A stretch of DNA of 64,000 nt from Fidelibacterota bacterium (GTDB taxonomy: Bacteria; Fidelibacterota; UBA8477; JABMPR01), in contig JAERTJ010000007.1 in the NCBI GenBank assembly GCA_016844945.1, positions 1-64,000 of the forward strand. The letters run 5' to 3'. A program made the position numbers and the translations under genes. Position 1 is the first letter of the stretch, and the number at the start of each line of letters is the position of its first letter. Below, piece by piece: positions 1 to 64,000 of the stretch. The notes under the pieces were generated by a model, which had not been told where the DNA came from, did not search any database, and worked only from the letters and a program-made list of their open reading frames with translations.

Positions 1-498
1 GCAGGTATTGGGTACTTACCTCAGGAAGCCAGTATTTTCAGGAAACTCAGCGTAGAAGATAATTTGCGCCTGGTCTGTGAAACCCTGGATATGGATAAGC
101 AAGGTCAGGAAGAAAAACTTGAGCACTTGCTTGAAGAGCTATCCATTGGGCATGTCCGCATGAACAAGGGACATCAGTTGAGTGGTGGGGAACGACGGCG
201 AACTGAAATCGCCCGGGCTCTGGTGACTGACCCAAATTTTATTTTACTGGATGAACCCTTTGCAGGTGTGGATCCCATTGCTGTCGAGGATATTCAGCAG
301 ATTGTTCTGGCCCTCAAAAACAAGGGTATCGGCGTTTTAATCACAGATCACAATGTGCATGAGACGCTTTCGATTACTGACCGCAGCTATTTGCTTTTCC
401 AGGGGAAAATCTTATTATCAGGTAATGCCGAGTTCCTGGCGAATGATGAACAAGCCAGAAAACTTTATCTCGGCAGTAACTTCAAATTAGATAGATAA
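1..498 (+). CDS. lptB: LptB, LPS export ABC transporter ATPase (5' part missing)
   Basis: ATP-binding subunit of the LptB2FGC complex, which sits on the inner face of the cytoplasmic membrane and powers lipopolysaccharide extraction. The reading frame is open from base 1, so roughly the first 75 residues (Walker A) lie outside the window. Visible are the LptB-typical Q-loop region GIGYLPQEASIFRKLSV, the ABC signature LSGGERRRTEIARAL, Walker B ILLDEPFAGVDP and the H-loop ITDHNV. The tail SNFKLDR also fits LptB. rpoN begins 5 bases after the stop, the common lptB-rpoN order in Gram-negatives, which argues for LptB over the branched-chain amino acid ATPase LivF. The presence of the gene implies an LPS outer membrane. 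Confidence 0.93.
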   Translation, partial: AGIGYLPQEASIFRKLSVEDNLRLVCETLDMDKQGQEEKLEHLLEELSIGHVRMNKGHQLSGGERRRTEIARALVTDPNFILLDEPFAGVDPIAVEDIQQIVLALKNKGIGVLITDHNVHETLSITDRSYLLFQGKILLSGNAEFLANDEQARKLYLGSNFKLDR

Positions 499-503
499 TT
501 ATT

Positions 504-1865
504 GTGGAACTATCACAAAATCTTGAGCTAAAACAAACCCTGACGCCGCAGCAGATTCTGCTGTCGACATTGTTGCAGTTGCCTTCGCTGGCGTTGGAGT
601 TGCGCATCAAGACGGAGTTGGAAATCAACCCCTTGCTTGAGCTACAAGAAGATGTGATCGAGTTGGACAATCCTGAAGAAGAAGCCGAGACAGAAGAGCC
701 AGAAATTGATCTAGATGATTATTTTTCAAATGATGGCTATGAAGCCAAAGAATATTATGACAAGAGTGCTGAAGAAGTAGAGATCCAAAACCCATATATT
801 GCAAGTTTATCTGAGGACCTGCTTGAACAGATAGCAACTCTCCACATCAATGAGGATGAGCGTGAAATCCTTGAGGAAATGATCTGGAGTATCGATGAAC
901 GTGGCTACCTCATCATGGAACTGGAGTTTATCGCTGAAAAATTTGAAGTTGAACTTGAGGTGATAGAAAAGCTCCATGCCATGCTCATGCGACTAGAGCC
1001 GCTGGGGATAGGGTCGAGGAATCTTCAAGAATGTCTTCTGATCCAGATCGAAAAACTTCATCCAGGTACACCTGCCCACTTTATTGTGAGGGACTACTTT
1101 GACGAATTTGCCAATAAGCGGTTTGAAAGAATTCTCAGAAAACTTCATCTTACCAGAAGCGGTCTCCGAGAAGCAGAGGCCTTAATCTCTCACTTAAATC
1201 CTAAACCTGGTGATGGTTATTTAGATCCGAAAACTAATTACGTGACACCTGATTTCTATATCCGGGAACAGGATGGTGAATTTGTTGTTACCTTGAATGA
1301 TTCATTTATCCCTGAATTACGAATCTCAGGTAGCTATAAAAACATGCTGACCAACCAGAAAAAACTGGATACGGATACCAAACTCTTCTTGAAGAAAAAA
1401 GTTGAGTCCGCCAAGTGGTTTATCAATTCAATCCAGATGCGTCGGATTACCATGTTAAAAGTAATTCATGCCATCATTGAGCGTCAGAAAGGATTCTTCC
1501 TCTTAGGGAAAGACCATCTTAAGCCAATGGTTTTGAGAGATATTGCTGAAGATATCAGCATGGATATCTCAACTATCAGTCGTGTTACCAGTGGTAAATA
1601 TGCTCAGACTGACTGGGGTACCTTTGAACTACGCTATTTCTTTAGTGAAGGTATTGAGGCAGAGGATGGGGAGAATATTTCGACCCGCCGTATCAAGGAA
1701 CGTCTCAGGGTCATCATCGAAGAAGAAGATAAATCCCACCCCATCTCTGATGAGGCTATCTCCAAGATCCTACAGGCGGAAGGCTTTCCCATTGCTCGTC
1801 GTACGGTAGCAAAATACCGTGAGCAATTGAGTGTGCCTGTCGCCCGCCTACGCCGAGAAATTTAG
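504..1865 (+). CDS. rpoN: RNA polymerase sigma-54 factor RpoN
   Basis: Alternative sigma factor directing polymerase to -24/-12 promoters that need an AAA+ activator. The GTG start gives MELSQNLELKQTLTPQQ, the expected region I opening (LxQxxxLxQxLxxTPQ); a very acidic linker follows (residues about 50-90, rich in Glu/Asp), then the core-binding region, the HTH (LRDIAEDISMDISTISRV, about residue 345) and the RpoN box ARRTVAKYRE (residues 431-440) that reads the -24 element. Length 453 is normal. It starts 5 bases after lptB with no evident Shine-Dalgarno, so it is probably translated from the lptB transcript. Its last codons form part of a 62-bp tandem duplication described separately. No convincing -24/-12 promoter was found in this window. 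Confidence 0.96.
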   Translation: MELSQNLELKQTLTPQQILLSTLLQLPSLALELRIKTELEINPLLELQEDVIELDNPEEEAETEEPEIDLDDYFSNDGYEAKEYYDKSAEEVEIQNPYIASLSEDLLEQIATLHINEDEREILEEMIWSIDERGYLIMELEFIAEKFEVELEVIEKLHAMLMRLEPLGIGSRNLQECLLIQIEKLHPGTPAHFIVRDYFDEFANKRFERILRKLHLTRSGLREAEALISHLNPKPGDGYLDPKTNYVTPDFYIREQDGEFVVTLNDSFIPELRISGSYKNMLTNQKKLDTDTKLFLKKKVESAKWFINSIQMRRITMLKVIHAIIERQKGFFLLGKDHLKPMVLRDIAEDISMDISTISRVTSGKYAQTDWGTFELRYFFSEGIEAEDGENISTRRIKERLRVIIEEEDKSHPISDEAISKILQAEGFPIARRTVAKYREQLSVPVARLRREI

Positions 1866-1968
1866 CTAACCGAAAAAATGTGGGAGAAGGCTTCGGCGGG
1901 CTTTCCCTCCTGCGCCGTGAGATTTAGTTATCCGAAAAAGTGTGGGTATAGGCTTCGGCGGGCTAGCC
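1845..1968. repeat. 62-bp tandem duplication over the rpoN 3' end
   Basis: Bases 1845-1906 and 1907-1968 align with a 62-base offset. Both contain CGCC, then GA/TGAGA, ATTTAG, CCGAAAAA, GTGTGGG or ATGTGGG, and GGCTTCGGCGGGC. The first copy contains the last codons and stop of rpoN; the second is a decayed non-coding copy in which the stop-region TTTAG is still visible. Confidence 0.75.
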
Positions 1969-1972
1969 CGCC
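1957..1972. repeat. 16-bp perfect GC-rich palindrome
   Basis: GGCGGGCTAGCCCGCC is its own reverse complement. It lies at the end of the second duplicated copy and is followed by CTGGGGGGA, not a T-run, so it is not a classical intrinsic terminator. It may be a protein-binding site or a cruciform-type repeat. Confidence 0.6.
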
Positions 1973-1988
1973 TGGGGGGAGGTAACTG

Positions 1989-2031
1989 AAAACCAGTTTT
2001 CGAGCCCAGGTATTCGGGTCAAACTGGTTTT
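1989..2031 (+). terminator. Possible terminator hairpin downstream of rpoN
   Basis: AAAACCAGTTT (1989-1999) pairs perfectly with AAACTGGTTTT (2021-2031), an 11-bp stem around a 21-base loop that itself has a short CCC/GGG pairing. The right arm ends in TTTT. The stem is AT-biased and the T-tract short, so this is a moderate call. Confidence 0.45.
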
Positions 2032-2171
2032 AATCGCTGAGATTATCAGATACCATCTGTTTGGCTGCGCTGAAATCTGGTGTGCAGTAGAACAATTGTT
2101 CTTATGTGGTGTGAAAGAATCTTGATCCAAATACAGGAAAACAAATTACGAAACTTCATGCAAAGCCCGGG

Positions 2172-2227
2172 CGACGAATTGCTGAACGTCTCTGCACTCC
2201 TCCGACTTACTTCGTTTCAATTCGTCG
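2172..2227. repeat. Inverted repeat CGACGAATTG ... CAATTCGTCG
   Basis: Ten-base perfect arms at 2172-2181 and 2218-2227, 36 bases apart, just beyond the stop of the minus-strand ABC permease. There is no T-run on either strand. It could be an mRNA 3'-end stabilising hairpin or a REP-like element. The rest of the 376-base gap between rpoN and the permease holds no open reading frame that looks real. Confidence 0.5.
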
Positions 2228-2241
2228 TTTGAGGGTAATTA

Positions 2242-3021
2242 TTAAATGTATAATCTTTTGTGAATGGCACGCAATGCAACGTAAGTGTTGAGACCGGTTA
2301 CCACCAGAATCCAGAGCAGATGTTCGAGCAATTCTATGCTCCACACCTCATTGAATATTCCCCGACTTAATTCAACACCGTGAAACAAGGGGGTGAACCA
2401 GGCAATAAGCTGTACCGCTTGAGGCAACTGATCCATGGGGAAGAATATCCCGGAGAAAAGGAAAAGGGGTGTTAGAAACAGGGTAAAGAAATAGTTGAAA
2501 AGTTCAATCTCTTTGATCATTGATGTGAACAATAGACCAATGGTCGCAAACATGAATCCGATGATAAAGATCATGGGAAAGATGAGTATGATACCTGGAT
2601 GGAGTCCCATTCCGAAAACAAAAAGAATGGACAGAAATGCCCCACCATAAATAGTTCCCCGTGTCGATCCCCACAACAATTCTCCCAGCGCAAGATCTTT
2701 AGGATTGATGGGGGTGGATAGAATTCCATCATAGATGCGGTCAAAATTCATTTTGACAAAAACATTATAGGTGGTTTCCAGGGTTGCGCCCCACATTATG
2801 CTGGAAATGAGCAGTCCAGGAGCTATGAATTGGATGTAGGGTAGACCCTCCATCTCAATGATATAGGCGCCTAACCCCAAGCCCATACCCAGTAAATAAA
2901 GAAATGGTTCAAAAAAATTAGGCAGAATGTTCAATTTCCAGGTTCGTTTGTAAACAGTGGCATTGCGCTGCCAGACGCGTAATGCAGCTAATAGTCGTAC
3001 TTTGGGAGATGCCTGTTTCAA
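2242..3021 (-). CDS. ABC-2 type transporter permease, NodJ-like
   Basis: Integral membrane half of an ABC exporter. About six hydrophobic segments are visible (for example FFEPFLYLLGMGLGLGAYI near residue 37 and MIFIIGFMFATIGLLF near 150). The stretches FIAPGLLISSIMW, MNFDRIYDGILSTPI and LALGELLWG are characteristic of the NodJ/DrrB branch of ABC-2 permeases. Length 259 is normal. The start overlaps the stop of the ATPase gene by 4 bases, so the two are co-transcribed and translationally coupled. The substrate cannot be read from sequence; NodJ exports lipo-oligosaccharides, but relatives export drugs or lipids. The three-base end of the gene is followed by a 10-bp inverted repeat. Confidence 0.9.
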   Translation of the reverse strand: MKQASPKVRLLAALRVWQRNATVYKRTWKLNILPNFFEPFLYLLGMGLGLGAYIIEMEGLPYIQFIAPGLLISSIMWGATLETTYNVFVKMNFDRIYDGILSTPINPKDLALGELLWGSTRGTIYGGAFLSILFVFGMGLHPGIILIFPMIFIIGFMFATIGLLFTSMIKEIELFNYFFTLFLTPLFLFSGIFFPMDQLPQAVQLIAWFTPLFHGVELSRGIFNEVWSIELLEHLLWILVVTGLNTYVALRAIHKRLYI

Positions 3022-3950
3022 TCGATGAGTTCCCGCCCGGTTAGTTTGAGAAATACATCTTCCAGCGATGCGCGTCGACTCAGTAACGTTTTTACAGGAA
3101 TGCTCAACTCCTGGATCTGAACGTGGAGTGGGTTGGCATCCGCAGTATAAAGCAATAGCCGATCAGAGAGTTCTTCATGGAAGTCAATTTGTCCCTCTGC
3201 CGCAGACAGGATAGCCTTCCGACTCTTTTCATCGCCACGGACCTCAACCACATGGGATGAAACCTCAGATTGGATCAAATCCCAGGGGGAATCTTCTTTA
3301 ATGATATGTCCTCCATCCATGACCGCCAGTTTGTCGCATAATTGTTCTGCCTCATCCATGTAATGTGTGGTGAGTAGAAGGGTTACACCCTGTTCAATGA
3401 GCTCATGACATTTTGCCCAGACATGGTGCCTGGCTTGAGGGTCAAGACCAGTGGATGGCTCATCAAGGATCAAGATGCGGGGATTATTGATGAGTGCTCT
3501 GGCAATTTGAAGCCGACGCTTCATTCCGCCACTGAGTGTGCGGACATTTTCGAATCGTTTTTCACCGAGCTGAAAAAATTCTATAAGTTCATCAGCTCTT
3601 TTTTCCGCCCTGGTCCTTGGAAGATCATAATATCTTGCATACACCAGGAGATTATTGATCACATTTAGATCATAATCCAGACTATCATCCTGTGTAACCA
3701 CACCGATTCCACGTTTTACGGCACTCATATCATTCATGACATTATGATTATTCACCAGAAGTGTGCCTGAAGTCAAAGGAGTTGCACAATATATCATACG
3801 CATGACCGTAGTTTTTCCAGCACCATTTGGACCGAGGAAACCATAGCACGTCCCGGCTTCGATTTGGAAATTGACTTGATCAACTGCCTTCAATGATCCA
3901 TAGACTTTGCTGAGATTGGAAGCATTGATGATGTTTGGTGAATTTTGCAT
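3018..3950 (-). CDS. ABC transporter ATP-binding protein, NodI/DrrA-like
   Basis: Cytoplasmic ATPase partner of the NodJ-like permease. Walker A GFLGPNGAGKTTVMRM (about residue 38), Q-loop VTQDD, signature LSGGMKRRLQIARAL, Walker B ILILDEPSTGLDPQ and H-loop TTHYMDEAEQL are all present. The C-terminal 90 residues match the DrrA/NodI extension that contacts the permease. Length 310 is usual for this group. It reads divergently from the TrpR-family gene across about 100 bases, which must hold both promoters. No neighbour suggests the exported substrate. Confidence 0.92.
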   Translation of the reverse strand: MQNSPNIINASNLSKVYGSLKAVDQVNFQIEAGTCYGFLGPNGAGKTTVMRMIYCATPLTSGTLLVNNHNVMNDMSAVKRGIGVVTQDDSLDYDLNVINNLLVYARYYDLPRTRAEKRADELIEFFQLGEKRFENVRTLSGGMKRRLQIARALINNPRILILDEPSTGLDPQARHHVWAKCHELIEQGVTLLLTTHYMDEAEQLCDKLAVMDGGHIIKEDSPWDLIQSEVSSHVVEVRGDEKSRKAILSAAEGQIDFHEELSDRLLLYTADANPLHVQIQELSIPVKTLLSRRASLEDVFLKLTGRELID

Positions 3951-4011
3951 GAATCAACTTAACTGAAATATTAATCGGCGTAATTAGATTTTAAAACGAT
4001 ATCAAAAAGAC

Positions 4012-4039
4012 TTGTTTTCGGGCATTTATGTTCTAATGT
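4012..4039 (+). promoter_or_regulatory. Candidate sigma-70 promoter for the TrpR-family gene
   Basis: TTGTTT (4012-4017) and TAATGT (4034-4039) are separated by 16 bases. The expected transcript start is around 4046, within a few bases of the ATG at 4049, and there is no purine-rich ribosome-binding sequence before that ATG. Together these suggest a nearly leaderless mRNA. Confidence 0.35.
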
Positions 4040-4048
4040 ATCAGTGCG

Positions 4049-4339
4049 ATGAAACAAGAATTTACTCATACTGAACTCGCCCAGATACTTACCTCCATTT
4101 CGGATGAAGGACAGATGGGTAAATTGCTTCAAGATTTTCTCACACCTCAGGAACTGGAAGATCTGGTCCTGAGGTGGGAGATTGTAAAGCTCCTGCATAG
4201 TGGAATGCCTCAACGAGAGATAGCCAAACAATTAGGCGTGGCAATAGGTACGGTTTCCCGGGGAGCACGTGAACTGAAATATGGTCACAATGGATTCGTA
4301 AAATTATTGGAATCAATGGAAGAGAACGGGGAAAAATGA
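4049..4339 (+). CDS. TrpR/YerC-family transcriptional regulator
   Basis: Small DNA-binding protein of 96 residues, all-helical TrpR fold. The helix-turn-helix MPQREIAKQLGVAIGTVSRG (about residues 54-73) closely resembles E. coli TrpR (SQRELKNELGAGIATITRG). Residues equivalent to TrpR Thr44 (LTPQE) and Arg84 (SRG) are kept. The position of Arg54, which stacks on tryptophan in E. coli TrpR, is Glu here (RWEIV), as I recall it being in YerC-type relatives, so tryptophan sensing is not assured. The gene lies 96 bases upstream of a tryptophan synthase beta gene in the same direction, which strongly suggests control of that gene and of itself. No Shine-Dalgarno is evident before the ATG. Confidence 0.87.
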   Translation: MKQEFTHTELAQILTSISDEGQMGKLLQDFLTPQELEDLVLRWEIVKLLHSGMPQREIAKQLGVAIGTVSRGARELKYGHNGFVKLLESMEENGEK

Positions 4340-4368
4340 GGTTCTCTTCAATGCGTACGTTTTGGTGG

Positions 4369-4388
4369 ACCTGGCATATTTGCTAGGT
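4369..4388. promoter_or_regulatory. Candidate operator between the TrpR-family gene and trpB
   Basis: ACCTGGCATATTTGCTAGGT is an inverted repeat with 8-base arms (one mismatch) around TATT. It sits about 50 bases before the trpB start. One arm contains CTAG, the half-site core of the E. coli trp operator, but the spacing between half-sites differs. The assignment rests on position and symmetry only. Confidence 0.4.
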
Positions 4389-4435
4389 TGCCCTTTATCT
4401 AAAAAAAATATCCCAAAAGATCTTAAGGAGTAACC

Positions 4436-5791
4436 GTGAAGAAAATCTTTCTTTCAGAAAATGATATGCCTAAAAGCTGGTATAACATTGCCGCTGATTT
4501 AAAAACTGCTGCATTACCACCCCTCAACCCTGGAACGCTTCAACCTCTGGGACCAGATGATTTGGCTCCCCTTTTTCCCATGGCTCTCATCGAGCAAGAA
4601 GTGAGCATGGAGCGGGAAATACCCATCCCTGATCCAGTTCAAGAGGGCTTGAAAATGTGGAGACCTTCTCCACTCATCCGTGCAACAGGATTGGAAGCAG
4701 CGTTAAAAACACCTGCAAAAATCTACTTTAAATATGAAGGCGTCAGCCCGGCAGGTAGCCACAAACCGAACACGGCAATCCCCCAGGCCTACTACAACAA
4801 GTTGGAGGGGGTGAAGCGCCTATCGACCGAAACGGGTGCTGGACAATGGGGAAGTTCACTGGCTTTAGCTGGTCAAATGTTTGGCTTGGAAGTCAAGGTC
4901 TATATGGTAAAGGTAAGCTTCACACAAAAGCCGTATAGACGATCCATGATGCAGAGTTGGGGCGCAGAAATCGTTCCGAGTCCCAGTAGTGACACTTCCT
5001 TCGGGAGGGCGATTTTGGAAAAAGATCCAGATAATACAGGATCTTTGGGTATTGCGATTTCTGAAGCCGTGGAGGATGCTGCCCAGCGGGATGATACCAA
5101 ATACGCCTTGGGAAGTGTATTAAACCACGTCCTTCTCCATCAGACCGTGATTGGATTGGAAGCCAAAAAACAAATGGAGATTGCTGGTGATACACCAGAT
5201 ATTGTCATTGGTTGTGTGGGTGGGGGCAGCAACTTTGCCGGTCTTGCCTTTCCGTATCTCCGAGACAAGATTAATGGCGCTGACATAGATTTTCGAGCCA
5301 TCGAACCAACAGCCTGTCCCACACTTACCCGTGGGAAATTTGCCTACGATTTTGGTGATATGGCGCAGATGACACCCCTGGTCTCCATGTATACTTTGGG
5401 ACATTCATTTATGCCACCAGGAATCCATGCTGGTGGATTGCGTTACCACGGTATGGCTCCCATGCTTTCTCATGTCGTGCGAGAAGGTCTGGTTGATGCC
5501 TATTCCTATCATCAGGTGGAAGTGTTTGATGCTGCAGCACTGTTTGCCAGAACTGAAGGGATCATTCCTGCTCCAGAGTCTGCTCATGCCATCAAAGGTG
5601 CAATTGACGCTGCTGTTGAGGCACGTGAAGCCGGGCAAGAAAAAACTATTCTCTTCAATTTGAGTGGACATGGACATTTTGATATGTCTGCCTATGACGC
5701 TTATTTCGCGGGAAAACTTTCAGATTATCGCCCAAGTGATGAAGACTTGGCAGAAGGCATTGCAGTCACTGAGGGGTTGCCCCCAGTTTGA
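4436..5791 (+). CDS. trpB: Tryptophan synthase beta chain, TrpB2 type
   Basis: PLP enzyme joining indole and serine to give tryptophan. The GTG start is set by AAGGAG (4425-4430). The 451-residue length and N-terminal extension ([20 protein letters not shown]) mark the TrpB2 branch rather than the roughly 400-residue TrpB1 that pairs with TrpA. The PLP lysine lies in GSHKPNTA (about residue 111), TrpB2-type [11 protein letters not shown] replaces the TrpB1 GAGQHG, and the phosphate loop is [11 protein letters not shown]. No trpA or other trp gene is nearby. TrpB2 enzymes are thought to work without TrpA, for example in indole salvage. The upstream TrpR-family gene is the likely regulator. A hairpin at 5874-5905 may end the transcript. 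Confidence 0.94.
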
Positions 5792-5873
5792 GTTAGTCCT
5801 ATCAAAAATAAGGTGGGTGACAAATGAATAATGTTGCTCATCTGTAAAAAGTACATTTATCTATAGCCACATA

Positions 5874-5905
5874 CTCCCGGTAGTTGAACCATTAATTGCC
5901 GGGAG
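5874..5905 (+). terminator. Hairpin downstream of trpB
   Basis: CTCCCGG (5874-5880) pairs with CCGGGAG (5899-5905), extendable by a G-T pair, with an AT-rich loop. It is followed by CCTTCTAGTTTG, only a weak T-tract. It is a plausible terminator 80 bases after the trpB stop; the rest of the 268-base gap to the next gene shows nothing recognisable. Confidence 0.45.
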
Positions 5906-6059
5906 CCTTCTAGTTTGTTAGAGCCTTAGTCTTAAGAAAATTCAGAATATTCTGTTTGAAGCTCCTTTCAACTATGAATCAAATATTCCCCAATTATCTT
6001 CATGTCCTTTAAAAATAAAAAGAAGCCCTATAGAAGAAGTTTAGGGAGAAAGTAGTAAA

Positions 6060-6875
6060 ATGAAAAAACGAACACAAAAATTCTACGATAACCAGGAACT
6101 GATACATAGCCCCAGAGGCAGGATGTTACGCATCATGAGCGAATATCTTGGACCTGAGGAAGTTTTCAGGAAAAATAAAATTCAGGACACAATCGTATTT
6201 TTTGGATCAGCCAGAACACAGCCTCAACACATTGTAGCTCAGACCATTGAAAAAGCCAAAGCTGCTGGTAGCTCAGTAGAGAAGTTGGAAAAGCTAGAAC
6301 GTGAATTGGGAATGTCTCGATATTATGAGGATGCCAGAGAACTCGCCTACAAGATGACAAATTGGTCAAAAAAGTTAAAAGGGAGTAAGCGTAGATTTAT
6401 CGTTGCCACCGGTGGGGGGCCAGGGATTATGGAAGCAGCTAACCGTGGCGCAGCAGAAGCGAAGGGACTCTCAGTAGGTTTAAATATTTCACTGCCCTTT
6501 GAGCAGTCGGGGAATCCCTATATCAGCCGAGAGCTGGAATTAGAGTTCCACTATTTCTTTATGCGAAAATATTGGTTTGTCTATCTGGCCAAAGCGCTTG
6601 TGGCTTTTCCAGGAGGGTTTGGAACCTTTGATGAGTTGTTTGAAACCCTCACCCTGATACAGACAAAAAAAACCAACAAGTATATGCCCATTATGCTCTT
6701 TGGTAATGCATTCTGGGATAAGATGATTGATCTCCAGGGTCTTGCTGATTTTGGAACCATTAGTCAGGAAGATCTTGATTTGTGTTTCAGAACTGATAGT
6801 GTGGATGAAGCCTATGAATACTTAACCAGTGAGCTGACAAAACACTACCTGGAAGAAAAACCCAGTCCTGAGTAA
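6060..6875 (+). CDS. LOG-family protein (nucleoside 5'-monophosphate phosphoribohydrolase-like)
   Basis: Rossmann-fold protein of the LOG/TIGR00730 family, formerly labelled lysine decarboxylase. The two hallmarks are present: GGGPGIMEAANRGA (about residue 118) and PGGFGTFDELFE (about residue 184), the PGGxGTxxE motif that binds and cleaves nucleoside monophosphates at the N-glycosidic bond. FFGSART near residue 48 is the usual first strand. The 271-residue length and an insert rich in Lys/Glu (residues 65-105) put it in the long subgroup, so nucleotide salvage is more likely than cytokinin activation. An AGGGAGAAAG ribosome-binding site precedes the ATG. The gene ends exactly where the convergent anmK ends. 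Confidence 0.85.
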   Translation: MKKRTQKFYDNQELIHSPRGRMLRIMSEYLGPEEVFRKNKIQDTIVFFGSARTQPQHIVAQTIEKAKAAGSSVEKLEKLERELGMSRYYEDARELAYKMTNWSKKLKGSKRRFIVATGGGPGIMEAANRGAAEAKGLSVGLNISLPFEQSGNPYISRELELEFHYFFMRKYWFVYLAKALVAFPGGFGTFDELFETLTLIQTKKTNKYMPIMLFGNAFWDKMIDLQGLADFGTISQEDLDLCFRTDSVDEAYEYLTSELTKHYLEEKPSPE

Positions 6876-8006
6876 TTAGAGTTGGGGTAGAATCCGTCGC
6901 CCTAGAATGACTTCCTTCCGGGCACCTGTTACTGCAGGGATATTGCCCGGAAGATTTCGCAAATGTAAATATCCTAAATAGGCAAATCCGAAAGCTTCTT
7001 TATTACTGGCATCTATTCCAGCTCTATTCACAGTTTTAATTTCTAGTTGAGGTAATTCTTCTTTGAGGAGACCCATAAGGACTTTGTTAAAACATCCTCC
7101 ACCGCCAACTAGTAAGTCAATTGGGGAGTAGGTTTTTGTCAAATCATTGACAGACTGGGCAATTGTGTTCGAAGTTAAAACTGTAAGTGTAAATATTAAA
7201 TCCTTAAAGTGTTGTTGAGATGTTGGTTTATAAGCTTTAAGTATTTCATTAAAGTAAGTTTTACCAAATTGCTCCTGCCCAGCAGAGCGAGGAGGGGGTA
7301 TTCTATAAAACTCATGGTTCATCAACATATCCAGGAGTTTTGTATTCAAGTGTCCGCTTGAGGCAATTGATCCATCAGGATCGAATAGGAGTTTGTCGTT
7401 TGAATAAAGTCTGACTGCTTTATCGAGAAGTGTATTTCCAGGACCGGTGTCCCAGGCGAGGAGTGGACTTCGATTAAGCTTTGATGGAACAATGGTCAGG
7501 TTTGCTATACCACCGATGTTTAAAGCCAGTACATCCTCATTATCCTTTTGGAATAAATATCGATCCACAATTGGGATCAAGGGTGCACCCTGACCACCTG
7601 CTTCAAGGTCTGCCGTTCTGAAATCATAAACTACAGGACACTTTAACTTATCAGCGAGATGCTGTGGGGCTCCAATTTGAAGCGTGAATTCAGGCGGTTC
7701 ATGTTTTATGGTCTGACCATGGGAGGCAATCAGATCAGGTTGAAAACCTAAAGATGAAACTTCCTGAGCAAACCATAATCCCAACTCATGGTCCAACGCG
7801 GATATTTGGTCATTGCTTAAATCAAGTGGATTTCGAAAAGCCTTTTTGAACTTGTCAGGATAGCTCACCTCACCCGATTCAATCACGGTATAGGTAGGTG
7901 ATCTCCCTTCACCATCAAATTGTACCAAACAGGTATCCAGGCCATCAGCAGAACTGCCTGTCATTAGCCCGAGAATTTTAACTGATTTATTCACCTCATT
8001 GTTCAA
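6876..8006 (-). CDS. anmK: Anhydro-N-acetylmuramic acid kinase
   Basis: Recycles peptidoglycan: it opens the 1,6-anhydro ring of anhydroMurNAc and phosphorylates it to MurNAc-6-phosphate in the cytoplasm. Visible family motifs are GLMTGSSADGLD (about residue 13; the usual form is GxMSGTSxDGxD), SHGQTIKH, PVVYDFRTADLEAGGQGAPL, LNIGGIANLT, WDTGPGN and GGGGCFNKVL. Length 376 is typical. The gene converges on the LOG-family gene, with the two stop codons directly abutting (TAATTA), so no terminator fits between them. Its own start lies about 240 bases upstream of and divergent from tig. Confidence 0.94.
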   Translation of the reverse strand: MNNEVNKSVKILGLMTGSSADGLDTCLVQFDGEGRSPTYTVIESGEVSYPDKFKKAFRNPLDLSNDQISALDHELGLWFAQEVSSLGFQPDLIASHGQTIKHEPPEFTLQIGAPQHLADKLKCPVVYDFRTADLEAGGQGAPLIPIVDRYLFQKDNEDVLALNIGGIANLTIVPSKLNRSPLLAWDTGPGNTLLDKAVRLYSNDKLLFDPDGSIASSGHLNTKLLDMLMNHEFYRIPPPRSAGQEQFGKTYFNEILKAYKPTSQQHFKDLIFTLTVLTSNTIAQSVNDLTKTYSPIDLLVGGGGCFNKVLMGLLKEELPQLEIKTVNRAGIDASNKEAFGFAYLGYLHLRNLPGNIPAVTGARKEVILGRRILPQL

Positions 8007-8244
8007 TCCATGTTACTCCTTTGCCCAAATTACATTCTGGGGTTACAGGGTACAAGCAAGGTCTTAATCTGGCAATATATATTACTGTGAGTTGAAAATA
8101 ATGGATAGGTGAGACTCTTTGAATTACATCCCGATTTTAATTCCACATCAATAGGTTCCCAACTATCTTGCCTCGCTATTTTGGAATGAAGCCTGGATGT
8201 AAACATTATAAACAGGCTAGTAATAGATTGAATGGGAGAGCGTT

Positions 8245-9537
8245 GTGGATATTAAAATCGAAGTTGGAAAACCTCACGAAAGAACGATGAAAGTTCATGT
8301 AGCCTGGTCTGATATGGAGCCTGGTTTTGAGAAAAAATTGACAAAGCTGAATAAGCAGGTCAAGCGTCCTGGATTTCGTCCAGGAAAAATTCCTCGAAAA
8401 ATTATGCTCCAATCCTATGGACATAGTGTCTTAGCCGAGATTTTGGATGAAACCGTTCAGGCAGCCTATTACAAGGGTATTATTGATCATAAGCTTTCTC
8501 CCATTGATCAGGGAAGTATTGAGGATATGTCTGAATTCGACATCGGTAAGGATCTTGAATTTACCATGAAGCTTCAGGTTGAGCCAGATTTTGCAATGTT
8601 TGATTACAAATCTGGATTCAAGATCACAAGGACTGAATATTCTGCTACTGATGAAGATGTCGCCCATGCCCTGGAACATCTTCAGGAGCGATTTGCCGAA
8701 ATTGAGATTCGGGATGATGGTGCTGTTGATGGGGATATGCTGAAGGGTGATCTCCAGTATCTAGATGCAGACGGTGTTGCCATAGAAGGCAGCAATGTGG
8801 AAGATCGATATATTAAAATCGGAGATGGTGTCTTTGGGGATAAAGTTGCCAAGAAGCTTATCGGATCAAAGGCAGGCGATGAAGTTACTTTTGACATTCC
8901 TGCACAGACTAAGGATGCCGAAGACCTGCACATCAAGATGCAAGTCAAAGCCGTGGAAACTCACATGCTTCCAGAGCTTACAGATGAATTTGCAAAACAG
9001 GTAGATCCAAAGTTTGAGACTCTGGATGCGCTGAAGGAAAGCACTCTGGCAGATATTCAAAAGCAATTGGACTATGATGTTGTTCGTGCTCAGGATCAGA
9101 CACTGGCTAATAAACTGGTGGAAGAAACTAAACTTGAATTACCTGAGATTATGGTAGATGACTATCTTGACAAGTTTGTTGAACGTGTACGTCAGGAACG
9201 TGGCGCAGATGTCAATGAGGAGGAGGTTCGAGAACAAAATCGCGAGCGAGCAAACTGGGAGCTTTCATGGTATCTTATCCGCAAAAAACTTATTGAAATC
9301 GAAAACATTGAAGTCACTGATGAAGATGTTGAAGTAAAACTTGACGAACTTGTTGCCCAAATGCCCGGTGATAAAGAGAAGATGAAAGCTTTATATAGAG
9401 ACAAACAATACTTACCACAGATTAAAGATGATATCCTTGAGAAAAAGATATTTGCACACCTTGAATCTTTTGCAAAAATAAAAGTTAAGACTGCCACAAG
9501 TAAAGAGATTGGAGGATACCATGCAAACGCCCATTAA
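8245..9537 (+). CDS. tig: Trigger factor, ribosome-associated chaperone
   Basis: Peptidyl-prolyl isomerase and chaperone that docks at the ribosome exit tunnel. The GTG start follows GGGAGAG. The N-terminal ribosome-binding domain carries the GFRPGK signature ([16 protein letters not shown], about residues 40-55); a central FKBP-like domain (about 155-245, with [20 protein letters not shown]) and the helical C-terminal chaperone domain follow. At 430 residues it is full length. The 3' end overlaps clpP by 17 bases, giving the classic tig-clpP-clpX order that links folding with ATP-dependent proteolysis. The 237-base upstream gap is shared with divergent anmK and must contain the promoter, but I cannot place it firmly. 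Confidence 0.95.
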
Positions 9538-10120
9538 TCAACTGGTACCAATGGTCGTTGAGCAGACGGGTCGCTCTGAACGTGCCTATGATATTTACAG
9601 CCGTTTATTAAAAGAACGTATCATCTTTCTTTCAACTCCCATTGATGACAATGTTGCATCTCTCGTTGTTGCACAGTTGTTATTTCTGGAAGCTGAGGAC
9701 AGTGATAAAGATATAAACTTATACATTAACTCTCCTGGTGGAATTATAACTTCCGGTATGGCAATTCTAGATACCATGAATTTTATCAAACCTGAAGTTT
9801 CAACAATTGTTGTCGGTCAGGCCTCAAGCATGGGAGCACTTCTACTTGGTGGTGGTGCTAAAGGGAAAAGATATGCCTTACCCAATTCACGCGTTATGAT
9901 TCACCAGCCTCTTGGGGGTACTGAGGGTCAGGCATCTGATATCGTTATTGCTGCAGAAGAGATTCAAAAAACCAAGAAGAAGCTAAATCAAATGTTAGCT
10001 AAGTTTTGTGGCAAACGCGTCACTCAAATCGAAAAAGATGCTGACCGTAATTATTTCATGTCTGCTGAAGAAGCTGTCAAATACGGTATTGTTGACGAGA
10101 TTCTGGAAAAACGGGGTTAG
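9521..10120 (+). CDS. clpP: ATP-dependent Clp protease proteolytic subunit
   Basis: Serine peptidase that forms the tetradecameric chamber fed by ClpX. I chose the ATG at 9521 because GGAGG (9511-9515) sits 5 bases before it, giving [21 protein letters not shown], the normal ClpP beginning; an upstream in-frame TTG at 9509 lies before this site and is unlikely. The catalytic Ser is in [11 protein letters not shown], His in MIHQPLGG, and Asp in the KDADRNYFM segment near the C-terminus. The 199-residue length is standard. The start lies inside the end of tig and clpX follows after 4 bases, so translation is probably coupled along the operon. Confidence 0.96.
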
Positions 10121-10124
10121 GCAG

Positions 10125-11357
10125 TTGTCTAAGCAAAAACAGGGTAAGTTTTGCTCCTTTTGTGGACGACCACAAGAAGAGACTGGAATGCTGATAGCCA
10201 GCCCAACGGGTTCAAATATTTGTAGTCGCTGTATTGATCAGGCTCAGCAGATAGTTAAGGATGAGAATGGTTCAGCAGAGCCTTCGTTCTCGGCATTTTC
10301 CTCTCTGGATGAAATCCCAAAACCCAGTACGATAAAAGCTCATCTGGATAAGTATGTGATCGGTCAGGAACAGGCGAAGAGAGCTGTCTCTGTGGCTGTG
10401 TACAACCATTACAAACGTGTTATGGTGCAGGATGACATTGAAGAGATTGAACTCGAAAAAAGCAACATCTTGCTTATGGGTCCGACGGGCACAGGAAAGA
10501 CCTTATTGGCTAGAGCTCTGGCAACCTTCCTGGATGTTCCATTTGCCATTGCTGATGCTACTGTACTTACGGAAGCTGGTTACGTCGGGGAAGATGTAGA
10601 AAATATTTTGGTTCGACTCCTCCAGTCAGCTGATTACGATGTGGAGGCGACTGAGGCTGGTATCATCTATGTTGATGAAATTGACAAGATTTCCCGTCGA
10701 TCCGCCAACGCATCCATTACCCGTGATGTATCAGGTGAGGGTGTACAGCAAGCCCTGTTGAAAATCCTTGAGGGGACCATCGCACAGGTTCCGCCAAAGG
10801 GTGGCAGAAAGCATCCAGAACAACCCCTGGTTTCCATTAACACAAAGAACATACTTTTTATTGTGGGTGGAGCCTTCGAGGGTATTGAAGACATCATTGC
10901 CCGAAGACGTAAAAAAACACTATTGGGTTTTTCGACTGTCGATGAAGAGGAATCACGTCTCAAGGGCGCCGATCTATTGCAAGTTGTTGAACCAGAGGAT
11001 TTACTCCAATACGGATTGATTCCAGAATTGATAGGGCGTCTACCTGTGGTTGCTGCCCTGGAAGACTTAACCAGAGAAGCCCTTCTGTCAATTTTGCTTG
11101 AACCCAAGAATGCACTAGTAAAACAGTATCATAAAATGTTTGAACTAGAGGGTGTTGAATTAGTGATCCAGGAAAGAGCACTTGATGCGATTATTGACGC
11201 CGCTCAAAAGTATGGCACAGGTGCCCGGGCCTTGCGTCGCTCCATGGAAAAAGTCATGCAGGAAATTATGTTCGAGTTACCTGGTTGGGATAAGGTTAAA
11301 AAGTGTACTATTACCCGATCAGTGGTCACAGAGGGTAGAGCACCCAAACTTAATTAG
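10125..11357 (+). CDS. clpX: ATP-dependent Clp protease ATP-binding subunit ClpX
   Basis: AAA+ unfoldase that recognises tagged substrates and feeds ClpP. The TTG at 10125 gives LSKQKQGKFCSFCGRPQ, matching where ClpX normally begins; longer in-frame starts would run back through clpP. The N-terminal C4 zinc finger is intact (CSFC and CSRC), Walker A is GPTGTGKTLLARALA, Walker B is IIYVDEIDKI, sensor/arginine-finger region GRLPVVAALEDL and sensor 2 GTGARALRRSMEKVM are present. Length 411 is usual. The TTG start 4 bases after the clpP stop, with GGGG of the preceding sequence as the only ribosome-binding candidate, implies re-initiation. Confidence 0.96.
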   Translation: MSKQKQGKFCSFCGRPQEETGMLIASPTGSNICSRCIDQAQQIVKDENGSAEPSFSAFSSLDEIPKPSTIKAHLDKYVIGQEQAKRAVSVAVYNHYKRVMVQDDIEEIELEKSNILLMGPTGTGKTLLARALATFLDVPFAIADATVLTEAGYVGEDVENILVRLLQSADYDVEATEAGIIYVDEIDKISRRSANASITRDVSGEGVQQALLKILEGTIAQVPPKGGRKHPEQPLVSINTKNILFIVGGAFEGIEDIIARRRKKTLLGFSTVDEEESRLKGADLLQVVEPEDLLQYGLIPELIGRLPVVAALEDLTREALLSILLEPKNALVKQYHKMFELEGVELVIQERALDAIIDAAQKYGTGARALRRSMEKVMQEIMFELPGWDKVKKCTITRSVVTEGRAPKLN

Positions 11358-11779
11358 TGAGATTTTTCATCTCAGGTGGAGAGTATCAAAATTCAGTTTT
11401 TATCCTGTTGTCTTTGACATTTTGTTCAATGAGTCATTTTATCAGAATATAGATGCTCAATTGGACTCCATTTTGCTTTAGACATCATTCTGCATTCCTT
11501 GATGCGCCTACTGTAGATTCAACTCAAAATTCCATAATTACGCCCACTTCGCTCATCCTCAAAATTTGCATGTGTCTTGATATTATTTGATTAGATAAAA
11601 TTGATATAGGCAAATTTTGTTCATACCTATTGTTAGGCTTTGTCATACATAGCGATAGTAACTTAATATAACATATTATTAATATAGGGATTATGCTATG
11701 TTGCGATAGCGTCTTGCTGGGCAGGGATTCCGGTTTGGCGAAGAAAAATAATGAGCCATTTACCGCGGATTGTTGGGAA

Positions 11780-11810
11780 TCAAATAATTTACCGATTATT
11801 TGATTTTTTT
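11780..11810 (+). terminator. Intrinsic terminator-like hairpin with T7 tail
   Basis: TCAAATAAT (11780-11788) pairs perfectly with ATTATTTGA (11795-11803) around TTACCG and is followed by seven Ts. The stem is AT-only apart from one C-G pair, so it is weak by itself. It lies over 400 bases after clpX and about 200 before the module A receptor, and may shield that operon from read-through or act as an attenuator. Confidence 0.5.
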
Positions 11811-11918
11811 GTTTGACAGGCATTTCCATAGTGATAGTTTTGTGACAATTGATAAAGATTTTGGCAAACAAAGTTTCGAATATTAAAAACGTTCATTGGA
11901 TGCTCCATTTTTGTTGAG

Positions 11919-11952
11919 CACAATAATTGTGTTTTATATCACAATTATAGTG
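11919..11952. promoter_or_regulatory. Pair of 13-bp palindromic operator-like boxes
   Basis: CACAATAATTGTG (11919-11931) and CACAATTATAGTG (11940-11952) agree at 11 of 13 positions and are 21 bases apart centre to centre, two helical turns. The inner half-sites also form a longer inverted repeat, AATTGTG-N8-CACAATT (11925-11946), resembling a CRP/FNR-family site. Both boxes overlap promoter-like sequence: TTGTTG (11911) with TTATAT 17 bases on, or the TATAGT at 11946. A repressor or cooperative activator of module A is likely. Confidence 0.55.
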
Positions 11953-12006
11953 AGATTAAGATATTCGGAAGTGCAAGAATCTACAAATAACGAAGGAGGA
12001 TAAAAG

Positions 12007-15000
12007 ATGACAAAAAGGCTACTATCATTTGTGGCTGTCGTAGCGATACTTTCGTCCCTGGCATTTGGTCAGACAAGCGGAAAAATCGTTGGAACAGTGT
12101 ATGATGTGAGTCAAGAGGCACCTTTAGGCTTCACAAACGTTGTGGTTCAGGGAACTTCACTGGGAGCAGTCTCAGATGAAGATGGACGATATGTAATATT
12201 AGATGTTCCGCCAGGTGTATATACCATTGTATGTACATACATTGGTTATTCTCCGATGGAAATTCAGGAACTTGCAGTAATAAGTGGATTGACAACGATC
12301 CAGGACATCCAGATGCAAACGGAAGATGTCGTGGGTGAGGTTGTTACCGTTATCGCTGAAAAACCACTGATCAACATGAATGCCACGAATACAACTCGGG
12401 TTGTCGATGCAGAACTCATTGAGAATATGGCAGTTCGCGGAGTTCAGAATGTAGTCGCCATGCAAACGGGTGTCGTAGCCCATGATGGTGAAATCCACAT
12501 CCGTGGTTCTAGATATCAGGATGTCGCTTACTATGTTGATGGCGTTTACATGAATGATGCCTTCGACATGCGTAACACTAGCAATGTTTCCAATGTTGCC
12601 ATGGGTGAGATGAAACTTCAAACTGGTGGTTTTTCCGCGCAGTATGGAAATGCTAACGGAGGTGTGGTTTCCACATCTACACGCACGGGTGGCGAAAAGA
12701 TGTCACTGGATGTTGAATTTATTCAAGGTCTGGGTGCTTCAGGTGATGGAACAGAGGATAAGCTCTATTCGCTGGGTTATAGATTGTATAATGTCAATGT
12801 GGGCGGTGCTCTAGGTTCAAAAATTCGATATTTCATGAATTATGAAAACCGCACTACTGATGACCCAAGACCTTCTAACGCTCCTCACTACAGCATGGAT
12901 CGTGATGAAATTATGATCGAATGGGACTCCATTCATGTTGAATATAATGAAGAAGAGCAAAGAGACTATGCCAGTGGAGAATTGTGGGTAGATGGTCAAT
13001 ATGTTGGTGACATCGAAAACGATTTACATTCAATCCTGGAGAGTACACTTGAGGATATGCTCACAGAATATTATGCTGAGCAAGGTGTTGACTATGATCT
13101 TATCGATGCAGTGGTCCTAGCATCCACAGAGGATGACCACAAGTATGGTATCAATGGGTATAGCAATTTCCAGGAGCTTTATGGCGCCAGGAAGAACGTT
13201 GGTTCTGTAAGAAATACATTTGCTGGTAACGTGATGTTTGACTTGAAGCCTTTCAAAATCAAAGTTGGTGGAAACATGAACGCGATCGAGTCACATGGCT
13301 ATACAAATATCGATTATGCCACCACACTTTTGAACTCAGATTATAACAGGAAGAGAACATCTTTACAGACATCTCTATATACCAATCTGACCTGGGTTCT
13401 TTCAACAAAATCTTACCTGACAGCCAAGCTATCTCTCTATAACTATAAAGAAGAGATGGGGGATGATCATCATTGGGACAATGTCCTTGGATATGGTGAC
13501 CCATCGGATCCTTATAATAGATATATGAGTGCAGTTGGACAAAATCCACTCTCAGTAGCTGATCTGGCAGATTATCTTTCCTATGGTCGTGTCTGGGATG
13601 ACTATTCCAAACAGTTTACGTCCTACACTGGTATCACTGTAGATTATTTAAATCAAATCAATGAGCATGAGCTCACTGCTGGTTTTGAATATCGTGACAA
13701 TACAATTAAGTATTATCGAGTTGCTCAACCAATCGAGCTTGCAGAAGGTTTTGATATTGGTCCTGATAGTGTTCTCACCGATCAACAGGTTTATGAGATC
13801 TATCGGAACGCTTATACTGAAAACTTTGGATTTGATCTTTTTGGTGAAGAAGATGAAGATGGTCAGGAATGGCAAGATCCAGGTGAACCAACTATCTTTG
13901 GTGCCTATATCAATGACAAAATCGAGCTGAAGGATTTGGTTGTAAACTTGGGCTTAAGGTACGAGTATTTTAACCCGAATACGCAGGCACCAGAAGATTG
14001 GTATGATATCAGAATGACGAATGGTCGCATTGATCGTGACTCAAGTAGGTATGTTGATGTTGATGCCGATGTTCAATTGAACCCACGTATTGGATTTTCA
14101 TTCCCAGTAACGGATAAGACTAAATTCCATGCTCAATACGGAAAATTCTCTCAACATCCATTGCTGAACAGACTGTATCTATCAGATGTTGTTTTTGCGA
14201 ACAATTTTAAGTCTGGTAACTATACAAGATCACCAAATGCAAAACTTAGATCAGAGAAAACCACTCAATATGAGGTTGGCTTTTCTCAGGTAATGGGTGA
14301 AAATGTTGCAATTGATGTGACTGGTTTCTATAAAGAAATTAGAGATTACACCCTTATCAAGAACCTTTTTGGTGCTCAACTTGATCAATCAGATTTTGTC
14401 TGGGCCCAATATCAGAATGGTGATTACGGTGTCGTGAAAGGTATTTCCTTTGGGCTGGGTATGAACCGTGTTGGTGGATTAATGGCCAACCTGAGTTATA
14501 CTGCTCAGTGGGCAGAAGGTACCGGATCTGATCCTGAATCAAACTACTATGTAGCCTGGCAGTCAGACCAGGGTGAAGCTGGTTTCCCAAGTTTGATTAA
14601 TCCACTGGATTATGATCAGCGTCATACGGGTAACCTCATGCTTGATTACCGTCTCCAGCAAGATCTGGGCATGTTCTCGAATACTGGTGTAAATATGGTT
14701 TATACCTTTGGTTCAGGAACAGCTTATACACCTTCAGCGATTGAATCATCGCTATTTGGTCGGGGCGAGATCTATCCTACTTCACCTATTAATAGTGGAT
14801 ATACACCCTGGACAAGCAATCTAGATATCCGGTTGGATTCTGGTGTAAAACTAGGCTCCGTCGATATGACTATATATCTACTCGTTCAGAATGCCTTGAA
14901 TGCTAAGAACGTGATTACTGTTTATAGCGGTACAGGTGATGCCGGTACTGATGGCTGGTTAAATTCTGATCCTGGTAAATCTTACTTATCAGGTAACGCA

Positions 15001-15111
15001 AACAATGAAGACTACTATCTCAGCCAGGTTCGTGACCCAGCAAATTGGGATAAACCACGCTCCGTACAACTCGGTGTGAAGTTGAATTTATTGTCTGGGG
15101 AGAATAATTAA
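12007..15111 (+). CDS. TonB-dependent receptor, SusC-like (module A)
   Basis: Outer-membrane gated barrel, 1034 residues. A strong AAGGAGG site precedes the ATG. A signal peptide (MTKRLLSFVAVVAILSSLAFG) is followed by a carboxypeptidase-regulatory-like domain (about residues 23-105: GKIVGTVYD, GASSDEDGRY-like GAVSDEDGRYVILDVPPGVY), a plug (about 125-230; IHIRGSRYQDVAYYVDGVYM, then GGFSAQYGNANGGVV) and a long barrel. The architecture is that of SusC/RagA-type receptors, but no SusD follows. Instead the next gene, overlapping by one base (TAATG), encodes a large exported protein, and a PorV-like barrel comes third. The C-terminus (VKLNLLSGENN) runs six residues past the expected terminal beta strand. 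The ligand is unknown. Confidence 0.88.
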   Translation: MTKRLLSFVAVVAILSSLAFGQTSGKIVGTVYDVSQEAPLGFTNVVVQGTSLGAVSDEDGRYVILDVPPGVYTIVCTYIGYSPMEIQELAVISGLTTIQDIQMQTEDVVGEVVTVIAEKPLINMNATNTTRVVDAELIENMAVRGVQNVVAMQTGVVAHDGEIHIRGSRYQDVAYYVDGVYMNDAFDMRNTSNVSNVAMGEMKLQTGGFSAQYGNANGGVVSTSTRTGGEKMSLDVEFIQGLGASGDGTEDKLYSLGYRLYNVNVGGALGSKIRYFMNYENRTTDDPRPSNAPHYSMDRDEIMIEWDSIHVEYNEEEQRDYASGELWVDGQYVGDIENDLHSILESTLEDMLTEYYAEQGVDYDLIDAVVLASTEDDHKYGINGYSNFQELYGARKNVGSVRNTFAGNVMFDLKPFKIKVGGNMNAIESHGYTNIDYATTLLNSDYNRKRTSLQTSLYTNLTWVLSTKSYLTAKLSLYNYKEEMGDDHHWDNVLGYGDPSDPYNRYMSAVGQNPLSVADLADYLSYGRVWDDYSKQFTSYTGITVDYLNQINEHELTAGFEYRDNTIKYYRVAQPIELAEGFDIGPDSVLTDQQVYEIYRNAYTENFGFDLFGEEDEDGQEWQDPGEPTIFGAYINDKIELKDLVVNLGLRYEYFNPNTQAPEDWYDIRMTNGRIDRDSSRYVDVDADVQLNPRIGFSFPVTDKTKFHAQYGKFSQHPLLNRLYLSDVVFANNFKSGNYTRSPNAKLRSEKTTQYEVGFSQVMGENVAIDVTGFYKEIRDYTLIKNLFGAQLDQSDFVWAQYQNGDYGVVKGISFGLGMNRVGGLMANLSYTAQWAEGTGSDPESNYYVAWQSDQGEAGFPSLINPLDYDQRHTGNLMLDYRLQQDLGMFSNTGVNMVYTFGSGTAYTPSAIESSLFGRGEIYPTSPINSGYTPWTSNLDIRLDSGVKLGSVDMTIYLLVQNALNAKNVITVYSGTGDAGTDGWLNSDPGKSYLSGNANNEDYYLSQVRDPANWDKPRSVQLGVKLNLLSGENN

Positions 15112-18100
15112 TGAAGAACTATAAAAGAATATTTGCGCTCTTGCTGGTTACCCTGCTAGTATCTGCTCCGTATTTCTTAGGAGCGACAGAGGCTATTGAT
15201 AAGGAGGGATTGGGTAAAACTGCCAATGCCTCAACCGGCAAGTTTGATGGAAACCGGATCGATGATGATCTGGAAAATAACGGTATGATTGTATCGCATC
15301 GTCCCTCTGGTCACTCCGGTATGGAATGGCCCGCTGGCAATGGTACATACTCTGTTTATGCTTCAGGAGTGTGGCTAGCAGGTAAGGTCGGTGGTGAGAT
15401 TAGAACTGCGGTTGCTGAATATGGACCAGAGTTCAACCCAGGACCCTATGGCAGTGATCCTAATGATGCAAATGGTGAATATGTATTATACAAGGTTAAT
15501 AAAACTGATCTTGATAATCCAGCAGACAATCCTGATTTTGCCAACTGGCCTGTTCAGGATGGTGCACCATGGATCGATGTAGATGGGAATGGTACATATG
15601 AACCAATGCCCGGTGGACCCGATCATCCAGAATTTATCGGTGATCAAGTGATCTTCTATGTTATGAACGATGGTGTTGCATCTAACCATGACATTTTTAG
15701 CACCGAACCACTAGGACTTGAAATCCGGATGACTATCTGGGGTTATAACAGAGCTGATTATTTTGGTGATATGATGTTTACCAAAGCCCAGATTTATAAC
15801 AAAGGTGGCAATAACATCACAGATGCCTATTTGGGTATCTGGTCAGATCCTGATCTTGGAAATGCTGGTGATGACTTTGTGGGTTGTGACCTTGATCTCA
15901 GTCTTGGCTATTGCTATAACGATGGTGAAGATAATGCTTATGGTTATGCAGCTCCTGCTGTTGGATACGATTTCTTCCAGGCTGCATTTCCTACTGGCGA
16001 TCCCAACGATCAGCAGTACTGCTTCGGCGAATTGAAAACCGGGTATACTGGATTACCTATGACATCATTTGTAAAATATATCAATAGTGATGATGTCTAT
16101 ACAGATCCTAATGATGAACAAGAAGCCTACAATTATATGTCAGGCTATAAAAGAGATGGTTCACCGTTTATCAACTCAGCAACCGGTGAAGCAACAAAAT
16201 TTGTCCATCCTGATGATCCCAACCTGAATATTGATGGTACGGATAATATCTGGGTTGATGGTGATGACAATGCTGCTGATGACCGTCGCTTCCTCATGAA
16301 TGTAGGACCCTTCAATTTCAGCGCTGGTGATTCAGCTGAAGTTGTATTTGGTATCTTGCATGCTCAGGGATCCAGCGCCCTTGGTTCAGTCTCACTGTTA
16401 AAATATATCGACAAGTTTGCACAGTCAGCTTATGATGCAAATTTTGATCTTCCTCCTGCTCCTCCAATTCCAGAATTGACCATTACCAGCGCTGCTGGTA
16501 CAGTTGTTCTTGAATGGGAAGACAATGCAGAGGATTATTCTGCACTGGTTGCGGGAAACAACTCCTACTACAATTTTGAAGGCTACAACATTTATATGCA
16601 TGAAACGGCAATAGGTGTTGGTGAGAAACAAATTGTAGCGACATATGATCTGAAAAATGGTATAACAACCATTAAAGATGATGTCTATTTAACTGAGTAC
16701 AATGACGTTGTAACCATTCCAACTCAGGTTGGTACAGATACTGGGATCAAAAGATCAATCGCAATTACGACGAATCACCTTCTCGGTGGTATTCCTCTGA
16801 TCGATGATCGAGCGTACTATTTCTCAGTTACTGCCTATGGATACAATGGGTTCGCAACACCTAGAGTCCTGGAGTCAAGCTCTCCTATCTGGGTAGTTCG
16901 ACCACAAACCAATTCAACACTTGATGTGGTTGCGACGATGTCCACATCGTTTGAAACCGTTCATACCGCTGATGGTGCCTTGTCTGATGGTGAGGTTACA
17001 GTGCAGGTTATCAACCCCAGCAAAATTACCGGGGATGAGTATGAGGTATCTTTTACTGAACATACCTTTGATGTGAATGATGGACCCATGGTTGTCTGGA
17101 ATATCGAAAATACACGTACTGGTGAGATGGTTCTCGAAAACCAGACAATCCAGAGTGGTGTTGACCTACTTACTGGCGAAGCTGTTGGAGCAGATCATGC
17201 ACCATCCTTTGATGGAATGCTCGCAACTGTTAATGGTCCTGCCAATGGTTTTCATGGTGTTTTTATTGTACACGATGGAACAACGGATAGATCAGCACAG
17301 ACAAGTGATATTGTTGAAGCCTCAGTTCTTATGGAAGATGTCTGGCATTATGGCTGGAATCTCGATGAATTCTGGCCATTGATCACTCATCCAGATGGCG
17401 GACGCTATTGGGTCACCCAGGGTGGTGGAACGGCAGCTGACAATGCATCATATGTTGCGCGAGTGCTGAGAAACAATAACGCAGACTGGGCAATACCTTA
17501 TGACTTTGAATGGCGCTGGTTAGGTGATGGCGACAGCTCATGGGGAATTTGGTATGGTATAGAAACTGATGTTGCTCCTGTCAAAGTTCCATTTGAAATC
17601 TGGAACATCGGTATTGGTACTCCTGATGATCCATCAGATGATGTTCAGATGATTCCTAGAATCTATGATGTTGATGCCAACGGTAAATACAACTGGCAAG
17701 GTGATGTCGATGATTCAAGTCTCGATAACGATGCTCATACAGACTGGGTCTACTGGTGGTCACTTGCTGATGGTAGTACATGGGCTGATTTTGAGGCTGC
17801 TGCAATAGCTGGTGATGCAAGTACTGCAAATGGAATGCGCGGACATGAAGTCCTGGCGAGAACCATCTTCATGAACCATAATGGTGCTGGTGGTGAAACT
17901 GATTCCATCGCGAACAGTATGCTCACCGGTCCCAATAGCACTGATTGGACCGCTGCAGATACAGCGTTGTTCCTCGATCAGGGATGGTTCATTGATGATG
18001 TGAATACCAATGCCGTAGTTGAAGAAGGTGCAACCCATGCCTATGGATTTGTGCTACCATTTCCAGAAGCTGGCTCAGTATATCGTTGGATCACCAATAA

Positions 18101-18479
18101 GCCAAATGCGCTATCCGACAAGTTCACATTTACAACTGACGGATTTGCGGCTACAACCGTCGCTTTTGATCCTGAAAATATAAAAGTATGGCCAAACCCA
18201 TATTTTGGATATAACCCTGAAGAGCGAACACCTCTTGAGAATAATATTCACTTTATAAACTTGCCAGAAGTAGCAAATATCAAGATCTACTCTCTTGCGG
18301 GACAATTGGTTCGACATATTGAACATAATGGTGGCCAGGAAGAAGTCTGGAACGGACAAAATAGCTTCAATGTGTTGGTCGCTTCAGGTGTTTACATCGC
18401 CGTAATCGACACTAAAGAAGGTGAAAAAGTCCTTAAACTAGCTGTCGTCATGCCACAACAACGACTTGATGTCTACTAG
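15111..18479 (+). CDS. Large exported protein with V-x-PNPY type sorting domain (module A)
   Basis: Unrecognised 1122-residue secreted protein. It has a signal peptide (YKRIFALLLVTLLVSAPYFLGA). The N-terminal region (about 30-120: MEWPAGNGTYSVYASGVWLAG, GGEIRTAVAEYGPEF) resembles the second genes of modules B and D. The middle is Asp/Gly-rich with fibronectin/Ig-like segments (for example PELTITSAAGTVVLEWEDN, about residue 457). The last 100 residues begin IKVWPNPYFGYN and contain IKIYSLAGQLVRHIEHN and VASGVYIAVI, a FlgD-Ig/Por-type C-terminal domain lacking the NYPNPFNP motif. Its start overlaps the receptor stop, so the pair is translated together. It could be a receptor partner lipoprotein substitute (SusD role) or a T9SS-like cargo; no catalytic motif is visible. 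Confidence 0.75.
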   Translation: MKNYKRIFALLLVTLLVSAPYFLGATEAIDKEGLGKTANASTGKFDGNRIDDDLENNGMIVSHRPSGHSGMEWPAGNGTYSVYASGVWLAGKVGGEIRTAVAEYGPEFNPGPYGSDPNDANGEYVLYKVNKTDLDNPADNPDFANWPVQDGAPWIDVDGNGTYEPMPGGPDHPEFIGDQVIFYVMNDGVASNHDIFSTEPLGLEIRMTIWGYNRADYFGDMMFTKAQIYNKGGNNITDAYLGIWSDPDLGNAGDDFVGCDLDLSLGYCYNDGEDNAYGYAAPAVGYDFFQAAFPTGDPNDQQYCFGELKTGYTGLPMTSFVKYINSDDVYTDPNDEQEAYNYMSGYKRDGSPFINSATGEATKFVHPDDPNLNIDGTDNIWVDGDDNAADDRRFLMNVGPFNFSAGDSAEVVFGILHAQGSSALGSVSLLKYIDKFAQSAYDANFDLPPAPPIPELTITSAAGTVVLEWEDNAEDYSALVAGNNSYYNFEGYNIYMHETAIGVGEKQIVATYDLKNGITTIKDDVYLTEYNDVVTIPTQVGTDTGIKRSIAITTNHLLGGIPLIDDRAYYFSVTAYGYNGFATPRVLESSSPIWVVRPQTNSTLDVVATMSTSFETVHTADGALSDGEVTVQVINPSKITGDEYEVSFTEHTFDVNDGPMVVWNIENTRTGEMVLENQTIQSGVDLLTGEAVGADHAPSFDGMLATVNGPANGFHGVFIVHDGTTDRSAQTSDIVEASVLMEDVWHYGWNLDEFWPLITHPDGGRYWVTQGGGTAADNASYVARVLRNNNADWAIPYDFEWRWLGDGDSSWGIWYGIETDVAPVKVPFEIWNIGIGTPDDPSDDVQMIPRIYDVDANGKYNWQGDVDDSSLDNDAHTDWVYWWSLADGSTWADFEAAAIAGDASTANGMRGHEVLARTIFMNHNGAGGETDSIANSMLTGPNSTDWTAADTALFLDQGWFIDDVNTNAVVEEGATHAYGFVLPFPEAGSVYRWITNKPNALSDKFTFTTDGFAATTVAFDPENIKVWPNPYFGYNPEERTPLENNIHFINLPEVANIKIYSLAGQLVRHIEHNGGQEEVWNGQNSFNVLVASGVYIAVIDTKEGEKVLKLAVVMPQQRLDVY

Positions 18480-18493
18480 AAAGGAGAATGACG

Positions 18494-19558
18494 ATGAAAA
18501 ATAATAAAATTGCATTATTCTTGATAGCGCTTGTTGTTGTTACAGCTGCATTTGCTGGAACGGGAAAATCCGTGGGTACTTATGGTGCTCTCGAGCTTAC
18601 CATTCCCACAGGTGCTAGATCCGTTGCTTTGAGTGAATCTAATATCGCGATTATCTCAGGTGCGGATGCTATGTTTTATAACCCCGCTGGTATAGCAAAG
18701 GTTAGTACCAATATGGAAGCTCAGCTTTCACAATTGAATTATCTTGCTGATATCGGTGTGTCATATGGTGCATTTGTTGCCAAGGTAGGGGAGAATGCCA
18801 TAGGTATTTCTGCAAAATCTCTATCATTTGGAGACATTCTACACACCACCGCAGAAGATCCTAATGGCTATCAGGACTCATATTTTTCGCCAAAATTCAT
18901 CACAGTGTCAGCGTCAGTGGCTAAGATGTTTTTTGATCGTGTTGCCTTTGGTGCCACGTTCAAAGTGATTAATGAGACCTTTATTCAGACCTCTGCAACA
19001 GGTGCTGCATTTGATATGGGTGTTCAATACAAATCTGCATCATTACCACTAAGTGTTGGTGTTTCGTTAAAGAACATTGGTGTAAAAATGACCTTTGCGG
19101 GCAATGATATGGAACAGAAACTGGAACCAGAAGATTCTGAAGAAGGAACAATTCTTGAGAATTTGGCTGTCACAGGACAGGCTTTTGAAATTCCAGCATC
19201 TCTGGATATTGGATTAACCTATACAGTTGCAAATATGGTTAATGTCCATGGTGTTTTTAAGAACAACTCATTCGGCTTTAACGAATATCGCCTGGGTGCT
19301 GACTATGCCATGAAGACAGATGCATTTAGTGGCTGGGTTGGTGGTGGTACCAGTATGATCGCCGTCGACGATAACACCGATGATTGGGGTGAAGAGCTTG
19401 AACAAAGACTCACCAGTAATACATTTGGGTTATCATTTGGTGGTGGATTGACTGTTCCGATTTCCAGCTTTGTTTTTGGAATAGAATATGGATATAAATC
19501 AGTGACCGCTCATGGTCTAAATGATTTGAGTGTGCTAGCATTCACATTTGGATTCTAA
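18494..19558 (+). CDS. PorV/PorQ-family outer-membrane barrel (module A)
   Basis: Fourteen-strand-type FadL-like barrel of the PorV/PorQ (UPF0164-like) family. The ATG at 18494 is preferred over the one at 18488 because AAGGAG (18481-18486) is 7 bases from the former and only 1 from the latter. The signal peptide is KIALFLIALVVVTAAFAG. Family hallmarks: GARSVALSESNIAI, then GADAMFYNPAGIAK (about residue 56) and LNYLADIGVSYGAFV. It ends in a C-terminal aromatic strand (VLAFTFGF). In Bacteroidetes, PorV shuttles T9SS cargo to the attachment complex. Placement directly after an exported protein with a sorting domain suggests a shuttle or anchor for that protein. A strong terminator follows, closing the three-gene operon. 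Confidence 0.85.
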   Translation: MKNNKIALFLIALVVVTAAFAGTGKSVGTYGALELTIPTGARSVALSESNIAIISGADAMFYNPAGIAKVSTNMEAQLSQLNYLADIGVSYGAFVAKVGENAIGISAKSLSFGDILHTTAEDPNGYQDSYFSPKFITVSASVAKMFFDRVAFGATFKVINETFIQTSATGAAFDMGVQYKSASLPLSVGVSLKNIGVKMTFAGNDMEQKLEPEDSEEGTILENLAVTGQAFEIPASLDIGLTYTVANMVNVHGVFKNNSFGFNEYRLGADYAMKTDAFSGWVGGGTSMIAVDDNTDDWGEELEQRLTSNTFGLSFGGGLTVPISSFVFGIEYGYKSVTAHGLNDLSVLAFTFGF

Positions 19559-19583
19559 TTGATTCCACTGATATAGCTTAATC

Positions 19584-19615
19584 AAAAAGGGCTGCTCATT
19601 TGAGTAGCCCTTTTT
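19584..19615 (+). terminator. Intrinsic terminator of module A
   Basis: AAAAAGGGCTGCTC pairs with GAGTAGCCCTTTTT: a 9-bp stem (one G-T pair, 19589-19597 with 19602-19610), a 4-base loop, then TTTTT. It lies 26 bases after the PorV stop. Confidence 0.9.
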
Positions 19616-19883
19616 ATTTCTATGACATGCATGATATCCAGCGCAAGAGAAGTTGTGTCAAAGTAGGTGCAACCCATCCTGCAAGGTATACAACGCACCA
19701 ATTGAATCTCATAATCTCTGAGGAAGGTTTATACCAGGGTACAACTCAAGAATGCTGGGTCGCTCCATTTGGAAATCTTTCGTTTAGGTTGTAACTGTGG
19801 GAATTAGATAATGGAAGGGTAAGGTGTATGGATGGTTTGTTTCATGGGGTACACTCCAATCACTCAACGTAAAATCGCCTGAA
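19616..19883. other. Non-coding gap after module A
   Basis: About 270 bases between the module A terminator and the stop of the minus-strand propeller gene. The short plus-strand open frame here starts inside the terminator and has no ribosome-binding site or signal peptide. I see no repeat or RNA structure of note. Confidence 0.5.
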
Positions 19884-21146
19884 TCATTCATAGACTCGAT
19901 CCCATACTTTCAAGCCGTTTTTATCCAGCTTGATAATCCAGATGTCCGTTGCATTCTGACCCGTAGATTTACTCCCTGCAGAAATCATAAATCCATCATC
20001 TTCAGTCTGTTTAAGGTCGTAACCCCAGTCTGTGGATTTACCACCAAAGGTTTGAGTCCACTCCTCTTGTCCTGATGGGGACAGTTTAACGATGTAAACA
20101 TCTCTCAATCCTGCACCAAAGGATTGGGTGTATCCAACAACAGCATATCCACCGTCAGAAGTCAAAATAAGATTTTCGCCACCATCAGCACTTTGCCCAC
20201 CCAAATACGATTTCCACTGTATCTCGTCGAATTCATCGAATTTATAGACTACGACATCACTTTTGTTTTGCTTATCCTTGTACTCTGTTCCTGCAACCAT
20301 ATAGCCGCCATCCCTGTCAGCAACGATTACCTTTGCTTCATCACTCTGAATACTACCAAACCGTTTTTGGGACTGTACTATCCCATCCCTATCCAAACGC
20401 AATAATCCAAAATCCATTGAATGATCCTCAGCATTTTGCAGGTTACCCAACAGGACTAAGTCTCCATTTTGCAGCATGGAAATTGAAACACCTCCACCGG
20501 CTAGCTCATGATCAAAGGAACGCTGAACTAAAATGTTTCCGTCCAGACTCGTTTGGCAGAGCAGAAAATTGGGTCGCTTTAAAGAATCTGAGTGTGCTAC
20601 CCCAGTGACGAAAATCCTATCATCAGTAGATAGATATATATCCATCCCGCGCTCTGCATGGTTACCACCTACAAGTTTTAGCCATTGTTGGGATCCAGAT
20701 GGATCCAGTTTTAGTAGCATGGCCTGGTAATTGTTTCCAAAAGAATAACTTTCCCCGGCGATAAGGTAATCCCCATCTCGGGTCTCTTTAACTGACCAGG
20801 CGCGATCAGTTCTAGCACCACCAAAGGTTTTTCGCCATTCGGGATCCCCGTTCTTATCCGCTTTCATGACCCAGACATCATGATCCTTTTTCTGTTTGGA
20901 GAGATACTTAATATATCCAGCAACAATAAACCCACCGTCACTAGTCAAATCAATAGTGTGACCATAGATGCCAATCAAAAAATTTCCCTCAGGCCGGGAT
21001 GTTTCACATGACATTTGATTTTCGCTTTCAGGATATCTACTAAAGAAGAGACTTATGGCTAGCACCATTATTATGGATACCGCGATTAATAGTGCATTTC
21101 TGAATTTTATTGTATTTGGTTTTGTCACTTTATCCTTCACTGGCAT
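19884..21146 (-). CDS. Membrane-anchored repeat protein, beta-propeller-like
   Basis: A 420-residue protein with one N-terminal membrane segment (NALLIAVSIIMVLAISLFF, about residues 17-36) and a periplasmic or surface domain made of about seven repeats of 45-50 residues. Each repeat has the form TSDGGYxVxGxT ... DxxxxKLDxxGxxxWxxxFGG, for example LTSDGGFIVAGYI, ILTSDGGYAVVGYTQSFG and KQTEDDGFMISAGS. These resemble the delta-60/SBBP-like propeller repeats common in secreted proteins of marine bacteria. No catalytic motif is visible. It is the only minus-strand gene among the surface genes and stands alone, divergent from module B. Function unknown. Confidence 0.75.
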   Translation of the reverse strand: MPVKDKVTKPNTIKFRNALLIAVSIIMVLAISLFFSRYPESENQMSCETSRPEGNFLIGIYGHTIDLTSDGGFIVAGYIKYLSKQKKDHDVWVMKADKNGDPEWRKTFGGARTDRAWSVKETRDGDYLIAGESYSFGNNYQAMLLKLDPSGSQQWLKLVGGNHAERGMDIYLSTDDRIFVTGVAHSDSLKRPNFLLCQTSLDGNILVQRSFDHELAGGGVSISMLQNGDLVLLGNLQNAEDHSMDFGLLRLDRDGIVQSQKRFGSIQSDEAKVIVADRDGGYMVAGTEYKDKQNKSDVVVYKFDEFDEIQWKSYLGGQSADGGENLILTSDGGYAVVGYTQSFGAGLRDVYIVKLSPSGQEEWTQTFGGKSTDWGYDLKQTEDDGFMISAGSKSTGQNATDIWIIKLDKNGLKVWDRVYE

Positions 21147-21721
21147 TTTAATGTTTTAACAATTTATCAATGGATTTACTGATGTATATAAAAAAAGGGG
21201 ATGATCCGTCCAGCATAATCGTTCATCCACAGAATCTTCCCAGTTCCATAGTAGACAATCATTTAAAATAGTTCACAATTATCAAACAAAAATATCTCAG
21301 CCTCACAGAAATCTGACATGGTGTATAATATTCTTTTCGAAAACATTCCTACAAGAATTTTCAAAATAAATGGAATATCGACAATTTTATATGATTCAGT
21401 TTGAATTATATGAGAATACATCGCTATGAGTATGTAAAATCCAATTTACAATTTAATTATTATGATTTTGGCTTGGTTTTTCAGTCAGACCAGCTGGATT
21501 TTGTGAATTTTCCCAGGATTTGAATTTCCATGAATTTTATATGACTCAATCCCATATTGGATTTAAGCGATTATTTTTAACATTTGACGATACCAATAAT
21601 TTATAAAAACCCTTACCAAATAAGGCTTTTAACGGACATCACAAAAAACTTGCGTGTCCATTTATTTTGAACTATAGTACCAGCCGATGCGTTAATGTTA
21701 CGTTAGTGGAGGAAATTTGGA
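21147..21721. other. 575-base divergent intergenic region before module B
   Basis: AT-rich, no gene. It contains a 16-base direct repeat (AATTTTATATGATTCA at 21383-21398 and AATTTTATATGACTCA at 21533-21548, 150 bases apart), an inverted GGACA/TGTCC pair near 21633-21659, and the module B promoter at 21650-21678. Confidence 0.6.
21650..21695 (+). promoter_or_regulatory. Sigma-70 promoter and conserved start-of-transcript of module B
   Basis: TTGCGT (21650-21655), 17 bases, TATAGT (21673-21678). The expected start falls just before or within CCGATGCGTTAA (21684-21695). The same 12 bases follow a TTGCAA-17-TATGAT promoter at 47401-47446 with similar spacing, supporting both calls. Confidence 0.65.
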
Positions 21722-24700
21722 ATGAAGATTCGCAACATGCTAATCAGCATGGCTATTTCTATTGTGGCAATTCAGTTCGCTTTTGCCGGAACAACTGGAA
21801 AAATTATGGGGCGTGTAACTGATGCTTCCACCGGGGAACCCCTCGTCGGTGTGAACGTCTTTATCAAAGGTACAAACCTTGGAGCTGCCGCCGATTTAGA
21901 AGGACAGTATTATATCATTAATGTGCCTGTGGGGATTTACTCTGTGCAGGCTCAGTATATCGGATACTCTCTTATAGAATTTCAAGAGGTCCAGGTCAAT
22001 GCTGACCTCACGACAACGCTTGATATTGAAATGAGTACCGAAATAATTCAGAGCTCTGAATCTGTTGTTGTTGTCGCTAAACGAGCGCTGGTCCAAAAAG
22101 ATTTGACTGCGAGTCGACGGACCCTGGCGGCAGAAGATCTGTCCAATATGCCAGTGACCAATGTGGAAGGGGCAGTAGCCCTTTCAGCTGGCGCTGTGAA
22201 TGATGGTGGTCTCCACCTGCGTGGTGGTCGTGCCAGTGAAGTGGTTTATCTGTTTGATGGTATCGCCCTTAACGATCCCCTGACTGGAAATCCCAATGAT
22301 GCTGACGTGCCTGTGATGGCAGTCGATGAAGCCAATATCCTTTCTGGTGGATTCGGTGCTGAATATGGTGGTGCCCAATCAGGTGTTATCAATATCGTAT
22401 CCTCAGAAGGTGGTCGGGGGATTTCAGGTAAGCTGCGATATACAACCTCCAATCTCATCGCTGAGGGTATTTCTGGTGAAGATCCTCATCGTCGTCAAAA
22501 AATTGAATTTAGTGGAAGCCTCCCATTATTAACGCCTAAAATCAATTTATTTGTATCAGGTGAGATCGATGAAGACTATGGTCGCTTCAGTAACCAATAT
22601 GGTGACCTGAACAACTATACAGCTAAGCTTACCTATCGTATGAATGATGCCATTAAAATCAATTTGAGCGGCCTCTATACCCGTGCCATGAGCCAATGGG
22701 GCTATGTTCACGGCTATAGCCATACCATCCTTGAAGACCGTATGCGCTCATACTGGCCAGATTACATGAAGACCTATGATGGATCTGCCGGTACCAATCC
22801 TGATGGAACCCTACAAGATGATGAAATGCCAGATTTTTACAGAAGCTGGTTGCTGACCGATGGTCTTCAGACAGAAGATTTGAATGGAAATGGCATCCTG
22901 GATCCCGAAGAAGATTATAATGGCAACGAAAAATTGGATGTTGAAGGTGTTCTTGACCACTGGTATGCCAATGGTATCATGGATACTGAGGATACAAACA
23001 GAAATGGTATTCTGGATGAGGGTGAAGACCTGAACGGAAACGGTATCATTGATTCCGAAGACGTTGACCGCAATAATAAACTGACCAGCTATAACATGGC
23101 AGAACGCCTGCCCTGGACAGAGCGAAGCAGTAACCTCATCATGGGTGGATTTACTCACACCTTATCACCCAAAACCTATTATGAAGTAAAAGTTGCTCGT
23201 TATGAAACCGGGCTGAATAACAATATCATTGAACGTGTTAATGAAGATCGAAACTACAACGGTATTCTTGATGAAGGTGAAGACCTGAACGGCAACGGCA
23301 AGCTGGATGACTACGATGCGGACAAGAAAATCTGGGGTTATGATGATGACCAGGACATGTTCCACGATAACAATGATAATGATATTGTAGATGAATCGGA
23401 AAATGGTGACCCTGAAAACTACATTCACTGGGTCGATTTCCCAGTTGATGAAGGATTTAAGCACTACAGAGATTTCTATGGTGTAGGTCCCCATAATCCT
23501 TATACCTATAATAGGGATCACTGGCACTCTGATAAAAAAGTCACCACAACAGTAAAAGTTGACCTGATCTCACAGTTTAATATCAATAATAAAGTGAGCA
23601 CCGGGCTTGAATATAAGGGCTATGACCTGTTTAATCATGACCCACCAGACCGTTATGGCTATGCCGAAAAGTATCAGGTAGAGCCCTATGACTTTTCAGT
23701 ATATGTCAATGACAAGATGGAATTTCCCGGTCTGATAATGAACATCGGTCTCCGTTGGGAATGGTTCGACCCCAAGCAGGATTATCCCGGTGATGTGACA
23801 GACCCAACCTGGACCTCAGATGATTATGATGATTGGGATGGCAATGGAACGCTGGAGTATTACGATGAAAATCTTACCGACAGCTATGTCCATGTCCTGA
23901 GAGAATTAAAAGATCCTACCCCTGCCAAGAGCGAAATGCGTTTTGCGCCTCGTCTTGGAGTCTCTCACCCCATCACAGATCATGATATGCTCTATTTTAA
24001 TTATGGTCGCTACTATCAACGCCCTCGCCTGGATTATCTCTTCAGAAACATTACCTATAATATGGGTGGTGGCTTTCCTATCGTTGGAGATCCAAACCTC
24101 CAGCCTGAACTGACAACATCCTATGAAGTCGGTGTGCGTCATGAGTTCAAAAACAAGATGATGATCGAAGCCAAGGGTTTCTACAAAGACATTTTTGGCT
24201 TAACAGATACACGAGCCATCTACTGGACAGTATCTGATTGGTACACCACCTACTTTAATGCTGATTATGGATCAGTTCGTGGTTTTGAGCTGTCACTCAT
24301 CCGTCGTCCACCCAGTCTGATTTATGGTGAGTTGAATTATACCTATTCAATTGCCAAGGGTAAATCATCAGTCGCTGGCCAGGGTTATTCAACAGAATGG
24401 GCTGGCAACATTGTTCCAACCTTTGAATCATTCCTGGATTGGGATCAGACCCATACCTTCTCTGGAAATGTGAACTTTAAGTATCAGGGATTTCTCGCCA
24501 GTATGGTTGTCACAGCTGGTAGTGGTACCCGCTACACACTTCCTGGACAGGGCAGACTCATCGTTGAAAATGAAGGTGTCATGCCCGCAACATCAAAGAC
24601 TGACCTGAGACTTTCCTACCGTTACAACCTGGGTAAAACCAATGCTCAGGTCTTTATGTTGGTGACCAATCTCTTCAACAAGAAAAATATCAACAATGTT

Positions 24701-24913
24701 GCTGATACTGAATGGTATCACACCTACCGTACGCTCAAAGAAGCCTATGATGCTGGTGATCTTACCTATGATGAGTATCTGGCTCAGACGGATAGCGATA
24801 ATGATGGTGAAGTTGATTATAACAAGTCACATCCAGAAATGGGCTCTGACTTGAACCCCATTGTTTATGGTGACGTCCGTAGATACCAAATCGGTATCTC
24901 ATTTGGTTTCTAA
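21722..24913 (+). CDS. TonB-dependent receptor with EF-hand-type calcium loops (module B)
   Basis: 1063-residue SusC-like outer-membrane receptor. The site GTGGAGGAAATTTGG precedes the ATG. Signal peptide ends FAFAG, then a carboxypeptidase-regulatory-like domain (GKIMGRVTDASTGEPLVGVNV), plug (LHLRGGRASEVVYLFDGIAL, GGFGAEYGGAQSGVINI) and barrel ending in the aromatic ISFGF. Two extra clusters in barrel loops (about residues 384-460 and 509-566) contain at least five 12-residue loops that fit the EF-hand pattern, such as DLNGNGILDPEE, DTNRNGILDEGE, DRNYNGILDEGE and DLNGNGKLDDYD. These are very acidic and likely extracellular. The next genes encode an exported partner and a PorV-like barrel. 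Calcium-stabilised ligand capture is an inference. Confidence 0.88.
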   Translation: MKIRNMLISMAISIVAIQFAFAGTTGKIMGRVTDASTGEPLVGVNVFIKGTNLGAAADLEGQYYIINVPVGIYSVQAQYIGYSLIEFQEVQVNADLTTTLDIEMSTEIIQSSESVVVVAKRALVQKDLTASRRTLAAEDLSNMPVTNVEGAVALSAGAVNDGGLHLRGGRASEVVYLFDGIALNDPLTGNPNDADVPVMAVDEANILSGGFGAEYGGAQSGVINIVSSEGGRGISGKLRYTTSNLIAEGISGEDPHRRQKIEFSGSLPLLTPKINLFVSGEIDEDYGRFSNQYGDLNNYTAKLTYRMNDAIKINLSGLYTRAMSQWGYVHGYSHTILEDRMRSYWPDYMKTYDGSAGTNPDGTLQDDEMPDFYRSWLLTDGLQTEDLNGNGILDPEEDYNGNEKLDVEGVLDHWYANGIMDTEDTNRNGILDEGEDLNGNGIIDSEDVDRNNKLTSYNMAERLPWTERSSNLIMGGFTHTLSPKTYYEVKVARYETGLNNNIIERVNEDRNYNGILDEGEDLNGNGKLDDYDADKKIWGYDDDQDMFHDNNDNDIVDESENGDPENYIHWVDFPVDEGFKHYRDFYGVGPHNPYTYNRDHWHSDKKVTTTVKVDLISQFNINNKVSTGLEYKGYDLFNHDPPDRYGYAEKYQVEPYDFSVYVNDKMEFPGLIMNIGLRWEWFDPKQDYPGDVTDPTWTSDDYDDWDGNGTLEYYDENLTDSYVHVLRELKDPTPAKSEMRFAPRLGVSHPITDHDMLYFNYGRYYQRPRLDYLFRNITYNMGGGFPIVGDPNLQPELTTSYEVGVRHEFKNKMMIEAKGFYKDIFGLTDTRAIYWTVSDWYTTYFNADYGSVRGFELSLIRRPPSLIYGELNYTYSIAKGKSSVAGQGYSTEWAGNIVPTFESFLDWDQTHTFSGNVNFKYQGFLASMVVTAGSGTRYTLPGQGRLIVENEGVMPATSKTDLRLSYRYNLGKTNAQVFMLVTNLFNKKNINNVADTEWYHTYRTLKEAYDAGDLTYDEYLAQTDSDNDGEVDYNKSHPEMGSDLNPIVYGDVRRYQIGISFGF

Positions 24914-24921
24914 TAATTGAA

Positions 24922-27312
24922 ATGTTAGGTCTGAAATTTATGAAATTGGCAAGTCTTAATCTAATCAGTCGATTCGTTCTCGTTGCCGTGTTATTGCTAA
25001 GTCCACAAATTCTGGATGCCCGTAATAAGCTCCATGATAACAGTAATACACTGGCAAAGCCTTCAGCTCGTCCTGAGAAGGCATATTATATCCACTCAAC
25101 TGGGAACTTGTGGACATCCATATCAAACTTTGGAAGTGTTGGAGATCCTAACTTTCCATCAACGGGAAGACCCTCCATGCAATGGCCAGGTGGCGCACCC
25201 AATGATTATCTGTATGATGCAGGTATCTGGGTAGGCTCCATCATTGGTGGAGAACCAGCTGTTACTTCCTACTTCTATAATCCAGATCAGGAATATTTGC
25301 CTACCAGTGGTGTTCCGGGTGAAATCGGAACCAACGTAAATGGTGCAAAGGCCAAGTCCCTGGAAGATAGTTATGTGGTATTCGATGATGCAGAAGGTCA
25401 CACTGAAAGTAGTCACTTGCCCCTGGGTGTGCGTATCAAGCAACGGGGAATGACCTGGAGCTTGCCAGATTACGATGATGCTGTAGCCTTTGAATATGAA
25501 GTCATTAATACTGGCTTGAACGGTGACTTGACCAATGTTCATATCAGCTTCTGGTATGATGTTGATGTTGCCTCCATTGATAATACGAACCTCGCCATTG
25601 ATGATTTAGTTGATTATGATGGTTGGGACGAATCTGATACCGATACAGATATTCTCGATGCTGTGGATCCCTATGATCTGAATGGTGATGGCTGGACCGG
25701 TTACGATGAATATGGTGTACCTTACTACAGAGATCAGGGACACAATCCCAATTATGATCCCACGCTCACTGAAGCCGATGGTTTCTACGATGAGTGGGGA
25801 ATTGTATTCGATCCCACTGCACCTGTCATCAACTGGCAAACCAATGTGGAAGCACTTGGTCGCGTAGCAGGTGAGCCCGCTGTGGTAGATGGAGATACCC
25901 TCCATGGGTATATCTTCCCTCGTAGCATGTCCTATATCTATGATGGTGATGATCCAGTGTCTTCCAGTAATGACTATGGTGAAAGAGAAATGACACCACA
26001 AGTCAATGGTTTCTTTGGCGGAATGATTCTAGCTACAGATGCCGAAGCCAAGATGATTGAAGGACGCCCCTATAAGGTTGCCACCTCTCACCAGTGGTGG
26101 AACTGGGAGTCCGATCCAAAAACAGATGATGACCGTTGGGATTATATGATGGGACAGCATGTTGCCAGTCAGTCCAAGAAATTTCTGGACAATCCTCTTG
26201 AACTGGGATTCCCACAATTTGACTATCGCTTCCTGCTCACCACAGGTCCATTTGATATTCCTGAAGGTGAATCTGTGAATCTGGTGTTTGTCGCTGTTAT
26301 CGGACCTGGACTGGAAGGTCTCCGACAGAATGCAGATAACATTGTTGAAGCCTACTATTCAGGTAGTGAACATAGTGATCCTTATAACCCAAGCAACTGG
26401 GATGAAGACAATCATTGGGTCTTACCCATTCCACCTACAGTTCCAAATCTTTCCTATTCACCCATTAATAACGGAATCGATTTAGCCTGGGACCAGGTCG
26501 CGGCAGATAACCCAGATCCCAACCTGGGTAAAACAGATTTCGAGGGCTACCAGTTATACCGCGCCCAGTTCAACCCCCAGGAATGGGAGATGATCTATGC
26601 GTGTGATAATGTGGATGGTCCAGTCTACGTCGTTAGCAATCAAGGCGACACTTTGAACCCCATTGTTTCGGGTACAGATACCCTCTATCATGGAACTGAA
26701 GCCTGGAAAGAAGCCACAGGCAGCTGGTTGATGATAGATTTGCCGGATATTGAACAGACCTATCAAGATTTGGGAGGTATGACTGCCTGGGGCTCAGAGG
26801 TTATCTCACCCTTGAACAGTATCCCTTACTACTACGCCCTGAGCGCGTATGATCCCATAAAAACTGCTGAAGAAGCAGGACAGGACCTCCCAAGAGCCTA
26901 TTCACCTCTCAGTAACTACAAGAAGACAGGGTCTGGGGCTCCAGTTGCTGTATATCCTTCACGTCTGTATGAAGCTGGAGCGGTTATTCCCAGTCTTGAA
27001 AATGTGAAAGTCGTTCCTAATCCATATCGCGGTACAGCATTATGGGAAGCCCAATATGAAGATCGACTCAAGTTCGCCGGACTTCCACCCGTTGCTAAGA
27101 TCACCATCTTCACCCTTGCCGGTGACATGGTTATTGAGATCGAACATGATAATGGTACCGATTATGAATTCTGGGATTTAGTCAGTCGTAACAATCAATC
27201 TGCTGTCAGTGGACTTTACCTCTATGTGGTTGAGGCTCCCGATGTAAGTGTCGTGGGAGAAACCTCAACAACAATGGTTAAGAAAGTTGACAAATTCGCA
27301 CTGTTCCGTTAA
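24922..27312 (+). CDS. Exported partner protein with V-x-PNPY type sorting domain (module B)
   Basis: 796 residues, secreted. A second ATG at 24940 (MKLASLNLISRF) could be the true start, since only weak AGGT lies upstream of it and nothing upstream of 24922. The hydrophobic core VLVAVLLLSPQILDA is a signal peptide. Residues about 45-125 (MQWPGGAPNDYLYDAGIWVG, IGGEPAVTSYFYNPDQEY) are homologous to the start of the module A and D second genes. Asp/Gly-rich calcium-like stretches (DPYDLNGDGWTGYDEYG, about 252-270) and fibronectin-like segments follow. The last 105 residues begin VKVVPNPYRGTALWE and end KFALFR. It lacks NYPNPFNP. Probably displayed at the surface and functionally paired with the receptor 8 bases upstream. 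Confidence 0.75.
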   Translation: MLGLKFMKLASLNLISRFVLVAVLLLSPQILDARNKLHDNSNTLAKPSARPEKAYYIHSTGNLWTSISNFGSVGDPNFPSTGRPSMQWPGGAPNDYLYDAGIWVGSIIGGEPAVTSYFYNPDQEYLPTSGVPGEIGTNVNGAKAKSLEDSYVVFDDAEGHTESSHLPLGVRIKQRGMTWSLPDYDDAVAFEYEVINTGLNGDLTNVHISFWYDVDVASIDNTNLAIDDLVDYDGWDESDTDTDILDAVDPYDLNGDGWTGYDEYGVPYYRDQGHNPNYDPTLTEADGFYDEWGIVFDPTAPVINWQTNVEALGRVAGEPAVVDGDTLHGYIFPRSMSYIYDGDDPVSSSNDYGEREMTPQVNGFFGGMILATDAEAKMIEGRPYKVATSHQWWNWESDPKTDDDRWDYMMGQHVASQSKKFLDNPLELGFPQFDYRFLLTTGPFDIPEGESVNLVFVAVIGPGLEGLRQNADNIVEAYYSGSEHSDPYNPSNWDEDNHWVLPIPPTVPNLSYSPINNGIDLAWDQVAADNPDPNLGKTDFEGYQLYRAQFNPQEWEMIYACDNVDGPVYVVSNQGDTLNPIVSGTDTLYHGTEAWKEATGSWLMIDLPDIEQTYQDLGGMTAWGSEVISPLNSIPYYYALSAYDPIKTAEEAGQDLPRAYSPLSNYKKTGSGAPVAVYPSRLYEAGAVIPSLENVKVVPNPYRGTALWEAQYEDRLKFAGLPPVAKITIFTLAGDMVIEIEHDNGTDYEFWDLVSRNNQSAVSGLYLYVVEAPDVSVVGETSTTMVKKVDKFALFR

Positions 27313-27330
27313 AGAAAGCGACTAAAGACT

Positions 27331-28320
27331 ATGAATATGAAAATCAAATCTATTTTCCTTGTGACTTTTCTGCTCGTTGGGCCAGGCGCTCAAGCTCAGG
27401 AAGTATTTGAAAAAATTGGAACGGCCGGTGCTCACTTTCTCGATGTATCCCTTGATGCTAGTGTGCGAGGAATGGGGGACGCAAGCTCCGCCTTGATCAT
27501 CAAAGATGCATCAGCTATCCATTACAATCCTGCAACCCTGGTTTATGTCCCCTCATGGAGTACTTCATTTGGTGTAGTAAGCTATTTTGCTGATATCTCA
27601 GTCAATGGTGGTGCAGCTGCTTATCGATTACCTGGAATTGGAACCGTTGGTGTCTCATATCGGGGGTTGAATTCCGGTGAAATGGAAGAGACCACTGTTC
27701 TGCAACAAGATGGAACTGGAAATACCTTCGAATGGGTTGATGTGGCTGTAGGGGTGAGTTTTGCTCATTCCTTTACCGATCGATTTAGCTTTGGAGCTAA
27801 TCTGAACTATGTCAAAGAGTCAATCGATGTCTATGACTTGAACGCTTCCGTGTGGTCTGTGGATCTGGGTACCTTTTATATGACGGGATTCAGATCTTTA
27901 AGACTGGGAATGACCATTCGCAATTTTGGTCCCGAGCTTGACTTTAAGGAAGAGTACCAGGATTACAATAATGGCGAGCCCATCACTGAGCTAAGTGAAT
28001 ATCATCCCTTCCATATGCCACTCACCTTTCAGGTTGGTGTAGCCATGGACTTTCTGGAAGATATTGATAACCAGAACTTGACGATTGCCATTGATGCTGT
28101 TCATCCCAATGAAGCGGCTGAACGGTTCAACATTGGCGCTGACTATACCTTCATGAATACCATGCATCTTAGAGGTGGCTGGTATACAAACCATAACTCA
28201 GCCTCGCTGTTTGGTGGGTTTGGATTGGAAGTCAGCTCAATAGGCCGGTTTGATTATGCAATTTCCTCTTACGATCTGTTAGGGGTTATTCACCAATTCT
28301 CTCTGACGATTTCACGATAA
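27331..28320 (+). CDS. PorV/PorQ-family outer-membrane barrel (module B)
   Basis: 329 residues. Signal peptide IKSIFLVTFLLVGPGAQA. The family pattern is clear: GAHFLDVSLDASVRGMGDAS, then KDASAIHYNPATLVY (about residue 54) and VSYFADISVNGGAAAYR. The last strand is HQFSLTISR, less aromatic than usual. The gene starts 18 bases after the exported partner and is followed after 14 bases by the 1502-residue gene, so module B is one long operon. By analogy with PorV it may carry or retain the V-x-PNPY protein encoded next to it. Confidence 0.84.
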   Translation: MNMKIKSIFLVTFLLVGPGAQAQEVFEKIGTAGAHFLDVSLDASVRGMGDASSALIIKDASAIHYNPATLVYVPSWSTSFGVVSYFADISVNGGAAAYRLPGIGTVGVSYRGLNSGEMEETTVLQQDGTGNTFEWVDVAVGVSFAHSFTDRFSFGANLNYVKESIDVYDLNASVWSVDLGTFYMTGFRSLRLGMTIRNFGPELDFKEEYQDYNNGEPITELSEYHPFHMPLTFQVGVAMDFLEDIDNQNLTIAIDAVHPNEAAERFNIGADYTFMNTMHLRGGWYTNHNSASLFGGFGLEVSSIGRFDYAISSYDLLGVIHQFSLTISR

Positions 28321-28334
28321 GGACAGGTCTAGCT

Positions 28335-31300
28335 ATGATTCTAAAAAATAAAATTTTCAGTGTGTCTCTGGCATTCCTACTCTCTGCCTCATTGGCATTT
28401 GCTGCGGTTCCATCGTTAACCTCAGCCCACTATTCACCGAATAATAATCAGCTGGCGCTTACCTTTGATGATAGTGTCAAGCTCGATGCCATACTGTTGG
28501 GACTCATCTCCTTCGATGATGATGACGGAGGTCCCAATGCAGATATTGTATTGCAGGGCGGAAAAATTGTAAATCCAACTGCTCAAACCATGGGACTCCA
28601 GGTAATCGTTGACCTGGTCTATGGAGATATTATTGACAGTTTCACCGGAGAGTATTTTGGTGAAGGTGCCTTTCTCTTTGAGCTATGGGGCAATAATGTC
28701 CAGCAGATTAAAAGTATTGAGGCAATGGCAACCAGTAATCTCCAGCTGCACGTCGCTAGTGGTGCTTTCGTCTCAAAAACAAATGAACCAACAGGAGCAC
28801 AGTCCATAACTTGTGGCGTGTCTGCTGCAGATGTTAAGCCTGAGATTCAGTCAGCAGTATACGATGCGAATGTGAATACCCTGACCTTTACCTTTGATTC
28901 AGATGTTCAGTTTGACGTCATCGCCGAGGATCGATCAGTTGATGGGGGACCCGGTAATGGAATCCTGGATACACCGATCTCTGGTCAGTTTGACGGAGAA
29001 GATCGAAACGGAAATGATTCTCTGGATTATGAAGCCAATATCCGTCCCTTCCAAATTGGTCTGGTTAGTGATGCCGGGAGCATGACTCTGGAGAATATCG
29101 GAAGTGTCATGCAGACAACTGACAATGATACGATTGACATTGAATTGACAGGTAATGATGCGAAACGACTGGAGTCATCGATTGGCTATTCCAATTTACA
29201 CCTTGATGTCCAGGAGTGGGCCTTCGTGGATGGGCTGTATAATCCCAACCTGCCCAGTGATGCTGTTGTAGAGGTTATTCCTGATTCTGTCAATTTTGTT
29301 GCTGACTCAGCAAGCTATAACTATTCAAAAAATATTCTGAGTATCTATTTCTCAAATGTTATGCATGCTGGCAGAACGATCACCTTGACCAATCCTTCAC
29401 CAGTGTACACAAAAATTCACTTAACCTCCAGTGTGGGAACCTATACCCTGAATGGGGTAGAGGGAAATCCATCTAGTATCGGTGGATTTGATAATACTGC
29501 TTTCAAATTCAAACTGCCCATCTTTGACCAGGCAGGACTGGAACCGCTGCTGGAAGGTGATGGTCTAACCCTGTCAATGAATTCATTTGCCCTGTATGAT
29601 AATTTAAACAACGGAAATGCTGAATTCGCAGATGTGCCGGTAAGAGTTGAAGCATCACCCCTGGCAAACGAGCAGCCGCCTGTGCTGATTGCCTCCACTT
29701 ATGATGTAGATAACCATACTGTCACCTTGACCTGGGATTTGAACCTGGGTGTCGGATTCTATGATGGTGAGGCACTGACGGTCCTTGATGATGCTGAATA
29801 TCAGGAACTGATGGGTATCACTCTCTATGATAGCGTAGCCGATTCTACACTCAGTCTGGGTGAAGGAAAAATCTATTACTCAGGAAGTAAGAAAAATACA
29901 TATATAGAATTAGCACAATCAGATGCAATTTTTCTTGAAACCTATCCCAACCTGGAATCACTGGGTACCTATCTGGATCGAGATGTGTTTAATGCATTCC
30001 TGTTTTTGAATGGAAACGCACCAATTAGTGTAGCGGATTCCATATCATTTGATATCATTCCGGATACAACAGCTCCAGATATCGAGAGTGTCCGTCTGAA
30101 TGTTTTTACAAAAATCGTAGAAATTTCAGTCGATGAACCCGTCGCCTATGCTGGATTGAATCCTGCTTCATTTAACCTTGCTGGTGTTGTACTGGCAGGA
30201 AGCGTCTTGAATGAGATGGAAACCTTGTATTCACCAGAAATCGAGATCGAAATTGATGACGCAACATTTACAGCTCTAACTGCATTACCAGATAGTGTAT
30301 TTATTGCTCCCGATATGATTGCTGCAGCTTCTTCAGTTACAAATATCACGGGTGATGTATCGCTGGTTGATACCATCAGGACCTCCATAGGTAGAACGTT
30401 CTATATGAGGAGCTTTGAAGCTTTTGCTCCAGCGCCAGCACTGAGATTTGGTGCTCTGAAACTCATTGGCGAACATGTAGACATCTATGTTGATGATGAG
30501 ATGTGGGCGGAAGAAAAAATCAGTGCTGATAATTTGCTTGAACTCCAGGCAGCATTCGAAACATCAACACCCGTCGATAGCCTGAGAGGCATAAAAGCCA
30601 TTGTTGATGAATATTATGGTGGAATCTTAGATACAGATGGAAACGGAAAACTGGTTCTGTTCCTCGCCGATCTCCAGGATGAATATGATCTGGGGCGTAA
30701 CGATACAGATGATAGTTTCTATGAAAATGGTTATACCACACTTTCTGATACGACTGATGGACAATACTCTAACCAAAGTGACATGATTTATCTGGATGTT
30801 GACCCTCAGATTCTAGGTGAAGCACCCTATACTGAGTGGGATGAATCCATGCTGAATGCACTGACCTATCAGTATGCACTGCTTTCAGCTATGTCCCGGC
30901 GCCCTGATCAAGAAAGATGGATCAATTATGGTATTGCTTTAAAACTTCAAGAGCAAACAGTTGGAGATATCAAATTCTTTGGTGATGGGTCCGCCGCACT
31001 CACAACTTCAACAGCAAATAATGAACTCACTTATATTGCTGAGAGTTTATTGAAGTCACGCTACGACTTATTCAATGTCTATAATTATTTCACCTACCTC
31101 ACTGAGAAATACAGTACCCCAGGAGATTCCTTGGCAATTCTGCAAGAGATCGCCGGTACTGATGTCGTTGGGGTTGATGCAATAGATTCTGCCCTTGTTG
31201 AACTGGGGATAGACGTCAGTGCAGCTCAAACCTATCAAAACTATGCCGTCGCATGTTTCCTTGATCTAACTCAATATCATGTTGAGTATGATACCAGTGG

Positions 31301-32843
31301 GACAATCATTGCTCAGGATAGTGCAAAATATGGTGGTCTCTATAATTTTGCAGCTCTGGAATTGGATGGTGCACCAGGTGGAAAAAATGCTGGCAACCTT
31401 CCATGGGACAAGGCAGCCGGGAACGGTGCTCCTTTTGCCAGGAAATCCATTCAACCCTGGTCTTTTAATTTCTATGTGGCCAGATCCTATTTTATCGATA
31501 TTGAAGGTAACTTTAATATCGTATCACCAGATCTGAATGGCTCAGATACCCTGGTATTTGATGGCTATGATGGTATCAACTTCCAGGCTTCCAAGATATT
31601 GCTGCACAGTGGTTATCTGGATGCTATGACCCGAGATTTCGAGGTCGTAGATTTTGAATTGGATCCTGAAACCAGTCGCGGTCAATTGCCACTAACCACA
31701 GATCCAATGTTTGAATTTCGTACCACTAACCCGGATACTGCAAATGGTGTCCAGCTCCTGGCGATTGTTGTAGCAAAGACAGACTACGCCCAGGCACCGG
31801 TTACCTACGATTATGTATTGACCAACGTGACCACGAAGCCAGAATTTGGCGATTTCTATGCCATGCAAAATCCTGATGTCAATAACTACCTCGACTTGTT
31901 TGTCGTGTCTGAACGTCCGATCTATGGTTTGACAGGTGTCGAAGAAGCATCTGCCCAGGTGAATGGACTCATTGACACGGTGACGGTCGATTTACCCCTA
32001 TTAGATGCCAGTGATGGAATCGTTTCAGTTTACTCAGGGAAATATCTACTGAGTGCTGAGGGAGCATATAGCATCGTCTTTAGCGGACGAGACCAGAACG
32101 GTGTCTCCCTGGATCCAGTAACGCGGAATATCAGTGTCGGAATGGCGAAGCCCACGACTCAGCTTGCCATGGCATTGCCCAACAACCTGGGTGATTTAAA
32201 CATTCCAGCACAAGCTGTCAGCAGTGCGAAATATGTTGTGGCTGGTGAATACTCGACTCGAATGAGTTCCCAAATTCTGACTCAGAGTGACCTACCATCA
32301 GGTGTGAATGCCATATCTGATGTATTCTATGTGGGTCGCGACGAGATGTTTTTAAATGAGGAAGCTACACTTGCTCTCTCCCTCAATTCACTTGGACCGA
32401 TTGGCGGAGAGAATCTTGGTGTTTATGTCCTCCAGGAAGACGAATGGCGATTTATCGGTGGATATTTGAATGCCACTGATAGAGTGCTGGAGGTCACAAC
32501 GGGTCAACTCGGTCGATTTGTGATTGCCAGTGGAAATCATCCCCAGGGTGAACTTTCTATTCCCAAGGTGTTTAGTCTGGAACAGAACTTCCCGAATCCC
32601 TTTAATCCTAGTACTACAATAGCTTTCAGCGTACCCCGTCATGAACAGGTCACAGTTCGGATATTCAACATGCTGGGTCAGGAAATCCTGACTCTGGCAG
32701 ATGGATATTACAGTGAAGGGCGTCACGAGCTCCATTGGAATTCTCGTGATGCAAGTCAAGTACGTGTTGCTTCAGGTGTGTATTTTTACACAGTTGAAAG
32801 CGCTGATAGTCGGTTAGTCAAAAAAATGCTATTGTTGAAATAG
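28335..32843 (+). CDS. Giant secreted protein: five Ig-like repeats, degenerate metallopeptidase domain, sorting domain
   Basis: 1502 residues with signal peptide (IFSVSLAFLLSASLAFAA). Five repeats of about 130-150 residues begin near residues 25, 167, 319, 449 and 580; each opens with a pattern like PxIxSAxYDxxxNxLTLTFDxxV (LTSAHYSPNNNQLALTFDDS, EIQSAVYDANVNTLTFTFDS), as in SbsA/Ig-like surface domains. Residues about 700-890 resemble a secreted M30-type metallopeptidase domain (VDIYVDDEMW, GNGKLVLFLADLQDEYD, MIYLDVDP), but where HEFQH and WxNEG are expected it reads TYQYA and WINYG, so zinc ligands appear lost. The last 90 residues are the NYPNPFNP-type sorting domain (SLEQNFPNPFNPST, ends VKKMLLLK). 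Likely structural or binding role. Confidence 0.72.
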   Translation: MILKNKIFSVSLAFLLSASLAFAAVPSLTSAHYSPNNNQLALTFDDSVKLDAILLGLISFDDDDGGPNADIVLQGGKIVNPTAQTMGLQVIVDLVYGDIIDSFTGEYFGEGAFLFELWGNNVQQIKSIEAMATSNLQLHVASGAFVSKTNEPTGAQSITCGVSAADVKPEIQSAVYDANVNTLTFTFDSDVQFDVIAEDRSVDGGPGNGILDTPISGQFDGEDRNGNDSLDYEANIRPFQIGLVSDAGSMTLENIGSVMQTTDNDTIDIELTGNDAKRLESSIGYSNLHLDVQEWAFVDGLYNPNLPSDAVVEVIPDSVNFVADSASYNYSKNILSIYFSNVMHAGRTITLTNPSPVYTKIHLTSSVGTYTLNGVEGNPSSIGGFDNTAFKFKLPIFDQAGLEPLLEGDGLTLSMNSFALYDNLNNGNAEFADVPVRVEASPLANEQPPVLIASTYDVDNHTVTLTWDLNLGVGFYDGEALTVLDDAEYQELMGITLYDSVADSTLSLGEGKIYYSGSKKNTYIELAQSDAIFLETYPNLESLGTYLDRDVFNAFLFLNGNAPISVADSISFDIIPDTTAPDIESVRLNVFTKIVEISVDEPVAYAGLNPASFNLAGVVLAGSVLNEMETLYSPEIEIEIDDATFTALTALPDSVFIAPDMIAAASSVTNITGDVSLVDTIRTSIGRTFYMRSFEAFAPAPALRFGALKLIGEHVDIYVDDEMWAEEKISADNLLELQAAFETSTPVDSLRGIKAIVDEYYGGILDTDGNGKLVLFLADLQDEYDLGRNDTDDSFYENGYTTLSDTTDGQYSNQSDMIYLDVDPQILGEAPYTEWDESMLNALTYQYALLSAMSRRPDQERWINYGIALKLQEQTVGDIKFFGDGSAALTTSTANNELTYIAESLLKSRYDLFNVYNYFTYLTEKYSTPGDSLAILQEIAGTDVVGVDAIDSALVELGIDVSAAQTYQNYAVACFLDLTQYHVEYDTSGTIIAQDSAKYGGLYNFAALELDGAPGGKNAGNLPWDKAAGNGAPFARKSIQPWSFNFYVARSYFIDIEGNFNIVSPDLNGSDTLVFDGYDGINFQASKILLHSGYLDAMTRDFEVVDFELDPETSRGQLPLTTDPMFEFRTTNPDTANGVQLLAIVVAKTDYAQAPVTYDYVLTNVTTKPEFGDFYAMQNPDVNNYLDLFVVSERPIYGLTGVEEASAQVNGLIDTVTVDLPLLDASDGIVSVYSGKYLLSAEGAYSIVFSGRDQNGVSLDPVTRNISVGMAKPTTQLAMALPNNLGDLNIPAQAVSSAKYVVAGEYSTRMSSQILTQSDLPSGVNAISDVFYVGRDEMFLNEEATLALSLNSLGPIGGENLGVYVLQEDEWRFIGGYLNATDRVLEVTTGQLGRFVIASGNHPQGELSIPKVFSLEQNFPNPFNPSTTIAFSVPRHEQVTVRIFNMLGQEILTLADGYYSEGRHELHWNSRDASQVRVASGVYFYTVESADSRLVKKMLLLK

Positions 32844-32855
32844 GGTGGTGCAGAT

Positions 32856-34037
32856 ATGAAAACGAAAATTCTTTTAGCATTCGTACTTGTCACATTGATG
32901 ATAAGCTGTTCTACTGAGTTTAGCGATGAACCTTATCTCGTTGGAGCACCAGAGACATTTGATGCTTTGATGGATCAAGGGTGGTCCGCTTTTGAAACCG
33001 AAAACTATGAGTTAGCGGTTGAGTCTTTTGCCGCAGCCGCTGAACGAAAAGCTACCTTGCCAGAGGTATACCTGGGGAGAGGCTGGAGCAATATCCGCAA
33101 TCTTAGTCTTGAAGCAGGTCGTGATGATCTGGGCTCTGCCATTGCATTCGCCTTTTTGGACACTCTGAATGAACAGCAAATCATTTTGGATTCAAAGAGT
33201 GGTTTGGCTGGAATTGCCCTCATTGAAGGCAATTATGAACAGGCTATAGCTTATGTGGATGATATCTTGGATTCCCATTCCTCCTACAAGTTTGAACACG
33301 ACTCGTTGAAGGTCAATTCTACGAGTATGAAGCGGATCCGCGCAACTGCTTCCTATTATGTCGGCGGCTATGCTGATGCATTTCAGGAAGTGTTGGACCT
33401 TGGTATCATCATGGAGAACGTCATTCTAGAGTCACCCATATCTGGTGATGTGTCAGCTTTTGCTGTAGTGGACTCAGGTATGTCACTACCTGATGGAGGT
33501 GTCTTGAGCGCAAATTCTCTAAAAGTGACTGCACTTTCACATGGTCTTGAAGCGAATGATTTTATCGTCCTGGATGGTTTGGATGATGGTGGGGTTGCCA
33601 CCCTGACGGATGTGGTTGAAAACTATACCAAGGCATCTGGTTGGAAAATCCGTACTATTCTGGATGGCGATAACTTCATCCTGACCACTATCGATTCAGC
33701 TACTGCTGCTAACCTGGGATCCATTGGATTATCTGAAGCCAAATTTTATGAAGGAACAGGTGTGGCTATGGAGAGTGATGACTCCGGTTTAGACGGGGTC
33801 CATAAAATTGGGATTTATGGAGAACGGCAACTTGTTCAAGTCAATTCTGTTACAGCCCTCATTGATGACGGTGCAACCTATAGAATGCATTCAATCGATG
33901 AAGGAGGTACAGAGTTTGAGATTTTTAGAAATCCCGTGTTTGATGTTAATCAGAGGGTAGCAGTTGAATATTACCATACTGATGATTTTGGACTGTTCCT
34001 TTCAGAATTAATAGAATTAGTAAGTAACGTACAATAA
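32856..34037 (+). CDS. TPR-containing lipoprotein
   Basis: 393 residues. The signal peptide ends in a lipobox, LVTLMISCSTE, with Cys at about residue 18, so it is lipid-anchored. Residues 35-150 contain tetratricopeptide-like helices (MDQGWSAFETENYELAVESF, PEVYLGRGWSNI, GLAGIALIEGNYEQAIAY). The second half is beta-rich with no recognised domain (LSANSLKVTALSHGLEAND and VNSVTALIDDGATYRMHSI look like a repeated motif). GGGTGG precedes the ATG and the gap to the 1502-residue gene is 12 bases, so it is in the module B operon. A role in outer-membrane assembly or in holding the surface proteins is a guess from position. Confidence 0.78.
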   Translation: MKTKILLAFVLVTLMISCSTEFSDEPYLVGAPETFDALMDQGWSAFETENYELAVESFAAAAERKATLPEVYLGRGWSNIRNLSLEAGRDDLGSAIAFAFLDTLNEQQIILDSKSGLAGIALIEGNYEQAIAYVDDILDSHSSYKFEHDSLKVNSTSMKRIRATASYYVGGYADAFQEVLDLGIIMENVILESPISGDVSAFAVVDSGMSLPDGGVLSANSLKVTALSHGLEANDFIVLDGLDDGGVATLTDVVENYTKASGWKIRTILDGDNFILTTIDSATAANLGSIGLSEAKFYEGTGVAMESDDSGLDGVHKIGIYGERQLVQVNSVTALIDDGATYRMHSIDEGGTEFEIFRNPVFDVNQRVAVEYYHTDDFGLFLSELIELVSNVQ

Positions 34038-34074
34038 TAAAACCAGACAATAATCCTAAAAAGGAGGATGATGT

Positions 34075-37000
34075 ATGACAAAGAAGCTACTTGCAATTAG
34101 CCTGGCACTAATGATTCTAGTCCCAGTCGCATTTGCAAAAATTGTGGCAGAACAGCCAGTTGTTCAGGATAACCGCACTCAGATCTTGATGCCCGGTTCT
34201 GGACAGCAAGTCCCATCAAACCTGTTGGAAGTTAGGCCAAGCGCAGATCCAGATGGATTCGATATCGTTAGGATCAAGACTCAGCGAAACACACCAACAC
34301 CTGCTGCAGAAGCTACTAGAGAAGATCTTCTCTGGACACTTAAGCATGTCGATGACAATGCTGACTACTACCTGAGTTCAGGTGCTGCTGAAGATACCTT
34401 TGCAGTTGTCTTCACACCTGCTGCCCCTGCAATCGTTCAGGAAGTATATCATATGTGGTATACTGCAGGTAACGTCAATGCTTTTGGTGCTGATTATGGT
34501 GCCTCAGCTGCAGCTGTTAGTCCTGATGGCCAATCAGGTGAAATCGCACGTGGAGATCTTGATGGATCACCTATTGGTGAGTTGCGTACAACAATTACCC
34601 CCAATACAATTGATGACTACGTAGCTGACTGGTCTTATCAGTTGGATATCGGTGGTACTTTCATCGTTGGTGACTCAACAGATCTTACAAATGTTCCACC
34701 ATTTGTCATTGGTTGGGTCAAGGGTGGCGCAGATCCTGCTCCATTATCAGATGCTACTGCTGATAGAGGTCTCGTAAGTTATACCTGGTTTGGCGGTCCC
34801 TGGACTGTTAATGATGATGGTGTAGTCCAGTGGGGTCGTTATAGCAACCAGATTGATCTCTCCATGATGGTTAAAGTTACCTATCCCTGGGGTGCTCCTA
34901 TTGCTGTGAACACTCTGGAGCAACACAATAATACCTATGATACAGATGGTCCTTTCACAATCCTTGCTGATCTCTTTGATGACGTGCAGGATGGTGTAGC
35001 CATTGGTGGTACAGATGATGTTGTTTTCCATTGGACAGTCAATGGAATAGAAACTACTGGTGCCATGACTGCTGATGAAGTAGGCCCTGATGGTAACGGT
35101 TGGTATGCCTATGATATCGTCGGTTCATTCGAACCTGGTGATGAAATTGAATACTGGATCTCAGCCACAGATAATGATGGTCTGACTTCAGAATCAATCG
35201 CCCTTAGCTTTATGATCACTGAACCTGGTTATCCAGATGCAGATCTTCTTATCGTTTATGACGGTTCAGACGAAGATCAGCTGGCTGCCACTCTTTATGA
35301 GAATGTAGCTGATGACCTTGGAATCGTATATGAATACTGGAATGTAACAGATCAGCAGGGAATTGATGCTTCTGTTATCAACGCTGGATGGTCAAACATC
35401 GTTGTTTATGGCTGGGGAACCTCAATCGTTCCTGCTGTAGCTGGTGAATGGGATCCTGGTTTTGCCACATTCCTTGATAATGGTGGAAGTCTCTTGCTCG
35501 CTGACCAGGACTGGTATTTCGGTCATGGACTACCTGCTGAGATCACTTTTGCTGCTGGCGATTTTGCCTATGATTATTTCGGTATTGGTTCTGGATCAAA
35601 TGATCCTGCTGATGACGATAATGTTTCAACTGCTGATACAGCTTTCTTCGGTATTGGTGGTACAGCAATGGATATGGAATTTGCTTCAGCTCCAATGGTT
35701 GTAGATCACACAATCTATGGTACCCTGAACTGGGCAGATCCTGTTGTTCCCGCCAGTGCTACAACTCTCTTTGCCGGTGCAAATGATGGTTTGAGCTATG
35801 GTGTTGCCTATGAACCAGGTACATTCAAAACTGCTTATTTTGGATTCATGCCAGACGCTGCTGTTGATACACTAGCTGATGGAACCATGACTTCAGATCA
35901 GTTTGACATGTTCTTCGAAGGTGCCCTGGATTGGATGGGCGTAAGCTCACCTGCCCAGATTTATGGCGTTACAGGTCCAACAGGAACTGTACTTGCAGGT
36001 CCCTATACCGTAAGCGCAACTATCGTTGATGCTGATGAAGATGCTATTACAGCAAACGTACTCTTCAGCTCAGATGATGGTGCAACATGGACTGAAATTG
36101 CCATGACCGCTGACGGTGATACCTATACTGCTGACATCCCTGATGTCACAGAAGCAGGTACCTACTACTGGGGTATTGAGGCCACATCTGATGGTTCAAC
36201 CAATACTTATCCAGCTGCCAATGAAGAAGCCATGATGTTCGAACGCTTTGTACCTGTGTATCCTACACTGGTGCTGTTCAACGGTCTTGCTGAAACAGGC
36301 TATCCTTCAGACTACTACTTTGTTCCATCAGATCTTGAGTATGATGTCTGGGGCAAAGAACTCACTCCTGCATTAGCTAGCAACTATACCTCAATCTTTG
36401 AGATTGCAACTGATGGTATCTATTATGATCATCGTGCAGTTATCACAGATTGGTTAGCTGAAGGCGCCAAGAACTATATGCTCGCTGGAGATGAATGGTT
36501 TGGTGCACTCACAGGTTGGGTTGATGGTGACTATGCTGCCGGTACATTCGAATATGATGTACTCGGTATCTCACATATCTACAACGATATCAATGCAAGT
36601 TCATCCGCACCTACAGCTATCGAAGCCGTAGATGGAAATGTCATTAGTGGACCGCTCTACACAGCTCATATGGCTGCCGGCGACACACTCATGTATGATC
36701 CTACTTATGAAATCGGTGTTGCTAACTGGTTAGACGGATTCGAGCCAGTAAGTGCTGATGATGTGAATATGACCACCTTTGGTGATGCACCTGTTGCTAT
36801 CGGTCTAAACCGTACAGTTGGCGATGATAAAGTTGTCTTCTTTGGTTTTGATCCTATCAGTATCAATGCTACACCATATACATGGTACGGATATTCTTCA
36901 GTAGCTGTTCAAGTAACTGCTGTTGATTTCTTTGGTATTGAGCCATCAAATGTTGACGGTCTTTCACTGCCAACTGAGTTCAGTCTTGCACAGAACTATC

Positions 37001-37251
37001 CAAACCCCTTCAACCCAAGTACAACAATCGCATTTGAAGTTCCAAACTCAAGTGAAGTATTGATCTCTGTATACAATATGCTGGGCCAGAAAGTTATTGA
37101 CCTTGTCAATGACGCCTATGCACCTGGTGTATATAACGTACAGTGGAATGGTGTTGATGCTCAGGGTAAACCAGTTGGTTCAGGTCTGTATATCTATCAG
37201 ATGAATGCTGGTACATATTCAGCCACCAACAAGATGCTCTATCTAAAATAA
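34075..37251 (+). CDS. Secreted surface protein with NYPNPFNP-type sorting domain (paralogue 1)
   Basis: 1058 residues. Strong site AAGGAGG before the ATG, good signal peptide (KKLLAISLALMILVPVAFA) and a strong terminator point to high expression. An N-terminal domain (about 60-260) is followed by an Ig-like segment, an alpha/beta domain (about 395-630; ADLLIVYDGS, GWSNIVVYGWG, FLDNGGSLLLADQDWYFG), a second Ig-like segment (GPYTVSATIVDADEDAITA) and a second alpha/beta domain (about 735-860; YPTLVLFNGL, DYYFVPSDLEYDVW, NYMLAGDEWFG). Both resemble class I amidotransferase or ThuA-like folds without visible catalytic triads. The C-terminal 90 residues (SLAQNYPNPFNPST ... NKMLYLK) are a sorting domain. 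The adjacent gene is a full-length paralogue. Function unknown. Confidence 0.8.
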   Translation: MTKKLLAISLALMILVPVAFAKIVAEQPVVQDNRTQILMPGSGQQVPSNLLEVRPSADPDGFDIVRIKTQRNTPTPAAEATREDLLWTLKHVDDNADYYLSSGAAEDTFAVVFTPAAPAIVQEVYHMWYTAGNVNAFGADYGASAAAVSPDGQSGEIARGDLDGSPIGELRTTITPNTIDDYVADWSYQLDIGGTFIVGDSTDLTNVPPFVIGWVKGGADPAPLSDATADRGLVSYTWFGGPWTVNDDGVVQWGRYSNQIDLSMMVKVTYPWGAPIAVNTLEQHNNTYDTDGPFTILADLFDDVQDGVAIGGTDDVVFHWTVNGIETTGAMTADEVGPDGNGWYAYDIVGSFEPGDEIEYWISATDNDGLTSESIALSFMITEPGYPDADLLIVYDGSDEDQLAATLYENVADDLGIVYEYWNVTDQQGIDASVINAGWSNIVVYGWGTSIVPAVAGEWDPGFATFLDNGGSLLLADQDWYFGHGLPAEITFAAGDFAYDYFGIGSGSNDPADDDNVSTADTAFFGIGGTAMDMEFASAPMVVDHTIYGTLNWADPVVPASATTLFAGANDGLSYGVAYEPGTFKTAYFGFMPDAAVDTLADGTMTSDQFDMFFEGALDWMGVSSPAQIYGVTGPTGTVLAGPYTVSATIVDADEDAITANVLFSSDDGATWTEIAMTADGDTYTADIPDVTEAGTYYWGIEATSDGSTNTYPAANEEAMMFERFVPVYPTLVLFNGLAETGYPSDYYFVPSDLEYDVWGKELTPALASNYTSIFEIATDGIYYDHRAVITDWLAEGAKNYMLAGDEWFGALTGWVDGDYAAGTFEYDVLGISHIYNDINASSSAPTAIEAVDGNVISGPLYTAHMAAGDTLMYDPTYEIGVANWLDGFEPVSADDVNMTTFGDAPVAIGLNRTVGDDKVVFFGFDPISINATPYTWYGYSSVAVQVTAVDFFGIEPSNVDGLSLPTEFSLAQNYPNPFNPSTTIAFEVPNSSEVLISVYNMLGQKVIDLVNDAYAPGVYNVQWNGVDAQGKPVGSGLYIYQMNAGTYSATNKMLYLK

Positions 37252-37276
37252 ATTTTGTTTTAGATACATGATTCTT

Positions 37277-37310
37277 AAGAGGCTGCCTTTTGGGGCAGCC
37301 TCTTTTTTTT
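37277..37310 (+). terminator. Strong intrinsic terminator after paralogue 1
   Basis: AAGAGGCTGCC (37277-37287) pairs perfectly with GGCAGCCTCTT (37294-37304) around a 6-base loop, and the T-run continues to 37310. It lies 25 bases after the stop codon. Confidence 0.95.
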
Positions 37311-37480
37311 ATCCATGTTTGAGGTTTTTCTCAGGTTCAACTCGTTTATGAAGTTGTCTCGACGCAGGAACGGGATTTGCTCAGCATAAGACCATACACT
37401 TTATCATGGTCAAGGATTGCAAACCAAAACATCAGGTTCAAAGATTTCAGAATTTCATTAGAGGTGTATATTAGACAGAC

Positions 37481-37497
37481 CATGCGCTAAGCGCATG
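37481..37497. promoter_or_regulatory. 17-bp palindrome upstream of paralogue 2
   Basis: CATGCGCTAAGCGCATG: perfect 8-base arms around one A. It lies 31 bases before the ATG at 37529 and has no counterpart before paralogue 1. Its size and symmetry fit a dimeric repressor operator or a short 5'-leader hairpin near the ribosome-binding site. Confidence 0.5.
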
Positions 37498-37528
37498 ATA
37501 AAACCTAGCTTCATGGGGGCATCTTGTT

Positions 37529-40500
37529 ATGAAACAGTTTCATTTTATAATAGCGATCACTCTCATGGTTTTAATGGATGCAAGTGGCAAAACGAATGAA
37601 TCATCACCTTTACCTGTTCAAAGTCAATCATGTTTCATATTGCCAGGATCCAACCGCCAGGTTCCCAAAAATCTGCTTGAAGCACGACATGTAAACAGCA
37701 AGCAAGACACGCCAGCAATCCGCTTTAAACACAGACCATCAACATTCACTCCTTACACAAACATAGACCTGGAGACGCTTTTACTCTGGGACATCGGGCA
37801 TACCGATGACAATGCAGAATATTTTCTAAATTCAGGCGCTGCTGAAGACACCTTTGCCGTGGTTTTCTCTCCTCCACAAAATTGTGTTGTTTCAGAAGTC
37901 TATGTCCAGTGGATGACAACTGGAAATGTTAGTGCATTTGCTGCGGACTATAATGATTCTGCTGCTGCAATTTCCCCAGATGGAGAATGCTCAATGATTC
38001 TCTCTGGTAATTTTGCACATTCGCCCATTGGAAGAATGAGAACCCCGATTACATCAAACACAATTGATGCCTATGTTGCTGACTGGTCATATCAGCTGGA
38101 TGTCGGTGGCACCTTCGTTGTTGGAGATTCATCAGATCTCAGCTATGTACCACCCTTTGTAATTGGAGTGGTCAAGGGTGGTGAAGACCCTAAACCTCTG
38201 GCAAATGCAACGGTTGATCTTGGCAACATCACCTATACCTGGTTTGGGGGACCTTCTACGAATGGGTTGTGGGGGAGCTATTCAGATCAGGTCGAGCTTA
38301 TGATGCTGGTTCGGGTCGAATATGGTTGGACTCCACCAATAATTATTCATTCACTCACGCAACTAAACGACACCTATAATCTCCAAGGTCCTTTCACAGT
38401 TGAAGCAGACCTATGGGATGGTGTCGTGAATGGAGTAGCCATCGATAGTACGGATCATATTGTCTTCCACTGGACTTTGAATGGTGGCGCTGAAGCAACT
38501 GGTTCATTGACAGCTGATGAAGTTGGCCCAGATGGTAACGGGTGGTATGCCTACGATATTACCGGAACTTTTGAATCAGGTGATAGGATCGAATACTGGA
38601 TTACAGCAGTTGATAATGACAACTTAGCCTCCGAATCGATTCACCTCTCCTTCAATATTACTGAACCTGGTCACCCTGATGCTGATCTTCTCATCGTTTA
38701 TGAAGGGTCTGCTCATAGTCAGATCGCCAACACACATTATGAGAATGTAGCAAACAACCAGGGAATCGTGTTTGAATACTGGAATGTGAGAGACAATAAT
38801 GGAATTGATGCTTCTATTATTAACGCCGGTTGGTCAAACATCGTTGTTTATGGTTGGGGAACCACAATTGTTCCTGCTGTAACCGGTGAATCTGATCCTG
38901 GTTTTGCAACCTTCCTTGACAATGGAGGAAATCTTCTGTATGCAGATCAGGATTGGTATTTTAGCCATGGGTTACCCCCAGAAATCACCTTTGAACAAGG
39001 TGACTTTGCTTATGATTATTTTGGTATCGGATCTGCCATAAACGATCTGGTAGATGATGATAATATTTCCATAGCTGATACTGCTTTCTATGGTATTGGG
39101 GGAACAGCAATTGACGTAGAATTTACTGAAACTCCATTGGTGTTAAATCATTCCATCTACGGAACAAAAAACTGGGGTGACCCGGTTGTTGCTGGCAACG
39201 CGACTGCAATCTTTGCTGGTGCAGAGGATGGGTTGACCTATGGTGTAAGCTACGATCAGGGTACATTCAAAACAGCCTACTTTGGGTTCATGCCAGATGC
39301 TGCTGTTGATTCCCTGGACAATGGTACGCTGACCTCTGATCAATTTGACACCTTCTTTACCGCTGCTCTAGAATGGATGGGCGTTAGTTCTCCTCCTCAG
39401 GTTACTGAAGTATTCGGTCCTACTGGAGTTTTGATTTCTGGTCCTTATCCTGTGAGTGCAACCATTGTTGATGCCCAGGGAGATTCTATTACAGCCAAGG
39501 TACTCATCAGTTCTGATGATGGTAATAGCTGGACGGAAATTGCCATGACTGCTGATGGTGACAGATACTCAGCTGTGATCCCAAATGTTACTGAATCTGG
39601 AATGTATTACTGGTTAATTGAGGCCACGTCCGCTGGAGCGACTAGCATTTATCCAGTGGCTAATCAAGCCCCAATGGTTTTTGAGCGTTTCGTACCAATG
39701 TACCCAACACTTGTATTATTCAATGGCCTTCCCACTGTTGGATTCCCTTCAGATTACTATTTTGCACACTCAGATCTCCAGTATGATGTCTGGGGTAAAA
39801 AGTTGACTGCTGATCTAGCTTCCAACTACATATCAATTCTGGAAATTGCTACTAATGGTCCTGATTATGACCAGCGTGCTGTGATTACATCCTGGTTAGC
39901 TGAAGGTCCAAAAAACTATATGCTCGCCGGAGATGAATGGTTTGGTGTTTTAACAGGTTGGTCTGATAGAGATTATGTAGCCGGTGAATTTGAATATGAT
40001 GTTCTGGGCATTGCTCATATCTATCATGATATTAACATAAGTTCAACTTTGGGAACTGCTATCGAAGCTGTAAGTGGCAACCCAATTTCAGGTCCTCTTT
40101 TTAATACACATATGGCAAATGGTGATACATTGATGTACGACCCTTTCCATGAAATTGAAGTATCTAACTGGTTGGACGGGTTCGAGCCAATCAATGCTAC
40201 GGATGTCAATATGAGGACTTTTGGCGATTCCTCAATCGCAATTGGATTAAATCGTGAAGTAGATGATGACAAGATCATATTCTGGGGTTTTGACCCAATG
40301 AGTATCAATGCAGTGCCTTATACCTGGTACAGCTATACAGCAGATGCTCCTGCAGCCATGGCGATTCCATGGTTTGGTATCCTCAGTTCTGATGTTGTTA
40401 CATCATCATTGCCAACTGAATTCAGCCTAGCTAAGAACTATCCAAACCCGTTCAACCCAACTACAACCATCTCATTTGAAATCCCAAGTGAAAGTGATGT

Positions 40501-40693
40501 GACGATTGGTGTATACAACATGCTGGGTCAGAAAGTTGTGGATCTTGTCAACGACAGCTTTGCACCAGGTGTTTATGCCGTACAGTGGAATGGTGTTGAT
40601 TCGAATGGTAAACCAGTAGGATCAGGTCTGTATATTTACCAGATGAATGCAGGTCAATATTCAGCTGCGAGCAAAATGCTCTACCTGAAATAA
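37529..40693 (+). CDS. Secreted surface protein with NYPNPFNP-type sorting domain (paralogue 2)
   Basis: 1054 residues, colinear with paralogue 1 along its whole length (AAEDTFAVVF, ADLLIVYEGS, GWSNIVVYGWGTTIVPAV, ADQDWYFSHGLPPEITF, NYMLAGDEWFGVLTGW, SLAKNYPNPFNPTT, SKMLYLK). The N-terminal 70 residues and signal peptide (QFHFIIAITLMVLMDASG) are the most diverged. The initiation region is weaker than that of paralogue 1: GGGGG about 10 bases before the ATG instead of AAGGAGG. It has its own upstream region of 277 bases with a 17-bp palindrome, and a weaker terminator, so it is probably expressed separately. The two genes arose by tandem duplication. No catalytic motif is seen. Confidence 0.8.
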   Translation: MKQFHFIIAITLMVLMDASGKTNESSPLPVQSQSCFILPGSNRQVPKNLLEARHVNSKQDTPAIRFKHRPSTFTPYTNIDLETLLLWDIGHTDDNAEYFLNSGAAEDTFAVVFSPPQNCVVSEVYVQWMTTGNVSAFAADYNDSAAAISPDGECSMILSGNFAHSPIGRMRTPITSNTIDAYVADWSYQLDVGGTFVVGDSSDLSYVPPFVIGVVKGGEDPKPLANATVDLGNITYTWFGGPSTNGLWGSYSDQVELMMLVRVEYGWTPPIIIHSLTQLNDTYNLQGPFTVEADLWDGVVNGVAIDSTDHIVFHWTLNGGAEATGSLTADEVGPDGNGWYAYDITGTFESGDRIEYWITAVDNDNLASESIHLSFNITEPGHPDADLLIVYEGSAHSQIANTHYENVANNQGIVFEYWNVRDNNGIDASIINAGWSNIVVYGWGTTIVPAVTGESDPGFATFLDNGGNLLYADQDWYFSHGLPPEITFEQGDFAYDYFGIGSAINDLVDDDNISIADTAFYGIGGTAIDVEFTETPLVLNHSIYGTKNWGDPVVAGNATAIFAGAEDGLTYGVSYDQGTFKTAYFGFMPDAAVDSLDNGTLTSDQFDTFFTAALEWMGVSSPPQVTEVFGPTGVLISGPYPVSATIVDAQGDSITAKVLISSDDGNSWTEIAMTADGDRYSAVIPNVTESGMYYWLIEATSAGATSIYPVANQAPMVFERFVPMYPTLVLFNGLPTVGFPSDYYFAHSDLQYDVWGKKLTADLASNYISILEIATNGPDYDQRAVITSWLAEGPKNYMLAGDEWFGVLTGWSDRDYVAGEFEYDVLGIAHIYHDINISSTLGTAIEAVSGNPISGPLFNTHMANGDTLMYDPFHEIEVSNWLDGFEPINATDVNMRTFGDSSIAIGLNREVDDDKIIFWGFDPMSINAVPYTWYSYTADAPAAMAIPWFGILSSDVVTSSLPTEFSLAKNYPNPFNPTTTISFEIPSESDVTIGVYNMLGQKVVDLVNDSFAPGVYAVQWNGVDSNGKPVGSGLYIYQMNAGQYSAASKMLYLK

Positions 40694-40720
40694 ATAGAAA
40701 TTCAGGCGCAAAATAATTGC

Positions 40721-40750
40721 AAGGCAGCCAAACTTGGCAGCCTCTTTTTA
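40721..40750 (+). terminator. Terminator after paralogue 2
   Basis: GGCAGCC (40723-40729) pairs with GGCAGCC (40736-40742), with one central A-A mismatch, around AAACTT and followed by TCTTTTTAT. It corresponds in position to the perfect terminator after paralogue 1 and looks like a decayed copy. Confidence 0.7.
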
Positions 40751-40864
40751 TATCCACCACATCAGAATCTCAGTTTAGTTTATTGAGAGCCAAACGATGT
40801 TAGTAAGCTTGAACGACGAAGCAATTTATGCTCATGAAAGTCAATAAGGAATGAATCTAAAATA

Positions 40865-43357
40865 ATGAAATTCAGTTCGGCTCAAAATCACCTCATCATC
40901 CTACTTATTATACTTCCCAGTTTCATTCAGGCTGGAATCAGCGGTACCATAACAGGACATGTTCTTGAAGCGGAATCTGGAGAAGGGTTGCCAGGTGTGC
41001 AGGTTATTATTGAAGGCAGTAACCGTGGAGCCATTTGCGATGCCAGCGGTACCTTCATCCTGGTCAACATTCCGCCAGGAAAGTATGATCTCCGTTTTGA
41101 AATGATTGGATACACCAAAAAAGTCGTTACCGGTGTCCCGGTAATTATCGATTTGAAAACTGAGGTCGATGTTGAACTGGAAGCTTCAACACTACAAGGT
41201 CAGACCATCGTTGTTGAATCCCAAACCAAAGACCTTTCACATCAAATCACATCCACCACCCGCTTTATCTCACCTGAACAGCTGGATAATCTACCCATAC
41301 AGAATTATCAGGAGCTGGTTGAATCACAACCCGGTGTTGCTGCAGGTCATGTCCGCGGCGGACGTAAAACGGAATTGATCTATCTCGTCGATGGAATGCC
41401 TATCCAAAATATTGTTGATGGGAAGATTGGTACAGAGCTACCCAATACTTCAATCATTGATATATCTGTGCAAACGGGAGGCTTTACCGCCGAATATGGC
41501 AATGCCATGTCAGGGGTGGTGAACATCCTCACCAAAGAAGGTCAGGATAGCTTTTTTCTTAAAGCGCAGGCACACCTCCTGGATTATTCACAGGACTTTC
41601 AGCCATTCAATAGCTCTCGCAGCCCACAGGAGTACAAGTACGATTTAGCCCTGGGCGGCCCCATCTTATCTTCAGGTGCATCCTATTTTATTTCTGGTGA
41701 TATTCATATTCCATCCAGTCGCTTACTCCAGGAACAATTTGGTGTTCGAAAAATGGGAATCCTGGATCCAGACTCTACCAAAAATTTTAATCTTACAGGA
41801 AAACTCTCCACCTACTTTCTGAATCAGACACTGAAAATCACGCTCCAAAATATCTACTCAAGTTGGGAATGGAGAGACTATGATCATCTCTGGAAATACA
41901 ACCTTGACGCCCTGCCTGGACAATCCAAATATTCCAATCGGTTCGCTACCACGCTGAGCCACACACTCACATCCAGCACCTTTTATGAAGCCAGCTTCAG
42001 TTATTATACATTTATTCGTTCCATTTATGGGCAATCCGACATTTTACAATCTGTCCCTGTTACTTCAGATTCAGGTTATGTGTTGGCAGGTGTCTACCCC
42101 TGGTGGATGGATCATCTGGAAACCCAGACCTTTGCTAAACTGGTGGCTACCAATCAGGTCACAGAGAATCTTCAGATCAAAGCAGGGGGGACCTTCACCC
42201 AATACGACCTCTACCGCAAAAATGTTCTGAGAAGGGACATTAAAAACTGGAGTGATGGATTTCCTGTCTATCTAACCTATGATAGTGAGTATGAGTATAA
42301 ACCACGACGTGGCGGACTTTTTGTGCAGGGGAAGTACTCAACGGGGGATCTGGTAATAAACAGTGGGGTACGATATGACTTTTTTGACCCTCGGGCTGAA
42401 CGACCTGAGATCGAAGTCGATTTCACAGAAGCTGATAATCAATGGGTGATGGATACGATCTCTACCCAGCCGGCTTCAATTAAAACCAGCTTTAGCCCCA
42501 GAATTGGGATTGCCTGGGTGATAGATGATCGTAGCAAGTTTCACTTTAACTATGGTTACTTTTTCCAGATGCCCATCTTTGATTATCTCTACGCCAATCC
42601 AAACCTGAACGTTGCCAATGGGTTCTCAGCCATCGGTGATGCAGATCTTGAACCTGCCCAAACAAGAGCCCTGGAGTTCGGTTTTATGCAACCCCTGGGA
42701 TCCTGGGGGGTGATAGATATTGTCGTATTTACCAAGGATGTCATCAACCTTATCGATTCAAATACCCTTCTGGTGTATGGAGATGACTATCAGCGGGAAG
42801 GCTTTACCCGATTTGTTAACATTGGTCAATCGGCTATTCAGGGCGTTGAGGTATTCCTGGAAGCTGAATTGGGGGGTAAACTGAACGGGAACATGGCTTA
42901 TACCATGATGACTGCCATGGGATCTTCTTCCTACAGCTTCGAAGGCTTATATCGTAACAAGGAAGTCAGTACAAAAGTGACTGAACTATATCCTTTAAGC
43001 TGGGACCAGAGGCATACACTGGTTCTGAATCTTGAGTATTCAGCAACCTCCTGGTTATCTACTATTTTAAGCTTCCATTATAACTCGGGTCTGCCTTACA
43101 CTCTGGATAGGGGAGAGTATACACTACCCAATGATGAACGTATGGATCCTACCCATGATTTGAACGTCAGGTTAAATGGGTCCTGGAATCTTAAGTTCCA
43201 ACAGAAACTGCGTGCCTTTTTTGAAGTCACTAATGTCCTTGACCAGCAGAATACCCTCTGGGTTGATTCCAATGGTATTCCTGGGGGAATATTGAATGAT
43301 CCAGGTGCTTTTGACCTGAGCCGGAGGATGAGGGTTGGAATAGGAATCGATCTGTGA
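40865..43357 (+). CDS. TonB-dependent receptor (module C)
   Basis: 830 residues, the shortest of the four receptors. Signal peptide HLIILLIILPSFIQA, carboxypeptidase-regulatory-like domain (GTITGHVLEAESGEGLPGV, about 27-110), plug (VRGGRKTELIYLVDGMPI, GGFTAEYGNAMSGVVNI, about 125-225) and a barrel ending MRVGIGIDL. No calcium-loop insert. It has no clear Shine-Dalgarno. It is not followed by an exported protein or PorV; instead two small lipoproteins follow, the first overlapping its stop by 4 bases, then a small membrane protein and spmA-spmB. This suggests uptake of a different class of ligand, with the lipoproteins as surface partners. The ligand is unknown. Confidence 0.87.
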   Translation: MKFSSAQNHLIILLIILPSFIQAGISGTITGHVLEAESGEGLPGVQVIIEGSNRGAICDASGTFILVNIPPGKYDLRFEMIGYTKKVVTGVPVIIDLKTEVDVELEASTLQGQTIVVESQTKDLSHQITSTTRFISPEQLDNLPIQNYQELVESQPGVAAGHVRGGRKTELIYLVDGMPIQNIVDGKIGTELPNTSIIDISVQTGGFTAEYGNAMSGVVNILTKEGQDSFFLKAQAHLLDYSQDFQPFNSSRSPQEYKYDLALGGPILSSGASYFISGDIHIPSSRLLQEQFGVRKMGILDPDSTKNFNLTGKLSTYFLNQTLKITLQNIYSSWEWRDYDHLWKYNLDALPGQSKYSNRFATTLSHTLTSSTFYEASFSYYTFIRSIYGQSDILQSVPVTSDSGYVLAGVYPWWMDHLETQTFAKLVATNQVTENLQIKAGGTFTQYDLYRKNVLRRDIKNWSDGFPVYLTYDSEYEYKPRRGGLFVQGKYSTGDLVINSGVRYDFFDPRAERPEIEVDFTEADNQWVMDTISTQPASIKTSFSPRIGIAWVIDDRSKFHFNYGYFFQMPIFDYLYANPNLNVANGFSAIGDADLEPAQTRALEFGFMQPLGSWGVIDIVVFTKDVINLIDSNTLLVYGDDYQREGFTRFVNIGQSAIQGVEVFLEAELGGKLNGNMAYTMMTAMGSSSYSFEGLYRNKEVSTKVTELYPLSWDQRHTLVLNLEYSATSWLSTILSFHYNSGLPYTLDRGEYTLPNDERMDPTHDLNVRLNGSWNLKFQQKLRAFFEVTNVLDQQNTLWVDSNGIPGGILNDPGAFDLSRRMRVGIGIDL

Positions 43358-43746
43358 GACCCTTGAAGATAATACCATTGAGTCTGATGATCCTGGTTGT
43401 CATTTCTTGCTGGAAGAAACAAGATCACGAGATCACACCACCTGCACACCCCGATTACAAGCTATCTGGTACGGTTACCTACGAAGTCAATCAATTGCCT
43501 GCAGTGGGCGCTGAAGTAAGCGTTGCCATGACTGAATTATACCAGGGGGATGTTGTTGATTCTGCTGGAAGCTACACCAATGAGTCAGGACACTATACAA
43601 TTGGTGGTTTATTTCGCGGTCGTTATGATATCATGGTGAAAGATGGGCTTGATACACTCTTCATGTCTGAATTTGGAATCATAAAGTACGAAGATAAGCA
43701 GTATGATATTGTCATTGCACCACCTGATACCACATTGGAATCCTAG
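43354..43746 (+). CDS. Small lipoprotein, carboxypeptidase-regulatory-like fold (1)
   Basis: 130 residues from a GTG that overlaps the receptor stop (TGTGA). The signal peptide ends with a lipobox LVVISCWKKQ. The mature part is a single beta-sandwich domain of the carboxypeptidase-regulatory or transthyretin-like type: KLSGTVTYEVNQLPAVGAEVS, ESGHYTIGGLFRGRYDIMV. Its closest visible relative is the next gene, which shares SCWKxQD after the lipobox, the VxMTExYQG motif and GIIxYEDKxY near the end. Probably an outer-membrane lipoprotein partner of the receptor. No known function assigned. Confidence 0.75.
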   Translation: MRPLKIIPLSLMILVVISCWKKQDHEITPPAHPDYKLSGTVTYEVNQLPAVGAEVSVAMTELYQGDVVDSAGSYTNESGHYTIGGLFRGRYDIMVKDGLDTLFMSEFGIIKYEDKQYDIVIAPPDTTLES

Positions 43747-43750
43747 TACC

Positions 43751-44122
43751 ATGCGGGCAATAGTAATTTGCAGTTTTACCTTGCTCCTGATTTCATGCTG
43801 GAAGCAGCAAGACATTCCAGTAGCACCCCCTGATTACCCGAGCTATTTACTCTTTGGCACTCTCACCTGGGAGGACACAGAACCACCCATCCCCATACGC
43901 GGGGCAACCATTCGGGTCACAATGACAGAAGTCTATCAGGGCGAGTTCCTGGATCCTATTGAAGTTGAAACAGACTCACTGGGCAAATATGAAATCCAGG
44001 GTTTGTATCGCGCTCGATATACTGTTCGTGTTACTCGCGGATTGGAATGGCTTTATGATGGTGAGGTCGGTATCATTCAGTATGAGGATAAAGAATACAG
44101 CCTTTCCCTTCCATCACCGTAG
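43751..44122 (+). CDS. Small lipoprotein, carboxypeptidase-regulatory-like fold (2)
   Basis: 123 residues, tandem paralogue of the previous gene. The ATG at 43751, 4 bases after the previous stop, gives a proper lipoprotein signal peptide (MRAIVICSFTLLLISCWKQQD); an earlier in-frame ATG at 43703 inside the upstream gene would bury that signal and is rejected. The mature domain repeats the same fold (LLFGTLTWEDTEPPIPIRG, LGKYEIQGLYRARYTVRV, GIIQYEDKEYSL). The pair may bind the module C ligand or each other at the cell surface; this is inferred from the tight gene coupling only. Confidence 0.78.
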   Translation: MRAIVICSFTLLLISCWKQQDIPVAPPDYPSYLLFGTLTWEDTEPPIPIRGATIRVTMTEVYQGEFLDPIEVETDSLGKYEIQGLYRARYTVRVTRGLEWLYDGEVGIIQYEDKEYSLSLPSP

Positions 44123-44221
44123 CTCACCCGCCCACCTTGATAGAAATACAATAGCACTCTTCAATATCTCATTTTTTTTGAGATCGAATCAATTAGCTTA
44201 CGCCCCAATTAGGAGCTGAAA

Positions 44222-44371
44222 ATGTCACTTTATGCAGCAATTGGGTATGTTGTAGGCATTATGATCTTTGCCCTGTTTTTCAGAAGACATCGCAAGAGAA
44301 TGATCGAAAAACATATCAACAAAGCCAAAACCAAACTATCAAAGTCTGTAAAGGGAAGTCACAATGATTAA
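44222..44371 (+). CDS. Small membrane protein of 49 residues, unrecognised
   Basis: ATG at 44222 with an AGGAGCTGAAA site. The protein has one membrane helix (YAAIGYVVGIMIFALFF, about residues 4-20) followed by a strongly basic tail (RRHRKRMIEKHINKAKTKL). Its stop overlaps the start of spmA by 8 bases, so translation is coupled. The orientation (N-out, basic C-terminus in the cytoplasm) follows the positive-inside rule. I do not recognise a family. It may be an accessory subunit of the SpmA-SpmB membrane pair, inferred from the overlap. Ribosome-binding site, helix and overlap make it a credible gene despite its size. Confidence 0.7.
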   Translation: MSLYAAIGYVVGIMIFALFFRRHRKRMIEKHINKAKTKLSKSVKGSHND

Positions 44372-45029
44372 CACCATCTGGATCGTCTTATTGGCTGGAG
44401 GAATTCTGGTAGCAGGATTTCAATGTCTGGGAATTGATTATAGCAGCGCTGGGGGACTCGTCTTGACTCCCAGCTTTGTACCACTCACTGATCTCACGAA
44501 AGCACTCTTTGATTCTGCAAAAGCATCAGTCAATCTGGCTATGGGTTTGATTGGAATTATGGCGCTCTGGTTAGGACTCATGCGTATCGCAGAAGAATCC
44601 GGTCTGGTAAAGTTGTTTGCGAAAGCCGTTAGACCTGTCATGGTTCGGCTATTCCCTGATGTCCCACCTGATCATCCTGCCATGGGAGCCATGGTCATGA
44701 ATATCGCTGCCAACATGCTTGGTCTGGGTAATGCTGCCACACCGCTTGGATTAAAAGCCATGCAGGAATTGCAGACACTCAACAAGGTGAAGGACACCGC
44801 TACCAACGCCATGGCAACTTTTATGGCTCTGAACACATCCTCGGTCACATTCATTCCAGCTACCATCATCGGTATCAGAGCTGCTGCAAATGCTTCCAAC
44901 CCGGCAGAAATTATTGGTCCCGTCATTCTGGCTACGGGTGTTTCCACCACTGTTGCAATTATAGCCATCAAAATTTTTCAGAAACTACCCAAGTATAGAA
45001 TGCCTGAACTAGAAGGGAAGGAGGTCTGA
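44364..45029 (+). CDS. spmA: Spore maturation protein A homologue
   Basis: 221-residue inner-membrane protein of the nucleoside-recognition (Gate) family. Several hydrophobic helices; family stretches include ASVNLAMGLIGIMALWLGLMR, HPAMGAMVMNIAANMLGLGNA, ATPLGLKAMQELQ and ALNTSSVTFIPATIIGIRAA. In Bacillus SpmA and SpmB affect spore core dehydration, but the pair is widespread in non-sporulating Gram-negatives, where it is thought to be a transporter-like complex of unknown substrate. It overlaps the 49-residue membrane protein upstream, and spmB starts one base after its stop. No sporulation gene is seen, so a spore role is not suggested. Confidence 0.9.
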   Translation: MINTIWIVLLAGGILVAGFQCLGIDYSSAGGLVLTPSFVPLTDLTKALFDSAKASVNLAMGLIGIMALWLGLMRIAEESGLVKLFAKAVRPVMVRLFPDVPPDHPAMGAMVMNIAANMLGLGNAATPLGLKAMQELQTLNKVKDTATNAMATFMALNTSSVTFIPATIIGIRAAANASNPAEIIGPVILATGVSTTVAIIAIKIFQKLPKYRMPELEGKEV

Positions 45030-45030
45030 T

Positions 45031-45567
45031 ATGTTTCAAGGAATAATAAATGGTGTATCAGCAGTTGCTATCCCTATTCTCATCTTGGCTATTGTAGGTC
45101 ATGGCTGGTATAAAAAGGTCAAGGTTTATGAAGTTTTTACTGAAGGCGCTAAAGAAGGATTCAATGTTGCAGTTAGAATCATCCCATTTCTGGTAGCAAT
45201 CCTGGTAGCTATTGGCGCATTCCGTGCGTCGGGTGGCCTGGATCTCCTCACAGGTCTGCTAGCACCCTTAACTTCCTGGATGGGAATGCCTGGTGAAGTT
45301 ATCCCTATGGCGCTTATGAGGCCCCTAAGTGGTAGCGGGGCACTCGGTATTGTTTCCGAACTCATAAATACACACGGACCAGATTCATTGATCGCTCGCA
45401 TGGCAGCTATTATGGAAGGCTCTACTGAGACAACCTTTTACATACTTGCAGTATATTTCGGTTCAGTGGGAGTAAAGAAAACACGCCATGCTTTACCTGC
45501 AGCCCTTTTAGCAGATCTTTCAGGGATAATTGCAGCGGTGGTTGTAACACAACTGGTATTTGGTTAA
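45031..45567 (+). CDS. spmB: Spore maturation protein B homologue
   Basis: 178-residue inner-membrane partner of SpmA. Typical stretches: VYEVFTEGAKEGFNVAVRIIP, FLVAILVAIGAFRASGGLD, MALMRPLSGSGALGIVSEL, DSLIARMAAIMEGSTETTFY and YFGSVGVKKTRHALPAALLAD. All match SpmB, including the RPLSGSGA segment of the Gate fold. It follows spmA with one intervening base and ends the module C operon at a strong terminator. Confidence 0.92.
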   Translation: MFQGIINGVSAVAIPILILAIVGHGWYKKVKVYEVFTEGAKEGFNVAVRIIPFLVAILVAIGAFRASGGLDLLTGLLAPLTSWMGMPGEVIPMALMRPLSGSGALGIVSELINTHGPDSLIARMAAIMEGSTETTFYILAVYFGSVGVKKTRHALPAALLADLSGIIAAVVVTQLVFG

Positions 45568-45606
45568 TTCAGACTAAACTGACTTAAAATAAGACAAGAG
45601 TGTAAC

Positions 45607-45642
45607 GGAGTGGTTGAAGATTGCCAACCACTCCCTCGCTTT
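45607..45642 (+). terminator. Intrinsic terminator after spmB
   Basis: GGAGTGGTTG (45607-45616) pairs perfectly with CAACCACTCC (45625-45634) around an 8-base loop, followed by CTCGCTTTTA. It is a clear hairpin with an interrupted T-tract. Confidence 0.8.
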
Positions 45643-45706
45643 TATATTGCTCGCTGGGCAAAAAATGGCTCAGGGCTCTTAAAAATTGTAGGTAAGTGAG
45701 GTAGCA

Positions 45707-47335
45707 ATGAAAAACAGGGTGGAAATCAATTCCCTACGGACAGTATTATTAATAGCGATCAGTGTGATCATCTCTCTGAATTTCTTTGCGTGTGATGATC
45801 CAGGGGATGATGAGCAATTACTAGCACCTTCAGACATTATGCTTACCGTGATCAACGATCACACCCTTCAGCTTACCTGGCAGGATAACAGCGACAATGA
45901 AGATGGCTTCAAAATCGCCAGAAAAAGTAATGCCATGGATGAATATGAAGTGGTCGCAACGGTTGGAGCCAATACCACGACTTACTCTGATGACGAACTC
46001 TTATATACAAATATATACTATTACAAGGTTGCTGCTTACAAAGGCGGTGAAACGTCTTCGTACAGCTCAGGGATTATAGCACCCACAGAATTCCCCCCAC
46101 CCCTGTTAGAGGTTACACCGATTCACGAAACTAAACTGTCTATCGACTGGGAGGATATCTGGGATTATGATGTAACGTTCGAGTTATATCGGAGGGATAC
46201 GCTAGGCTATGAGCTGATTGCAAGTTTGCCCGATGGGACAACTTCTTATCTCGACGAAAATAGAACCTATGCCCTACGTTATATTTATACCCTGGTAGCT
46301 ATTACCGATCATAACCGTTCAGGCATGGAAATTCCCCGTGGTGTAAGTACAAAAATTAATCCTCCAACTGATATGGATGCCCAATTTCAGAACAGCAAGA
46401 ATGTGAAACTTACCTGGAATGACAACTGCGCCTACGAAACTGAGAATATTCTTGAGTATAATGATGGCTCCGGGTACATCGTTCTGGCAACCCTGGCTGC
46501 AGACACGAAGCAGTATACGCATCAGATTAGTTCAACAGGAAATGACCACCATTATCGAATTCAGACAAACACTGAGAACTATAGTTCAGACTATTCTGAG
46601 GAATATCTTCATGGAGCCTGGTTTGACTACAGTTCTATAAGTGCTGGTTCATATACGTTTGGCGAAGCTGGAGACACACTCAGCGATCTTCAAACTGATT
46701 TCCAGATGCTCAATTATGAAGTCACGAACTACCAGTATCTGGATTATCTAAATTTCACACTGGCAGTCAGCGGTGTTTCAGTCAACGGTGATCAGGTCAA
46801 TGGTAATTATGTTGGAGATGCCAACTGGCCCGCTGGAAGTTATCTGTATTATGGTCTGGATGCACAGGATACCACGCGTATCTATTTCGATGGAAGTATG
46901 TTTAGCATCAATCAAAAATATATAAACTATCCAGTAAACCATGTCTCCTGGTTTGGAGCCTATGGGTTTGCTGAATATCATGGGGTCGAGTTACCCACTG
47001 AAAACGAATGGGAAAAAGCCGCTCGTGGTATGACAGGGGAGGATTACCCCTGGTCTGGAACTGATGTGGATTGCGATGATGCAAACTACGCAGGTTGCGG
47101 TGGGCGTCTTGGAAATGTAGGTGGGACAACTGAAAATCAGACCTACGGTGAATTGTACGATATGATTGGCAATGTTGCTGAATGGACCGATAGCTATCCG
47201 GCAACAGGTTCTAATCGAGTGACCAAAGGGGGCAGTTACTTGACCTCTTCGAGCGCGCTGGAAGCCTGGAGACAGGGAAGCGTTGACCCGACCGCTGCAT
47301 CAGCTGACGTGGGCTTTCGAGTTATCGTTTATTAG
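45707..47335 (+). CDS. FGE-fold (SUMF1-like) lipoprotein with fibronectin III domains
   Basis: 542 residues. The signal peptide contains a lipobox-like end (LNFFACDDPG, Cys near residue 29). Three fibronectin III-type domains follow (LAPSDIMLTVINDHTLQLTWQ, about 40-120; a second near 130-215; a third with MDAQFQNSKNVKLTWND near 225). The C-terminal 240 residues are a formylglycine-generating-enzyme-like domain: NYPVNHVSWFGAYGFAEYHG, LPTENEWEKAARG, LYDMIGNVAEWTDS, RVTKGGSYL and DVGFRVI. In the RGGSY region where catalytic FGE has its Cys pair, this protein reads SYLTSSSALEAW, so it is probably not an oxidase and more likely a binding domain. It stands alone between terminators. Confidence 0.84.
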   Translation: MKNRVEINSLRTVLLIAISVIISLNFFACDDPGDDEQLLAPSDIMLTVINDHTLQLTWQDNSDNEDGFKIARKSNAMDEYEVVATVGANTTTYSDDELLYTNIYYYKVAAYKGGETSSYSSGIIAPTEFPPPLLEVTPIHETKLSIDWEDIWDYDVTFELYRRDTLGYELIASLPDGTTSYLDENRTYALRYIYTLVAITDHNRSGMEIPRGVSTKINPPTDMDAQFQNSKNVKLTWNDNCAYETENILEYNDGSGYIVLATLAADTKQYTHQISSTGNDHHYRIQTNTENYSSDYSEEYLHGAWFDYSSISAGSYTFGEAGDTLSDLQTDFQMLNYEVTNYQYLDYLNFTLAVSGVSVNGDQVNGNYVGDANWPAGSYLYYGLDAQDTTRIYFDGSMFSINQKYINYPVNHVSWFGAYGFAEYHGVELPTENEWEKAARGMTGEDYPWSGTDVDCDDANYAGCGGRLGNVGGTTENQTYGELYDMIGNVAEWTDSYPATGSNRVTKGGSYLTSSSALEAWRQGSVDPTAASADVGFRVIVY

Positions 47336-47400
47336 GATGGGTTGAGTTGGTTGATAGTACCGTGTATTGCTTTTGTAATCCTTTGCCATGGTCTTTGACC

Positions 47401-47446
47401 TTGCAATGATTAAGTGGTGAAACTATGATTAAAACCGATGCGTTAA
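47401..47446 (+). promoter_or_regulatory. Sigma-70 promoter and conserved start-of-transcript of the Asp-box gene
   Basis: TTGCAA (47401-47406), 17 bases, TATGAT (47424-47429), then CCGATGCGTTAA (47435-47446). The layout is nearly the same as upstream of module B at 21650-21695. Confidence 0.65.
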
Positions 47447-47483
47447 GATGGAATATAGCTGAAGGCTAGTGAAAGGAAGAAGT

Positions 47484-49406
47484 ATGAGAAAGTTAGTTAC
47501 AATTGTCTTAAGTGGAGTATTTGCAGTGGGTCTCATGAGCGCAAATCTCCCAAGACCTGATCAAGCTGTATCTGCAGCTTTTAACAAAACAGGTGAACCT
47601 CAGGGCACAGAAATTTCTGTCAACCCTTCAGTGGGAGGCACGCCTTCAGGATTGCGCGAAAACAACGCTGTTCTCGTAGACTCTTCACAAAATGGATATG
47701 GTCTGGTTTCTGCAGAAACGAATCCTATATCAGTTAATCCAGATAATCATGACCAGATTATCATGGCCTACCGCCAATATACAGATGGTTCTGCTTCAGG
47801 TTCAATCGGTATGGCAGCCTCAACAGATGCTGGTCTGACATGGACAACCTATTCAAACCTCAATTTTGGTCTGGCAGATGCCGGTCGTTATCCCTCAGCC
47901 CTGGCTGCTGGAGATTATCCAATGGCTCTCTGGAACGAATACGGTGGTGGTGGTGGAACTTATGGTGGTCGTCCCTACTATACCTTTGATTTGTTCGGCT
48001 ATGGTGGTGGTTTCTGGTTCCCGGGACAGGATATTCACAACAGTCCCGCTTCCCACGATTCTTGGGTACTGGTACCAACGCAGAATGTTGACGCTGATGG
48101 TAACTATATTGTTAATGTTGTTGTAACTGACTGGTCAGGAAATAGAGACCGCATCCACTTTAGAGCTCAAACTGATGGTGCCTGGGCTGGTGCAGCATTA
48201 CCTATGTCATCCGCAACACTCCTGGTGGAAAATTCATTAGACTTCCGTTTTGAAGGTGAAAGCAATTATACCTCAAACGGTAACATGGACATTAACTCAA
48301 GTGGTGTCGGCTATTATGCACTGACTTCCTACTGGAATGATGAGATTGAAATTGCCAACCATACACTTTTTATCAAAAAGACCACAGACTTTGGAGCAAC
48401 CTGGAGTGACTGGTATTACGTTCCAGATGAAGTTCTAAATGGTTATTTCGAATCTGTTTTTCCAGATAGTATTGAAGATGGTGAGGGTGGCTGGGCTGTC
48501 CTCAGTGATGCCTGGACTCCTTTCTTGGGTTATGATACTGAGGTAACAACAGATGAGAACGGTGGATTGCATGTCATTGTTCCTGTTCTACCCTCAGATG
48601 ATGGTGGTGTTTATCCATATTGGGCACCTGAAAATGGTATCTATCACTTCCATATGGCAGAAGATGTCTTTGCTCTGGCAAGTGGACCCGTGGATGTTGA
48701 GATCAGTACAGTTGCCAGTATGCAGTTGGGCTGGCAGATACTTGGAGACGGGGGCTGGCAGGCAAATGGTATGAGTGTAGCCACGGATCTCAATGTAGAA
48801 GATAAACTCTATCTGGTTTGGTATGATGTATCTGATACTGTTTCCATCGGAGACTCATTCTTCTCATATATTGATGTTATGGGCACTGTCTCATTCGACA
48901 ACGGGGCAACCTGGAGTGAAGCACAGAATTTGACCCAGACGTTTGATGCAAATATGGATGAGACCTATCCCCACCTGAACAAATTTGGTACAGATGGGCA
49001 AGTTGCCATGATGTATCAGATGCCTGACTATGATCAACCCACCGTAACACCAGATGAAGTGGCTGCAGATTATTTGAGCAAGGTCTACTTCATGATGGCT
49101 AGCATTGGTCCTGTTGATGTTGTTGATACTCCAGAGACTCCTGTTAGCTTCGAGTTGGCAAACAATTATCCCAACCCTTTCAACCCAACCACTACAATCG
49201 AATTCAGCATGCCTACTTCAGGTCTGGTTGAATTGAAAGTGTATGATATTACCGGTCGGGAAGTAAGTACAGTTCATCAGGGATATCTGAATGCTGGTGT
49301 TCATCAGTATACATTTAATGCAGGTGATCTGGCAAGTGGGGCGTACTTCTACGGTGTGAAATCTCAGGGATTTCAAACGTTTAAGAAGATGCTTCTGGTT
49401 AAATAA
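47484..49406 (+). CDS. Secreted Asp-box (BNR-like) protein with NYPNPFNP-type sorting domain
   Basis: 640 residues. The ATG at 47484 follows AAAGGAAGAAG; a GTG at 47469 lies upstream of this site and is less likely. Signal peptide LVTIVLSGVFAVGLMSA. The body has several Asp-box motifs of sialidase-like propellers (STDAGLTWTTY near 123, KTTDFGATWSDW near 302, SFDNGATWSEA near 474), spaced like propeller blades. No sialidase arginine triad or catalytic Tyr can be assigned with confidence. The last 85 residues are the sorting domain (ELANNYPNPFNPTTTIEFSM ... FKKMLLVK). It shares its promoter arrangement with module B, so co-regulation with that operon is likely. A double hairpin follows the gene. 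Confidence 0.8.
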   Translation: MRKLVTIVLSGVFAVGLMSANLPRPDQAVSAAFNKTGEPQGTEISVNPSVGGTPSGLRENNAVLVDSSQNGYGLVSAETNPISVNPDNHDQIIMAYRQYTDGSASGSIGMAASTDAGLTWTTYSNLNFGLADAGRYPSALAAGDYPMALWNEYGGGGGTYGGRPYYTFDLFGYGGGFWFPGQDIHNSPASHDSWVLVPTQNVDADGNYIVNVVVTDWSGNRDRIHFRAQTDGAWAGAALPMSSATLLVENSLDFRFEGESNYTSNGNMDINSSGVGYYALTSYWNDEIEIANHTLFIKKTTDFGATWSDWYYVPDEVLNGYFESVFPDSIEDGEGGWAVLSDAWTPFLGYDTEVTTDENGGLHVIVPVLPSDDGGVYPYWAPENGIYHFHMAEDVFALASGPVDVEISTVASMQLGWQILGDGGWQANGMSVATDLNVEDKLYLVWYDVSDTVSIGDSFFSYIDVMGTVSFDNGATWSEAQNLTQTFDANMDETYPHLNKFGTDGQVAMMYQMPDYDQPTVTPDEVAADYLSKVYFMMASIGPVDVVDTPETPVSFELANNYPNPFNPTTTIEFSMPTSGLVELKVYDITGREVSTVHQGYLNAGVHQYTFNAGDLASGAYFYGVKSQGFQTFKKMLLVK

Positions 49407-49443
49407 TAGTTTTAGGTAAAGAAGAGGTCGTCTGAAGAGTGTG

Positions 49444-49476
49444 AAGGGATGTTTTAGTACGATATGAACATCCCTT
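49444..49476 (+). repeat. Inverted repeat after the Asp-box gene
   Basis: AAGGGATGTT (49444-49453) pairs perfectly with AACATCCCTT (49467-49476). The T-tract is only TT, so it probably acts with the terminator just downstream or protects the mRNA 3' end. Confidence 0.6.
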
Positions 49477-49491
49477 TATGCCAAGCATGGT

Positions 49492-49519
49492 GAGGTCACT
49501 TTTTAGCTGACCTCTTTTT
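49492..49519 (+). terminator. Intrinsic terminator after the Asp-box gene
   Basis: GAGGTCA (49492-49498) pairs with TGACCTC (49508-49514), followed by TTTTTG. It is the second of two hairpins in tandem. Confidence 0.8.
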
Positions 49520-49588
49520 GTTTTCTAGCTCGACTGTGATACGGAATGTTTACAGTACAAAAGAGTGAGTAGGGTGCAGGGAGATTAC

Positions 49589-52500
49589 ATGAGAAGTATT
49601 TGGTTAAAATTCAGTCTCGTATTGCTTAGTTCTACGCTGGCATGGTCCGCAACCGTTGGAACCATATCGGGTAGAATCACAGACGATCGGACAGGTGAAC
49701 CTATTATTGGTGCCCAGGTGATGATTTCAGCACTAGGTCTCGGGGGATCCACTGATTTTGAGGGTGAATATTACATCCAGAACGTTCCAGTGGGCGTTCA
49801 TGTTGTTCAGGTCTGGATGATTGGTTATGCCAGAGTAACCATCAATGATGTTGGTGTTGTTATGGATCAGACCACACCCGTAAATGTTTCTCTTGAAGAA
49901 GAAATTATCGAAGGTCAGGAAGTGACAGTTGTTGCAGAACGACCCCTGGTTGAAAAAGATGTGACCGTTAAGAAATTGGTTCGAACTGCTGAAGAAATTC
50001 AGAACCTACCAGCTAGAAACTTGACAGAAATGCTCACGCTTCAGAGTGGTGTCATTCAAATTAAAAGTGCTGAGCATGGAATTCCTGGATTCGAAGATCG
50101 CGGTATTGAACAGATTCATGTCCGTGGCGGACGATCCGGTGAAATCGGCTACACCATTGATGGTATGTATATTGAAAATCCCATCTACGGCGGTATTGGC
50201 AAGGGAACGCGCCTGAATACCCATTCCGTTCAGGATCTCATCACTCAAACCGGTGTGTTTAGTGCTGAATACGGTGATGCCATGTCACAGATCGTGAATA
50301 TGATTACTGCAATAGGTGGCGATCGCTACGCGGGTACTTTTGAGTGGAAGGGTAGCAATCGTGGGCCTCTTAGCTCTGAACAGGATCGTTTGAGAGACTA
50401 CAATTCGTTTGCTGGCTCAGTATCTGGTCCCATATGGCCTGGCATGAACAAAGTTACTTTCCATATCTCTGCAGATTATACCAATAGAGCTTATCGTGTG
50501 TTAGAATTTGATGATAAGATTTATGAGGAGGGAGATCCTGGGAATCGACAGAATCAGGCGAATAAAGTGCACTGGTTGGATCGCTATGCCGGTTGGAGAG
50601 CTTTTGGCTTTGACCGCACCTACGATATTTTCACCAAGCTCCACTGGAAGATCGATTCTTATAAGCAACTGAATTTTACCCATTGGCTGGTTGACTCAAA
50701 ATTTAAAACCTATGGTCGTTGGAATCAGTTCTACGAAGAGAATAAGAATGTGAACCATAAGTATTCACAGAGATACCATCTGGAATTTCGCCATCAGCTC
50801 AATGAGAAAACCTACTATACCCTGAGTGCATCTCGTTTTACTCAGGAAATGGAAATTGATGTTGAAGATGGCGATATGGATGGTGATGGCTATCCAGATT
50901 GGGTCGAGTACAAAATCGGAACTGAAGCCCGTGGAATACATAACGGTGTGGATTATAAAGGGGAGTGTGATATCCCTTATGAGAGTGAACAGACCTTTGG
51001 ACCCGGTGTTTATGTCCCCAATGATGGACCCGAACCCTTAGTCCTGGAATCCTGGGGTCCTGGCTGCCTCCGCACCATGATCACCTACTACTGGCGTAGC
51101 CCTCAGCATGTCGGAGGTGCCAGTTTTGATTCTACGCGCGAAAATATCATTATCGAGAAGGGTGATCGAATTGTGATTCACCCCTACGACAAGGTCTACA
51201 TTAAAGAGATTTTCCTGGAAGAGAAATTTGATGACAATGGGATGATTGTATCAACCAGTAGATATTCAAATGGTAATCTCATTAATCCTTTGGATTCTCT
51301 GGAATATTCTGATAAAAATGGTCAGACCCATTGGTGGCACTATGGTGATCCACTCAATGAGTATCTTGCAGAAGGTCAGTACACACCCTTTGCTTTCATG
51401 TTTTATCCGGACTCAACCTATGAGCGCTATTCTTCACCCACGGGACTGAGCGCGTCTGAATTTGCAGCCATGCGGGACTCCCTCTACTATATACAGTATT
51501 ATGAATATGGGTCAGGTGGGGCAGATCGCTATCGTCATTATACAAAGAGTGTAACTGATGAGCTGAAATTTGATCTGACCAGCAGAGTGAATAAGCACCA
51601 TCAGTTGAGAGGTGGAATCGATTTAAAACGACACCTCATCACTTTCGATGAAACTCAATTGCCCTGGTTGGATCCTGCTTATGGAGAAACCTATGGATTG
51701 CCAGACTCTGTTGAACGAGATGGCCCTCTGGAAGAGTTTGTTTATGGGACAGGTGAAAAATCTCCTATCGAAATTGGAGCCTATATTCTGGATAAAATTG
51801 AATATCCCTGGATGACAATCAACATGGGTGTCCGTTTTGATATTCAGAATTCACTGGATAGTTCCTGGGCTGACCCGCGGGTGAGGACTTCTGGATCCGT
51901 ACCAACAGAATGGAATGTTTTATGGTCACCACGATTGAGTATCTCACACGTGATTACCGATAAAGCGACCTTTACTTTCGGTTATGGACGTTATTTCCAG
52001 AATCTAACCTATCGAAATATTTATCTAAATGACGAAAATGATCTCACTACGGCACTCCCCATCGTTGGAAACAGTCATGTTCAGGCTCAGGGCGTAACAG
52101 CTTATGAATTCGGGTTGAACTGGGAGATTGTAGATTTCTGGAAGTTAGGAGTTGTTGGCTGGTCCAAAGATTACTCTGACTTAGGATCTACCGAACGGGT
52201 TCAGGCATTCCCTTATAGCTATTCTGTAGTTGTGAATTATGACTACGGATCTGCTAGAGGTCTGGATCTTCGTCTCATGAAACGGGGTGGATCTGCCTGG
52301 TCAACCGATATTCAATATACACTATCCAGAGCAACAGCCAACCGTGCCGATACCTGGCAGGGTTATCGCTCATCAGATACTCAGGAATCCATGCCTAAAA
52401 AAGAAGTTCTCATGGATTATGACCGTACTCACAATATGACAATCACTGGTGGATACCAGTTCAATAAGAAGAACTCACCCCGCTTGTTTGGTCGAGCTAT

Positions 52501-52873
52501 TCTGGACAAAACCTCAGCACACATGACTCTGGTTGCTATTTCTGGTTCACCATACACACCTTTTGATATCAATTTGAACAGGGGTGGAGCTACCAACTCC
52601 GAGCGCATGCCCTGGTTTATCGAAACCAACCTGGCTGTGAGAAAAATGATGCGAGTAGCCAACGTCAATATGTCTCTGGGTCTGATTGTCAGGAATATTT
52701 TCAACCGGGAAAATATTATTGATATCTATGAGGAAACGGGGAGCCCAACAGATCCTGGTCGCACTGCAACACGCTCAATCGAGCAGGGAACCAGTTCATT
52801 GACCCTCTATGATAGACCTTATTATTATTCCGACCCCCGTCAGATCGATCTGACCTTGAAACTGAATTTTTAG
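49589..52873 (+). CDS. TonB-dependent receptor (module D)
   Basis: 1094 residues from the ATG at 49589, chosen because AGGGAG lies 6 bases upstream and a signal peptide (MRSIWLKFSLVLLSSTLAWSA) starts there; a GTG at 49565 is before that site. Carboxypeptidase-regulatory-like domain (GTISGRITDDRTGEPIIGAQV), plug (IHVRGGRSGEIGYTIDGMYI, GVFSAEYGDAMSQIVNM) and a barrel ending in QIDLTLKLNF, a proper terminal strand. One calcium-type loop (DMDGDGYPDWVE, about residue 428) is in a barrel loop, weaker than the module B array. It is followed after 5 bases by the exported partner and then PorV, completing the third triad. The ligand is unknown. Confidence 0.88.
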   Translation: MRSIWLKFSLVLLSSTLAWSATVGTISGRITDDRTGEPIIGAQVMISALGLGGSTDFEGEYYIQNVPVGVHVVQVWMIGYARVTINDVGVVMDQTTPVNVSLEEEIIEGQEVTVVAERPLVEKDVTVKKLVRTAEEIQNLPARNLTEMLTLQSGVIQIKSAEHGIPGFEDRGIEQIHVRGGRSGEIGYTIDGMYIENPIYGGIGKGTRLNTHSVQDLITQTGVFSAEYGDAMSQIVNMITAIGGDRYAGTFEWKGSNRGPLSSEQDRLRDYNSFAGSVSGPIWPGMNKVTFHISADYTNRAYRVLEFDDKIYEEGDPGNRQNQANKVHWLDRYAGWRAFGFDRTYDIFTKLHWKIDSYKQLNFTHWLVDSKFKTYGRWNQFYEENKNVNHKYSQRYHLEFRHQLNEKTYYTLSASRFTQEMEIDVEDGDMDGDGYPDWVEYKIGTEARGIHNGVDYKGECDIPYESEQTFGPGVYVPNDGPEPLVLESWGPGCLRTMITYYWRSPQHVGGASFDSTRENIIIEKGDRIVIHPYDKVYIKEIFLEEKFDDNGMIVSTSRYSNGNLINPLDSLEYSDKNGQTHWWHYGDPLNEYLAEGQYTPFAFMFYPDSTYERYSSPTGLSASEFAAMRDSLYYIQYYEYGSGGADRYRHYTKSVTDELKFDLTSRVNKHHQLRGGIDLKRHLITFDETQLPWLDPAYGETYGLPDSVERDGPLEEFVYGTGEKSPIEIGAYILDKIEYPWMTINMGVRFDIQNSLDSSWADPRVRTSGSVPTEWNVLWSPRLSISHVITDKATFTFGYGRYFQNLTYRNIYLNDENDLTTALPIVGNSHVQAQGVTAYEFGLNWEIVDFWKLGVVGWSKDYSDLGSTERVQAFPYSYSVVVNYDYGSARGLDLRLMKRGGSAWSTDIQYTLSRATANRADTWQGYRSSDTQESMPKKEVLMDYDRTHNMTITGGYQFNKKNSPRLFGRAILDKTSAHMTLVAISGSPYTPFDINLNRGGATNSERMPWFIETNLAVRKMMRVANVNMSLGLIVRNIFNRENIIDIYEETGSPTDPGRTATRSIEQGTSSLTLYDRPYYYSDPRQIDLTLKLNF

Positions 52874-52878
52874 GTGAT

Positions 52879-55800
52879 ATGATGAAAAAAATAATCACAT
52901 CAATACTATTGATACTGCTTATTCTTCCACTCTGGATCAATGCAGCAGAACCCAACCTTTACCCTGCACAATCTCTGGGGAAGACATCTGCAATTGATCC
53001 CGTGTTGAATAGAGCGCGTGGATATATGAGCAAGGGTGAACTACAGTTTGCCACTCATAACTATGGAAGCTTCATCGAATTTGATGATAAGAGCTCACCC
53101 TCTGGACTTTACAAAGGCTATCAATACATTTCTGATGTCTCATTTATCTTTGGAGTCCCCGGTAGAACCCCAGGTGGTGCGATGACACCCTGGTCGCTGA
53201 GACCCCCATATGTTGAGGCTCTGGAACATTATCGGACAGATACCCTGGTTTACTGGGGCTCAACTGTGTCTGAATCCTGGTTTGACCGGGTTCAGGATAA
53301 AAAGCAGGTTGACTGGGAATCAGTAGCCGATCACTATGGCAATCTCCATAGTGGAGATGTCATGGCAGGCGAGATTTACGGTGGTATTTATACTGATACA
53401 GGTGACCCTTACCCATTATTAGCTTCCAGCGATATTCCAGATAGTTGGCCCATGCGCATTAATGATGAAACAGGTCTTGAGGAACGTACCTGGCCAGGTG
53501 ATTGGGCTGTAGAAACTGAAGAAGGTCCAGCCAAGGGTCAGGAGATTTTTGGTCGCCACATTGGTGATCAGGACATCTATATGGAGTTTGATGATAGATT
53601 TGCTACCCGTGATGAAGATATGACCCAGGGTTATCCCACAGGGATGCATGTCACGGTGAATGCCCACTCCTATGGTCGTTCCTATGCCGAGGACATCGCA
53701 TTTTTTACGGTAAAGATTGTCAATCAATCTTACAAAGGTTTTCCAATGGATACCAATGGGGATGAAATACCAGATTCTGTGTGGGTTCCCATCACTCATG
53801 AAGATGGCTCGGTGACGGGACAATTCATGGGTCGTAACTTTGTAGGCACACCAGGTGAATTGGGTGATGGATCCAAGTATGGATATGACTATCGAGGTGC
53901 CTATGGTGGCTTCTATTTTGATGTCGATTCATACTCACGTACCGCCGATGGACGCTATACAGGACGGTCACATGATGACGATATGATGGCTTTTGATACG
54001 ACTTATGATATGGCCTATATCTGGGATTGGAATGATGATAGTAACGGTGCAGACAATCTGGCCTATTCAGCGCTGAAATTGTTGGATACACCTCTGGCGT
54101 CACGTGATCTGGACATCAATGGCGATGGAGATGTAGATATCCGAGAAGGTGATGCCCTCGGTTTGACTGACTGGCATTGGTTTGACTGGTATAAACGTCC
54201 AGGTGTTTTGAAAGATGAGGGTGGTGGCTCAAGCTGTTCAGATGGATATGCTGGAGCCGCAGGCTGCCCAGGTGCTGCGGATAAAGAGAATATTATGTTT
54301 GCACTCATGTCAGGGGATACCTCGTACGTGGGTCTGGCAAATCGGAATTATAAGGATTGGGAGTGGAGAGGATTATCCAGCTCAACACCCAACCCATTAA
54401 ACAATTCTTATGATGAATGGTACTTCCATCCAGATCTGGATGGAACCCAAAATCCTCATTTTGATTCACTCGAAGGCTTGTATGAAATAAGTAATGAGGA
54501 TGGGACACCGGGTTTGGATTGTGTCTTTATGATGTCAGCTGGTCCATTTGATCTGGACTCAGGTGATACCACATATTTTTCATTTTCCGTTATCATGGGT
54601 GATCCACCATCAGATACAAAAACCTTTGAGACACCTCCGGACTTGGTAGCCAATGCTAAAATGGCTCAAATCATGTATGATCTCCAATACCAGGGATTTT
54701 CTCCTCCTGATGCGCCTACTGTCTCAGCAGTAGCTGATGATGGAAGAGTAACACTATACTGGGATTCAAAAGCTGAATCCAGCCTTGATGTGGTTACCGG
54801 TTATAGTGACTTCGAAGGATACAAAATTTATCGTTCTACTGATGGAGGCCAAACCTGGGGAAATCCCCACACCGATGTCATTTATAATAATGATGGACAG
54901 GCAGTGGGCTGGGAGCCAATCGCGCAATTTGATCTGACTCAAGAAGAAGATGAAGATCGATACAATGGCCGCTCAATCGGTGGTCCGGATCCTATGGCTC
55001 CTTGGTTCAATCTAGGTGAAAATACTGGTCTGGAACATCGCTATATTGATACAGATGTCATCAATGGAGTAACCTATTCATACTCTGTTGTTGCGTATGA
55101 TATTGGCATTGAGGAGCCCTATACAGTTTCATGGGATTTGGTTAGAGAAGATTCCATGCTCTATGAACCGGATACAGTAGTTTCGTTAAATAACCCGGAT
55201 CAGTGGGCTGCCCTGGAATCCTTAGAGAACTTCAAGGGCAATAGTCCATTGCTACCACAGTTTGTAACGGTTACCCCGGACGCTCGACCTTCAAATGCAC
55301 CTGATGTGTGGGGTCTGGAAGCAGCCATGTGGACTGTAGGAACAGGAGAAATGGAAGTTATTCCTACGAATCCTGATGAAGTGGAAACAAATCTTAACAC
55401 CTATTTCATATCGATAGATGCGGATCCTCAATGCTACACAAGCAACTGTAACAATCCGTACTATTATTTAAACCCAACCTACACAGTGGTAGATAGTGCC
55501 ACAGGTGATACCGTCCTCACAGGTCTTGATGTTGGAACCTCCACCATGTTTTCAGATGTCTGGGGTGGATTTCAATTTTATCTGGAAAACCAACCGCTGG
55601 CGACTGTTGATACCATATACTGGCAAAATAAGGGAAGCGAGGAAGCACCACAGTACAGAATTAGTATGGGTTCCTCGTCACCACCTAACCCTGCTGATTA
55701 TGAAATTCACTGGGATTGGGAAAACCCAAATGATGATATGATCGTTAATTTTCCAAATCAACCACCGAAAGTGCTTCCTTTCAGAGTCCATAACACCAGA

Positions 55801-56499
55801 TTTGGTGAAGACTCTAATGGAAATAATATCCTGGATGATGGGGAAGATCTAAACAATAATGGTATACTGGATCCATACCGAGAAGCTCGTCTCGCTATCG
55901 CAGGAAATGGTATTCCTGAGACATCACCAGATCCCAACTACCCTAACTTCCTTTCCTTTGAGCGTATAAGCTTCCTGGAAACGGAGGTGCTTGGGTATGA
56001 TTCCGTAACGGCGTTCGGAAACTTCACTTGGTTCCTGGATTTTGTTTGGGATACGACCCGTACTTTTTCAGGTGCATCGACGATTAGACATGCTGAAACA
56101 GGGGATGTTACACATCTGACCGTGGATAAACCCTATGAAGGGGGAGACATGTTCACTTTCCGTGCAAGGACGGTTTCAGACATGAAGGAAGTGGAAGAAT
56201 ATCACCTCAGTCAGGTCAGGGTTGTACCAAATCCTTATATTGTCACTGCGAACTGGGAAACCGATATCAATCACAAGAGTATTCACTTTACTCACTTGCC
56301 TGACGAATGTGTGATAAAAATATTCACGCTGACAGGCGAATTGGTTTATACCATTCTCCATGATGATATCTTTAGTGGTCAGGAAGAATGGAACCTCAGG
56401 ACGATGAATCGTCAGGAGGTGGCACCAGGGCTCTATGTCTATGTTGTTGAAACCCCTAATTTCGAAAAACACGTCGGCAAATTTGCCGTCATTAGATAG
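52879..56499 (+). CDS. Exported partner protein with V-x-PNPY type sorting domain (module D)
   Basis: 1206 residues; the second ATG at 52882 fits the AGGTGA site better and may be the true start. Signal peptide IITSILLILLILPLWINAA. N-terminal region (about 45-110) aligns loosely with the second genes of modules A and B. Calcium-type loops occur at about 411 (DINGDGDVDIREGDALGL) and 977-1003 (DSNGNNILDDGE, DLNNNGILDPYR). A fibronectin-like domain sits near 620-700 (PPDAPTVSAVADDGRVTLYWD). The last 97 residues start VRVVPNPYIVTANWE, include IKIFTLTGELVYTI and VAPGLYVYVVETP, and end VGKFAVIR, close to the module B protein. Four Cys in two pairs (SSCSDGYAGAAGC; CYTSNCNNP) may form disulfides. Role as in the other triads: surface partner of the receptor, inferred. 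Confidence 0.76.
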   Translation: MMKKIITSILLILLILPLWINAAEPNLYPAQSLGKTSAIDPVLNRARGYMSKGELQFATHNYGSFIEFDDKSSPSGLYKGYQYISDVSFIFGVPGRTPGGAMTPWSLRPPYVEALEHYRTDTLVYWGSTVSESWFDRVQDKKQVDWESVADHYGNLHSGDVMAGEIYGGIYTDTGDPYPLLASSDIPDSWPMRINDETGLEERTWPGDWAVETEEGPAKGQEIFGRHIGDQDIYMEFDDRFATRDEDMTQGYPTGMHVTVNAHSYGRSYAEDIAFFTVKIVNQSYKGFPMDTNGDEIPDSVWVPITHEDGSVTGQFMGRNFVGTPGELGDGSKYGYDYRGAYGGFYFDVDSYSRTADGRYTGRSHDDDMMAFDTTYDMAYIWDWNDDSNGADNLAYSALKLLDTPLASRDLDINGDGDVDIREGDALGLTDWHWFDWYKRPGVLKDEGGGSSCSDGYAGAAGCPGAADKENIMFALMSGDTSYVGLANRNYKDWEWRGLSSSTPNPLNNSYDEWYFHPDLDGTQNPHFDSLEGLYEISNEDGTPGLDCVFMMSAGPFDLDSGDTTYFSFSVIMGDPPSDTKTFETPPDLVANAKMAQIMYDLQYQGFSPPDAPTVSAVADDGRVTLYWDSKAESSLDVVTGYSDFEGYKIYRSTDGGQTWGNPHTDVIYNNDGQAVGWEPIAQFDLTQEEDEDRYNGRSIGGPDPMAPWFNLGENTGLEHRYIDTDVINGVTYSYSVVAYDIGIEEPYTVSWDLVREDSMLYEPDTVVSLNNPDQWAALESLENFKGNSPLLPQFVTVTPDARPSNAPDVWGLEAAMWTVGTGEMEVIPTNPDEVETNLNTYFISIDADPQCYTSNCNNPYYYLNPTYTVVDSATGDTVLTGLDVGTSTMFSDVWGGFQFYLENQPLATVDTIYWQNKGSEEAPQYRISMGSSSPPNPADYEIHWDWENPNDDMIVNFPNQPPKVLPFRVHNTRFGEDSNGNNILDDGEDLNNNGILDPYREARLAIAGNGIPETSPDPNYPNFLSFERISFLETEVLGYDSVTAFGNFTWFLDFVWDTTRTFSGASTIRHAETGDVTHLTVDKPYEGGDMFTFRARTVSDMKEVEEYHLSQVRVVPNPYIVTANWETDINHKSIHFTHLPDECVIKIFTLTGELVYTILHDDIFSGQEEWNLRTMNRQEVAPGLYVYVVETPNFEKHVGKFAVIR

Positions 56500-56508
56500 G
56501 GGGTTGCC

Positions 56509-57810
56509 ATGATGAATCAAATCACATCAAGCACTCCTGTCAGAATTTTCAATATGAGTAAAAATGTAATTAGAGCCTGTATGCTCATTGTTTTAATTCC
56601 TGGACTTGTATTCGCACAGGATACCAAGCAGGATTCTATCAATACAGTTTATCCTGGGGATGATTTCTCCAAGGTTGCGACGTCTATTGGTCAATTCCTG
56701 AAATTGGAATATGGTGCCGCTGGAGCGGCTCTGGGAGGTGCCTACACAGCCTTGGCATCAGGTCCCGCAGCCATGGCTTGGAACCCCGCTGGTATTACGT
56801 CCAGCACGGGTCCTGAATTATACATGAGCAATAATAAGCTCTACGCAGATATCTCGAACAGCTATCTCGGCTTTACCATCCCCATTGGCGGCGGTAACAC
56901 CTTTGGTGTCGTCGCACAATACATGAACTCAGGAGATATGGAAGTCACCACTCTGGAATACCCCGATGGAACTGGTGAGCAATTTCAGGCGACTGGTCTA
57001 GCTCTGGGGATTTCATTTGCCCGCCAATTAACGGACCGTCTCTCTGTAGGTGTCTCTTCCAAGATGGTACGCGAGACAATTTATCGTGAATCAGCAAGCA
57101 CTTTTGCCTTTGATATCGGGTCAAATTTTGACCTTGGGATCTATGGATTGATCCTGGGTATGTCTATTCAGAATTTTGGTGTAGGAAGTCGATTTGATGG
57201 ACCAGACCTCAATCAAAACCTCGATGTGAGCGATGATCTTCAGACGAATCCCGTAGTAACAACACGTCTCCTCACCGAAGAGTGGCCACTACCGTTGGTA
57301 TTTAGAGCCGGACTCCGTATGGATGTCCTTGGCGGAAAAAGCCCCTGGCTGCCAACACCCATACATCGTCTAAGTTTCCTCATCGATGCAAATGATCCAT
57401 TCGACTCTGTTCTCAGGGGAGCCCTTGGATTTGAGTATAGCTGGGATGACCTGCTTTTTGTACGCGGAGGCTACAAACTAAAATACGAGTGGCCCGTGAA
57501 GTATGACATATACACAATGCAGTACAACGGTAGTTACGATGTTGGCGAAATATTTATTGATTATAATGACAATGATGTACGCGATGCAGATGAGCCGTAT
57601 GAAGATGGTTTAGCTGTCAAAACAGATGAATACTCCTCCACGAGTTGGGATAGTTACTATGGTGCAGACAAGTATTCGCTGCGCCGGTTTTCAATCGGAG
57701 CCGGTTTGAAATACAATATGTATGGAACTAAAATGTTATTTGACTATTCATACTCAAATTACGGTATTTTAGGCATGGTACAACAAGTCTCAATTGGCTT
57801 TGGATTTTAG
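56509..57810 (+). CDS. PorV/PorQ-family outer-membrane barrel (module D)
   Basis: 433 residues, longer than the other two PorV-like proteins. A GGGGG-containing site precedes the first ATG; an internal ATG at 56554 would start closer to the signal peptide (VIRACMLIVLIPGLVFA). Family hallmarks: LKLEYGAAGAALGGAYTALA, SGPAAMAWNPAGITS (about residue 83) and an ending QQVSIGFGF. The extra length is an acidic insert near residues 345-385 that holds a calcium-type loop (DYNDNDVRDADEPYEDG), absent in modules A and B. Family knowledge: PorV shuttles or anchors T9SS cargo at the outer membrane. Here the adjacent exported protein also carries calcium-type loops. Confidence 0.85.
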   Translation: MMNQITSSTPVRIFNMSKNVIRACMLIVLIPGLVFAQDTKQDSINTVYPGDDFSKVATSIGQFLKLEYGAAGAALGGAYTALASGPAAMAWNPAGITSSTGPELYMSNNKLYADISNSYLGFTIPIGGGNTFGVVAQYMNSGDMEVTTLEYPDGTGEQFQATGLALGISFARQLTDRLSVGVSSKMVRETIYRESASTFAFDIGSNFDLGIYGLILGMSIQNFGVGSRFDGPDLNQNLDVSDDLQTNPVVTTRLLTEEWPLPLVFRAGLRMDVLGGKSPWLPTPIHRLSFLIDANDPFDSVLRGALGFEYSWDDLLFVRGGYKLKYEWPVKYDIYTMQYNGSYDVGEIFIDYNDNDVRDADEPYEDGLAVKTDEYSSTSWDSYYGADKYSLRRFSIGAGLKYNMYGTKMLFDYSYSNYGILGMVQQVSIGFGF

Positions 57811-57872
57811 GTTTTTGAATCGAATAGTTTTGGATAGAAATATCGATATTAATAGGAATAAGGATAATCAAG

Positions 57873-60737
57873 ATGAAAATGGTAATTAGAGTTCTTTTGG
57901 TAGCACTCGTAGCCTGGTCCGCCTTTGGTGGTGCCGTACAGGGGCTTCAACAGACAACAAATCAAATTATGGTTCGTGGTTTAAACACAACAGCCAATAA
58001 CGAGGCTCTGATTACAGATCCTGGTTCACTCAGAGATCTACGCAACGGGAGTTATTCTCTGGCATGTCAGACTGAAGATGGTACTTATCTCGAGAACATG
58101 CTGAATTATATCTATTCACCCGTAATAAGTGTTCCAACTGGTAACACAGTGGCTTTTGATTTTTTCATTAGAGGCTTCTTTGCTGACCCAAATGAATTCC
58201 CTGACGTTGATTACTGGGGTTGCGAGGTTTCTCCTAATGCTGGAACAACCTGGTATCCAATTTCAAACCCATACGGATCCGCTACAGGTAATAATTATGT
58301 TTATTCTGATGCCCCTCAGGAATGGAGCGCTTTTATCGGTTCTTATACTGGCATTGATGGCCTTCTCAATGACTATGCCGGTCAGGATATTCAATTCCGG
58401 TGGTATTTTGAAACTGATGCTGATGCCCCAATTGGTGAGGGCATCTTCATCGATGATGTAAGTTTAACCGTGGATGGCTCAACGGCCTTTTTTGCAGATT
58501 TTGAAGATGGTGATATCACAGGATGGGTTTCTGTAGATGGAACTGCCGAACCTCCGCATTGGCATCAGTCAACTGTGGGTGCCTATGCTGGACAATCATG
58601 GTCCATGAACGATCCAGCGCTTGGTTCTGCTGGTGGATATCTTGATCATTGGTATCAGGTGCTTGACTCACCTCCAGTTGCCATGCCAACGGATCAGGTC
58701 AATACAATCACCTTTCAGCAAAATAGAAATGTTGAAGGTCCAGCCGGAGCATCAGATCCCTACGATGGTTGGGATGGAATGAATGTTCGCATCTCTTCTG
58801 ATGGCGGGAATACCTGGGAAGTTTTAACTGATGTTACACCAGCCTATAACTGTAATTCTATGTACAGCTTTGGCTCAGAATTTAACGAAGGTGCTGGAAT
58901 TCCTGGATGGGGTGGTTCATCAGGTGGCTGGGAAGCTGTGACAATAACCGTTCCTGCCAGTTATCAAAATCTGGAAGTAATTGTACGTTTCGCTTTTGCT
59001 TCTGATCCTTCATATAACACAGGTGATGATGCATCCATGTTTGGTTGGAGAATAGATGATATTGACATTGCTGGCGTTGTTACCAATGACGGTGAAACTA
59101 ATGCTGGCTGGACTGCCGCATCAAATATCCCAATCGTTGGGGATCTATGGCATCTCGCATTTACCGGTTCCCTTCCCGTTCCCGCTGCAGTGACCGCTGA
59201 AGCAGGCGATGGTGAAGTGAATGTCAGTTGGGCACCACCTATTTCTGGTGATGCCACTGAAATCGCTCAGGATAACCCTGCTGCCTGGAGGTATTTCCTC
59301 AATGATGCGCCTCCCTATGGCGTTGTATTTGATGTAACTGAAGACAATAGCTATCTGGGTGCAGCAAAATTTTTCATGCTCTCATTGGCTGGTACATTTT
59401 CAGGAACCCTTGATGCATATGTTTACTCAGTTGGCGCAGACAATCTTCCCGAAGATTTACTGTATACGCAAGAGGGTGTGGCTGTTGCCGATTACCCATC
59501 AGCTACAACTGTTGATTTGAGTGGTACAGGCTTATCCTTCATCACAGGTGAGAAATTTGCTCTTTGTGTTGGAAACTTTAGTGCAGGCGCAGGTGGCGAT
59601 CAGGGTATTCTCGCTGATTCAATTTCTGTAGAAAATCCAGCATCAGGCAATTCTGTTGTCTGGAGTGGAACTGACTGGGTTGAGATTACCGAAGCTTATA
59701 CGGGTATTGCTAACCTGGCAATCCGCGCTGAAATCATTATTCCGGATCCTGAGTTTGCACCTGAATCCTACAATGTTTATCGTCGCCTCTCATCAGAGGC
59801 ATATGGTGACCCATTAGCCGCAAGTGTTGATGCTGTCAGCTATCTAGATACTGAAGCTGCTAATGGTGAAACCTATTATTATGCTGTCTCTGCCAATTAC
59901 CTGGATGGCGAAAGCTCACTTTCCATTGAAGCTATGGCAGAGCCAGAATCACAAACAGTTGTTGAAATTGGCTACGATGATGGGACCGCAGAATTTGGTT
60001 TCAATATCAATGCTGGTAACTATCAGACAGTTAAATTTACACCAAACGGTTATCCAACACTGCTGAAACGTGTCAAGCTCTATGTAAATGATACTGAAAG
60101 CAGCCCCTTTATCGCCTATGTCTGGGATGATAATGGTCCTGGTGGAACTCCATTGACAGAGCATGGTCGTTATGGTTGGAGTTTTCCACAAAATGGCTGG
60201 AATGTCCTGGATCTCACTGGAGATTCAATCTGGATTACCGGTGGATCTTTCTACTTTGGAATAAAGGAACTGGCTGGCTCACCTTCAATGGGTGCTGATA
60301 CTGATGGTGGATATTCAGGAAACTCCTACTATGGTCTGACTGAGGATGATGGAAGTATCACCTGGGATAACATGTCAAGTCTGGGTCTTGAGTATAACCT
60401 TATGTACCGTGTCGATGTGGATACTGCATTTGTTCTGGTTGGAATTGATCAGTTTGCTTCAGATACACGTCCTACATCCTATGCACTGGAACAGAACTAT
60501 CCCAACCCCTTCAACCCCAGTACTGAAATCACATATACTCTACCAGAGTCCGGAAACGTTGAGTTGAAAGTTTATGATCTCAGTGGTCGCGAAGTTGATG
60601 TCCTGGTTCAGGAGCATCAATCTGCAGGTTCATATCGATTGACTCTGGATGGATCGCACATGAGTTCAGGCATATATATTTATAGTTTGAATGCCGGCAG
60701 TGTACATCTTACCAGAAAGATGATATTGCTGAAGTAA
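57873..60737 (+). CDS. Secreted multidomain protein with NYPNPFNP-type sorting domain
   Basis: 954 residues, signal peptide VIRVLLVALVAWSAFGGAV. Two jelly-roll, MAM or choice-of-anchor-J-like domains in the first 430 residues (FFIRGFFADPNEFPDVDYWG; DFEDGDITGWVSVDG with ISSDGGNTWEVLTDV and DDASMFGWRIDDIDIAG), as found next to immune-inhibitor-A peptidases, but no peptidase motif is present. A fibronectin III domain follows (AAVTAEAGDGEVNVSWAPP, about 446, resumed near 630 after a beta-rich insert), then a beta domain (about 690-860) and the sorting domain (ALEQNYPNPFNPSTEITYTL ... TRKMILLK). It is 62 bases after the PorV-like gene. No ribosome-binding site better than GGATAATCAAG is visible. 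Likely a surface adhesion or binding protein. Confidence 0.78.
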   Translation: MKMVIRVLLVALVAWSAFGGAVQGLQQTTNQIMVRGLNTTANNEALITDPGSLRDLRNGSYSLACQTEDGTYLENMLNYIYSPVISVPTGNTVAFDFFIRGFFADPNEFPDVDYWGCEVSPNAGTTWYPISNPYGSATGNNYVYSDAPQEWSAFIGSYTGIDGLLNDYAGQDIQFRWYFETDADAPIGEGIFIDDVSLTVDGSTAFFADFEDGDITGWVSVDGTAEPPHWHQSTVGAYAGQSWSMNDPALGSAGGYLDHWYQVLDSPPVAMPTDQVNTITFQQNRNVEGPAGASDPYDGWDGMNVRISSDGGNTWEVLTDVTPAYNCNSMYSFGSEFNEGAGIPGWGGSSGGWEAVTITVPASYQNLEVIVRFAFASDPSYNTGDDASMFGWRIDDIDIAGVVTNDGETNAGWTAASNIPIVGDLWHLAFTGSLPVPAAVTAEAGDGEVNVSWAPPISGDATEIAQDNPAAWRYFLNDAPPYGVVFDVTEDNSYLGAAKFFMLSLAGTFSGTLDAYVYSVGADNLPEDLLYTQEGVAVADYPSATTVDLSGTGLSFITGEKFALCVGNFSAGAGGDQGILADSISVENPASGNSVVWSGTDWVEITEAYTGIANLAIRAEIIIPDPEFAPESYNVYRRLSSEAYGDPLAASVDAVSYLDTEAANGETYYYAVSANYLDGESSLSIEAMAEPESQTVVEIGYDDGTAEFGFNINAGNYQTVKFTPNGYPTLLKRVKLYVNDTESSPFIAYVWDDNGPGGTPLTEHGRYGWSFPQNGWNVLDLTGDSIWITGGSFYFGIKELAGSPSMGADTDGGYSGNSYYGLTEDDGSITWDNMSSLGLEYNLMYRVDVDTAFVLVGIDQFASDTRPTSYALEQNYPNPFNPSTEITYTLPESGNVELKVYDLSGREVDVLVQEHQSAGSYRLTLDGSHMSSGIYIYSLNAGSVHLTRKMILLK

Positions 60738-60759
60738 ACTCGTAAATCTGATACCTGAG

Positions 60760-60792
60760 CGAGCTGGAGACTATCCTATGGTTTCCAGCTCG
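60760..60792 (+). terminator. Hairpin between the multidomain protein and the subtilase
   Basis: CGAGCTGGA (60760-60768) pairs perfectly with TCCAGCTCG (60784-60792). It is followed by TTTGGTCTAAGGGGG, a weak T-tract, so it may be a partial terminator that sets lower expression of the subtilase. Confidence 0.6.
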
Positions 60793-60819
60793 TTTGGTCT
60801 AAGGGGGATAAGGAAAAGC

Positions 60820-63800
60820 ATGAAAAAATATATACTGATCGTTTTAACGCTGATGGTTGCCATGGCAAATGCCGGAACTTCAGACCCCGCCAATTATCAC
60901 TCCGACCGATTATTAGTCTGTTTTCAACCCGATGTTTATGTCCAGACCATTGATTTAAGAGGTACTACGCCTGTTGTGGGCATCGCCAGTGTAGACTATT
61001 TATTGTCGCGGTACGAAATTGCATCAATGAAAAAATATCTTCCCGGTTCAACCGAAGATCAGATGGATGGTGATATTATCCTGTCACACATCTTTGAATT
61101 GACCTTAGCCCCAGGTAAAGCCTCATTGACAGAAATGATGGCAGATTTTGAAGCAGAAAAATCAATTCTCTATGCAGAGCGGGTACCTATTATGATGCCC
61201 CATTTTACTCCCAATGACTCACGTTTCGGAACCCAGTGGTATCTACCAAAAATTGGCGCTCCCGACGCCTGGGATTTTTGGGATATTGATGGAGGAGAAC
61301 GACCGGGAAACACCAGTATTGTTATGGCGAGTGTAGATACAGGTGTCCAGTATTACCACCCCGATCTCTGGAAAAGAGCCTGGATCAACCAGGATGAAAT
61401 CCCCTCTGATATCTTTGATGCAGTTGATACGGATAGTGATGGAGTGGTAACCCCCATTGAAGTTGTAGCCCATTTAAGTGATTACGACTCGAATGGTCTT
61501 ATTGACCTCAGGGATGCTATGCATTCAAGCTCACCGTTTATGGATGGTTTGGATGGTGATGACTGGGACAATAACCCTGCCACATATATTGATGATTTAC
61601 TGGGGTGGGACGCTGCTGGAACTTCTTCAACGTCAGGTGAAGATAATGACCCAATCGCCGCATTTTCTGGTAGTGCAAATTTAAGCACTCGTATGCATGG
61701 AACCCATGTGGCTGGCCTCCTGGCAGCTGAAAGTGGCAATGGAACAGGTATAGCCAGCTCTATTTATAATGGCTCGTTCATGTCTGTAAAAGTATTTATT
61801 GATCAAAGCTCTGGCGGAATCTCAAATGGCCCCTCAGGTATGTTGTATGCTGCAGGAGCAGGTGCAGATGTGGTGAACATGTCCTATGGAGGTCCAGGCT
61901 ACAGTACTTCAACGCAGGCAATTGTCAATGTTTGTCATAATACTTATGGAGCTATTCTTGTTTCTTCCGCTGGGAATGGGAACGATGATGGCTCTCCTTC
62001 TGGTGATCCGGCTTATCCATCAGGCTATGACAATGTAGTTTCCGTTACAGCTGTTGGTTCAGGGGATAACTTTTCCTGGGCTCACTACGGTGATGGAGAG
62101 GGCAATACACAATTTTTTGGTGTAGACATGAGTGCGCCAGGAGAAAATATTCTGAGTACAGTTTTCACCACCTCTAATGGGGGATATTCTTCATGGGATG
62201 GAACCTCCATGTCATCTCCCATCGCGGCTTCTTGTTTTGGTTTGCTCAAATCGGCATACCCGGGTGAGACCAATGATTGGTACATCGAGGCAATCCTGAG
62301 TACCACAGATGACATTGATCATCTAAACCCTAATTTTGCTGGCCAGCTGGGTACCGGTCGAATCAATATACACAAAGCCCTGGGGCACCTGATTTATCCA
62401 AGCTTATCTTATGACTCATATAGTCTCAACTTAATCAATGACAGTGGCGATGGATTGCTCTCACCCGGTGATGGAGCGAGGATGAGGGTCAACCTGTTTA
62501 ACGAACCTGGTTGGGTGGATGCAGTGGGTGTAACTGCCATCCTCCGCAGTAATTCTGAATTCATTACCGTTGTTGATAGTACAGGGGCATATACAGATAT
62601 CAACAGCGGCAATATCGGAGTCAATATTACAGACAGATATGAATTCTCAGTAGCTTCAGATGCGCCATCAGGTCAATTCCCAATGACGCTCTCTATTATT
62701 GCGAATACTGAATCAGATCGACCCTATACCGTTGAAGTTGAATTCAATATTGAAGTAAGTATCTGGCAGGCAAACTTTCCATTAGCATCAAGTATTATAA
62801 AAGGCGGCAATGCTGTAGTAGATCTGGATGGTGATGGTAGTAAAGAAATTATCTATGCTGCCTATGATAGTCTCCTCCATGCTGTGAATGCTGACGGAGA
62901 TGAATTACCCGGCTTTCCAGTGCTTCTGGATTACTTGTTAGAAGCAACACCCGCAGTTGGAGATATAGATAACGATGGCGATCTGGAGGTGGTTGTTGGT
63001 AGTTTGAATCGTAACCTATATGTCGTTCAGCATGATGGCAGTAGTGAAATGATTTACACAGGTCCAGGGTTTATTCTTGCACCGTCTACATTATATGATC
63101 TTGATGGAGATGGTGATCTTGAAATTGTGTTACCAACTGTAGGAGCAGACCTGGCTGTAATACATCATGATGGAACTCCACTACCAAATTTTCCAATGAC
63201 ATTGGATCATAATATGACTGCCGGAGCTGCTATAGGGGACATTAATGCTGATGGGAATATCGACATCGTTGTTGGAACCTGGGCTGATAAGCTGCATGCT
63301 ATCAACCTGGATGGCAGCGAGGTTACGGGTTTCCCTGTTGAGTTAACTGATAAGATTAGATCTGCACCCATCCTTATGAATATTGATAATTCAAGTGATC
63401 ATACACTTGAGATTCTCTTTGGGTGTGATGACAATAAATTCCATGCCTATGATGCCACAGGAACAGAGTTATGGTTTGTCACTACCTCAGGTCAGAACAT
63501 TCAAGCCGATCCAGCTGCCTGTGATATGGATGGAGATGGAGATCTAGAGATCATTTTTGGTGGTCTGGACAGATTGATATATGCTGTTGATCATACAGGA
63601 TCATTCCTGGATGGTTGGCCCGTAGGAACTGGTGGGGCAATTTATAGTTCTCCAGCTATTGCAGATATTGACAATGATGGGCTCGCTGAGGTATTTATTG
63701 GTTCAAATGATCGCTATCTCTATGGGTTTCATCTGGATGGATCTAGTATTGGTGGATTCCCCGCTGAAAATACTGGTAATATCCAGGCTTCACCGAGTAT

Positions 63801-64000
63801 TGCCGATCTTGATGGAGATGGTGATATCGAAATTATTACTGGCTCAGATAACAATTTGTTGGTGCTAGATCTGCCTACCATGGGAGATGTGGCAGGATAT
63901 TGGCCAACCCACAGAGGCTCCCTGCATAGAACGGGTGTATTACCTACTGTAGTGTCTGTCTCTGAGGGACCATCCATACCAGAGGGCTATTCTCTATCTG
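60820..64000 (+). CDS. Secreted subtilisin-like (S8) serine protease with FG-GAP repeats (3' end outside window)
   Basis: ATG at 60820 after AAGGAAAAG; the frame stays open to base 64000 (1060 codons). Signal peptide YILIVLTLMVAMANAG and a pro-region to about residue 135. The catalytic triad is intact: Asp173 in VMASVDTGVQ, His293 in RMHGTHVAGL, Ser463 in DGTSMSSPIAA, with the oxyanion Asn386 in SSAGNGNDDG. Between Asp and His are two EF-hand-like loops (DTDSDGVVTPIE, 203-214; DYDSNGLIDLRD, 221-232). From about residue 665 there are at least seven FG-GAP/VCBS-type repeats (VGDIDNDGDLEVVVGS, ACDMDGDGDLEIIFGG, IADIDNDGLAEVFIGS). The last visible residues, SIPEGYSLS, are where an NYPNPFNP sorting domain usually begins. 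It may mature the exported proteins of this cluster. Confidence 0.88.
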   Translation, partial: MKKYILIVLTLMVAMANAGTSDPANYHSDRLLVCFQPDVYVQTIDLRGTTPVVGIASVDYLLSRYEIASMKKYLPGSTEDQMDGDIILSHIFELTLAPGKASLTEMMADFEAEKSILYAERVPIMMPHFTPNDSRFGTQWYLPKIGAPDAWDFWDIDGGERPGNTSIVMASVDTGVQYYHPDLWKRAWINQDEIPSDIFDAVDTDSDGVVTPIEVVAHLSDYDSNGLIDLRDAMHSSSPFMDGLDGDDWDNNPATYIDDLLGWDAAGTSSTSGEDNDPIAAFSGSANLSTRMHGTHVAGLLAAESGNGTGIASSIYNGSFMSVKVFIDQSSGGISNGPSGMLYAAGAGADVVNMSYGGPGYSTSTQAIVNVCHNTYGAILVSSAGNGNDDGSPSGDPAYPSGYDNVVSVTAVGSGDNFSWAHYGDGEGNTQFFGVDMSAPGENILSTVFTTSNGGYSSWDGTSMSSPIAASCFGLLKSAYPGETNDWYIEAILSTTDDIDHLNPNFAGQLGTGRINIHKALGHLIYPSLSYDSYSLNLINDSGDGLLSPGDGARMRVNLFNEPGWVDAVGVTAILRSNSEFITVVDSTGAYTDINSGNIGVNITDRYEFSVASDAPSGQFPMTLSIIANTESDRPYTVEVEFNIEVSIWQANFPLASSIIKGGNAVVDLDGDGSKEIIYAAYDSLLHAVNADGDELPGFPVLLDYLLEATPAVGDIDNDGDLEVVVGSLNRNLYVVQHDGSSEMIYTGPGFILAPSTLYDLDGDGDLEIVLPTVGADLAVIHHDGTPLPNFPMTLDHNMTAGAAIGDINADGNIDIVVGTWADKLHAINLDGSEVTGFPVELTDKIRSAPILMNIDNSSDHTLEILFGCDDNKFHAYDATGTELWFVTTSGQNIQADPAACDMDGDGDLEIIFGGLDRLIYAVDHTGSFLDGWPVGTGGAIYSSPAIADIDNDGLAEVFIGSNDRYLYGFHLDGSSIGGFPAENTGNIQASPSIADLDGDGDIEIITGSDNNLLVLDLPTMGDVAGYWPTHRGSLHRTGVLPTVVSVSEGPSIPEGYSLS

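Follow-up and report, generated by a model that had tools for sequence, protein, structure and literature searches.

Three gene triads in the window

The stretch of DNA that we analyzed, referred to as the window, covers positions 1 to 64,000 of contig JAERTJ010000007.1 from a Fidelibacterota MAG (GCA_016844945.1; 4.73 Mb in 234 contigs, 90.7% complete and 6% contaminated). Three gene triads were confirmed in it, each in the order TonB-dependent receptor, middle protein and PorV-family barrel (Table 1). Their tight spacing in the same order agrees with the original prediction: receptor and middle gene overlap by 1 base in triad 1 and are separated by 8 and 5 bases in triads 2 and 3, and the barrel gene follows after a further 8, 18 and 9 bases, respectively. 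The receptor of triad 3 has an alternative ATG start at 49589, the one predicted initially. Other genes adjoin the triads: an ordinary T9SS type A gene starts 14 bases past the triad 2 barrel gene and is followed after 12 bases by a gene for a TPR lipoprotein-like protein, and another type A gene begins 62 bases downstream of the triad 3 barrel. A fourth TonB receptor (40865-43357) is present in the window without a triad.

Table 1. Features of the three triads and adjoining genes in the window.
Feature	Coordinates	Strand	Evidence
Triad 1 TonB-dependent receptor, 1034 aa	12007..15111	+	PF13715 3.3e-14, PF07715 3.3e-8
Triad 1 middle surface protein, 1122 aa	15111..18479	+	TIGR04183 28.6 bits; PorZ CTD 41.4 bits, residues 1014-1113
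Triad 1 V-x-PNPY-class C-terminal sorting domain (CTD)	18174..18476	+	own-genome CTD search 103.3 bits; alignment
Triad 1 PorV/PorQ-family barrel, 356 aa	18488..19558	+	NF033709 109.8 bits, cut-off 90
Triad 2 TonB-dependent receptor, 1063 aa	21722..24913	+	PF00593 2.3e-24, PF13715, PF07715
Triad 2 middle surface protein, 796 aa	24922..27312	+	PorZ CTD 20.7 bits
Triad 2 V-x-PNPY-class CTD	26998..27309	+	own-genome CTD search 104.4 bits
Triad 2 PorV/PorQ-family barrel, 329 aa	27331..28320	+	NF033709 168.6 bits
Triad 2 accessory: ordinary T9SS type A protein, 1502 aa	28335..32843	+	Por_Secre_tail, FlgD_ig; adjacency only
Triad 2 accessory: TPR lipoprotein-like protein	32856..34037	+	TPR_16 1.4e-5, below cut-off; adjacency only
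Triad 3 accessory: ordinary T9SS type A protein, directly upstream of receptor	47469..49406	+	Por_Secre_tail 1.7e-9
Triad 3 TonB-dependent receptor, 1102 aa	49565..52873	+	PF13715 8.7e-16, PF07715 1.7e-7
Triad 3 middle surface protein, 1206 aa	52879..56499	+	CHU_C 0.0063; all-beta model
Triad 3 V-x-PNPY-class CTD	56209..56496	+	own-genome CTD search 131.2 bits
Triad 3 PorV/PorQ-family barrel, 433 aa	56509..57810	+	NF033709 153.6 bits
Triad 3 accessory: ordinary T9SS type A protein, MAM-like domain	57873..60737	+	Por_Secre_tail 3.2e-11; adjacency only

All three window receptors combine an N-terminal CarboxypepD_reg-like domain with a Plug domain, CarbopepD_reg_2 and Plug both scoring above the Pfam cut-off (PF07715 in 3/3), and the PF00593 barrel profile is matched by the triad 2 receptor alone. 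By the curated SusC/RagA subfamily model (TIGR04056, cut-off 368 bits) they are not SusC: they reach at most 80 bits, mostly over the N-terminal domain, with no match at all for the triad 1 receptor. Likeness to SusC is confined to the N-terminus; cargo may differ between triads, since the receptor barrels resemble those of haem and B12 receptors. Triads account for 13 of the 36 Plug-domain receptors of the genome.

A PorV/PorQ-family barrel in each triad

The window barrels all exceed the cut-off of the PorV/PorQ family (NF033709; 110, 169 and 154 bits against 90). None reaches an equivalog within it: they score 45-64 bits for PorV (NF033710, cut-off 250), 77-96 bits for PorQ (NF033711, cut-off 220) and far below the cut-off for PorV2. 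For many triad barrels the PorQ score exceeds the PorV score, and against PorP/SprF (TIGR03519, cut-off 90) one triad barrel gives 30 bits. A PorV-like gene on another contig (C212) reaches 201 bits with the PorV equivalog model, where the triad barrels give 45-92, and falls outside the clade that these form in a barrel tree (support 0.80); by scores and tree, the triad barrels constitute an additional paralogous family distinct from housekeeping PorV. The nearest named relatives of the MAG, with 76-79% identity in the barrel, are Candidatus Neomarinimicrobiota. Each triad does have its own barrel, as was claimed from the window, but the accompanying assumption that PorV is scarce fails for this phylum, in which the family counts 2-24 genes per genome (above E 1e-20).

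Among solved structures, PorV is the first match of the barrel both in sequence (4e-31) and in fold, ahead of FadL and TodX. The FadL-family fold and a Toluene_X match of the triad 2 barrel (1.6e-5, below cut-off) would also fit a FadL/TodX-type channel that imports hydrophobic compounds next to the receptor and has nothing to do with T9SS carriage. We consider this very improbable, given the precedence of PorV, and it would leave the tight linkage to a sorting-domain protein without a reason. Because the CTD and barrel of triad 2 lie in one reading frame, they could be modelled as a single chain through the stop codon (no read-through is claimed). With 20 natural in-frame rows, the chain reached a mean pLDDT of 82 and a pTM of 0.80; set against the pTM nearer 0.65 that we estimate for the barrel alone, this indirectly suggests that the CTD takes up a fixed position relative to the barrel. 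The first PDB matches of the model were 8gl6_F (PorV bound to the RemA CTD) and 6h3i_F (PorV in the translocon), then FadL and TodX.

A separate class of C-terminal sorting domains

The middle proteins have signal-peptide-like N-termini and share a conserved region, W.....DFEGY.IY, and a C-terminal domain led by V-x-PNPY (KVWPNPY.., KVVPNPY.. and RVVPNPY.. in triads 1, 2 and 3). Matches of the window proteins to known sorting domains are weak: for the type A CTD (TIGR04183, cut-off 23), triad 1 scores 28.6 bits, triad 3 15.4 bits and triad 2 nothing. No type B CTD (TIGR04131) was found in triad CTDs. When the genome was searched with the CTD alone, a search that is unbiased by the barrel, unlike a barrel-led one, the scores were bimodal: 13 proteins, identical to the set of triad middle proteins, lie at 103-133 bits, one protein follows at 47.7, and the ordinary T9SS CTDs, about 90 in number, all stay below 43. 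A PorV-family neighbour gene accompanies all 13 of them versus about 1 in 90 ordinary CTDs (Fisher p ~1e-15, the ordinary CTDs being counted by eye from the score list), the single ordinary case being C94:45380, which has a PorV-family gene directly downstream. The 47.7-bit protein, on contig C94, is a divergent relative of the class without an adjacent barrel and with a receptor three genes on, at the contig end; it counts against a CTD class that is always linked, though the contig ends there.

When the CTDs of the fetched loci were placed in a tree, those of the triads clustered together (support 0.97) and apart from PNPFNP-type CTDs. Profile searches of the PDB separate the two kinds as well: the triad CTD profile finds Porphyromonas gingivalis PorZ best (2.4e-4) and PorU next (0.065), and the ordinary CTD profile of the genome finds FlgD, PorU and PorV-bound substrate CTDs, with PorZ not matched. 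Among NCBIfam models, PorZ is matched by 9 of the 13 triad CTDs (best 8e-12) and the general sorting domain likewise by 9/13 (best 7e-8). Judged by sequence, the triad CTD class is homologous to type A CTDs but separate from them.

The absence of SusD, which had been proposed from the window, held for the whole genome, with 0 matches to PF07980 and PF14322, and PF07980 gave 0 matches in 10 genomes of the same genus. The full-length model of the triad 3 middle protein has a low mean pLDDT of 63, so that only its secondary-structure class and its CTD match were used: it is nearly all beta with FN3-like matches, its best full-probability structural match is PorZ, and no SusD occurs among the structural matches listed. 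Neither a SusD family nor a SusD fold was found within the middle proteins, and the idea was rejected on the family searches, the PDB profile search and this nearly all-beta model.

Both the SprA translocon (787 bits) and the PorU sortase (675 bits) of the T9SS are present in the genome, and SprA was found in 60/61 sampled genomes, the exception being a 65% complete MAG. A triad barrel could be a private shuttle that ferries its middle protein from SprA to PorU, where the CTD would be cleaved and the protein attached or released. The presence of PorU is in keeping with this, as are the rank of PorV among structural matches and the triad 1 score above the TIGR04183 cut-off. However, a private shuttle would need a reason, since every known type A substrate is already handled by the general PorV (PMC12618676, PMC12635249), and both the PorZ-like CTD and the higher PorQ scores of many triad barrels count against it. 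We regard it as unlikely. PorZ and PorU retain their CTDs, on PorQ and PorV respectively (PMC10202324), and because the triad CTD is nearest to these two, a barrel that anchors its protein is preferred. Carriers of type B substrates similarly stay bound and anchor them (PMC12618676, PMC9143113, PMC12635249).

Triads across the genome and the FCB group

A search of the genome with the barrel family returned 22 matches, which resolved into 13 complete triads and a 14th cut by a contig end, so that the three triads first noted are all present but make up a fraction of the total. In one triad, on contig C112, the order is P-T-M (barrel, receptor, middle protein), and in some triads the middle protein and the barrel are separated by a 454-aa lipoprotein-like gene or by a small lipoprotein. 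Local amplification as the origin of the window triads was rejected, because ten more triads lie on other contigs and the window triads differ among themselves as much as from these.

Scanning GTDB genomes with an alignment of five triad barrels, we found 78 loci in Neomarinimicrobiota, KSB1, Calditrichota, Ignavibacteria, Kryptonia, Gemmatimonadota, Delongbacteria and Rhodothermia, as named by record title. When they are pooled with the loci of the genome itself, the barrel gene directly follows the middle protein in 91 of 101 cases away from contig edges (in three of those without a barrel, an antisense ORF had been picked over the real one) and the receptor directly precedes the middle protein in 80/82; locus L213 has the order T-P-M. 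As the scan loci had been found by their barrel, a second sample was drawn by CTD. The CTD class occurs in 61/61 sampled genomes of the phylum, in 1-21 copies each, and the CTD-first loci have a PorV-family gene within one gene in 39/39 cases and, where upstream sequence exists, a receptor within one gene in 34/34. The three families therefore co-occur across the FCB group, as the original prediction would have it. Per-genome counts of CTDs and PorV-family genes correlate over the 61 genomes (Spearman 0.87; 0.75 with rounded genome size controlled).

Pairwise distances of the three proteins correlate too. Mantel coefficients among the 13 own triads are 0.71 for receptor and barrel, 0.78 for receptor and middle body, 0.71 for middle body and barrel, 0.65 for CTD and barrel and 0.64 for CTD and receptor, and every p equals 2e-4, the permutation floor. 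For the set of 104 triads they range from 0.72 to 0.86, a cross-genome figure that partly reflects species descent, which the within-genome one does not. Duplication and descent of the triads thus proceed largely by whole units, and this, together with linkage across phyla, supports the proposal that receptor, surface protein and dedicated shuttle or anchor are inherited as a set. Correlated distances would also arise from co-duplication alone, if three common outer-membrane families had come to be adjacent through operon duplication and did not cooperate. Such a mere neighbourhood is hardly credible, as adjacency has been kept over several phyla at divergent sequence and despite inserted genes, linkage survives the changes of order on C112 and in L213, and ordinary CTD proteins have no such linkage.

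Neighbouring genes

Genes for sugar-type solute-binding proteins or ABC permeases lie near the triad in 25 of the 78 scanned loci (representatives were confirmed with Pfam) and near the own-genome triad on contig C154. Directly upstream of 50 of 104 triads is an ordinary T9SS protein, and CBM4_9 or CBM9-type domains were present in 5 of 10 such proteins sampled and in that of locus L060. Beside the three window triads, no sugar transporter or CAZyme was recognised. The alginate PUL of Rhodothermus marinus contains, in order, a tonB gene, a T9SS type A gene and a PorV/PorQ gene beside alginate lyases (PMC9530828). The sugar ABC neighbours, the CBM proteins and this PUL support a putative role in carbohydrate uptake for a subset of triads.

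The large beta-sandwich or FN3-like arrays of the middle proteins are typical of adhesins, and the gliding adhesins of Flavobacterium johnsoniae are held by dedicated SprF carriers (PMC12618676). The triad might by analogy be a surface adhesin or coat module in which the receptor acts as a TonB-driven device or sensor and not as an importer. This seems distinctly unlikely in view of the receptor found in every CTD-first locus with upstream sequence, the sugar ABC importers that follow many triads and the one triad within an alginate PUL.

A proposed uptake unit

Overall, we favor, with a probability of roughly 60%, a reading in which the triad uses T9SS parts to form a nutrient-uptake unit in the outer membrane, and the surface protein is anchored by a private barrel of the PorV/Q type. 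The middle protein would be exported via Sec and then through the SprA translocon, after which its PorZ-like CTD would pass to the PorV/Q-family barrel of the same triad and not to the general PorV. By holding the CTD uncleaved, the barrel would keep this large beta-domain protein anchored at the cell surface, next to the TonB-dependent receptor. There it would capture or present the substrate, and the receptor would import the substrate with TonB energy; at a subset of loci, the cargo might then pass to a periplasmic sugar-binding protein and an ABC importer. What the analysis shows directly is the gene content and its linkage, the joint inheritance, the distinct clades of CTDs and barrels, a T9SS in the genome and no SusD. 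The physical complex, the uncleaved CTD, substrate capture and transport are what we infer from the genes, and the triads probably import nutrients in place of a SusC/SusD pair.

In the current view of the T9SS, type A substrates share PorV and private carriers serve type B substrates only. Here, a type A-like CTD class comes with private PorV-family carriers; one phylum averages about 8 of them per genome, and they occur in several phyla. A broader reading, on which we are evenly divided, is that PorZ-like CTDs derived from type A, each substrate having a private PorV/Q-family carrier that remains as its anchor, constitute a third mode of T9SS substrate handling and, coupled to a TonB receptor, form the main SusD-free uptake complex of the FCB group outside Bacteroidia. 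The triads offer a possible answer to how SusD-less FCB lineages handle substrates at the surface, and a testable functional label for many genes annotated as 'hypothetical' or 'PorV/PorQ family'.

Comparison with known systems

Since they lack SusD, a SusC-type receptor, a type B CTD and a PorP/SprF barrel by the respective models, the triads belong neither to SusCD nor to type B CTD/SprF pairs. Like SusC/SusD (RagA/RagB), they co-encode a CarboxypepD_reg-like receptor with a surface protein, have many paralogues and lie in part in PULs. Unlike that pair, they have no SusD family or helical SusD-like model, their receptors score no higher than 80 of 368 bits, and the role of surface partner falls to a beta protein of the T9SS type that has a PorV/Q-like barrel to itself. 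With the type B CTD/PorP-SprF systems (F. johnsoniae; PG1035-PorP-PorE) they share a surface protein gene that adjoins the gene of its own FadL-fold carrier, whereas the triads combine a CTD of the type A/PorZ kind with a barrel from the PorV/PorQ family, not PorP/SprF, and also include a TonB receptor. Triad CTDs resemble most that of PorZ, which is paired with PorQ in the P. gingivalis attachment complex, but only the CTD is common to both and not the PorZ body, and PorZ serves A-LPS delivery with no known TonB receptor partner.

In the open-licence literature we found no description of the recurrent module, and to this extent the claim that the system is undescribed stands. It needs qualification, in that one locus with the three genes adjacent had already been displayed: the alginate PUL of R. 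marinus, uncommented, where tonB-hypA-hypB are listed as transporter and hypothetical genes and not recognised as a recurrent module (PMC9530828). Compared by annotation, these three genes match the triads in kind and in order.

Additional genes in the window and elsewhere in the genome

Beyond its three triads, the window encodes a fourth, shorter TonB-dependent receptor, followed by two small open reading frames in place of the middle protein and barrel. Exported or lipoprotein-like products are also encoded there, among them two tandemly duplicated T9SS type A proteins that resemble each other closely over their length.

Coordinates of the additional features
Location	Position	Feature
Window	34075-37251	T9SS type A protein; GlgE N/S-like domain match
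Window	37529-40693	T9SS type A protein; GlgE N/S-like domain match
Window	40865-43357	TonB-dependent receptor, 830 aa
Window	45707-47335	Lipoprotein-like protein; fn3 domain plus FGE-sulfatase domain (formylglycine-generating enzyme)
Window	60778-64000	T9SS-exported subtilase-like protease, then FG-GAP-like repeats (translation read by eye)
C94 (L221)	10216-12396	Divergent middle-protein relative
C94 (L221)	3088-5651	Protein with ordinary CTD, near SprA
C154 (L029)	5997-7361	Lipoprotein-like, 454 aa
C141 (G000)	43872	Open reading frame, 11,705 codons, with a T9SS-like CTD

The middle-protein relative on contig C94 has no adjoining barrel; it may be an orphan substrate, or belong to a triad truncated at the contig end. 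The lipoprotein-like gene on C154 lies between or adjoining triad genes, with similar genes at about 20 loci; its product gave no match in an NCBIfam search and, judged by eye, looks like a parvulin/SurA-type peptidyl-prolyl isomerase. On C94, two weak PorV-like barrels come after the protein with an ordinary CTD, next to SprA, and together these could be the attachment-complex genes of the phylum.
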